A DNA stretch of 64,000 nt. Source: Owenia fusiformis. Its lineage: Eukaryota; Annelida; Polychaeta; Sabellida; Oweniidae. The translations under genes and the position numbers were made by a program. The stretch's first letter is position 1. Each line of letters begins with the position of its first letter. The notes under the pieces were generated by a model. It did not search any database. It saw only the letters and a program-made list of their open reading frames with translations, and was not told the origin of the DNA. The stretch is taken from NCBI GenBank assembly GCA_903813345.2, contig CAIIXF020000012.1, forward strand, positions 11,020,932 to 11,084,931. The letters run 5' to 3'. Positions 1 through 64,000 of this stretch are shown here, piece by piece.

Positions 1-2220
1 CACACTTATGGACATTCAGGACATACGTATATGGACATTAATACAAATGATTCGCTTTTGAACTGATCGGAATTTTCACAACCATTTTAAGCGTTTAATC
101 TGATGTCCAGATCTAATACTATTTTATGCTTTTTCTTTTACTACAAATCTGTGTACTCCGTCAAAAATCTTATACTTTTGTATAAGGGTGTTTTAAATGG
201 TGGCAGATACTTTTTGAGGCACAAAGCTAATAATACTTATGGCTACATGTTAATGAACCAAATGTCAAATGAAAATACTACCGATCCATATATAATCGAT
301 TAAATAAGTGAAATTGATGCATCAAATTGTTAAGAAACTGCCGTCTACCACCAACAAACTGCACGCCAAACCGTTTTAGGTATAATGACAACATTTCTGT
401 ATCAGTAAAATATATTGTTTTATTCACATGTAACAATCAAACATACATGGAGTTCGTCTAAACACTAGAAGTAATCAGATAAAAGATTCATTGCATAACA
501 AATATTTGGCAATCTTTAACGTTCACATTTTCTTAACATTTCTTTTATATCACCGACGTTGAACATGCCAAACATATTCATTAGACCTTTCCATTAAACT
601 CTGCTACCTTTTTCTATATCAAAGAGACTATATACAGGGTGTGCTAAAAAATTGCAACTTTTTCAAAAGGCTAGAAAAGTAGCATGACATTATGGAACTA
701 ACATACAATTTTTGAAGTTAGTATTAGCTTAGTATTTGAATGGTAAAATATGCCCCTCCATCTGTCCATAAGTTTCTGTAAAAAATAATTTATGTCAATA
801 CCATGTTAAGATATTTTTCTAGCCTTTTAAAAAAATTGCTAATTTTAATGATAGTCTAATGATTGCTTTTAGGTCACAAACAATTTAATCTCAGAAGAAA
901 TTTTCAAAGTTGTCTTAGTTAATCATATTTTTGTTGTAAACATTGCTAGTACTAACTATGATATCATAAATCTATTGTAGCTTTGTTGGTTTAGCAAAAT
1001 GTGGCGTGATTTCTCCTTCTTCTTCATGTACATACATGTAATATGCTATTAGTAGGATATTTCATACTTTGTTTCAGAACGTTCTATATCTATATGAAAT
1101 CAAGAGATTTATTACATTTTTAAAAACATTGTTTTAAAGACATTGTTTTAAATACTTTGTTGAATTGTGAAAAAATGTAAATACAGTGTACCCAAGAAGA
1201 AAATATAAAAATGCTCTAATATATTTATTTTCATTTATTTCATTTGAGTAACATATCTCACACAGACACCATAGGGTATATATGTGTCATATGTCATATG
1301 AAACCGGTTAGTAGTGAAACTGGGAACTATAATTATTATGGATAATGAAATCATCCAATATCATTAAAATCTTAAAATTCAATCATTCGTATATTTACTT
1401 CCCGGACGCCCTGTACTTGGTGGATTTTGCGTTTCACATACGAATATTCTACTGGCTTAAATTGGCTGAAACATGTAAATATTGTTGGATATATTGAATA
1501 TACCTTTGTGCTCCCTTTAAGTGCTCCCCCGTTCAATATACTGAAGTTCCAAATTTTCATTTATGTCATTTTATACAATTTTTCAATCAAACGTGCAAAA
1601 AGATAATTGTAGCTTTTAAGCAGACACCCGGGTTTTTAATAAATTAGTATCAATAACCCATGTGCGAGTAGGTAGTTACCAGATGGGTAAATTAACATGG
1701 CAGATATACAAGAGAGTTCCCTTAAACTCGAAATTCATCAGTTTAAGTGGATATTTTTTTATATATATTAACAATTATGTGTCTGATAATCATACAAATG
1801 AAAATATGTTAAAAGAAAATAGCATCGCTCCAGCACAAGAAAGGATATTTCACTTTTTGTGATTTTGTAACATTTTATAACACCCGGTGAATATCCATAA
1901 ATAACAGCAAAATGAGAAATCTTGGTATTTCTCTCATTAACCATATGTTTAATCATATGTCTCCAAGAATCCAGATCTCTCTATTGTTTCCTTGGCACTT
2001 TTTTTCCAAAAAATAATATTATGATTTATTTTGCAATTTATGGAATATGTTTACAAAGTATTCAAATGTCCTGACATGGTCAGAGATTGACCCCTGCCAC
2101 CACCTACCATTTGTTACAGATGCCATTTTTATAGACGCTAAACTTCGAATGCTGGACACCGTCCACAAAAATGTTGGAGACTATAACAATATTTATATGA
2201 CACCAGTTGTAGTTGTGACA
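1..2220. repeat. Left copy of 2.2-kb direct segmental duplication
   Basis: This stretch matches 23981-26206 almost base for base with small indels, in the same orientation. The match begins at the first base of the window, so the duplicated block may extend further left; on the right it stops near 2220, after which the two copies differ completely. The right-hand copy holds the last coding exon and 3' flank of HEATR6, so this copy is a displaced HEATR6 tail. No intact gene is seen here. Short reading frames in it are mirrored in the other copy and show no protein-family resemblance. Confidence 0.93.
1949..2003 (-). pseudogene. Broken copy of the last HEATR6 exon
   Basis: This is the counterpart of the HEATR6 terminal exon at 25894-25952. 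The coding part and its TAA stop are still recognisable, with at least one substitution that changes an arginine codon to isoleucine. A deletion of about 30 bp has removed the polypyrimidine tract and the AG acceptor that the intact copy uses. It therefore cannot be joined to an upstream exon at the same site. It is a by-product of the segmental duplication. Confidence 0.75.
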
Positions 2221-4782
2221 TGAACCAGTTCATAGTCTCTTGCAAAGTCTTGCCATTTTGAACCATGCACTGTATCAGATTTCTATGCTTCCAGTTCATC
2301 AATTTGGTTGGTGTGGAAACATCTGCCATTTTGATTCAAAATTTCCTCACTTTTCCATCTCAATTTTTCAACTGGGTTTTGGACAGTATACATCACAAAG
2401 GAACTTATCGTGTCACTTGTCTATTGTGATGTCATATAGACAATTAGAAAAATTGAAGAAATTGAAGAAAAATAGCCACCCAAAGACACACCTGCTAATT
2501 GCCACTTAACAAAGAGTTTATTCAAGCAAGAAAACTATTTGTAAAAACGTAATTTCGTGTTGAACATGGTATCCACCACTCTGGTTACCATAGCAACCAT
2601 ATCTCAAGAACCAATCTCAAGAACCAATCCAAATTTTGACATATAATGTATAAATATATAACACATATGTGTACCAAGTTTCATTGCAGAAGTCTTATTT
2701 TCCTTGAAGCTATGGCATCAACTGTAAAACTTTTTGAACCACCTAAGTAATAATTCCTGAACGAAAAAGACTTCTCGCAACCTTTTATCAGGATGTCATG
2801 TGTTAATCCACAAAAACAATCCACCAAAGACAAGTACGCTTGCACACAATCAACACACTTTTTCTGAGTGAACAAATATGAGTTAGATTTGACAAGGGGA
2901 GACAGTTCAGGTCATTGGCAGCACATGAAATGACGAATTTCATTGGGCCTCAAAAAGCCTATGTCTGCCATTATTCCACTCATTGACAAGTTACACCTTG
3001 ATTCCATGGAAGCAGGAGCAGGTTTATAGCATGGAACTCATTTTCACAACTGATGAATGCACTCCTCAGTCTAATAGATGATCCTTTATTAATGTTATGT
3101 TGCTGTATGATAAATTCAGCAATGACACCTCAATCAACACTGCTACGAGGAATACATTTTTAAAGAAGACTACTTTATTATTGAACACATTCTTCCAACA
3201 GCTGACGCCTTGATGCAACACTGCAAGTGAGCATTGTACCAAGGTGTACATACTCTGGGGTCAGTTTAACAAATTAAGTCCTATCATTCCCCAGGTATCA
3301 TTCTATCTCCAAAGAACTGGGGCTGGAGAACAGAGCCAAGAGAGAACACTTAGAAGCCACATAGGACTATCTTAAAGCAGATGGCTGATGCTAGTTAACC
3401 ATTGGTAAAGTGTGGTTGTCAGAAGCAGTGTTTCCCATCAAGATGTACCAGCTTGAAGGCTGCTCTAGTATGCACATCATTGTGTGCCTGTAATGGAGAG
3501 TATTCATTAGAATAACTAAAGTTAGGGTTCAAATATGATAATACTATATAAACTGCAAGATACCCCCCATTTACCCCCCCCCCCCCCAAATGTTTATGGT
3601 TGAGATCTTAGAGTTGGCATTCTACTGTAAAATAATACTATAGAATAGTTTTTTATTATGCATGGTACATGATACAGATCAAATCTTGGCTCTCCAAACT
3701 ATTACACACTTCCTTCAACAGTTCAATATATTATAAAACACAGTTTTGATTTTGAACAATTTCACCATTAGGTGGCACTATGGGAGACATTCTTCATTAT
3801 GTTTTTATCTAATTTAAATATTGTTTGGAAAGGAATCGGTTTCTACTAAAACAAACAAACCTAATATATCCTGATTAAAAAAGGATAGAGCTATGATAGG
3901 TACAGTACTACAGTATATATGAAATGTACATATTTTAATGATTTATCAAAAATTTTGACGAAATCTTAAAAATGGAGGGTACGGAACAACCAAAATCTTC
4001 TTTTTAGATAATTTAAATATTTTTCAGGGTAGAAATATTATCAATTGATATTGGAAAACACTAACTAACCACATTTTATTGAGATTTCAAGGGAATGAAA
4101 AAATTATCAAATGAATATTATATAATTGTCGACAATTTTGGCGCCCATCTTGAATTTTCACCATGAAGGAGTGTGATTCGTGCTTGGCAGTGCGGATCAA
4201 AATTTTTAGAATGTCCCCATTAGTCTATAGGCCGAAAACCTAAGAATATATATGATCATGAACTATCGACCCATTATTGACTGGGCTAGTATATGGGTCA
4301 TTGTATTACATCCTCACGTACAAGTTTTCTTAAAACGTGTAGCCTGACCTCCCTAATATTGATATTTACGTAAGCTACGTGTACCTTAATAAGCTATTGT
4401 TTGTTATCGTGATCTGTAAGAATAATTCAATACAATTCTTCAGTAATAATACTTATGTTGACTACAGATCGTATGGAGTGCTAATCATATATCATCACAC
4501 TAAGCACACAGGTAACTCCAATCCCTATATAAATCCGCTCCGATGTTTTGTATACTGTACCAGTCTGCATCGGTAGTATATTTAATTAAACATAACATTT
4601 TTCTTAAAATTATATAAAAAAAATTCAATAGACATTTTTAGCCAGAGCTCGGACAGTGTCGAGGACACAGAAGCAGATTATATATATATAATTGGGCGAT
4701 TGGGCGATGTACGTAACCACGAGGTTGCGATCGTTCGAGACGGCAGTCTCTACAACCGTGCATCGCGTTTTGCGACATTAAC
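2221..4782. other. Non-coding stretch downstream of GGT
   Basis: No exon with family resemblance was found on either strand. It contains a homopolymeric C run near 3575-3588 and AT-rich sequence. Around 2681-2875 the minus strand has a 64-codon frame that faintly resembles the N-terminal helix-turn-helix region of mariner-type transposases, but too weakly to call. A degraded tRNA-like stretch with a possible B box lies near 4710-4740 and may be a SINE remnant. Confidence 0.5.
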
Positions 4783-7700
4783 TTAATATCCATCCGTTCC
4801 ACAAATCCTTCTGTAATCAGACGCTGCTTCTAAAGTCCCATTTATCTCAGATATACCTTGTACCATATCAATGAAATCATACGCATATTTAATGCTATGG
4901 CCAATACTGGACAAACCTCGTAGAATATTCTGAAATATAATCATACATTAATGCATAATACTAGAAAATAACATAACGAAACTCACAGATTCTACAGTGT
5001 GTCTCAAAAAATGTTACACTTACAAAAAGTTCAATATCTTTCATGATTTTGACTTTTCCCCTAAAATATACTTAGATACCTAAAGACCAGTCTTTCTCGA
5101 ATAAATCCACACCATCAGATTCAAAATCCGTCCATGATTGGCTGCACAGGACAGATTTTATAGACGCATGTGAAATATGATTTGCGCCAACTTTTCAGTG
5201 GTTGGATATGTGGTGATCAATTCTTGTTTGGTGTGAATGATGTGGACAGTGATATCTTGATATGATCAATGATCCAGTTGTTTCTTTACTGGATAGAAAT
5301 ACAAGGTTTCATTGTCAGGGTGTTCAATTTTATTACATATGATGGCAACAGGATGGTTCAAAGGCCTCTGGCAGATTGTTTGGTAGAACTCTTTGGAAAT
5401 CAGAAGATAGCATTGTATTACAAAATGGATTGGCCCACAGGATCATCCAACTTTACACCCTTGATTCTTTGAATGGCCTCTGAAAGTGCTTTACAGCATC
5501 ACAAACTGACCTAAATGAACTTGAGCAAAAATAATTGCTGGAATCAGTGTGGTGATATTACAATGCATGTGCGCATGGGCAAGGGTACCTCAGATTTGCT
5601 TTGGAGAACATGTTGAGAGGACCACATGTTTATGCGGATAGACCCAATTATCATATGTAAGACAAATAGGAAAATAACAGAATGACTCAGTTAAAGGTCA
5701 AGCTTCTACTCAGAAGAAAGTTAAATGTTAAAGAAACTGTTCCTCTTTTGTCATTTGGTTCATCCAATCACTTAGAAGTCGGCGCAAGTCAGATTTTACC
5801 ATGGGACACTAAAGGCTGTCCTATGGAGCCAATCAAGGACAGATTTTGAATCTGATGGTGTCAAATTATTGGAGAAAGATTTGACTTTTGGTATCCAAGG
5901 TACATTTTAGGGGAAAAGTCAAAACTATGAAAGATATTGAACTTTTTGTAAGTGTAACATTTATTTGAGACACACTGTATACTATGTTGTCTTATTCTGG
6001 AGTTGTTGGTTTTTGAACGGGAAGGTATTGCTTCAAGTTGTCTAGAACTTTTTGGGAGATGCTTAAAAAAATAATTGAACTGCATTTTATATTGTGCAAG
6101 CGAAATATACTCACTTTTGGGAAATCACCATACTGGAAGATTTCGTTCGGCAGAAGCTGATGGTGTAGCCTTGGGTTATATATGGCAGTTTGTATATCTT
6201 CACCAAGCCATAAATACCGAACAGCTACCTAAAAATGGATTTAGCATGAAGGTTGGTGTCAGCTGCTTATGAAGACGCATTTATGATGTATTGATTTTGT
6301 ATTGGGCAAGAAACCAGTAACTATTATAACGACCCATGGGCGCCCCGGGGAGCTATAGTGTAACAAGAGAGATACTGGCCATGAAAGGGATTATGCTAAA
6401 TTCAATGCCCCGTAGGGGAATCGAACCCATGACTGTCCGCTCCAAGTCCGATGCTCTACAGCTACCTAAATATTTACACTACTAGTATTTACAGGTACAT
6501 ATGCGACTATGCACATTGGTATGATTCAATACAGGCTAATGTGGCATACCTTTAAACATTTTAAATAAACATTAAAAAACAAAAGCAAAACTAGTTATTG
6601 GAAAAATATGTCAGTTTTGAATTTGTTATTCAAATTGCCCTCACTTACATATGCTGTAGCTGTAGGTATTCTGGATCCGCCAGTACCACCCAGCACAAGC
6701 CTAACTTTGTTAGTAGTAGAATCAAGTATAAGTATTGGTGCCATCGATGATAATGGGCGTTTTCCAGGTTTAATAAAATTGGCAGGAGATGCAACAAAGC
6801 CATATAAATTCTTTGTCAATGGAGTAGAGAAGTCGTCCATCTCGTCATTGTAAACAATGCCAGTCGTATTTCCCACTAAACCAGAACCGAATCTATAAAC
6901 GTAAGAAGTTATAGAGAACAAACCGATCATTTAAAACATTATTATTAAAATATTTTAGGTTGAGCCACGGTGTAAGTAAAGAACATGGGTTTTATTCCAA
7001 GGGAGAGTATGATATTTCCCGAAGGTGGATACCATTTTCCTGAGAGGGAATAGAAGGGACAATATGATTTTTTCGATATCAAAAATATTCCCCGGTGTTA
7101 TTCACTAGAAAGTAGTAGTATCATGGGATGATTTACATTATTGCCCTTAACACAATTTATGGTTACTTTATTCAATCCTACCTCAGCTTAATTTGACAGT
7201 TTTGGCAAAAAAATCATGAGAAAAGTGCTCAGAATGATTGCATGATTTTGAAAGAATTTATGGTAAGGGGGCGGCCGCTCCCTCCGCTCCCCCCTCTGGC
7301 TACGGGCATGTGTATAACCCATGTCAATACGTACATAAAATTTAGAGATGATGTGAAGGCTGCTATGCCACCATTTTTATCAACTACAGAAGTATGAGCA
7401 GTTCCTTTAGTAAGTCTGTCATAGAACGTTTCTCCATAGTACGAAACATTAAAGGTCTGGTCATCGAATATTTTAGCTCTGGTCTGTGCGGCTGTTCTCC
7501 GTGATAGCATTTCTAGAAGAATCTGAATAATCATTTAATGGTAGAAGTAGAATAAAGTGTAGATGTATGGACAGTTTAGCGAGTAAGATGTCTAGTATCC
7601 ATGATAGGAATCATTAAGGTCTGGTCGCCGAACCATTTATATTTAACTTCGACACAAAGTGTATTTTCTTTTTTGAAATGCATACTTGCATTGGTTGTAT

Positions 7701-10700
7701 CAAATTTTACTCATACTATGGAATTCTGAATTCCCAAATTATATACATGTATACAGGGTGTTCCATATGTTTCAGGAATGATGCTGTGTTTTATTGGTTT
7801 TCTTTTCAATCTTACTGAATTTTTGACACAATGTGTCTAAACATGTTTTGAATAAGTTAGGAAAGTTTCATATCGTGAGGTGCAGTAGTGTTAATTATAT
7901 GGTTGCTATAGTAACCTAGGGGTAGGGTAGGTGGAGCAGGTGTAACAACGCGCAAAATATATGAAATATTTGTAAAAATTGTTTTTTTTGTACGAAGTGT
8001 GACTAAGTATTAGGTTGTCAGAGTTGGATAAAACTTGTCAGTAATTAAACAAAAATGAAGGTGGACTCCAAGAAAGTAAAAATGTCATCACCCTTGATCA
8101 CATCACAATTTAAACACCTGTCATGTCATGAGTCACAAAGGAGAATAAACATAGGTCATTTTGGACGATGGACATCTTGAAAAATGAAAAAGTCATAAGC
8201 AAAGGAAAATCTTCGACTTAGGCAACACACAACAATCTGTGACAAGACATAATATGTGTGAATACCATTTTTCTGCAACAGACACAATTAAACTCCTGAC
8301 GAATGCACATGGGGAGTCAATGATGATAACCTCTAGAGTGTGTGAGTGGTACAAGCGGTTCAAATCTGGAAGGGAAACTGAGACCGATTATCCAAAATGT
8401 GGATTTCCGAGAACAGTGAGAGCGCTAACTAATGCAGAAGGGATAGATGCTGAAATAATGGCTAATAAAGGGTGTGATAACATTTTTAATTTCCAGGAAT
8501 CCAGCTTTATTCTTTTTAATTTCCAACAAGTTTGATGCGACTATGACAAATTAATACTTTGAACACTTTATACAAAAACTACTATTTTTACAAAAATGTC
8601 ATGTTTTGCGCATTGTTACATCTGCTCCATCTACCATACCCCTAGGTTACTATAGCAACCATATTATTCAGTCTACTGAGTTTCATGATATGAAACTTTT
8701 ACAACTTATTCACAACATATTTGGACACATTTTGTTAAAATATCAGCTAGATTGAAAAGAAAACCAATAAAATACAGCATCAATAATATTGATTATTGTT
8801 TAATAAGCAACTACTAGATAACCATAATAAAGTTTGCAGCCATTTCTTTCATTTTATACAAAATTTCAATGTTTCATACAAGATTTAAGGATGTAAGTTC
8901 TTTACGAATTACACATTCATGAATGATAATCATTATTTGGACAGAATTTATAGTACAATAGGCCTATATAAGATTGGCTCACATGTTTTTGGTCAACATA
9001 TTCTTCATCACCTAATTTTGCTCGTTTTGCATACGCCCATTTAAAACTCTCTATGATTCGGTGGTGGCAAGGAATCGATCTCGAGTCACTTTCGAACTCA
9101 TTTTTAATGGAGCCAGTGCAGTTATATCCATCTAAAATATTCAATATATATTGCAGGACGGCACTACTTGATGGCGGAGGGACACCATACACACTGAGAT
9201 CTCCATTTTGGAGCTGTGTCACCAGTGGATCCTTTACAATGGCATTGTAGCTTTTTAAATCTTGTTCTGTTATGATTCCACCTTGAAAGATAAAGGCAAC
9301 TCTTAAACAAATTACACATTGTTATATGCATGCATGTTTGTACAACGATTTCAACGATTTTCAGAATGAGCCTAAATGCGTGCGTTCAGAGGGATTTTAC
9401 GGGACATAATTTTTCATGTTGCTAGTATAATTTCACATATTTGTATGAATTATTAGATCCTAGTTTTTCAGCTTTTAGATTTTGTGGCCATTTTAACCCC
9501 CATGGGCTATAATTTGGACCCCTACTATAAAATTAGGCAAGAACTCAAAAAATACTCAGTGGAATGTTTTCAAATTGCTATGGTTTATTGGAATGGGCTA
9601 AATAAATATATGATAAAAATTTCAAGTCACATGGTTGAGTGGTTGCCATGGAAATGAATAAAACATACCCTTCGGGTGTCAATTTTCAGGCCAATTTTTC
9701 AGGAAAGATAGAGTCATTTTGTGCATATTTTGTCACCAGTGTGTTCGGAAGGGTTGAAATGTGAATAGAAAATGTCTATAATATGTTAGCAACAATCTTA
9801 TGTAAAGATCAGTCCACAGAATCTCAGATTTTGGCCTTATATGGGTCCATGATTTATACAGGGGCCTATTTCACAGATTCAAACCCCCACATTGGATGGA
9901 TGCTATAACTTTTGAAATAAGGGAGATACAGGTCTCATTTTTTCCGTTCTTCGTAAATGGCTGGTTTTAAGTATTGTATCATACTTTGGGACCTGGTATA
10001 TGATTGGTTGCCATGGTAACCAGGGTTTTAGGGAAATTCTGACCCCCTCATTAGATGGATGCTATAACTTTTGAAATAAGGGTGATGCATGTCTCATTTT
10101 TTCAGATCTTAGACAATGATTGATTTTAAGTATTAAATCAGACTTTGATAGCTGAAATTTGATTGGTTACCATGGTAACTAGGGTATAAAGGCTATAACT
10201 TTTGAATTCAAGCAGTTACAGATATCAGCTTTTCAGAACTTAAAAGATAATTAGACTTGTGTATTGTGTCAGACTTTTGAGGTTACAATTTACTTGGTTG
10301 CTGTGATAACCATGTTTCATTGTCATGGAAACTTCATTTTTGATTTCAGATTTACCTTCATTTGACACAACATCAAGACACAACATAAAACGCTCAAAAC
10401 TATCATTTTACTCTTAATTTCAGCATTTTTACATGTATGTCTGACAGTATTGACTCATTCCTTTCTACTAATTCTCACACATATTCTACTCCTAACTAGT
10501 TTTTACTCATCATTATAGTTTTCATCTTCCACAATGGTCTCTTAATTTAAACATCACAGTTTCAACAAGGAAGGATTCTTTTGACCATTGGGGTGTTAAG
10601 GATTCCTCTGGGAATTCATAATTCAATCATGCAGTGTTTGGCTTGGTAGAGCTGGGTTTAGGCTGGTGGGGAATGTTTCCATACACAGGTTTGATAATTC

Positions 10701-13700
10701 ACCCTCTTCAAATGTGATAGTTGAAATGTCAACCCCTTCATATAAGTGAGGGCAGCACTGTTCTGTTTTTGAGAATACTTGTATCCACTCTATTAGTGGA
10801 AGTTATTTTTTTGTAATTCAGCTGTACTTTTGCAGGTGAACAATTCAACTTTGGATTTTATGGTATCAGGAATTTCTATATGGATTCCTATTGAAGAAAA
10901 CAACTTTAAGAATGGGTTGTCTTCAGTTTCAGTTGATTTATTTTACTTTGGTTTAGATCCAGTAACAATAAAATCCAAAGTTGAATTGTTCAATTGCAAA
11001 AGAACAGCAGAATTACAAAAATACATTTGAAACTGCATCAATAAACTACGATATGAGCTGTTCCACATAAGATATTCTCCAAAACAGTACTGCCCTCATC
11101 ATTCAGATCCAGTAACACATTGAAGGCTAATATAGCTTCACACAGTACTTCGTTCTAAGTTTGCAGCTACAGAGGTTTGGTTGAGCTTCTGACATTGTTG
11201 AGGTTCTTAAAGTTGTTTTCTTCATAATAGGAAACAATATTTGAAGAGGATGAATGACTAATCCTAAATGTTGGAGTGAGCAATCATTACAAGGTGGAAG
11301 ATATTCTACATAGCAGCTAATATAATGCAATGAATTACTTTGGAGCCAATGATGAACTCTTCACAAAAAAACGTTCTACAAACCCACGTTTTAATAATTT
11401 GAGAATAATATATCTCTGAATTCACTTCATTTCTAAAAGTATTTTAAAGTTTCATGATGATCACTTCCAGAATAAAATAGTTGTGTGCTTCTAAAAAGCT
11501 CTCCATAGTGACCCTTCTCCTTTTAAGATCTGATATGAGAATGCCATCCAAATTATGAGGTATGGCAATGGTCCGGCCGATTTTTCCACTTACTGGTATG
11601 AGAATGGCCTTGGAAAATATGTTACCCCTCACTTGTGGTATGGCATTGGTCTAGTATATATCCTTTATAGTGTGAAGTTGTTTTGGGTTGTTTTCCTCAA
11701 AGGTCTGCCTTCTTCTCGGGGCATTAGACATTTTGAATGGCCATGTTTTTATATCTGGATATTTGATATCGCATTGATTCTATATTTGGGCATTTGGTAT
11801 GACTTTTGGGCATTACTTTGGTTGGTATGGAAATACATTCAAATTTAACAGATTGGTATGGGAACATATTGATATCTGAGGGTTCAGCCTAGGACCCCAG
11901 CAAAATTTTATATACAGTGAACCCCCAGGGACCAGTCTTAACCCATTCTGCCAAGCCAAATACTGCATGAATGTACTAAATCCCCTGAGGATCCTCAACT
12001 CCAGAATGGTCAAAACAAGACTTCATTCCAACAGAAACGGTTGATATTTAAATCAAGAGGCAATTGTGCAAAATGAAAACAGTAATGATGAGTAAAAATG
12101 AACAAGTTAGGAGTCAGAATATTTGTGAGAACTGGTAGTATGGAATAAGGCAATATTGTCAGATATAAATATACATGTATTGTTTACCTATAGTATTTGA
12201 TATTTTATGAGCCAAACAATTTTTGCCTCTCTAGTATTAATGAGTCATGAGCATGTAAATCATATAAAATAGAAAAAATCCAAAAATTAAAAATAAAATG
12301 GCAATTTGGTATTTTATATCATGTATTGACATATAAAGAATGAAGGTGAATCTAAAAACGAAAACGGTAGTTACCATGAAAATGAAACATGGTTACCATG
12401 GCAACCAAGGAGATCTTAACTTCCAAAGTCTAATACAATATACACATTTTATTATTATCTTATATCTGAAAAGATGATATTTGAAAGATGATATATGCCT
12501 GTATAATTATAGCGTTAATCAATTGAGGAAGTCTGAATTTCAACAAAACCCTGATTACCATGGTAACCAATCAAAAACCAGATCCCAAAGTCTGAATCAA
12601 TCTTTAAAATCAATCATTGTCTAAGATCTGAAAAAATGAGACACGTATATCCCTTATTTCAAAAGTTATAGCATCCATCCAATGTGGGGGTCCGAATTTC
12701 CATAAAACCTTGGTTACCATAGCAACCAATCACCTACCAGCTCCCAAAGAATGATACAATACTTAAAACCAACCATTTATGAAGATCTGAAAAAATGAGA
12801 CCTGTATCTCCATTATTTCAAAAGTTATAGCATTCATCTAATGTGGGGGCTCGAGTCTGTGAAATAGACCCCTGTATAAATCATGGACCCATATAAGGCC
12901 AAAATCTGAAATCCTGTGGACTAATCTTTATATAAGATTGTTGCTAATATATTATAGAAGTTTTCTATTCATACTTTAACCCTTCCTAACACAATGGTGA
13001 CAAAATATGCATGAAATGACTCTATGATTTCTGAAAAATGGCCTGAAAATCAACACCTGAAGGGTATATTTTATCTGTTTTAATGGCAACCGCTTAACCA
13101 TGTGACATGAAATTTTTATCATATATTCATTTAGCCCATATCAATATATCCAAGTAATTTGGATACATTCCACTGAGTAGTTCCAGCCCAATTTTATAGT
13201 AGGGGTCCAAATTATAGCCCATGGGGGGTAAAATGGCCACAAAATATAAAAGCTGAAAAACTAAGATCTAATAATCCATACAAATATGAAAAATCATACT
13301 AGCAGCATGAAAAATTATGTCCCATAAAATCCCTCTGAACGCACGCATAAACCCTCATTCTGACTGCACTACATACATAAAATGAGAAACTATCATTAAA
13401 CGCTGTCGAGATATTATGGATCGACAACAAGGAAAACATAATTTCAATCTTGAAACAGCAGAGATAGGAAAAACAGTGAAGATAATTTTATTTATATCAG
13501 ATGATACCTGTTAAATGTGAAATACAGTTTTATGCATCTTTTTTAAGTAAAGTTAGAACATTTTTTTCAATGATAGAGAAAATCAAATTCCATGCTATTT
13601 CTGTAAATATTTGTTCATGTTTCTCAGAATATTCCCCTTGCCATTCGGGCTGAATTAATTAAAGGTGAACATGAATTCATCTCAATAGAATGGAATATTT

Positions 13701-16700
13701 GGTACAGATATCCTATTTCACATCATTCAACATTTTGTATACTATTCATACTAAATATATTACCCATCATTTGGATTTCGTTTGCAATTGTTCTATCCAA
13801 GCTTAATGAGTCAGCAGCTATTTGTTGTAGAGATGCTCCAAGTTTTGGTCTAAACATTATGTCTCTTGCTTTATAAAGTCTTCCTTCAGCTTTATTATGG
13901 AAAGGTGCTCTAACAATAGAGAAAAGCAAAGCATACGAATTAACAAAGACGTTAAAAGACGTTAGATTGAATATTTGAAAAATTAAAATCAGACAACTTA
14001 TTCTCCTCTCATCTTTTTCAAAAATCTCTAAAATAACTTTTAAAGTCATGAATAATAGTAATGAAATAAAAAAAACATATTTTCAAATTATAGATGGTGC
14101 CTTTAATAATGTAGTAAAATCATAATTCGCCATGATTGTCATTAACAAAAATGAGTAATTTGAATGATATATTTTTTGATTCACTCACCCCATACGATAT
14201 TCCTTTCCAGCATTTTGAATCACATTAACAGCCAATCGTATATCTTTTTCCAATTCGTCTGTAACGACAATGCCTTCTTTGCACAGTTTTATGGACGGTG
14301 CCAAGAGGTCAATCCATGTCACTTGCCCCGACCCAAACTTTGTAAATGCTTTCCATAGTCCTCGTACAAGGCCTGGTACTGCTACAGACAATGGACCTAA
14401 AGATTAAGTGATTAGAAGCATGTATTCATGTTGAATTTTAAATCTCTCTCTTGAAACAAAAAGTACCGAAATAAGTAACGAACCCTAATTTTCATAAACA
14501 CATTTCCATGTAATTGTATTTTGCAATTGCTTTGACATGTTTTTTCTTCTCCGAAAAAAAAATTAAATAAAAAAAACACAAAAAAAAATAAATTTTGTCA
14601 TGGATATATTGAAACGAGCCATGAACTCCATGAACATGTCGAGGGGCTTTCATTAGCATTTTCAACCATACCTCCATATTTCTTATCTTAACATTTCCCC
14701 ATACAATTTCCCTTCTGACATTTTCACTCTACTATACCTTGCATTAGGTGTTCATGAGCAACCCATTTGGCTTTATAGTAATGATTATTTAATTTGTTTT
14801 TATTTGTCTGTTCCTTATTAATAGCCGGTTTATCGGAAGACTGTTAGATGTTAATAAGGTACTTTCCAAAATAGACTAAACAATACAATTAGACAAACCT
14901 TAGAATAAAAGCATCATGGTTTAGTGTTCCCAGGACAAACAGAGTATCTTATGTATTTCTAGGGGTTAGGTATAGTAGAGTGCTTTTGTTTTTTCTTACA
15001 CCAATCAAACGATCAAGGCTAAAGCTGAGATCCCTACAGAACTGTAACGATCTTCGATACCGAGTAGCTACTACAGTCTCAGCTGTAGTGGCTACACTTT
15101 ATGGCGTAGGGGTAGAGCGTCTGACTCAGAGCGTAAGGTCCTGCGTTCGCTTCCCGAATGGGACATTGAAATAAGCACACTCTCTTTCGAGTCGCGTATC
15201 TGGCTCGGTATACTACAGCTCCCCGACGGACGTATCGAGGGGTCATTACAGAACATGTTAGTCGCCAAACAATCAAAGGATCCGTTACCTAATGTACCTG
15301 AAGGTGCCCCCAAAGGTTTCATTGAAAATAATATGGAAATAGTTACTTTTATCAATTATGAACACATCAAAAATGAAATTAGGTCATTTGGATTAAAACT
15401 AAGGTCATTCAGTGCATTTAAGTTTGACTATGCAAATCATTATAACTATCATTTCAGGGATACGTTAGTCTTCATTGATGATCATTTAAGTATGTTGGCA
15501 TTCCTCAATCGATATATCAGAACATCATTATGGTAGAACACAAAGGACAACATATTGAAAACACATATCATAAAAAAATCTAAAAACTGAATATATCTTT
15601 TGGAAAAATTAACCTTAATAAATGTGTTCTCAACAATAGTACCATGGTCACCTCAGTTGGTATACAGTAGGCATTCAACCTAGAGGGTATATTAAAATAT
15701 CACAAGGGGCAACATATTGAAAACACAAATCATAAAATAACCCCTAAAAATAATATATCATATGATAAAATGAACCTGTTAAATGTGTTCTGAACAATAG
15801 TACCCTTATCGCCCTTATTGTGTATACTGTAGCCTTAACCTAGGTATTCAACCTAGAATATATGTCAAAACATCATTAAAGATAAGGGAAAACACAAAGA
15901 GCAACAGTTGAAAATACAAAACCTAAATTCAAGCTAAATCTAGTTGCGACTTTCCATTGCATTATATTTTCATTTGGCATTGTCAAAGAAATTAAAACAA
16001 TGATAGATGACATAATGGTCTTAAGTTAATTTCATATGAACACTTAACAAGCAATATCAATTCAAACAAATGACTAGCCGAAACATATTTTTTTGACTAT
16101 CAGGCTCATTGCTTACATATCACATGTTCTAATAGTATACCCCATGAGCAAATTTTTGAAAAACATATTTTAAGTTACCTGTGATTGAATTGCTTTATTG
16201 CAAATGACACATGTTTTCTTTGATCTTGTTATCAGTGAAAATTGAATACATGTCTGTTTAGAGGTTTGAACATGGTGCTCAGAATTATCTATGTGAACCC
16301 GGGTTGGATGTCTCTGTGGCGTGATATGTTGACACAATCGTTATTGTAAACGACAGCGTTTGTTGGAAGGTTCAGTCCAGAATGTCTTTCCAAATAAGAT
16401 TTTCTATTTTTGTAGAAGGTTCTATGTTGCACCTATCTTTAGCAATACATTCAAGGCGGAATGGATTCTTGACTATAATGGCAATTTCAATATGGCCTCC
16501 TTTTTGAAACTTAAATTTTTTGCTGTACTTTCATATTGTGTATCTTCCACACTTCGGACCCTCTCTTATTTCATGTTTGAATTATAAAATAGTGTCAATA
16601 CTAAACAATAAAGGTAAAATCAGAGGGGGTCTGGTTTGTGGAAGTACCTAAATCTGTCAATGAATGGAGAAGGTCATTCACTGTTTACAACAAAAACACA

Positions 16701-18867
16701 ATAGGGTGTCTTGCATTACAATGGGATTACTAACTATTTATGCATGAACGGCACACGAAATGAAGCTTAGTAGATTAGGACACATTGTACTTCTTATATT
16801 GACAAGTAAAATTAAGTCTATCTACAAAACTCAAGATTTTAATCAAAGTTCTGTGAAAATATGTCAAAATTACTCATTTTAAGAGTCAACATGACACATG
16901 TTAAGAATCACTGTTAAAAACACCTTTTTACCATATTTTCCACACTATTTTTGTGATTTGTTGAAAATATACTTAATAAAGATTCAAATTGCATAAAAAT
17001 AATTCTGGAATTCCATTTTACCCTTTTCAATCATTTTCTAAGTTCTTATAGGTACACTAATAGGTACGGATCCTTTTGGCTTTTACCTATTTTTGAATCC
17101 TCCATCCTCCCAACGAACATCGTTTTATTTGATAGAAGCGGTGCAGTCTCTCTAGCATCTATTACTTTTACAACGCCGCTTTCTGAGTCCTTTAGTAACA
17201 TAAACAAACCACCTGGGCGTTGAGAAATAAAGTACATTTGATGGAGCGATAGACCTGGGTACGCTAAAACATGAGTGATGACTGATTTGTATGAAAGTAA
17301 ATTGTAGTAACTAAAATAAAACACCTATAAAGCTACTCCACTGTCACTGGCAAGGTTCCAAAGGTTCAGAGTCAATGAAGGGAGATATTGAATTGTACTA
17401 ACTAAAACCATAAACAAAGCACCTGCACCTGGGCGTTGAGAAATTGTAAAAGAAATTATGGTCCCCTGGGTATTATGGTCCCCTTTCTTAAAGGCCCTTA
17501 CTGGCCCTTATTGTGGATACGATATTAAGGGAAAGAGTTGTTTTCAGGTCACCATATAAATCAATGGAAAGTAGGACCATAATTTGTTAGGACCTCCTAC
17601 CCTTTTAAACCGGCAAGGTTACAAAGATTCAAAGTTGATGAAGGGAGATATTGAATTGCAAGGAATATACCTTTAAACTAGAAGCTGAAATCATACGTAC
17701 CACCAAGCCCTGTGAGAGAGGGTTTAACAACACCCATACAAAAGGTTGTAGCTATAGCAGCATCAACGGCATTACCCCCTCTCTTTAATATATTTCTGAA
17801 ACAAGCATTTTACAGTTCTGATGCAATATCACCAAAAAAACTGACAGTGATTGGGTACATCCACCTGCTAACATAGCCAGTCAAAAACTTTGAAACGGTA
17901 TGCACAATGAAAATTAGGATAATATTACGATAGGACAATGGCCAATATGACCCCGGATAATCTAAGCTTGTCACAAGATAAAATAGGTGGGCACTTCGGG
18001 GGCGGATCTGAAAATCAAGAGGGAGGGTGGCTAACATTTTTTCTTAAATTGTGGGCTCCGAATCTGAAAATTTGGACCCTATTTCATAAAAATGTGTTCA
18101 AAATTAGAAAATAATGCCCAGTAATGCCAGTTTGGTACCTAAATTGCTCAATTTATGTGAGAAGAAGAATATTTCCGGCCCTAAATGTTTTTGGGACGAC
18201 CTAAATTTTTTCTGAACCCGGGGGATGGCTGGGCACCCCCAGATCTCCCAATGTACTAGGCTAAATTGATACCCAACACAAAAAGGATACGATGAGCATA
18301 CATATGATTTTGGTATATGCCTAAGTGAAACCTAATAGATGCCTTAAAAGCAAACATGTTGACCTAAAATGAAAAAATAAACATACAGCAAGTTGGAACA
18401 CGCAGTCGGAAACATGCAATCTGAATCGTTCACATAACACTAACTTTGATGAACATGTGATGGAGTAATGCCTATCAAAATTAAGAATATATTTGATATT
18501 TTTAGGAACATTAACATACATTATTATTGAAAACAAAAACTCGTATTACCGTTTATGACCTATTGAGATGTTCAATGAAAAAGGTGTCAAGAGTACTCAC
18601 CTACCAACTTTAGAACATTCGACCACGTCAGACGTCACAGCAGCGTGTTTATATCTTTTTGGATCAGCGATCGATGGTCTCGTCCGTCGTGGATACGTGA
18701 ATCCTTTAAAAAAGCTTGCATCATCTGTATCAACATGTGTTGCCATGGTGATGTTGTTTTCTAGTGTCATCCATGTTGCTATGGTGACCGACCAAATTGA
18801 GATTCCAATGATTAGCAGGATGACGCCAAGCACTGATACCAGAAGAATAATCAGCGAAGTGGTACTC
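4783..18867 (-). CDS. GGT1: Gamma-glutamyltransferase (glutathione hydrolase), first exon not found
   Basis: Ten minus-strand exons with matching phases: 18867-18601, 17795-17701, 17212-17087, 14396-14189, 13909-13764, 9281-8983, 7522-7335, 6892-6649, 6228-6115, 4929-4783. Together they encode about 610 residues, against about 570 for vertebrate GGT1. The family cleaves the gamma-glutamyl bond of extracellular glutathione as a type II membrane ectoenzyme that self-processes. Seen here: a hydrophobic anchor ([16 protein letters not shown]) in the first listed exon, [17 protein letters not shown] (substrate-binding Arg), the processing and nucleophile Thr in [27 protein letters not shown], and the terminal [14 protein letters not shown]. 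All expected active-site residues are present. The PROSITE-type signature after the nucleophile differs at several positions. A TAA lies in frame just before the 18867 acceptor, so a short upstream exon must supply the start codon. The paralogue (GGT1 or GGT5) is not resolved. Confidence 0.95.
4995..5977. mobile_element. Decayed mariner/Tc1-type element with long terminal inverted repeats
   Basis: The ends are CAGTGTG and its complement, flanked by TA on both sides as expected for the IS630-Tc1-mariner superfamily. Inverted arms of about 150 bp or more can be followed inward, for example through ACTTTTTGTAAGTGTAAC near the right end. A remnant of a transposase C-terminus is readable at about 5330-5480 on the plus strand: a YDG-like residue group, then DWP and SNFTPL, which resembles the family's QDGA...DWPPRSPDLTP region. 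It is interrupted by a stop. It lies in the last intron of GGT. Confidence 0.8.
6329..6470 (-). mobile_element. tRNA-derived SINE, copy 1
   Basis: On the minus strand a near-perfect pol III B box (GGTTCGATTCC) follows a tRNA-like GTAGAGC block. The body ends with an AGCTCCCCG segment. The same order of blocks occurs in the plus-strand copy at 15090-15247, so the two belong to one SINE family. It lies in a GGT intron, next to exon 6228-6115. Confidence 0.75.
7754..8785 (+). mobile_element. Mariner-like element with N-terminal transposase remnant
   Basis: The left end CAGGGTGTTCC is preceded by TA. Arms of about 200 bp are inverted copies of each other; both contain the motif GGTTGCTATAGTAACC or its complement. 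The outermost right tip is missing. A plus-strand frame at 8239-8535 encodes [13 protein letters not shown], which matches the conserved FEWHKRFKEGRE-type motif in the DNA-binding part of mariner transposases. No DDD catalytic half follows, so the copy is non-autonomous. It sits in the GGT intron between exons 7522-7335 and 9281-8983. Confidence 0.82.
9362..13365. mobile_element. Four-kilobase foldback element with arms over 1.2 kb
   Basis: Bases 9362 to about 10585 reappear as the reverse complement of about 12020-13365 with roughly 85-90 percent identity by eye. Landmarks are GCGTGCGTTCAGAGGGATTT near the left tip and its complement near the right tip, and GATTGGTTGCCATGGTAACC within. Each arm contains two to three sub-repeats of about 170 bp built around the phrase GCTATAACTTTTGAAATAA. 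The spacer (about 10600-12000) has a smaller nested inverted repeat at 10837-11000 and no recognisable transposase. It fills most of one GGT intron. Confidence 0.85.
15090..15247 (+). mobile_element. tRNA-derived SINE, copy 2
   Basis: An A-box-like TGGCGTAGGGG is followed by GTAGAGCG, a B-box-like GCGTTCGCTTCCC, then a body ending in AGCTCCCCGACGGACG. Block order and sequence match copy 1 at 6329-6470 on the other strand. It lies in the long GGT intron between exons 17212-17087 and 14396-14189. Confidence 0.75.
15535..15925. repeat. Tandem repeat of about 175 bp, a little over two copies
   Basis: Units begin with GGACAACATATTGAAAACAC or the variant GGGCAACATATTGAAAACAC and run through TGTGTTCTCAACAATAGTACC. 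The second unit starts near 15710 and a third partial unit near 15895. It is intronic in GGT, with no coding resemblance. Confidence 0.75.
17400..17450 (-). repeat. Extra copy of the 3' splice site and first bases of a GGT exon
   Basis: The minus strand carries CTCAACGCCCAG followed by a GTG...TTTGTTTATG segment, a copy of the acceptor and first codons of GGT exon 17212-17087. A separate 45-bp intronic phrase beginning GGCAAGGTT is also duplicated at about 17350 and 17622. The copy lacks the rest of the exon and any donor. It is one of seven exon-edge duplications in the window. Confidence 0.7.
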
Positions 18868-18893
18868 CTGCATTAATGGTGTATATCTTATCT

Positions 18894-19052
18894 CATAATA
18901 AACAAATACTGGATGATCAGGAGCTGGATATGGCAGAAAACCTATTCGAGAAAAAATAATGGGCGAGGCGGTAGCCGAGCCCAATATTTTTTTCGAGGAT
19001 AGGTATTCTGGCCATATCCAGCTCCTGATCATCCAGTATTTGTTTTATTATG
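18894..19052. mobile_element. Palindromic MITE-like hairpin
   Basis: Arms of about 70 bp are near-perfect inverted copies: CATAATAAACAAATACTGG at the left end and its complement at the right. The loop side contains GGCGAGGCGGTAGCCGAGCC, itself partly palindromic. It lies immediately upstream of the first recognised GGT exon, so it interrupts the first intron or 5' region. A 100-codon minus-strand frame here is only a by-product of the palindrome. Confidence 0.85.
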
Positions 19053-19152
19053 CACCTCCCAATCAAAGTTAAGTGGAGTACTTACTGGAGTACAGGCTTA
19101 AACTGTCGTTTAGTTGACATCATTTTGACATTTATTTAGTATTATTTCTTTC

Positions 19153-19619
19153 AAGGTGTCACTCCGGTAAATAGCACTTCCTACCACAGTGTTTTTTAAT
19201 ACTTTAAAAACGAAGCCATGCCAACTTCAATGGTGTGTATAGTAGGTTTAAGTGTATGCAATGTGGCCATTTGACGTATGTATGTAAAGCTGAGGCCAAG
19301 TACCTTCTAAATGTGCCATTTTAAGAAAAAAATCGCAAGAATATAGTCCCGTAAACTGGAACTACTTTATTCGTTAATTTTCATCGGTGAAGCATGGATT
19401 TTACCTGAAAATGAGTCCCTATGTTGGCGTAGTGATATATAAAAATCGAGACGCAAACCCTATGTTAAATATAGTATCAAGATGAAGGTTATGTATAGGG
19501 GAACGCAGAAATATAGTCATTGTATGGGCTAGTTCGTTCGAAAATTGCGATATGTACCCCAGAACTTGAATTTTGTGATTTTATCAATATTTTTCAATGA
19601 TTTACAGGAGTGACACCTT
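19153..19619. mobile_element. MITE with AAGGTGTCACTCC ends, copy 1
   Basis: The element has short terminal inverted repeats (AAGGTGTCACTCC and GGAGTGACACCTT). It is almost identical over its whole 467 bp to the copy at 20405-20872, in the same orientation. TTAA-like bases occur at some of its edges, which would suit a piggyBac-type target site, but they are not present on all sides. It has no coding content. Confidence 0.88.
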
Positions 19620-20404
19620 AATACCCCCGCCTTAGATTGGCTGCCATTTGCGCAGAGACCATGGATGTTGAATTTCAATGAGTCGATATTTACATTCAGG
19701 CTAGGCCACGCAATGCTTTTAATTCACATTTAAACATCATGTGCCTATCAGAATGGCCAAACGGGTATCCAAAGGGGTCATAAATGGGAGAAAATCGACT
19801 GGAATTCCATCAAAATTGCTGGTTATTTCTCCATAAATTACACGATTTTAAGGTTCCATACCTCATTTAAATCGCTACAATGTTGCAAATTATCATTTTT
19901 ACAGGCTTAATAAACACGCCAGGTGTATCACAGGAAGAGTAAACAAGATTAATTTGTAAATTGCTACATTGTAGCAATGGTATGAGTATGATGTCACAAT
20001 ACACTGGGGCCTAACTGGCGTAATTAGGAGAAAAAGGGCAAATTTTGCACATCGGGGCCACATTTGACTCAAATATTTGCATTTAGCAACATACATTTCA
20101 GTTCATTCTGTGTAATACTTGAAAGGCATTACTATAAAGGTTGACAAAATGAAATAATCTTGGAGATTTTGCGTCTAAAATTTTTGCATGAGATCTCTGA
20201 AGATGATGACCCAATTTTAGGTTATTTTGGCCAGTTTTTAGAGACTCAGCCCTCACCTATTTCCCCAATTGTGGCTAGATTTTGTAGAAAACGTATTAAA
20301 AGTTTGGAAATGAAGCTGTTTCGAGCATGAAATAACTCAATTGTTTGAAAAAATGCTAAATGAGCAAAAAATATCATAGTCAAATTTTCCCGTTTTGGGA
20401 CATT

Positions 20405-20872
20405 AAGGTGTCACTCCGGTAAATGGCACTTCCGGGTAGGACAGTGTTTTTTAATACTTTAAAAACGAAGCCATGCCAACTTCAATGGTGTGTATAGTAG
20501 GTTTAAGTGTATGGAATGTGGCCATTTGAGGTATGTATATAAAACTGAGGCCAAGTACTTTCTAAATGTGCCATTTTAAGAAAAAATCGCAAGAATATAG
20601 TCCCGTAAACTGGAACTACTTTTTTCGTTAATTTTCATCGGTGAAGCAGGGATTTTACCTGAAAATGAGTCCCTATGTTGGCGTAGTGATATATAAAAAT
20701 CGAGACGCAAACCCTATGTTAAATATAGTGTCAAGATAAAGGTTATGTATAGGGGAACGCAGAAATATAGTCATTGTATGGGCTAGTTCGTTCGAAAATG
20801 GCGATATGTACCCCAGAACTTGAATTTTGTGATTTTATCAATATTTTTCAATGATTTACAGGAGTGACACCT
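20405..20872. mobile_element. MITE with AAGGTGTCACTCC ends, copy 2
   Basis: This is the second near-identical copy, 785 bp from copy 1 and in direct orientation. The pair encloses 19620-20404, a non-coding AT-rich segment. High identity between the copies suggests recent insertion or duplication of one from the other. Confidence 0.88.
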
Positions 20873-23324
20873 CAAAACTCAGACGACTTCCGGCCAGTTT
20901 ATTCGCTACACTGGACGAAAAAATTTGCCCGGGAATTTAATTTTTATTTATTCGAGACGTTCCTGCAGAATTATATGTAACTTTTGAATGATAAGGGTAA
21001 TTGTGATTGATTAAGTGCATTTTTTTCTTCTACTTTCCGCCAGTTTCAGATGTAAGCTTTAAGTAGTACTCCAGTTGTTAGAGAATTTTCGTTATAAGTT
21101 TTCAAAAACTTATTCGTATACTTATAGTTTAAAGGGTCTTGTCGAACTAAAATCAATTCAAATTGATTTTCATAATCTGTACCAAGTGGGGCATAACTAT
21201 TCCCGATATAGTCAAGCTCCATCATCAACTAAGGACTGCGAATACAATGTCCTTTGCTAGTGTCAATTATGAACACGATAAACTAAACGCTAGTTGACGG
21301 GTCCTTGTAGTGTACGATAAACAATACCCTTTAAAGTGAATCACTACACGAACGAGTCGATCATTTCAAAGTTCTCATGAAATTATAAGGTCAATTTTTA
21401 AGTTTTTACGTATAAAAGGGCCTTTATCACACTACCCTACCACGTGACCACGTTTAAAAGGGAAACAGGGTACAGCTAAGTTGCAAATGGAGGACGTGGG
21501 TTTAATTCCATATTTCTGAACGTAAAATACATTTTACATTTATTTCTAGTGTTCTACCAGACATAGAATTGATTCATCAAGCAGTTTGTAGAATATTGTT
21601 GGCAAAAAAACACTATAGGCAAAGATAGATAATAGTGGGCGCAGTGAAGCAAAACTCAATGCAATACACGATACATTTCAGTAAATCTGTCAACGTACAG
21701 GGAGCATGTAAGTTTCCCTTCGAAAATGTTACATTGATATGTAACAAAACCCCAGTAAACTGTTATTTAAACTGCGTGTCATCGTGTTATATGTGGATAC
21801 GTTTTCCAGTATGTTATTCAACTGTACTTTTGTGAATTAATTGTTTTTCTAAAATCTTAAGATGCAAAAAGCCGTCCAAGGAATGTATCTTTATTTTGCA
21901 GTAAGGCATAACATATTGTGAAACATTTTTCCTCAAGGAGGATAATGTTTGTTTCGAGGTGTCTTGTGATGAGCGTTTCATGATTAAATGCAAAATCACT
22001 GGAGCAGATACCATCCAAAAACATCTGACATTCAACACGTCATATAAGACTACATCGATCTGGTATTAGTTTTTTTACAATAATAGAGAAATACGACGTC
22101 ATATCACCTCTACAGCAAATCGTGAAGAACAAAATGTGGTGACATGATGGTATTTTGAACAAACTATTTTAAATGATCGGTTTTTGAGGACGGTAGTGAA
22201 TTAGACCATTCAAGGGGTTATATAGAAAAATTCTTTACATGTAGTTCACGCAATTTTAATTATTCTGAATAGCGGATAGTCATTAATCCTGATAGCCGAT
22301 AGTCATTTATCACTTACGTGTTCATATTTAATTTCGTTATTTTATTTCAATTTGATACCCTATTAACACGTATAATCTAGCGTTCTTGTTAATTTAATGA
22401 CTAAAATGCATATACGACCTAAAAGCCCGTGTCTAAATCTTCTAAATAATGTTTACTTTATTTGGATTAAATAACAATTGATGACACCTCAAAGCATCAA
22501 CAGGCGGCCTTTTTAGCATTATTTTCACTGTTTGCAACGTAAATATAGATGAGATCGGGACATAGTATGTCTGTATAATCAGCTTACTTTCTCGCTCCCT
22601 GTACTATTGAACAATTTACATTCCTCGTACCCTGTATTGATCAACTTTTGCAGCTGTGTACCGTGTACTATGACGTGTCAAATATTTTAAAATTTAAAAC
22701 GATATTATTTACATTCTTTCTTCAACTATCATATAACTTGGAACATGGACTTCACTATTGCACCACTGAAGTTCAGCGAATAGCAATATTGACTCACTCC
22801 GAGCACCAAACGTATTAACCTTTTCACTAAGCAGTCGATATACTTAAAAGCGACCTGATTGAAAGCCCAAAAATTCGCGCATGCGCTATCGAGGTAGGGT
22901 AGTGTGTTTATACGCAGATTATAAACTTACAGAGTTGGATCTCCGCATAGTATATGTGTGGACCTACTGACCAGAATGGCTTATTAAAATTAATCGGCTG
23001 AATAGGCATAGTATCCAATCAAACAGCTCGACTCATTCATTAGCTGAACTAATTCTCCCTTCGTTATTTCTACAAGGTGATTCAAAACGATCATCTACAA
23101 AAAATATATTTGAGAGTAGATAAATCTGTAAAACCCGTGTGCTATATCGGCCTATTTGATTCTAGAAAACACATATGACACAACTAAACATGCTTTACAT
23201 CAAGGGGGTACGGATGGTATGCCATTGGCCCTTTTTTATTACCGTACTAGGAGATATTTCCCGACGAATTAGGAAATTATGAAACACCTTGTTTATTGGG
23301 TTTATAAGTATAAGTTTTTTCAAA
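20873..23324. other. Non-coding stretch upstream of GGT; expected to hold its first exon
   Basis: No protein-family match was seen on either strand. The missing GGT start exon and promoter should lie in this interval or in 19053-20404. A short minus-strand exon ending in phase 2 is required, but I could not choose among the candidates. The segment near 20895-20930 shares CGCTACACTGGACGAAAA-like sequence with 50700-50720, probably a dispersed repeat. Confidence 0.4.
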
Positions 23325-23905
23325 ATCTAAAGTAAAAACTCACGTTTTTTCAGATATCTACCGTAAAAACTGCCGTTTTTCAAAATAATAACTCCCGTTT
23401 TTTTCCGAAATCTACCGTAAAAACTCCCGTTTTTCAGAAATCTACCGTAGAAACTCCCGTTTTTTCAGAATCTACCGTAAAAACTCCCGTTTTTTCAGAA
23501 ATCTACCGTAAAAACTACAGTTTTTTCAGAAATCTACCGTAAAAACTCCCGTTTTTTATATGTACCCCAAAAACTCCAGTTTTTTCAAAACCTACCGTAA
23601 AAACTCCCGTTTTTTCAGAACCTACCACAAAAACTCTCGATTTTTCTGAAATCTTCCGTAAAAAGTCACGTTTTTTAAAATTTACCCCGAAAAATACTTT
23701 TTTTAAAAAATCTCCCGTAAAAACTCCCGTTTTTTCAAAATCTCCCGTAAAAACTCCCGTTTTTTTAAAATCTCCCGTAAAAACTATCGTTTTTTTCAAA
23801 AATCTCCCGTAAAAACTCCCGCTTTTTTTCAAAAAACTCCCGCAAAAACTACCGGATTTTGAAAAAAACTCCCGTAAAGTACCGCAATTTTTTTCAAATC
23901 TCCCG
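23325..23905. repeat. Minisatellite of about 30 bp
   Basis: Around 18 degenerate units contain AAAAACTCCCGTTTTTTC followed by a short variable AATCTACCGT-like part. On the minus strand this gives a misleading open frame of repeating FTGDF and KKTGVF residues. The array ends about 75 bp before the right copy of the segmental duplication. Confidence 0.9.
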
Positions 23906-23980
23906 AAAAATTTTCATTTTAGGTTGGCAAGTCTGATGAGTGTGATATTCTTACGTATAGACGACGATTTATAGGAATAT

Positions 23981-26206
23981 CACACTTATGGACATATATG
24001 GACATAAATACAAATGATTCGCTTTTGAACTGATCGGAATTTTCACAACCATTTTAAGCGTTTAATCTGATGTCCAGACCTAATACTATTTTATGCTTTT
24101 TCTTTTACTATAAATCTGTGTACTCCGTCAAAAATCTTATACTTTTGGATAAGCGTGTTTTAAATCGTGGGAGATATTTTTTGAGGCACACAGCTAATAA
24201 TACTTATGGCTACATGTTAATGAACCAAATGTCAAAGGAAATCCATATATGATCGATTAAATAAGTGAAATCGATGCATCAAATTGTGAAGAAACTGCCG
24301 TCTACCACCAACAAACTGCACGCCAAACCGTTTAAGGTATAATGACAACAATTCTGTATCAGTAAAATATATTAGTTTTATTCACATGTAACAATCAAAG
24401 ATCGTCTAAAAACTAGAAGTAATCAGATAAAAGATTCATTGCATAACAAATATTTGGCAATCTTTAACGTTCACATTTTCTTAACATTTCTTTTATTTCA
24501 CCGACGTTGAACATGCCAAACATATTCAATAGACCTTTCCATTAAACTCTGCTACCTTTTTCTATACCAAAGAGACTATATACAGGGTGTGCCAAAAAAT
24601 TGCAACTTTTTCAAAAGGCTAGAAAAGTAGCATAACATTATGGAACTAACATACAATTTTTGAAGTTAGTATTAGCTTCGTATTTGAATGGTAAAATATG
24701 CCCCTCCATCTGTCCATAAGTTTCTGTAAAAAATTATTTATGTCAATACCATGTTAAGATATTTTTCCAGCCTTTTAAAAAAATTGCTAATTTTAATGAT
24801 AGTCTAATGATTGCTTTTAGGTCACAAACAATAATCTCAGAAGAAATTTTCAAAGTTGTCTTAGTTAATCATATTTTTGTTGTAAACATTGCTAGTACTA
24901 ACTATGATATCATAAATCTATTGTAGCTTTGTTGGTTTAGCAAAATGTGGCGTGATTTCTCATTCTTCTTCATGTACATACATGTAATATGCTATTAGTA
25001 GGATATTTCATACTTTGTTTCAGAACGTTCTATATCTATATGAAATCAAGAGATTTATTACATTTTTAAAAACATTGTTTTAAAGACATTGTTTTAAATA
25101 CTTTGTTGAATTGTGAAAAAATGTAAATACAGTGTACCCAAGAAGAAAAGATAAAAATGCTCTAATATATTTATTTTCATTTATTTCATTTGAGTAACAT
25201 ATCTCACACAGACACCATAGGGTATATATGTGTCATATGTCATATGAAACCGGTTAGTAGTGAAACTGGGAACTATAATTATTATGGATAATGAAATCAT
25301 CCAATATCATTAAAATCTTAAAATTCAATCATTCGAATATTTACTTCCCGGACACCCTGTACTTGGTGGATTTTGCGTTTCACATAAGAATATTCTACTG
25401 GCTTAAATTGGCTGAAACATGTAAATATTGTTTGATATATTGAATATACCTTTGTGCTCCCTTTAAGTGCTCCCCCGTTCAATATACTGAAGTTCCAAAT
25501 TTTCATTTATGTCATTTTATACAATTTTTCAATCAAACGTGCAAAAAGATAATTGTAGCTTTTAAGCAGACACCCGGGTTTTTAATAAATTAGTATCAAT
25601 AACCCATATGCGAGTAGGTAGTTACCAGGTTGGTAAATTAATATGGCAGATACACAAGTGAGTTCCCTTAAACTCGAAATTCATTAGTTTAAGTGGATAA
25701 TTTTTATATATATTAACCCCTATGTGTCTGATAATCATACAAATGAAAATATGTTAAAAGAAAATAGTATCTCTCCAACACAAGAAAGGATATTTCACTT
25801 TTTGTGAATTTGTATCATTTTATAACACCCAGTTAAAATCCATAAATAACAGCAAAATGAAAAATCTTGATGTTTCTCTCATTAACCATATGTTTAATCA
25901 TATGTCTCCAAGAATCCAGATCTCTCTCTTGTTTCCTTGGCACTTTCTTTGACTGAAAATAAATAAAAATATTTATGTACTTTTTTTCAAAATAATAATG
26001 ACTATTTTGCAATTTATGGAATATGTTTACAAAGTATTCAAATGTCCTGACATGATCAGAGATTGACCCCAACCACCACCTGCCATTTGTTACAGATGCC
26101 ATTTTATAGACGCTAAACTTCGAATGCTGGACACCAAAAACCGTCTACAAAAATGTTGGAGACTATAACAATATTTATACATATGACATCAGTTGTAGTT
26201 GTGACA
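23981..26206. repeat. Right copy of 2.2-kb direct segmental duplication
   Basis: This is the partner of 1-2220, about 24 kb away in direct orientation. It contains the intact final coding exon of HEATR6 (25894-25952) with its acceptor, plus about 1.9 kb of 3' flank. Because HEATR6 is continuous with this copy, it is the ancestral one and the left copy is derived. Confidence 0.93.
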
Positions 26207-29200
26207 TTAAAAAATAGATGAACAAATATGATGTCAACATTTATAAATTACAAAGACTGAGGTAGTTAATTCAAATTCTATAGAGAATAACATGAAATAG
26301 ACCATCAGGACTATTTTCTAAAGGCTTAAACACGTCCCAACAGCAGAGGTGTCATTAGAACTTAAAACAGGTTAAACAAAAATGGCAACAAAAGCCATTT
26401 TTTGAAAATATTATACTTTTAATATTGAAAAATTTGCAAAATTCCTAACAAGGCATGAACAAAAAATAAACTACGGTGTGAGCTTGAAAAAAGACCTTTT
26501 TGAAAAATTTGGTCAAATTGAAGCAGGTTGAAAAATAGACATTTTTGACTTTGAGAAGGTCAAACCTCAAATTTTAAGTCGGATTTGAATTTCTGAGAAC
26601 TTGTAGGTGATTTTGAAAAAAGTTGAAGTCAATCTAAATAGTATTTGTTAAGTTTGACCTTTCATGGTGACATAAAAATAACATGACAAGTTATTTTGGC
26701 AAAAACAACTTGAGAAAATCTCCAATGTCTTGCAGCTGATGAAACCCTGTTAAGGGAGGATACATACCTTGAACAGGCTTCTCTAAGATGTCTGTCAAGA
26801 TCTGCCATGCAGAGTGCTGCTCTTTAGTTAATTGAGACTCGGACAGTTTCCGCATATGTTCCACAGCTTCTTGTAGTTTACTTTCTGAAATAAAGCAAAA
26901 GGATCACAATTCCAGTGTTTTCCTCAATCTAGACAAAATTTGGTCAAAATATCCTATTTTTCATGATGATGATGCAAATGAATTTTCAGGTGGGTGCACA
27001 CCTGTTTCTGAAATCTCAGCTGGGTGCTGCGCCCACTTGCTTTAATGCTGGGGAGATCACTGAATGCAATGCCACTTTGGAATTCTCCATGCAACATGTT
27101 CAATTAATTGTCCACCTGAGTTATTGACTGATTCTAAATGAAGACATTCACTATTCTAGTCATGTTTAAAATTGACCGCAATCTTTTATTGGAGAAAATT
27201 CATTGCAAGTACGTTTATGGCCATATTCAAAACAGCAAATTTTGGTTCAGTAATTTTCTGCATTTGCCCATTTTGCTTTTAATTAGTCAATTGTTTATTG
27301 TTTAAAATACATAAAAACATCCATCATACTAAGTATTGTTTATACACTTAAGTATTGCTTATACACTTAAGTATTGCTTATACGTTAAGTATTGCTTATA
27401 CACTTTAGTATTGCTTATACACTTATCTAAATTGTATACCTTTATCTGTCCTGTCAGCACCCTCAAGGGAAGATATATTGACAATATGTTTAGAAAGGTA
27501 CATGTCCACATGTTGCGACTTGTCAAAGAACAGTGCTCCTAAGGCTACAAGGTCATCAACTGCTATAAGGCACACCAGTTGTACGACTGTTACACATATC
27601 TGGAAATATGTACAGAGTGTTCACCAAATAATACATGTGATAGACAAATTATTGAGAAAGTTTACAGAAATGTAGGAATCTGTTAAATTACATTAAGATG
27701 AATGTTGATAGTGACTAAAATAACAATCCTATTTTTTCATGATTTTTCTCATGAACAAATGCAAATGAATTTTCAGGTGGGTGCACGCATGTTTCTGAAA
27801 TCTCAGCTGGGTGCTGCGCCCACTTGCTTTAATGCTTGCTTTAAAGTGTGCGCCAAAGTTTAAAACTGCGCAGGCGCACCGCTCTCGCTAAACTATATAA
27901 AGAGATTGCCCGGTACACGATTCAGAGGTAAGCCAGGAAGGCGAACGATCTTCGTCTCGTGATGATTTCCCATATAATCTTAACCAGGGAAGTTTCAACA
28001 TTGAAATTGAAAATTACTATTAGATATACTTTGTAGATGTTATTTATGAAGCTATTTAGTGTTTGCATCAATCAAATGGCTCATTTTGAACATATAAAAC
28101 GTATTTGTGCTTTGTTTCCCAGGGAATTGTATTGTATGTAGTACACACATAAATAGTGTACATTATACGTGAATAGCCTGGTTTACATAATATTGAAGGG
28201 CATGCTGATTACATGCACACGAGTACATGAATGAAGGCCTAATATTGATATACGTAGCTTGCATACCTAAATAAAAAATAAACTCTTCTAATCCCCTAAT
28301 GTAAACACGGCGGTATACGTAGCCCGATTTATCGGGGACTTTAAGTTAAGTGGTACACCTTGGGTGTGGCATAGTGGACCCAGTAAGAGAACGAGATACA
28401 CATATAGCTAACCATACCTGATCTACCAGAGTGTCCCTGTATTTATAGTCAGCAAAGTCATGGATGTCTTCTGTGGACTCCAATGCCTCTATAAGACTCC
28501 TCCACACTGTAAAATGCATTTAATTAAACAAGGCACATGGTGAACAATGATCATACTAAACTTTGGGTCACATCAGATTGACGACTGAAATTATTTCCCA
28601 TTCTTAAAATGTTTTGATATGCATCCAGGTGAAATTTTGGAAAAAATCGTGAAAAAACATTCTTTTTTAGCTAGATAAGAAACAAGATCACAAAGTGATA
28701 ATAAATATCGCACTTTGAGGAGCAAAATGGCTGCTGTGTAATTTTTAACCAAGTATGCCTAAAACCCAATTCAAGTCTTGGCACTAGACTGGTTTTGCAT
28801 CTGTTAAAATCAAGCTGAATGCATCAGTAATTTTCCTTGAATTTCAATGACTTAATGTGGCCCCAGCCTACCTGACATACAAACGGACACCCATCAGCAC
28901 AAGATAAGGATAGCTCTTTCAAAGTGCGATAATAACCCTAGAGAGTACAATCAATTATTTTTTGACTTACCAGAGAGGAACATTCCACTGTCTCCATACA
29001 TTGACCTCTGTTGTATGTTTGACAGTGCCAGGGCTGCATTGATCCGGACTTTATAGTTCTTACAGTCCTTAACAACTGAACACAGACTTGAGTAGATTTG
29101 ACTCTGAAATATTCAAAATGTGTTTACATTATAGTAAAGTGGAGCACCTCCGGAAGTGAAACATGTCCATATGTGGAACACTTTTTAGAGTCCTAACTGA

Positions 29201-32200
29201 CTAATAGACTTAATGTTAAAGGAATCTTTGTAAGTAGAACACCTCCAAAAGAGGAAGACTTCAATACCCCAATTGACCAACTGACTTAATGTTAATCAAC
29301 CTTTTAAGTGGAACACCTCCTAGGTGGAACACTTTTAGTGTTCCACTTAAACAGGTTTTACTGTATTTCTATCTAATTTTATTTCAAAACTAGAAAACAG
29401 CAACTCTGAAGAGTTTCAAATCCCAACAAACCAGACATATGTTATTAAATTCCCTATTTTTTGACATGATAGAAATAATATAATAAGTAGTACATAAATC
29501 TAGTTACCCATTGTCTACTTTTGCAAAATATACACCCATCATGTGGGCTGCCAACAATTGATATTTGAGTCATCAAAAATATTTTTTTATAATAAAGTAA
29601 ATTCCAGGCCATTTGGAATTCAACAGTTATTTTGGAAATTCCTACTATTGAGCATATTTCAAGGAAGATTTGTTTGTGTAAACTAAGTATGTTTGACTGA
29701 GTAATTCACTACTCGTGCAAAAGGCAGTGGTGTGTACTTGTACGACTATTTATAAGTGCAGCAAATGTAAGCCATATGTTATCTAACCTCACTTAGCCAC
29801 CCGTTGATGACCTACTTGCACTAAAAACCTGTTATTTTCAGCTGACATCAGGGAGATTTATTTGAAGCATTGTTTAAACAGCTCTTTAATAAAAAAAATT
29901 ATATAACATTATCATGATTATTGAGATTATACTAACAATCACGTCAATTAAGTTATAAAAATCTTGATGTACTGTTGTAAACAAGTGCCTTTACGTAAAC
30001 AACAGTCCCTTTAGTAACAAGTGGCTTTTAAGTGATAATTTAACAATAAAATCAAAGAAATTCATAAGTTGAAGAAAAACTCATCAATTCTAATTCTATA
30101 CAAGGCATTAACATGACAAAATGTCACCACCTAGTTGCTCACAACTTTATGAATCTTTTTTTACCTTTTGAAGGTCAATAGGAGTCAACCTCTAAAATCT
30201 ATTGTCACTCTCTGATTTGAAATCTGACATTAAAATTGGTCAATTTGAAGCAAGTTTTTTGACCTTAGAAGGCCATTGAAGATGAAATCTAAAATCTAAA
30301 GTCAGATTTGAACTTCTGAGAACTTGAGGATGATTTGAAAAAAACATTTGGTCAATTTAAAGCAAGTTGAAAAATACCTTTTTGACCTTTTTAAACCTAT
30401 TTTTGACCTTGAGACGATCATTGAAGGTCAAATCTTAAGTTTCAAATCAGATTTGTTCTTCAGAAAACTTTGAAAAAATTGAAGTCAGTCTAAACAGTAT
30501 TTGAAGTTATTGGAATTTGTAAGAATTTGTTACAGACATCAATTGCTAACCACCACACGCCATCCATCGATTGCCAACTGCCAGCAACTGCTTTTTTGGT
30601 GGTGACATAAAAATGCTATTAATTTGTGGCATCACGATAAGAACTTGTTGATTCAAATCAATCATGTAAAAAACAAACATTTTACTGGCTTGTTGGCTTT
30701 ATGAAGGCAATAGGCCATTAAAAGTCATCTTTATGAGGGAAGATCCACATATTCTGGTAAATAAGTTGCAATAAATTCTTTTAGTTATCCCATGACATTT
30801 TCATAGATGGAACGAAATTCATCTGGAAATATGGAACAGCAAAATATTTTAGATTAGAATTTCATTCCTGGTTTATTTGCTTATTTGTTACCATGGAAAC
30901 AATAGCTGGGATAACTAAAATACTACAAATAAATAAAAAACATACAATGTCTTTATCTACCTTGCTTTACATCTGAAAATGTTTATGTATTGTACATTAT
31001 AATAAATTATACTATTCTAAACAAATATTGTGAGGTATGGTATTCATAATCATACTGCCACTTTAAAACTCATATATTAATTGTTAAAGCCACATCTTTC
31101 ACTAAAACTCCCTGAGTTACAAAACTGACTGACCCCGAGACAACCATTTCACATTTTGAAAGAGATAACCTTGTCTACACTCTGAGAAAGAATGTTTTAG
31201 AGCTAGCTGGTATCAAACAGAAGTTTGTACTAAAAAAGTCACATCACCGACTTTTCTGGTAACATATGCTTAAAGAAACAACAACAACTCATAAAACCAT
31301 AAAAGCTACTTTACAATTGGTTCAAATCATATCAGCACGAAAACTACAAAATCATCTGTCATCATTGGAGGATGATATAGCTAGTTGATGGAGTTCAGGC
31401 TAAGGGTAGACCCCTTCAGAAAATGTACAAATAGTGAAATGTAATTTTAGATATTTATTCCCAGTCTTATCTTTAAAAAATATTAACCGATGTTTATCAC
31501 TTTTTCTGTTCTAAACAATTATGAAGTCAGGAATAAAAATTGAGTCATTTCAAATTCAACCATTTTTTAAACCTCAAATTTTGACCATTGATGTTTTCTT
31601 CAAAGGACTTCACAATAACTGACTAGAATGTACTAGGGACACTTGCACATGTCACATGGGAGAATTGTGTCACGTTGGTATAAATACTTTATAAGTCGAA
31701 GAAAATAGACAAAGAGGGATTGGAAAGCAATCTTTCTTTCAAAACCACACACACTATTCAAGATGGTGAAAATGTATAGTTTCAAGCAAGACTTAAGTGA
31801 GAAAAGGTCTCAGAGTCAACAAAAAATAATAGAAGCTCTCGGGACAATGGATGATGACAAAGATACAACAGGAGAACGAAAACCAAATTTGGACACCAAA
31901 CAGAAAATACTGAAGAACTTATTTATTCTAACCATTGGATCAATGTTGGTCAATATCCCGAGTTTTGGTTTGATCAGTCTTCAGAGTAGCTTAAATAATG
32001 AAGGTGGCCTTGGGGTAGCTGCTATAAGTTGTCAATGGGCTGCATTTGGTCTCACTAGTTTGCTTATTGCGCCTTCTTTTTTCAACACATTTGGTGCCCG
32101 AAAGTCATTTTTCGTCTCTTGGGTGCTATTCCTGACTTTTACCATAGCAAATGCCTTTCCAAGTTGGTATAGCTTAATACCAACAAATATATTGATTGGA

Positions 32201-35200
32201 ATTGGAACTGGGATAAACTGGGCAGCTAATCCCATAGTTGTTACATCTCTCGCACTCGACTATGCATACATCAAGAAAACCTCAGAAACTCGCCCAATCA
32301 TCGACTCCTTCCAAGGTTTAATGCTAGCTGGGGCCAACAGTGCCAGAATTTGGGGGGAAATAATTTCAGCTAGCATTCTATTGGATGACACACTGCCAAT
32401 CGATGATAATATAAACAATTCAACGGCATTCGAAGATGTCTGTGGTTCGGAATTTTGCCCAAATTCAAACTTAACTGGAACAAAGATTATCCAACCACCA
32501 GATGAGAAAAAGTATCTCCTAGTTGGCATATATTCCGGATGTATCGTCCTTGGACTGCTGACGCTGTTCATAATTGATCCACACAAACCAACCAAAACTA
32601 TTTCAGCGGGAAAAAGAATATTAAAGACCATCAAACTACAGGGGAATCCGAAGATGATGCCACTGATAGCCTTATTTGTATATAATGGATTTAGACAATC
32701 ACTCATATCAGGAGACTTTAATCAGGTGAGACATGTGTTCCTTTTTAAAAACCAAACCCTTTCCTTACAAACCAAACATAACTAGAAAACAGCGACTTCC
32801 AGGAGTAGCAAATCCCACTGAACAAATATGTTATAAATATATATAAATAGCAGCCATCTTGTAAGTTCATTTTGAACAGGGCTCCTTTGTCCCTAGGTAT
32901 CAGCTTGAGCCAAATCTCTCCAGTGGTATCTAAATTACCAAAAATTTTCAAAATTAAGTTGCTATTTTGAAAATCCCTATTGCCTCTGTCCCTACCAATC
33001 ATCACTTGCTTAATTTTTCTCCAAATATATATTTTGTGTGCAATACACCTTTGTTATGACAATACCATTTTTTAATTTCGTTTCCAGGCCTTTATAAGCT
33101 GTGAGTTAGGAGTTGGTTACATTGGTCTCGCCATGTTGTGTATGGGAATAACCAATGCCCTGGGTGCCGGCCTTATCGGAGTAATAAATCGTTGGATACC
33201 AAGACAAGTCTTTGTCATTATAGCAGCATCTATAAATATGCTTACGATGGTAACAATGTTGCTATGGGAACCTTCCGCAGATCAGTTCTGGTTGTTTTTG
33301 ACCACTTCCTGCAATGCATGGCTTGGCACATTCCACATGGCAAATGATGGAAAATTGTAAGTTGAATTCAAAATTATGATTAATCAGTGTTATGTCTGTT
33401 TAAAATATAAACAATGTCCAGTAAAAAAGTAGGTCACAGACAATCGATCAAAACATGTACATAATTAAATTATAAACCAGAATGTATGAAGGATGAGGCG
33501 CTGATCTTACACTGAACAAAATGAAAATAATCCCTGGGAAATAAGTGATCTGTTTTAGCCCAGGCCAGAGAAATGTAAGGTATAGTCTTGCCCTTGAGGT
33601 CAAAAACCTGTGGGTGCCTCTACCCAAAGAGACACAACCAATCCCTATATTTCATTTTGACAGTAAAAACAAAGTGGTGCACCAGTATATCAGTTCTTAA
33701 ATGTATATTTCTAAACTGAACAAGATATTAAAATTATTTTCTCCTTTTCAGCAATAATCAACACATTGTTCCCTGATGCACTGGATTGTGGTTTTGTGAG
33801 TCGCAATATGTGGCAGTCTGTAGGCGTATCAACATCATTTGCTATCCAGGCTTACTTATGTGTATCAACCAAGACTTACATCACCATAGGAGTGCTGTCA
33901 GTTGGCATGGTGAGCTACACAATACTGGAACTTCTTGTACAATTCAAATGGAAACAAAGTGACACAAAGTGAATACAAATATGTATGACTGGCTGTTAAG
34001 CCAAAACCCACTTTGTACTCGTAGATGTATAGGAATATGGACAAAAATATAAAGGCAGATATTATTAACTATATCAAAAAAATTGATTAAAAAAATTAAT
34101 GAAATAAAAAAATTAAAATCAAACTTTTGAGGGTCACCATCTATATGTTGTGTTTATTTCAAATAACAGTTGTCCAAATAACCAGTGATCAATTCAACAA
34201 ACATGTTTTCAATGGAAAATGAAAAAGTGAGAACGCAGAATTTCCTAAATTCAAACTTTTCCACTCAAACACTTACTAGAAACTGGATTTCTTATGATGC
34301 CACTCAAACACTTATTATTTTTGTGAGTTATAATTATATAAACCAGAAGTAAAGAATTAAGATAATAAATTAATGGCAACTATCTACAAGAACCATGGTA
34401 ACTGAAAATCTGTTATTTTCAGCTTATCTCATGGACATTTATTAAAAGCAGTGTTAAAATAGTTCAAAATATAGCAGCAATGCCAAGGTGTAGGAAATCC
34501 CATCCAACAGCCATGGTTGCCATTTTTTACAAAATCCCTCGACTAATTTTTCAGCTATAGCAAAAATCACAAAATTACACACATAAAAATTGGCCACAGT
34601 TTTTCATGCCATGTAAAGGTTTAATATACTTCTAAGTAGTCAAATACAAAATTTAAATAAATCAGTCTACTACTTTTTGAGTTGACGTAAAAATGTAAAA
34701 TAACACATGTAAAATGGTGGCCTTTTTAAAAAATGGCCGCCTACAAGCCAAAGTATCATTAGACATTGTGCCATGCATACAAGTATTCTCATATCGAAAT
34801 GAACAAAATCACTACTTTCGAGCTACAGAAAAAATACACACATAAAAATAGCACTATTTTTCAAAATGGCCGCCTTCTAGCCAAAGTGTCACATCAGACA
34901 GTGTGACAAGGTAATGAGTGTTCACAAATCAAATATGAAAAAAATCATTCTGCTACTTCTCCAGTAACAGCAAAAATCATAAACGAGTAACAGCCACCAT
35001 TTTTAAGATGGCCACTATGTTTTTTTGACATTTAGATTTTCAACTTGATCAATATAAACCCTATATCATTTTCTGCATTTAAATCATATTAATATCACAG
35101 TTTATATGTTGTACCCAAAATACTGTAAAATTGACACTAAAATGGCAGCCATTTGAAACTGGCTTTCGAGCAGTACTTGTACTGCATGTACCATGAGGCA

Positions 35201-38200
35201 TATTCATATAAAATATAAACAATATTGCCATTGGTTCAACAGTTTTTGAGTTATTGCAATTTGGACACATGTATGGATAGAGACGTTCTCATACATTTGA
35301 TTGTATAATAAACAATCACAGATATCAAAACATCATGAAATCATTAATTGGAATTAATACTTACTGTCCAATTAGCAGTGCCCACTGGAAGAAGTGGATT
35401 CTTAAACATATTGCCGACAGCATAGCATGCGTTCCAACGAGCCTTCATTGAGCCTGATGTGACAGCCTTAGTAAGTGCAATTATAGCCTGGTCTATTGCT
35501 TCTACTACATTCTTCTTTCCTAGAAAAGAAACAATGTATCTTCAAGTAAGTGCAATGATAGCCTGGTCTATGGCTTCTACTACATTCTTCTTTCCTAAAA
35601 TAGAAACAATGTATCTTCAAGTTCAATGACAGCCAGCCATTTGTTACAGACCTCATTCTACAGACACCATGTTACAGATGCCAAACACAGAACACCAACA
35701 GCTGTCCACAAAAAAAGTGGGAGACAATAATCATATTACAAGTGGTGACATAAAAATGCTTCCTACCCCAGCTTCTAGGCTGTATGTAGCGTACAAGATT
35801 TCCAATAGCCCTGACACCATTAGACTTGACTTTATCATTATCCTGTGCTGCCTTCGATGCAACGTTAAACAATCGCAACAGAAGAACATCGGAGAAATCC
35901 TCTAGGAATGCCTCGTCATTTTCTTCCCTGTAAGTAGAATAATTTTTGAAATGCTGAGGTCAAAAATAATTAACAATCGATATTAAATTAATTAGTTTTA
36001 TATGTGTTTTATGGGAGTCATTCATCAAAAGGGTAACACTACATTTATTTTATGATTACATGTAAACAAACTTTGGTTTCTAGAAAATAAAATGTAGGTC
36101 AATGCACATGTGCAGAATGTCATTTCAATGCACATGTGCAGAATGTCATTTCAATGCACATGTGCAGAATGTCATTTCAATGCACATGTGCAGAATGTCA
36201 TTTCAATGCACATGTGCAGAATGTCATTTCAATGCACATGTGCAGAATGTCATTTCAATGCACATGTGCAGAATGTCATTTCAATGCACATGTGCAGAAT
36301 GTCATTTCAATGCACATGTGCAGAATGTCATTTCAATGCACATGTGCAGAAGAATGTCACTTTCCATCAATTTTCATTCAAGCTAGAAGTACAGTGCAGT
36401 TTAAAATCTGCTTGAATCTTGTAAGTTTTTGCCCACCAATCCCTCCCCCAAAACCACCCATGAATTATCCCCCAACTAAGGTGAGATCAAGAAATTGGTA
36501 AGAGATATTGTTCGTGATACATAAAGGTAAACACCACAGTAATCACTATTGTATCGGTCAGATGCACTGTTTTAGTTTTTGAGAGATAATATAGCTATAA
36601 CTAAAATAAAATTAAATATGTAACAGAAATGACTACCCCTTAAAAAAACAACAAAGACCAAAAATACAGATAGAAACATATTTAGTTCTAAGTTTGTGAA
36701 CATGTGATATGATGAGTGTCCCTCTCACAATTATTCTTTCCACTAGAGTCTCATTTTAATACCTAATACTAAGATCAGGCAGATGAATACTACAATTGGT
36801 GGAACTAATCCCTAGATGACCCTAATTCTACACATTCAACGACAATAACTTGTAGCTTAACCTATCTATAATCAAAGTCTTACTTGTTCACCACAAGAGC
36901 ATCACTGATATTGCCCAACACCCAAGCTGACTTAACCTCCTTATTAATCAAAGTCTTACTTGTTCACCACAAGAGCATCACTGATATTGCCCAACACCCA
37001 AGCTGTCTTAACCTCCTTATTAATCAAAGTCTTACTTGTTCACCACAAGAGCATCACTGATATTGCCCAACACCCAAGCCGTCTTAACCTCCCTATTAAT
37101 GAAAGTCTTACTTGTTCACCACAAAAGCATCACTAATATTGCCCAACACCCAAGCTGACTTAACCTCCCTATTAATCAAAGTCTTACTTGTTCACCACAA
37201 GAGCATCACTGATATTGCCCAACACCCAAGCCGTCTTAACCTCCCTATTAATGAAAGTCTTACTTGTTCACCACAAAAGCATCACTGATATTGCCCAACA
37301 CCCAAGCTGACTTAACCTCCTTATTAATCAAAGTCTTACTTGTTCACCACAAGAGCATCACTGATATTGCCCAACACCCAAGCCGTCTTAACCTCCCTAT
37401 TAATGAAAGTCTTACTTGTTCACCACAAAAGCATCACTAATATTGCCCAACACCCAAGCTGACTTAACCTCCTTATTAATCAAAGTCTTACTTGTTCACC
37501 ACAAGAGCATCACTGATATTGCCCAACACCCAAGCCGTCTTAACCTCCCTATTAATGAAAGACTTACTTGTTCACCACAAGAGCATCACTGATATTGCCC
37601 AACACCCAAGCTGACTTAACCTTCCTATAATCAAAGTCTTACTTGTTCACCACAAGAGCATCACTGATATTGCCCAACACCCAAGCTGACTTAACCTTCC
37701 TATTAATCAAAGTCTTACTTGTTCACCACAAGAGCATCACTGATATTGCCCTTCACCCAAGCTGACTTAACCTTCCTATTAATCAAAGTCTTACTTGTTC
37801 ACCACAAGAGCATCACTGATATTGCCCTTCACCCAAGCTGACTTAACCTTCCTATTAATCAAAGTCTTACTTGTTCACCACAAGAGCATCACTGATATTG
37901 CCCAACACCCAAGCTGACTTAACCTTCCTATTAATCAAAGTCTTACTTGTTCACCACAAGAGCATCACTAATATTGCCCAACACCCAAGCTGACTTAACC
38001 TCCCTATTAATCAAAGTCTTACTTGTTCACCACAAGAGCATCACTGATATTGCCCTTCACCCAAGCTGACTTAACCTTCCTATTAATCAAAGTCTTACTT
38101 GTTCACCACAAAAGCATCACTAATATTGCCCAACACCCAAGCTGACTTAACCTCCTTATTAATCAAAGTCTTACTTGTTCACCACAAGAGCATCACTGAT

Positions 38201-41200
38201 ATTGCCCTTCACCCAAGCTGACTTAACCTTCCTATTAATCAAAGTCTTACTTGTTCACCACAAGAGCATCACTGATATTGCCCAACACCCAAGCTGACTT
38301 AACCTCCTTATTAATCAAAGTCTTACTTGTTCACCACAAGAGCATCACTGATATTGCCCAAAACCCAAGCTGTCTTAACCTCCCTATAATGAAAGTCTTA
38401 CTTGTTCACCATAAGAGCATCACTGATATTGCCCAACACCTAAGCTGACTAATAACCTCCCTATTAATGAAAGTCTTACTTGTTCACCACAAGAGCATCA
38501 CTGATATTGCCCAACACCCAAGCTGACTTAACCTCCCTATTAATCAAAGTCTTACTTGTTCACCACAAGAGCATCACTGATATTGCCCAACACCCAAGCT
38601 GACTTAACCTCCCTATTAATCAAAGTCTAACTTGTTCACCACAAGAGCATCACTGATATTGCCCAACACCCAAGCTGACTTAACCTTCCTATTAATCAAA
38701 GTCTTACTTGTTCACCACAAGAGCATCACTGATATTGCCCAACACCCAAGCTGACTTAACCTCCCTATTAATCAAAGTCTTACTTGTTCACCACAAGAGC
38801 ATCACTGATATTGCCCAACACCCAAGCTGACTTAACCTCCCTATTAATCAAAGTCTTACTTGTTCACCACAAGAGCATCACTGATATTGCCCAACACCCA
38901 AGCTGACTTAACCTTCCTATTAATCAAAGTCTTACTTGTTCACCACAAGAGCATCACTGATATTGCCCTTCACCCAAGCTGACTTAACCTTCCTATAATC
39001 AAAGTCTTACTTGTTCACCACAAGAGCATCACTGATATTGCCCAACACCCAAGCTGTCTTAACCTCCCTATAATGAAAGTCTTACTTGTTCACCACAAAA
39101 GCATCACTAATATTGCCCAACACCCAAGCTGTCTTAACCTCCCTCTTAATGAAAGACTTACTTGTTCACCACAAGAGCATCACTGATATTGCCCAAAACC
39201 CAAGCTGACTTAACCTCATTATTGATCAAAGTCTTACTTGTTCACCACAAGAGCATCACTGATATTGCCCAACACCCAAGCCGTCTTAACCTCCCTATTA
39301 ATGAAAGACTTACTTGTTCACCACAAGAGCATCACTGATATTGCCCAAAACCCAAGCTGACTTAACCTCATTATTGATCAAAGTCTTACTTGTTCACCAC
39401 AAGAGCATCACTGATATTGCCTAACACCCAAGCCGTCTTGATTCGGACACTCAGGTTGCTCTCCTCCATCAGTTCAATCACTTTGTTTGCAGTATCAGCA
39501 ACAAAGCAGACATCCTACAAATGCATCATCTATTAAGATCAAGGATCATTCTGGCATCTCATGAACTAACTCATGAACATCTGCTAAATTCTGAAATTCT
39601 GCTAAAAATGTCGAGGCTGCACCATTCTGAGTGTTGTGTGGGGGTTTAATTTTAAATATAACTTACAGACATCGTACTGTATACAAGTAAATCAGCTAAT
39701 AACTATAGTAGACTGACATGGATAGAGGACAAACTATAAAGACTTACCTCTCTCAGACATGGATAGAGAACAAATACACCAAGGGCTCGTATTGCAGATG
39801 CTCTTACATGACAGTCCTCATCACTGGTCACACCAAGTAATAATGTCACACATGATATCCTGTGACGCATCTGAAAACACAAAGCAACAATGTCACACAT
39901 GATATCCTGTGACGCATCTGAAAACACAAAGCAACAATGTCACACATGATATCCTTGGACACATTTGAAATTTGGAATTTCTTATGATGAAAGAGGTTAG
40001 ATAGCGCAGACAGCTTGACTTTGGAAACACACTTCTGCCTCGAGAAAGAAATCAGTATATGAAGATTTGCAAAGAAATTTGGTATGAGTGAAGTAAATGT
40101 TTTTCCTGACATGTAAAAATTTAAACCGGAAAACCAAATTTTTCTCCAAATTACAACAGTAATAAGAAATGTGCTTTACATAATTTTCAAAATTTTATAA
40201 AAAAAATCACAGATGTACGATTATAGTAAATGCAATCAAATATCATATGATATACACGAATCTAGGATACATGTAATGTATAATGTACATAATTCTATAA
40301 TAGACACATCTGTTAGTTTGAAAATATCAATGATACTAAAAAATGTATATACTCACAGAGAATTGTTCAAACACTTTAGCTCCTATGTTGGATATACAGT
40401 CACATATTGTAGCTCTAAGTTGGGCATGATTTTGATTTTGTATTCCTGACCTTATAGGTTTGTCCAGTATACTCAACCAAAAGTCAACTCCCTACAAGTA
40501 AAAATAACAAGGTATTAATATGTAACCAGAACAACGGCAACGCCAAAGTGTAGCGAATCCCATCGAACAGAAATGGCTGGCATTTTTACAAACGAAATAT
40601 ATAGCAAATATCATAAAATATTTACACACATAAGAAAGGCCACCATTTTCAAAATGGTTGCTCACTTGCCAAGTTGTCATCAGAAGTAATATGCTTTTTT
40701 TCTAGCATTCACAACCAAATATGAACAAAATCGCTCCACTACTTTTCAAGTAAGAGCAAAAATTGTAAAATAACAAGTAAAGGCCGAGTAAAATACGTTT
40801 AAATGGCGGCCATTTTTCAAAATGGTCACCTTCTACCAAAAGTGTCATTAGACAGTGTACCATGCTTATAATATTCACATACCAAATATGAACAAAATCG
40901 CTCCACCACTTTTCAAGTTATAGTAAAATAAGTTAAAATGGCAGCGATTTTTCAAAATGGCCACCTTCTACCAAAAGTGTCATTAGACAGTGTGCCATGC
41001 TTATTTTATTCACATACCAAATATGAACAAATTCGCTCCACTACTTTTCGAGTTAAAGTAAAATACGTTAAAATGGCGGCCATTTTTCAAAATGGCCACC
41101 TCCTACCAAAAGTGTCATTAGACAGTGAGCCATGCTTAAAATATTCACATGCCAAATATGAACAAAATCGCTCCACTACTTCTTGAGTTACAGCAAAAAT

Positions 41201-44200
41201 CGTAAAATAACGAGTAAAGGCTGCTATTTTTCAAGATGGCTGCCATGTGCTTCTTTAATATCTACATTTCTAGCTTTATCAATGTCCTATATAATTTTTT
41301 TACATTTAAAACATATTGCTATTACAGTTTTACATATTGCACCTAAATTACAGTAAAATCAGCACTAAAATGGCCGCCATTTTTAAATGAGCGGCCATTT
41401 TGAAAATCGGCTTTCGAGCAGAACTTCTATTCCCATAGGGTATATGTGTACAAAATATGAACAAAATCGGGCCAACGGTATTTGAGTTATTGCCCGGACA
41501 GACGGACGGATGGACGGACGTACGGACAGACGTACGTACGGACGGATGGACGGAGGTGTTCCCTTTATCCCTCCGAACTTCGTTCGATGGGATAAATATC
41601 CACCACCTGCAATTTGTTACAAATACAGCTAGACTTGGATTACATTTAATGAATAAACACAAGGAGCACACACGTCTCGAACTTGCAACCTTGCGGTTAC
41701 GGCGCCCAATCCCCTAGCTCAAGCCCCTCGGCCAACTCAAGAACCCCAATAAAGGTTGTTTTAACCATCTACTTAAAAAAGTAAGCTGAATTACTTCTTT
41801 CAGAGTGAGTCTGTCTGCATTAGATGGGGCATCAACAGCTGGTTGTATTTGTGTGAGTATCATAGGACCAAGAGCTTCCAGTAGCTTAGCACCATGTAAC
41901 TGTACAGAAGGGTCTGCTTCTTCGCAACAGTATTGTATTGTGTCCCTCAGTAGGACTACACTATGTCTGCAATATAATAGGGTATAATATAGCACCATGT
42001 AACTGTACAGAGGGATCTGTAAGGGGTTCGAAAGTTTGTGTGCCTAGCCCTAAGGGGTGTATTCGACGATATTATCCCTGCTCTGAGGTCTATATTACGA
42101 TTCGAACATGAAAACTCACCAAAATGTTTCGAATATTCATTATGGTCCGCCATTACTACGGTCCGCCGTTATGACGTCACACATTACATGTATTACAAGG
42201 GGCATTGTTCGCGAATATACCCCGGGTGAAATGTTGACTTTGTTTACAGTTAATAGAAGGCATGAATACAGTCATGTTTGAATAGGGTATAATATAGCAC
42301 CATGTAACTGTATAGAGGGGTCTACCTAATATCGTATTGTGTCCCTCAGTAGAACTACACTTATGTCTGCAATATAGAGTATATTTTAGAAATTCTACAG
42401 GGAGAAGTTGGCACTATTATGAAATGTTATTTTACTCTTACAGCAGATGACTTTATTTACCTGATTAATGGAAAGTAAGATTTTGCAAGGTGGACCAAGA
42501 CTTGTAGTGCTTCTAAGACCACTGGTAGAGGTTCTGTTGCCCCACTTGGTCTTGTAGGACATCCACTTCCTGGAATTTATGTAAAATATTCAATTATACA
42601 AAGATTAAGCATGTAAACAATGAATTTAATATAGTGCCTCTAAGACCACTGGTAGAGGTTCTGTCGCCCCACTTGGTCTTGTAGGACATCCACTTCCTGG
42701 AATTTATGTAAAATATTTAATTATACAAAGATTAAGCATGTAAACAATGAATTTAATATAGTGCCTCTAAGACCACTGGTAGAGGTTCTATCGGCCCACT
42801 TGGTCTTGTAGGACATGCACTTCCTGGAATTTATGTAAAATATTTAATTATACAAAGATTAAGCATGTAAACAATGAATTTAATATAGTGCCTCTAAGAC
42901 CACTGGTAGAGGTTCTGTTGCCCCACTTGGTCTTGTAGGACATGCACTTCCTAGAATTTATGTAAAATATTTAATTATACAAAGATTAAGCATGTAAACA
43001 ATGAATTTAATATAGTGCCTCTAAGACCACTGGTAGAGGTTCTGTCGCCCCACTTGGTCTTGTAGGACATCCACTTCCTGGAATTTATGTAAAATATTTA
43101 ATTATACAAAGATTAAGCATGTAAACAATGAATTTAATATAGTGCCTCTAAGACCACTGGTAGAGGTTCTATCGGCCCACTTGGTCTTGTAGGACATGCA
43201 CTTCCTGGAATTTATGTAAATTATTTAATTATACAAAGATTGAGCATGTAAACAATGAATTTAATATAGTGCCTCTAAGACCACTGGTAGAGGTTCTGTT
43301 GCCCCACTTGGTCTTGTAGGACATCCACTTCCTGGAATTTATGTAAAATATTTAATTATACAAAGATTAAGCATGTAAACAATGAATTTAATATAGTGCC
43401 TCTAAGACCACTGGTAGAGGTTCTGTCGCCCCACTTGGTCTTGTAGGACATGCACTTCCTGGAATTTATGTAAAATATTTAATTATACAAAGATTAAGCA
43501 TGTAAACAATGAATTTAATATAGTGCCTCTAAGACCACTGGTAGAGGTTCTGTTGCCCCACTTGGTCTTGTAGGACATCCACTTCCTGGAATTTATGTAA
43601 AATATTTAATTATACAAAGATTAAGCATGTAAACAATGAATTTAATATAGTGCCTCTAAGACCACTGGTAGAGGTTCTGTTGCCCCACTTGGTCTTGTAG
43701 GACATCCACTTCCTGGAATTAATGTAAAGTATTTAATTATACAAAGATTGAGCATGTAAACAATGAATTTAATATAGTGCCTCTAAGACCACTGGTAGAG
43801 GTTCTGTTGCCCCACTTGGTCTTGTAGGATATCCACTTCCTGGAATTTATGTAAAGTATTTAATTATACAAAGATTGAGCATGTAAACAATGAATTTAAT
43901 ATAGTGCCTCTAAGACCACTGGTAGAGGTTCTGTTGCCCCATTTGGTCTTGTAGGATATCCACTACCTGGAATTCATGTAAAGTATTACAAAGATTGAGC
44001 ATGTAAACAATGAATTTAATATAGTGCCTCTAAGACCACTGGTAGAGGTTCTGTTGCCCCACTTGGTCTTGTAGGACATCCACTTCCTGGAATTTATGTA
44101 AAGTATTTAATTATACAAAGATTGAGCATGTAATCAATGAATTTAATATATTTTTTCTTTAACTACATTTTTTAAACTGAAAAACTCACCACATCTCTCA

Positions 44201-47200
44201 TTGAATTTGTGAATCGCTGTGTTTTTCAAAATAAAGTTTGTTTTTAGCAATTAAAAACCCTCAACAATCTTTATATTAAATACATAAATGTTCTCATGAG
44301 ACAGCGTGAAAGGAGTATAACTGTACACATTTGGTCATTGTGCTGTAATCATGAGATCATCACATCTAATACAAAATCATGTGTCAGAAAGATGCCAAAA
44401 CAGTGTTGTTATGACATTAAATTCGTGAGACACTTAAACAGCCAAATCATATGGCTGACACTAACATATGGATATAAAATAATACACATTATGATAGCAC
44501 TGACCTGATAAGGTAAGACTGTCGTCTGTATGACGTATGATCCCCACACATAACCGCACCAACCATGGGGTCTCCTGACTTGGTAACACATTAGTCATTT
44601 GCTCTAACCTGGGGGTCAAAGATCCTGACCCTGGGGTCTGACTTCCCGATTGAGCCCCATCACTAAAATTTGTTTCACTCGACGTGGTATTCTGGGATAC
44701 TTCAGATGTATCCTTGGTAACGTCCATTGCATTCTGGGAAGTTCCTGATGAATTCTGGGAAACTTCACTTGCGCCATCTTTTGGTTTGTTTGTTGACTTG
44801 ATTGGATTGAGAATATAGAAGACTTCTAACAGAGGAGCATTGACTGTTACTATTGAACCATAACATGTCAGGCAAGCTACTCTTATATTAGGATCTTAAA
44901 TAAAAACAAAGATAGGATTGGCTGACATAAAGTATACAAGGCATTAACATGCAAAATGTCACCATTTGCCATTTGTTACAGATGCAAAACCAAACAACCA
45001 ACCAACTGCCATACACCAACTGCCGCCACAAAAAAGTTGGAGACTATAACAAAACGTCACAAATTGTGGTGATGTCATAAAAAATCACTACTTAACTACC
45101 AATATTGCATGATAAAATTATTGGATTTGTTAACTTGAGCCTCTTCAGGACTGACATATCTAAGTCTGATTCATTGAACTCCATTAATATAGGTGAATAG
45201 TGAATTCCATTCAACTAACCTCTATGTGTTACAAAGGGCTTGATCTGTTTAGCCACTCTGCTTAGCAACCCTGGTTTAAACTTCTGGTATGGTACATTGA
45301 TCACTAATGTTGCCAGGCACTGTAAGAGATATGTATATGTAAACTGTGGCAAATGTTCAGGTGCAATATAGTAACACAGAGTGATGATAATTTTTGTGTA
45401 ACATGATTTACCAATTATTAATAAGATGGATAATTTTTTCAAGATCTTATATTGATATTAACATGTTTAGAATAAAAAATCATTTAAAATCAAAATATTT
45501 TGTCAAAAATTATCTTGAACTGACTTTACTACAAATTTCTTTTTCTATTAATCCAAAAACATACCTTAATAGTTTGTGTGATGGCTAGGGGGGAGTTCTC
45601 TGAGGCTAACGTCATCAGTAGATTAGTATGCAGCTGCTTTACCATTGAGCTCAATGTAAATGAGTAGGATGTGAAAGCAAACTGATCGTTCTTACTGAAA
45701 TGTAAAAAGGTATATTTCAAAATCAGCAATAATGCACAAAGCTGTAACAATGTGTTACAGAAGATGAATATTAATGCCAGTCCCGAAAGATGTTGGCTAT
45801 AACAATATATCACAACTTTTTGATCATGTGACATAAAAAATTAAAATAAACAATGTTTAGTGAGATGTTTTTCCTCTCTGCATATAACCATTTACAGTAA
45901 TGTCTTATCTGAATGCCACTGAGACAAGCAAAATAACAGTGTCAAGATATAGGGACAGAAAATATTCTAGCAATAGTAAGAGCATTCAATATACAGTAGC
46001 AAGTGTAACACAGGCCTTGATTTTATTGATTTTTCCCTATATCATGACATGTATAAAAATGGGACAAAATGGGACAAAAATGGGACTGAGACAGAGTGTT
46101 CATATTGAGGGGTGTTTGGATGGGAGAGATGTTTAGATATAAAACTTTCACTCTTATTTCTTCAATTATAATACATGCTACCTGTCCTCAGAAGCTACTG
46201 CCAAATACTGCTTACTCCCTTCTAATAAAGCTGTCAATACTGTAAGAGCATTACATCGTACTTTTGGGATGCCATCTTTTAATATCGTTGTGAATAAAGT
46301 CTGCGTCTGACCCCCTGGAGAATCCGGAATAAATGCCGACCAATAACCAAACATTATTTTCCTTTCTGTGATTTTCACTACACTTAGTAAGCAACTCAGA
46401 GCAGCCAGTCTTACTCTAGAGAATATGGATCTTGTTTTAACTGCTTGTTCCCCCTCTGTATCTGAGTACTCAGATTCTGAGCTGCTGATGCGATTCCAGT
46501 GTGGGCGGAGGGAGAAAGTGTCATGACTAGAAGAGCCTAATGATGAGCTAAGAAATTGATGACCAGGAGTGAATCTATTCTGGAATTTTGATTGGTCCTC
46601 ATCATCTTGCTGAGATTCAACCTTTTTGGGGCGTCTCTTTTTATTTTTCTTGTTGGCAACTTTAGGTGCTGCCTTAGGGGTGGGACTGGGGGGCTGAAGA
46701 GGGATCCTATTTGGTGACACGGCCCCAGCATACTGACTCATGGGGGTAGGATAGAGACACATATTGGTAGTGAGTGGAATTTCCTGGGGTGTTCCAAAAT
46801 ATATGTACACCTGAAATAATAGAGTTTTATGCATGGATTAAATCTAAACCACACTTTAATAATTTAAATTATGTTCATAAATTTTGCAAATAGTTTATCC
46901 TTTTGTGTCTGAGAATTCATTGTAAATATAAATGTATTGATGCAATGTTAATCCAAAAGTTTATGCAGTTATTGTTGACAATGATATTCACCTTTGATAG
47001 CAATTCAATCTATCTAATAAGTGACTATACAGGTACAAATATCATATCCAAAATGCACTATGGTCGTTCGAAGCTAGCAGTGCAATTTATACAACCCATA
47101 CAATTATGGGATCATGGGTAAAAGCATTCAATGAAATAAGCTAAGGAATTCACTCAAGTCTGACTGCTTGGAGAAATTAAATGATTAGTGTTCTCAAATG

Positions 47201-50200
47201 AATGATAACTCCATATGGTGATGAACCCAGTGACAAACTTTACTCGGAATTCACAACCCACCACAATCATAGATTCAGGATCCCCAGGGGCCTTTGAAAA
47301 GTCCCAAGGTAATTATTGGACAGGGGAGCAATTTATACACGACTAACGAGAAACATAATAAAGACACATAGAGCAGTGATCTCCCCAGCATTCAAGCAAG
47401 TGAGCGCAGCACCCTACTGAGATTTTGAAAAAAGACCTGCACCCACCTGGAAATCCATTTGCACCCACTTGAAAATGAGAAAAATCATGGGCATATTTTG
47501 ACCACTTTTGGTCTCAATTGTGAAAATGACAATTTTGCACCCACTTGAAAAAAAATCCTGTGGAGATCACTATAGAGGAATCAATTCCGCTCATCTTTTA
47601 CATGCTTCCTAATAATTCTAGTTGATAAGGGGTCTTACTTTGATAATAGCTAACACGAGTCCAAGTTGGTCAGTCTGTAAAGCATTAAGGCCTACTATCA
47701 CATTCTGAAGACCCCTTAGAGCATGTACAATCAGCTTACAATGCGACACCTCTTCCATCTTGGCACCTTTAGCCTGTTCTAGAATTTTCGCAAATGTTTT
47801 GAAACAAACCAGAGCAAATTTCTCAGGTATGTATTTCTCTAGTGAAACCCTGGAATTAAAGATGAATACATGAAAGTTTCCTTTATTCTTAATCATCAAA
47901 CTTCAATTTTGATATTTATATGATCTAGGAGAGAAAATTTATTTAAATTTATGATTTCCATTAATTTTGCCTATAGCCTCTTGTGAAAAATTCTAGTGAA
48001 ACAAATGTACAAGCATCCAATAATTCATTCTCTCATAATCCTTTTCTTTTATTCCACTACTCAATTTACAACGCATAAATGAATATATTCCATGTAAAGG
48101 ACTCTTACCTGATGCAGGCATTCTCCAGGCATATCAATGCACCCTTTATGACCTCCTCTTCGTGGCTCTCTTGTATCATGGATACTAGTAGACCTCCTTC
48201 ACTCAGTAACATCTCCTCATACTGCAAAACATTTTACAATGGAATTCTTAAGAATTTTGACAAGCAAAATTGAAAGGTAAAACAATAAAATTATAACTTT
48301 AATATGGAAAAGAATTTTGACACGCAAAATTGAAAGATAAAAAAGGAAATTATGGGAATTTATGACTTTAACATGGAAAAGTAGTTGCTTACATTCCTCA
48401 GTAATAGTGTCTGGAGGAAAACACTTGGTGAGTGTTGCTAATGACACTCAAGCACCTGAGGGGTAAGTCCACCCAGGGAACACTGTTGTTCATATGTAAT
48501 GCTAAAACACGTACCTGTTCAATTCTGTGCCCATTCTCATACAACACTGTCGCTAGGGCATGTAGAATATCAGGCCATGTCCACTGGGGACATTGTTGTA
48601 ACGCCAATACATAATACTCGACCAAGATGTTCAGGCATTTATCACTGAGCTCCATCTGTAAAACATATGTGATTCAGATAACATTATGTAAAAATATCCA
48701 CACACGTACAGTATTCTTTATTTTCACCTCTGAAAATGCAGTTCAAGAAGCTAAGTTTAAGATAAAGCATATTAAGTGAGACCAAAAACTTAAATAAATT
48801 GAATTTTAGTGAATTCTAAAAATCAGTTTATATTTGGATATAAAAGTTGCATGCACTTTTAAGATCAATGATCACCTTTTTACAATGTAGTAGATGTGTA
48901 TCATTTAACATAACTTTTAATGGTCTTTGCAATGGTATATCACACTTGGTACCAACTATAATGGTTTTAACTACAGAGAGGAGATATTGGGAGAACTGAC
49001 ACTCGGTATATTCAGTTTCAACATTTTTTGAGGTAAAATATGACTTGATTAAAAATCTAGAAAAAATCTGGAAAGAAAACCTAAATGTGAAAAGTGCCTA
49101 CCTGTAATTTAGTGATGAGATTCACTGTTAATTGAGCAAACTTTGTGAGGAGCTGGTCAAGTTGGGTGGGCACCAGTGTACAGCAATGACACAATAGCTG
49201 ACATGCTTCCTGTAGTAAAATAACATAAGTATTATGCATACATTTCAGAGCTTTTTCATCTTTTGGGATAAATCTAAGATAACTACACTGGAGAACTTTA
49301 ATAAATCTCAACCATCAAAGGTTGTCACAATGAGTTTTAAAAATACATGTACGTTTTATGTTTCCAACTATTCCAAATGGTAGAAAAATAATCCCCGTTC
49401 ACTCTAAGTAGCACAATAAATGAATCCAAGGCTTCATACCTACAAATGATGGATACATTCAAATCGAATGAATGTTTTCAAACATCGCACAATAAAAATG
49501 AATCCAAGGCTTCATACCTGCAAAGTGTAAATTCCTACCAAATCGAATTGAATGTTTTCATGGATCGCCATTGTTGTGATCCAAGGAGGATTGGCTCCCA
49601 GAATGCAACATCAGTTAACCTTATTCACCCGTGACAGATTTCAAAATGGCGGAACTGCATTTTGAAAGCTTTCATGTGGCTGGGAGCCAATCCTCCTTGC
49701 AGCGTAATCGGGCTCCAAAGTCACCTCAACATTTGTAGAGTCTGGATTAAAACGTGAAAATCACTTCAAATTTTTAAGTTCCTAATTGTCATTATGGACA
49801 CAAATTCCACTACATTTGTACTTTCCAGTAGGGAGAAAATAGTCAGCCTCAATTCACTGAGGTAAGAATTTATTATATAAGCGACAGAATTTCTTTTTCA
49901 TAGTGTTAGTCATTAGCACTATTTATGTTCCAAACTTTAATCAGATAATTGGTGAATTTGTACGATCCAAGGATTATGAGGGGGAATCCCAAAGATTTAT
50001 CCAATTTGCATTGGAATTCAGATAAAATTTATCGGATAAATTTTATCTGAATTCCAATGCAAATTGGATAGAAGTGGCTTGAACCCTTATACATCATTGG
50101 TACCTTTAGCTAGAAGTGGCTAGAACCAGTGTTTTTCCTAAGCAAATATAAATCACAGGACCAATGGACTGGCAATATCAAAATTTCAACCAGCCCAGGC

Positions 50201-52261
50201 TAAGCATCATCAGTCATCTGGACCTGTAACTTCTGCTACATCACAGGTCCAAGTGAAAACCAACCAGTCCTTAAAATATTAAAGTTACTTCGAATTCAGA
50301 ACTATATGTATTGGCACTTACCTAAAAGATATATAACTACATGTACGTATGATTTACATGTATACCATTATCACTATGTGTGTGTGTTAGACAGTATAGT
50401 TCATAATAAAGATATTATAAAAGATTCATTCTCCTCTTTATTGCTAGTAATTAACAATATTGAACAACTTTTAGAATCATAAAGTAGCCATGGATGGGTT
50501 TTTTCCCATGATTTCTGGTACGTGCGTTATTTACCCTCCTTGTTGTCATGTTTCGTCTTTTTCTGTTTGTTATTATTCTCATCTTCACATCCTTGCAGTT
50601 CTTGAGTACGTTTTTTATTGAAAATAGACCACATTTTGTGACATTTGTCAAAAGTTCAAAAAGAAATTTAAAAAATTAATACAGGAACCGGAAATTACTT
50701 TTGCTACACTGGACGAAAACAAATGTAGTTTGTATCTTCACCCGGGATTGTTTAACCTCCATTTATCCTACTCGATCAATTTATGAATATCCATATAATT
50801 TCTCGTTATAATTATATTTATTTAATAGTTAGTGGACAGTAATGAAGTCCCTGTGTTGGAATTCCCGGTTAATTTGCTTCCATAATCAGAAATTTTACAT
50901 CGAATGAAATACCATATGGTCACTACCCACAATTCATTTCGACCAATCAGAAAACAGTTTTTCCAAGTTATTGATAGATTATGCTACGCAATTTATCCTC
51001 GTTTGCAGACCTGAAAATCAAAAAATATTTCAAAAAATCCTGTCTGTTTTAAAGATTTTCGATGTGATAATGAGTAAAATCTTGAGTAAATGAAGTTCAA
51101 CGATTGGACTGATGTTTGAGGTAAGACTTTGGTGCATATCTTAGCCATCGGACTTGGACGGTCTTGTGGACTGGTTGGTTGGAATAAATCGTCAGTCCTG
51201 GGTCAACATCATCGAAGATGTCCCATGGTCCGACGCTTAGGAAAAACACTGGCTAGAACCCTTATACATCCTGGGTAACCATTGCTAGAAGTGGCTAGAA
51301 CCCTTATACATCCCAGGTTACCATTGCTAGAAGTAGCTAGAACCATTATATATCCTGGGTAACGGCTGCTAGAAGTGGCTAGAACCCTTATACATCCTGG
51401 GTAAGTGTTGCTAGAAGTGGCTAGAACCACTATTGACCCTGGATACCATTGCTAGAAGTGGCTAGAATCCATAAACACCTTGGGTAACTATTGCTAGAAG
51501 TGGCTAGAACCACTATTGACCCTGGATACCATTGCTAGAAGTGGCTAGAATCCATATACACCCTGGGTAACCATTGCTAGAAGTGGCTAGAACCATTATT
51601 GACCCTGGATACCATTGCTAGAAGTGGCTAGAACCCCCAGTTTATTAATATAAACAGCATAAGTCCCATTTGTAACGTGTAGCCAGACAGTTAACACATC
51701 TATGACTGATTGACTATAAGACTTATGACAGACTGAGTAACGACTTATACACCCATATGTAATTGTCTTATCATTCACTTGTTACTGTTTAAGTGATACT
51801 GCTTTGGAACATGATAACGGTCTGGGACTGTGTAATGCCAAGGCTACGCTAAACTCATATGGCAGATGCATGGCCCACGATTGTTACAAATCCAAGGATC
51901 ATCCGGATTGGATTCCGGATCATAAACATTCACGGCCCCAGATAACCACTGAGACTGCACAAGCAAATTGGTAGAATTATTTTTTGCCACATAAAAATTA
52001 TCATCTAGAAATTTTGAGACGACTGCTTCAACCAGATAAATTGACATTCCAAAAAAATCAAGAAAACTCAAAATTATATTTGTGTTTTACCTCATTTCCA
52101 GCAATTTTCTGTGTGTATTCGATAGAGTTAAGCTCGTCAATATAAAGATTGATATCCTTCTTAAATCCTTCATCACCTCTGTATACGATTGTGATCAATT
52201 TGGATCTATATTTTCGATATTTCTCCACTTCATTTTCAAAATAGAAACTCATGCCCGCCAT
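25894..52261 (-). CDS. HEATR6: HEAT repeat-containing protein 6, 21 exons
   Basis: Exons: 52261-52091, 49209-49102, 48655-48515, 48221-48109, 47849-47639, 46810-46182, 45694-45565, 45319-45220, 44894-44505, 42569-42461, 41966-41795, 40491-40357, 39870-39748, 39514-39390, 35927-35767, 35519-35365, 29103-28971, 28506-28418, 27599-27440, 26884-26768, 25952-25894. All phases agree, and the sum is 3,531 nt (1,176 residues; human HEATR6 is about 1,180). Strong family landmarks are FGYWSAFIPDSP, LEGSKQYLAVASED, EEADPSVQLHGAKLLEALG, SAIRALGVFVLYPCLRE, DKVKSNGVRAIGNL and ARWNACYAVGNMFKNP. It is an alpha-solenoid of HEAT/ARM repeats with a lysine- and serine-rich insert in exon 46810-46182 (KKNKKRRPKK, then SSSESEYSDTEGE). 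Its molecular role is poorly known. Exon 44894-44505 has a low-complexity Ser/Thr/Gln insert with a repeated SEVSQN motif. Several exons have duplicated edges, listed separately. Confidence 0.96.
26490..26690. repeat. Dispersed intronic repeat, copy 1
   Basis: This segment is rich in phrases such as TTGAAGCAGGTTGAAAAA and GATTTGAATTTCTGAGAACT. It resembles 30170-30540, where the same phrases recur in the same order. It lies in the last-but-one HEATR6 intron region. No coding potential is seen. Confidence 0.65.
26935..27060. repeat. Dispersed repeat family A, copy 1
   Basis: It contains CAGCTGGGTGCTGCGCCCAC, GGTGGGTGCACACC and GGGGAGATCAC. The same family appears at 27745-27840 in the same orientation and at 47383-47575 inverted. 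All three copies are in HEATR6 introns. Confidence 0.75.
27335..27425. repeat. Short tandem repeat of about 20 bp, five units
   Basis: Units read GCTTATACACTTAAGTATT with minor changes. The array ends 15 bp from the donor side of HEATR6 exon 27599-27440 but does not include the exon edge. Confidence 0.8.
27745..27840. repeat. Dispersed repeat family A, copy 2
   Basis: Its core is identical to the copy at 26985-27055, including CAGCTGGGTGCTGCGCCCAC. The right end is interrupted by a short duplication (CTTGCTTTAATGCTTGCTTT) just before the GC-rich segment at 27845. Confidence 0.75.
27870..27932 (+). promoter_or_regulatory. Candidate cryptic core promoter with a following 5' splice site
   Basis: A GC- and CpG-rich stretch in an otherwise AT-rich intron contains a good TATA box (CTATATAAAG, about 27890). 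About 35 bp later comes CAGAG followed by GTAAGCC, a strong donor consensus. The plus-strand arrangement could start a short leader exon. No coding exon or Sm site was recognised after it. It lies within a HEATR6 intron on the opposite strand. Confidence 0.3.
29131..29365. mobile_element. Pogo/Tigger-like MITE remnant
   Basis: The minus strand begins TACAGTAAAACCTGTTTAAG and continues with repeated GTGGAACACCTCC phrases; the left end is a diverged inverted copy (TAGTAAAGTGGAGCACCTCC). A CAGTAAAACCT-type end at a TA target is typical of pogo-group elements. Related fragments occur at 55275-55400, 61330-61420 and 61625-61660. It is intronic in HEATR6. Confidence 0.6.
30170..30540. repeat. Dispersed intronic repeat, copy 2
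   Basis: It carries the same phrases as 26490-26690 (GGTCAATTTGAAGCAAG and GATTTGAACTTCTGAGAAC), partly duplicated within the segment. It is in the HEATR6 intron that also holds the UNC93A-like gene. Confidence 0.65.
31678..31688 (+). promoter_or_regulatory. TATA box of the nested UNC93A-like gene
   Basis: GGTATAAATAC lies about 75 bp before the start codon at 31763. That leaves a 5' UTR of roughly 45-55 nt without an intron, which fits a self-contained promoter for a gene inside a HEATR6 intron. Confidence 0.55.
31763..33972 (+). CDS. UNC93A: UNC93A-like MFS protein, nested in a HEATR6 intron, with a frame break
   Basis: Three plus-strand exons: 31763-32725, 33088-33356, 33752-33972, about 484 residues in total, similar to UNC93A (about 457). 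UNC93 proteins are multi-pass membrane proteins of the major facilitator superfamily; UNC93A function is not well defined. The first exon shows the family hallmark SLQSSLNNEGGLGV, then SWYSLIPTNILIGIGTGINW and the cysteine loop CGSEFCPNSNLTG with possible N-glycosylation sites. The third exon has FVSRNMWQSVGVSTSFAIQ and YITIGVLSVGMVSYTILE. The start codon has a fair Kozak context (AAGATGG). Odd: exon 2 ends after two bases of a codon and the best exon 3 acceptor also needs two bases before the family frame, so the canonical join shifts frame and stops after about eight residues. Confidence 0.88.
34103..34108 (+). terminator. Candidate polyadenylation signal for UNC93A-like gene
   Basis: AATAAA occurs 131 nt after the TGA stop at 33970-33972, a usual distance for a short 3' UTR. 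The surroundings are A-rich, so chance occurrence is possible. Confidence 0.4.
34430..35290. repeat. Interspersed repeat with AAAATGGCCGCC phrases, copy 1
   Basis: It contains successive degenerate units with AAAATGGCCGCCTTC, AGTGTCA and AACAAAATCRCTMC-like phrases. The same family is better preserved at 40540-41470. The unit ends near 35278 with GGACACATGTATGGATAGAG, a decayed counterpart of the GGAC-rich tail of the other copy. Confidence 0.7.
35546..35620 (-). repeat. Extra copy of the 3' splice site and 5' part of HEATR6 exon 35519-35365
   Basis: A 75-bp unit starting GTAAGTGCAA on the plus strand occurs at 35471 (within the real exon and acceptor) and again at 35546. The copy keeps about 50 bases of coding sequence and a TTTTAG|GAAAG-like acceptor with small changes. 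It lies on the upstream intron side. Confidence 0.82.
36103..36352. repeat. Perfect 26-bp minisatellite, about ten units
   Basis: Units read ATGCACATGTGCAGAATG followed by TCATTTCA, with almost no variation. The unit contains the palindrome TGCACATGTGCA. It creates spurious open frames in three phases. It is in the HEATR6 intron between exons 39514-39390 and 35927-35767. Confidence 0.95.
36873..39383 (-). repeat. Tandem array of HEATR6 exon-14 3' end plus 5' splice site, about 33 units
   Basis: Units of about 77 bp on the minus strand carry roughly the last 50 coding bases of exon 39514-39390 (residues SAWVLGNISDALVVNK), its donor AA|GTAAGAC, and about 25 bases of intron. Nearly all units keep GTAAG; one near 38627 has GTTAG. 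Some units encode EVKSAW where the functional exon reads IKTAW. Only the copy at the high-coordinate end is joined to a full exon. Read-through past the real donor meets TAA at once (NK then stop). Confidence 0.95.
39871..39955 (-). repeat. Extra copies of the 3' splice site of HEATR6 exon 39870-39748
   Basis: A 47-bp unit that begins TGTCACACATGATATCC on the plus strand occurs at 39844, 39891 and, partly, 39938. The first lies across the real acceptor and the first codons of the exon. The second reproduces both with the same TTTTCAG|ATGCGTC junction. Confidence 0.85.
40540..41470. repeat. Interspersed repeat with AAAATGGCGGCC phrases, copy 2
   Basis: About four units of 130-170 bp contain CAAAATCGCTCCACTACTT, AAAATGGCGGCCATTTTTC and AAAGTGTCATTAGACAGTG. 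Related to 34430-35290. It lies in the HEATR6 intron between exons 41966-41795 and 40491-40357. The 3' side runs into the GGAC-rich microsatellite. Confidence 0.8.
41493..41555. repeat. GGAC-type microsatellite
   Basis: The run has GGACGGAC, GGACGTAC and GGATGGAC units. It terminates the AAAATGGCGGCC repeat and is followed by a CTTCGTTCGATGGGATAA phrase, as if it were the tail of a mobile element. Confidence 0.85.
41650..41740 (-). mobile_element. tRNA(Leu/Ser)-like SINE head or tRNA pseudogene
   Basis: The minus strand reads TTGGCCGAGGGGCTTGAGC (A-box-like, as in class II tRNAs), later GGTTGCAAGTTCGAGAC (B box). It does not fold into a full acceptor stem by eye and follows directly on the repeat at 41493-41555. 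It is a different family from the two SINEs at 6329 and 15090. Confidence 0.6.
42053..42225. mobile_element. Small inverted-repeat insertion inside a duplicated exon edge
   Basis: The left end GGGGTGTATTCGACGATATT pairs with CGCGAATATACCCC at the right end. The insertion separates a fragment of the duplicated HEATR6 exon-11 segment (41988-42017) from the rest (42285-42392), so it arrived after that duplication. Confidence 0.55.
42285..42392 (-). repeat. Extra copy of the 3' splice site and 5' part of HEATR6 exon 41966-41795
   Basis: The segment from GCACCATGTAACTGTA to ATGTCTGCAATATAG repeats the exon's first 80 or so bases plus its acceptor, with several mismatches and a short deletion. It lies on the upstream intron side of the intact exon. 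Confidence 0.8.
42600..44150 (-). repeat. Tandem array of HEATR6 exon-10 3' splice site plus 5' exon part, 12 units
   Basis: Units of about 127 bp each carry, on the minus strand, an intron tail ending ATAAATTCCAG and then about 60 coding bases starting GAAGTGGATGTCC. Starts of GTGCCTCTAAGACC fall near 42632, 42760, 42888, 43014, 43143, 43271, 43399, 43525, 43652, 43779, 43905 and 44023. None has the second half of the exon or its donor. The intact exon is 42569-42461. All units keep an AG at the acceptor position; one has CTAG. Confidence 0.95.
44955..45080. repeat. Dispersed repeat family B
   Basis: It contains CCATTTGTTACAGATGC, AACTGCC and GTTGGAGACTATAAC. The same phrases in the same order occur at 2095-2220, 26085-26206, 35630-35760 and, decayed, 45745-45840. 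Two of these are the ends of the segmental duplication. Confidence 0.7.
47383..47575. repeat. Dispersed repeat family A, inverted copy
   Basis: It begins GATCTCCCCAGCATTCAAGC and continues with GCACCCACCTGGAAATCC. It is the reverse complement of the family seen at 26935-27060 and 27745-27840. Intronic in HEATR6. Confidence 0.75.
49390..49550. repeat. Two-unit tandem duplication in HEATR6 intron 1
   Basis: AATGAATCCAAGGCTTCATA followed by CCT and an AAATCGAAT...GAATGTTTTCA segment occurs twice, about 75 bp apart. On the minus strand each unit includes CAGGTATGAAG or TAGGTATGAAG, which looks like a 5' splice site, but no exon was recognised beside it. Confidence 0.65.
50003..50070. repeat. Near-perfect 60-bp palindrome
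   Basis: CCAATTTGCATTGGAATTC through ATAAAATTTATC is followed directly by its reverse complement, with only a CGG-like centre. It is long enough to extrude as a hairpin. Its position is HEATR6 intron 1. Confidence 0.9.
51236..51640. repeat. Minisatellite of about 42 bp, nine to ten units
   Basis: Units contain GCTAGAAGTGGCTAGAACC followed by TTATACATCCTGGGTAACC-like sequence. An outlying pair of similar units is at 50070-50130, so the intervening segment (50130-51235) may have been inserted into an older array. It is in HEATR6 intron 1. Confidence 0.9.
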
Positions 52262-52303
52262 GTCAGTTCTCGCTCTCGTGATCTTCTTCCGGCGAGATCA
52301 AAC
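52262..52303. promoter_or_regulatory. 42-bp divergent promoter of HEATR6 and COQ5
   Basis: Only 42 bp separate the two start codons. The interval has CTTCCGGC, an ETS-type site. Both ATGs lie in YY1-like contexts: CAAACATGGCGGC for COQ5 and TGACATGGCGGGC for HEATR6. These resemble the TISU element (SAASATGGCGGC) used by transcripts with very short 5' UTRs, with one mismatch for COQ5 and more for HEATR6. There is no TATA box. Transcripts must either have minimal leaders or overlap. Confidence 0.75.
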
Positions 52304-61224
<8,921 letters not shown>

Positions 61225-62768
61225 CAAATGATATGCTGAACACTCTGTTATTATTATAGATGCTAAATTGGTCATCCAGTGATGTACTGTACACGTGCTT
61301 AGAAGCTACAGACAGAATATTCACATACATAAACCTGTCTTAGTGAACACCTCTCTCTACTGACTTCATTATAAATTATCCTCTCTGTAATGAACACCTA
61401 CTAACACTGAACATCTTTTCTCAGCAAAAAACGTTCAATGTAGACAAGTTTTAATGTATTACATGTAGAATCAAGATACAGATTTATTTACTTTATTGGG
61501 ATTTCTTTTGTTCCACGCTAAGAAAATAGTCGTTCAAACAAATATGGGGGTTAACATGTAAACCTATGAGGAAAACCACTGGTCCTTAACTTTTTTTGAG
61601 GAGTATATTTTGCATTACAAGAAAGACAGTACAGTAAAACTTGTGAAGTGGAACACTGCAAAGTCACGGTCATCGTGAGATGGAAATTGTATAACCTGAA
61701 CTTCTGAAATGAATAAAAATACAATTCATGTCAAAGAAAAATACATTTTCTGATTGACTGATGTAAAATATTAGTAGAATATATATGTAGAATATTGGAT
61801 TATATCTTATATACTAAATTATTTGGTTGATGTGAATGGTAAATGTTACCTAAAGATCCATGTATCGATATGCATCTATGACAATTTAGACAAAACAAAG
61901 TAGTATCTCGAAAAAGTCCTCAACGGCTAATTTAACTTTCACTTAATACAGGGCGTTCATTAACTTTGTGCAAAAGTACTCTAAAATTTTGGTTTCCTAC
62001 TCAGTCTGGCTGTAATTTTCACTCAGTACACCTACACTATTCAAACATTTGAAAATACACATACAGTGTATTTGTATTTTCAGAAATAAGTGATTGGTTG
62101 AACTAGCTAACATTTTTTACAATAAATTAGATGAACAATATAATTTTAATTGAGCATTTTTATATATCATATATCTATTTATTTATTTAGTATTTTGGCA
62201 CAATTAATTATAGTCTTACCTAATCCTCGCCATTTACATATTTCAGAAAGAGCCATTATGCAAAATGATCAATGAACTTTTCAATATCATCAATATTGCA
62301 TTCTGATACTCATAGCATCTCTCTGTTGCAAGATAGATATGAAGAGGGCGTGGCTTACCACGATGTCAATATTGATAAATTCTTGTATTCTTTTTTATAT
62401 AAAATACTGAAGTTTTGGCATCAATATTTTGTTAATATGTTAGACTTTCTCCAATCGATTTGAGGAGGGATGAATGAAGATAAGAAGATAAGTAAAAAGT
62501 CAGCATTGGCTAACATGCATCAACAGTTCATGACAATAAATCTCCAGCAGAGGACCGTATCTGTACACGTTTATTCACAAGTTCTTATAAAATCGTGTAG
62601 CATAAACTTATTTTAAGATGTTCATAAACTAGTTAAACTTCTCTAACAATCGAATAAATCTCCGGGATTTTATCATTATAAGACACGTCTGAGTGTCAAC
62701 TGCTGCAATGCATGATGGGAAATTGAAATGATGGTTTTACATGTATTTTGTACATGTCTGTCCACATG
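61225..62768. other. Convergent intergenic region between COQ5 and the WD40 gene
   Basis: It holds the 3' UTRs of two converging genes. A candidate COQ5 polyadenylation signal AATAAA is at 61712-61717, about 490 nt after the stop. Pogo-like fragments (AAACCTGTCTTAGTGAACACC near 61335, GTACAGTAAAACTTGTG near 61628) are present. No coding exon was found. Confidence 0.6.
62570..62575 (-). terminator. Candidate polyadenylation signal of the WD40 gene
   Basis: AATAAA on the minus strand lies about 195 nt beyond the TGA at 62769-62771. Confidence 0.45.
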
Positions 62769-64000
62769 TCACATGACCAAGCACATTTGAGAGGAATTTC
62801 TGTATCTTGCTTGTTGTATAAATTGAGCTCTCCTATATAACTCCTTATTCGGAACTACTCTTCCAGTAGTTTGCTCTTTCTGTGTGTCATTGCTGTTATG
62901 GTCATGTTCATGCACAGATACATTCTCGGAATATCTGACTTTCCTGACATTCTTAGCGTCCTTTGTGGTAATTTGTTTCTTATTGTGTGTACTGACGCTT
63001 TGAGTCAGCCGTGTGTTCTGCATTGTAATATCCGTGGTTATATGTGGTTTGTATGAACTGAGAATGCCATTTTGTGTCGCCACCAAGATGTTTTGTTCTT
63101 GACTTGAGCAAATGTTTGTAACTGGAGAGTAAACGTACTGCCCATCGGGTACAAGACTTCTACATTTGGCCATGTCGTATAGATACACCAATCTCTCGTA
63201 GCAACCGACTCCTAATAATTGACCATTATGCAGGAAGGACATTGCGGTTATCGTCATCCTAGATGAGACTGTTTCTTTACAAACCAATAGGGTTTGGACA
63301 ACCTGCCTTCTTTTCAGATCCCAAATCTTAATATTAAGATCGTTTCTTGTAGTGGAAGCAACGAAGTTGTTATGTACCTTCAGGATGGTTATCTCTGTGG
63401 TGTGTTCTTGGTATGTATACGCAAGGCAGGACATGGATTCAAAGTTCCAAGCATATATTTTGCCAGTGTCTGTGCCATATAGTATAAGGTCATCGCTCAT
63501 TTCTAGTGCAGTGATATCCTCATCTTTCAGGTTAATTTCAACATCATCGCATTCGAATTTTTGCAAATGACAGAGCCTCACTTTGTTTCCATTTAGAGCA
63601 ACCACAAATAGTTTCCGATCTGGATGTGTTGCAATATGCGTAACCTCTGATTCAAACTCAAATGCCAATGTTCGTTTGAAGCTCGTTCCCACCATTTGCC
63701 ACACATTTACAGCATTGTCAGCCCCGCCCGTGATCAAGTGGCTCCCATTTGGTGTGCATACCATACACGTAATTTGGGCATCGTGTGCAAGAGTGGTCGA
63801 TATTTTCCTAGATTTTTTCATATCATACACCATAAATGTTACATTATCAGTATCTAACGTAACAACGTGTTTCCCATCAGGGAATACTACTGGTTTCATA
63901 TCGGTGTCATTTTGGAACTCGGGTACAACATCTTTCAAGTTTGGGTTTAAATGCCATATCTTAACATATGGAGATTCATTGGATGCAGACACGGCCACGT
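62769..64000 (-). CDS. WD40-repeat protein, C-terminal part, with possible CaaX box
   Basis: An open exon enters from beyond the window edge and ends at TGA 62769-62771, giving about 410 residues. WD-type strands end in VKIWHL, VNVWQM, IYAWNF, IKIWDL and VYLYDM, with the HDAQITCMVCTPNGSHLITG type of repeat start between them, so at least five to six blades of a propeller are present. The apparent first codon at the edge is GTG inside a blade, not a start. After the propeller comes a polar tail (about 100 residues, rich in Thr, Lys, Gln and Asn). The last four residues are CLVM, which fits a CaaX prenylation motif (C, two aliphatics, M favouring farnesyl). The fold resembles the WD part of NACHT-WD proteins such as NWD1/NWD2, but the N-terminal half is not in view. 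Confidence 0.88.
   Translation of the reverse strand, partial: VAVSASNESPYVKIWHLNPNLKDVVPEFQNDTDMKPVVFPDGKHVVTLDTDNVTFMVYDMKKSRKISTTLAHDAQITCMVCTPNGSHLITGGADNAVNVWQMVGTSFKRTLAFEFESEVTHIATHPDRKLFVVALNGNKVRLCHLQKFECDDVEINLKDEDITALEMSDDLILYGTDTGKIYAWNFESMSCLAYTYQEHTTEITILKVHNNFVASTTRNDLNIKIWDLKRRQVVQTLLVCKETVSSRMTITAMSFLHNGQLLGVGCYERLVYLYDMAKCRSLVPDGQYVYSPVTNICSSQEQNILVATQNGILSSYKPHITTDITMQNTRLTQSVSTHNKKQITTKDAKNVRKVRYSENVSVHEHDHNSNDTQKEQTTGRVVPNKELYRRAQFIQQARYRNSSQMCLVM

Follow-up and report, generated by a model that had tools for sequence, protein, structure and literature searches.

Minisatellite-like arrays across exon-intron boundaries of HEATR6 and COQ5 in the annelid Owenia fusiformis

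Why should several exons of neighbouring genes have one edge, splice site included, repeated in the adjoining intron, and which of the resulting splice sites is used? These questions are raised by a stretch of 64,000 nucleotides (C12:11020932-11084931) of the 498-Mb Owenia fusiformis assembly, referred to here as the window; positions are counted from its first base unless a contig is named. A sequence-only reading of the window had reported tandem copies of one exon edge at seven exons of a GGT gene, HEATR6 and COQ5. Three explanations were offered there: a mutational process favouring junctions, a decoy role for the copies in splicing and, as the null, neutral tolerance. In this study, the exon edges of HEATR6 and COQ5 were taken from the public annotation by exact protein mapping. 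The annotated Owenia proteins map residue for residue onto the window, HEATR6 (P0121, 1176 aa) in 21 exons and COQ5 (P0001, 338 aa) in eight, and the six exons that the earlier reading had placed in these genes coincide exactly with exons of the mapped proteins. COQ5 exon 2 has a single match in the genome. The third gene, which we take to be GGT, was named from reading of the sequence, and its exon edges are predicted rather than mapped from an annotated protein. The published Owenia annotation, of 26,966 genes, is described as RNA-seq based, with RNA-seq support for 99.29% of transcripts (PMC9977687).

Arrays across annotated exon edges

TRF reports 36 rows in the window, and five arrays cross an annotated junction. 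These belong to HEATR6 exons 10, 13, 14 and 16 and COQ5 exon 2, five of the seven exons originally named, and together hold 70 extra splice-site copies. The features are as follows.

39390-39514, minus strand: HEATR6 exon 14, real exon (exact map of P0121)
36856-39433, minus strand: array A, donor edge of HEATR6 exon 14; 76-bp unit, 33 extra copies plus the real one, 34 in all (TRF and unit alignment)
42461-42569, minus strand: HEATR6 exon 10, real exon (exact map of P0121)
42505-44150, minus strand: array B, acceptor edge of HEATR6 exon 10; 127-bp unit, 12 extra copies (TRF and alignment)
39748-39870, minus strand: HEATR6 exon 13, real exon (exact map of P0121)
39830-39970, minus strand: array C, acceptor of HEATR6 exon 13; 47-bp unit, 3.0 units, one extra full acceptor (TRF)
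35365-35519, minus strand: HEATR6 exon 16, real exon (exact map of P0121)
35470-35622, minus strand: array D, acceptor of HEATR6 exon 16; 75-bp duplication, one extra copy (TRF)
55118-55267, plus strand: COQ5 exon 2, real exon (exact map of P0001)
54201-55117, plus strand: array E, acceptor edge of COQ5 exon 2; 34-40-bp unit, 23 extra copies (TRF)
42295-42389, minus strand: gapped, displaced, non-tandem copy of the acceptor edge of HEATR6 exon 11 (exon 41966-41795; local alignment)
17409-17444, minus strand: gapped, short, displaced copy of the acceptor edge of the GGT exon at 17212 (local alignment)
36099-36351, minus strand: minisatellite lying wholly within the intron that contains array A; 26-bp unit, 9.7 copies, 100% match (TRF)

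At the two remaining exons (HEATR6 exon 11; GGT) the edge has a single copy, imperfect and displaced, and neither passes the junction-copy test. The former copy reaches a local score of 107 (best of 200 base shuffles, 27), and the latter is a 36-column match scoring 42 (best of 200 shuffles, 26).

The aligned unit of array A has 46 columns on the exon side and 30 on the intron side. Its GT is kept in all 34 units and GTAAG in 33 of them, and AG is intact in 13/13 units of array B and 24/24 of array E, real sites included, which gives 71/71 intact splice dinucleotides in these three young arrays. The array copies carry distinct variants and small indels; the real-site units of A and B have variants that are rare or absent in the other units, with A00 and A02 sharing most of theirs. 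The extra copy of array D is in frame and carries a stop. A single intact exon with its copies on the intron side, as first described, is indeed the arrangement found, yet any surviving duplication across a junction must look so.

We consider it likely that these are exon-intron-boundary minisatellites of the kind called mirages, neutral and tolerated by splicing. A short tandem duplication would happen to cover a splice junction, and unequal exchange or slippage would expand it within the intron. One complete exon would remain and its joined splice site would be used, presumably through exon definition, so that protein output would be unchanged and the array could survive; the copies would then drift neutrally, with no effect on fitness. 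Among the three explanations first offered, the null of neutral tolerance fits best: junctions show no excess per present-day intron base, and the decoy AGs of older arrays in a further gene, SH2B, are kept about as well as their neighbours (both below).

In amphioxus Adh3, tandem repeats lying astride an exon-intron boundary received the name mirages; globin genes have them too, at both boundaries. One such array has six and three units in two haplotypes of one gene, and the authors' data suggest regular splicing without interference (PMC3087553). PGBD5 has been added to the list, with TnC cited (PMC3902484). In the accessible portions of these reports, the mirages (Adh3, TnC, the globins BflGb6 and BflGb9, and PGBD5) are, like the Owenia arrays, minisatellite-like and placed at a 5' or 3' boundary. 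Intron plus exon sequence is repeated across an annotated boundary at the five window junctions and at two in SH2B, and either boundary can be duplicated, one donor and eight acceptors making up our nine matches. The amphioxus copies carry AG or GT in many units while regular mRNA is reportedly undisturbed; in Owenia the signals are likewise present, and splicing is read from annotated proteins. Mirages are further described as unstable in length between haplotypes or in soma, and as having homogenised inner units next to diverged ones at the cluster edge; the Owenia sequence is one haploid assembly, and the variants of its real-site units are given above. The Owenia case differs in its annelid host, in copy number (as many as 33 extra at a single junction) and in the presence of four arrays in one gene.

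Two further systems are related. Human CBS 844ins68, a common 68-bp duplication of the intron 7/exon 8 junction with normal mRNA (PMC2630376), is described as crossing a junction, as containing two near-identical splice sites and as using the one joined to the rest of the exon, all as in Owenia; it is, however, a single, segregating duplication without expansion into an array. In the Rogers model of intron gain by tandem genomic duplication (potato RdRp), as outlined in the accessible text, a gene likewise undergoes duplication around splice signals, but there a new intron arises inside coding sequence, whereas the Owenia arrays would just lengthen an existing intron. By the Owenia annotation alone, the copies lie in introns outside annotated coding sequence, and no intron made by them is seen.

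Ordinary intronic minisatellites have similar unit sizes and lie in introns of the same genes as the junction arrays; the unit of a junction array differs in including part of an exon and a splice site. The 26-bp minisatellite at 36099-36351 contains TGCACATGTGCA and is probably very young. Minisatellites of an earthworm metallothionein gene are intronic, and junction crossing is not stated in the accessible part of that report (PMC12783039). Among the matches listed in the open-access literature, as far as their accessible text goes, we found no report of junction-crossing arrays in annelids. The Owenia arrays are a new, rich occurrence of a pattern already named in amphioxus. With them, a feature known from a handful of amphioxus genes now extends to an annelid whose genome is assembled to chromosome level and annotated with RNA-seq, and in which its frequency, cause and effect on splicing can be counted genome-wide.

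Junction frequency and the lean towards acceptors

The number of repeats straddling a junction had been called striking. We sampled 343 kb of the 498 Mb, 263 kb of it in one stretch around the window, and weighted each point by 1/(1+copies), since present-day bases overcount expanded arrays. Further exons were predicted with a finder whose training set was the exactly mapped exons of HEATR6 and COQ5. Of 25 known internal exons it placed 20 exactly before retraining and 17 afterwards, the threshold being unchanged. The retrained version called 164 exons, and on the reversed sequence 32, so that about one call in five may be false; 64 of the 76 junctions outside the window and the eight GGT junctions inside it rest on this finder. 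The GGT exon at 17212 was left out of the 138-junction count. The outside loci, picked after the copy-bearing exons were known, were SH2B, with exact exons, and loci that read as coherent genes and that we take to be HERC2-like, thioredoxin-reductase-like, amidase-like and GGT paralogues. Dropped were retrotransposon open reading frames, those in minisatellites or repeat arrays (several with many 'copies'), a NACHT-WD40 cluster, a fibrinogen-like run, single-exon calls and three odd exons (C2 2642, C2 13184 and big 50988).

Local copies mark five of the 54 HEATR6 and COQ5 junctions, and 26% of intron points in the window (10.5% outside the junction arrays). Without weighting, local repeats take in 14.9% of the intron points (n=8,940) of the counted genes, against 9/138 junctions; per present-day intron base there is no junction excess. 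With weighting, the intron background falls to 3.4, 2.3 and 1.9% at identities of at least 75, 85 and 90%, while the junction count stays at nine of 138 at each cut (P = 0.044, 0.0051 and 0.0015, pattern-chosen window included). This points weakly to a modest, two- to threefold excess over the deflated background, pooled as it is with a window chosen for the pattern. At the same three cuts, the window itself gives 5/62 junctions (P = 0.13, 0.018 and 0.008) and the outside loci 4/76 (P = 0.15, 0.09 and 0.05), the outside cases being SH2B exons 2 and 3 and two HERC2-like exons with predicted edges. The pattern thus recurs in other Owenia genes.

Arrays were also counted instead of junctions. Tandem repeats are common, with 49 TRF arrays of period 30 or more in the 343 kb; six of these fall on counted junctions, against 1.31 expected under random placement (P 0.0016, window included). 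The window contributes four of 11 arrays (0.68 expected, P 0.003), a count that misses COQ5, where TRF ends the array short of the junction; outside, the figure is two of 38 (0.68 expected, P 0.15). Because selection of the window rested on the pattern itself, the outside figures give the fairer test, and on these no junction excess is established. The repeats are far beyond chance; a preference for junctions over other intron bases is only weakly supported. One uncounted array (L023:6295-7373; 137-bp unit, 7.9 copies, 96% match) starts four bases from a predicted exon edge.

The matches fall on 8/69 acceptors and 1/69 donors (Fisher P 0.033, window included), and outside the window on 4/38 acceptors and 0/38 donors. 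Neither this 8/9 share of acceptors nor the excess over the deflated background is predicted by neutrality without bias. Both would be expected under a mutational process that favours splice junctions, and 3' splice sites in particular, and raises the rate at which duplications start there two- to fourfold over the rest of the intron, whether through pyrimidine-rich slippage or through breaks tied to transcription and splicing. The same process would fit the TRF overlap, as well as the position of real acceptors above acceptor-like non-coding sites (P 0.003, window included). Such sites (n=461) have a weighted rate of 3.55%, however, against 2.08% for donor-like sites (n=756), so the acceptor lean stems in part from base composition, and real donors do not exceed donor-like sites (P 0.77). 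Moreover, selection holds exon sequence still, and copies of a junction therefore stay recognisable longer than intron-intron copies. With the weak outside figures, the reliance on predicted exons at loci chosen after the matches were known and the lack of any per-base excess, we regard a junction-favouring process as unlikely. An acceptor bias is unproven, and a mutational lean towards acceptors is possible.

A wider form of this proposal concerns the intron ends themselves. Upstream of the used acceptor of HEATR6 exon 13 lies aggatatcatgtgtgacattgttgctt, nearly identical to the exon's own aggatatcatgtgtgacattattactt, so the working 3' end of the preceding intron holds sequence shared with the exon. 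Similarly, HEATR6 exon 16, COQ5 exon 2 and SH2B exons 2 and 3 have a copy of the exon start within the intron, a few dozen bases before the acceptor in use. These five cases lend support to a reading in which 3' splice sites of Owenia and perhaps, given the convergence with amphioxus, those of animals at large are hot spots at which duplications start, and introns keep replacing their own 3' ends; we hold this to be doubtful. If true, introns would grow and turn over from their acceptors by self-copying, and acceptor hot spots would bear on both intron lengthening and the turnover of intron boundaries.

Splice-site choice and the fate of the copies

In all five window arrays, the splice site used by the annotated proteins is the one attached to the whole exon, and the same holds for the annotated SH2B protein (P0197) at exons 2 and 3. 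Although AG and GT signals occur in the array copies, no use of them appears in the annotated proteins of HEATR6, COQ5 or SH2B. When the coding sequence was spliced by script at each of the 70 alternative sites, every product had a premature stop, 54 nt or more upstream of the last exon junction. On a simple scale of splice-site strength, array A averages 3.11 (range -1.6 to 4.8) against 3.1 for its real site and array B 2.45 against 2.4, both means including the real site; in array C the copy and the real site both score 4.5. The real acceptor outscores its copies in array D (5.7 against 4.3) and array E (0.9 against a mean of -0.02, real site included), and site strength may therefore help its choice there. 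With many almost identical splice sites set apart mainly by position, such arrays offer a natural test of how the spliceosome chooses among equal sites. As a separate candidate, the use of array A units as pseudo-exons of 57 nt, from a weak TAG (score 0.3, in 16/33 copies) to the donor, was rejected: with units 76 bp apart, the intervening introns of 19 nt are too short.

In an extension of the earlier suggestion of decoys, the copies would be retained because they delay or gate splicing, or autoregulate it, with transcripts spliced at them passing to nonsense-mediated decay. This reading draws on the universal premature stops, on the equality of mean and real site scores in A and B and on the intact dinucleotides of A, B and E. 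The last could reflect selection, but low divergence suffices: these young arrays would appear intact regardless, and they are too similar to decide on splice-site constraint. More informative are the older arrays at the SH2B acceptors, roughly 86 kb (exon 2) and 92 kb (exon 3) past the window end, with 30 copies at a mean identity of 85.2% and 16 copies at 86.0%, respectively. In the exon 2 array, 87% of copies agree with the real site at the A and 87% at the G, against column means of 85% on the intron side and 91% on the exon side. For exon 3, the shares are 88 and 94%, against 88 and 83%, the G being kept somewhat above the column mean. Splice-site positions are thus not clearly better kept than their neighbours in these two arrays, and the decay of the decoy AGs at about the rate of their surroundings argues against a kept decoy function.

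Variation was also compared between the two parts of the unit. Values of pi are lower in exon-derived than in intron-derived sequence in arrays A (0.035 against 0.077) and E (0.016 against 0.075), and slightly reversed in array B (0.037 against 0.030); the two SH2B arrays differ in direction from each other, so there is no consistent sign of constraint. Together with the absence of copy use from the annotated proteins of the three genes, these results make retention as decoys very improbable, and neutral drift of the copies remains the preferred account.

That the assembler inflated copy numbers or invented arrays is scarcely credible: misassembly of one mirage is on record for an amphioxus draft genome (PMC3087553) and polymorphic arrays are hard to collapse into one haplotype, but the Owenia copies differ from one another as described above and the PacBio reads (170 Gb, N50 25.75-30.75 kb) far exceed the longest array, of 2.6 kb, making an artefact unlikely on the published methods as far as accessible (PMC9977687).

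Other features of the window

HEATR6 and COQ5 lie head to head (52091-52490), with the HEATR6 start codon at 52261 on the minus strand, the partial COQ5 record starting at 52289 and its first ATG at 52304 on the plus strand, an arrangement that suggests a shared promoter. At the other end of HEATR6, the last annotated exon (25952-25897) falls inside one copy of a 2.2-kb direct repeat of 94% identity (25-2224 and 23992-26210), and reading through beyond exon 20 gives an open end with a stop; the last exon may therefore be spurious. Plus-strand open exons within a HEATR6 intron (31763-32725) suggest a nested gene or gene fragment, the second having a weak UNC-93 match (PF05978, E 9.1e-5, 22.2 bits; cut-off 22.9) and the first none. 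Two HEATR6 introns (34477-35257 and 40537-41493) share an interspersed repeat, its copies related at 67-70% identity, in which motifs resembling AAATGGCCGCCATTTT occur. Adjoining COQ5, from 62772-64000 of the window to about C12:11120700, three genes in both orientations read as NACHT-WD40-like, and the piece inside the window has a WD40 match.
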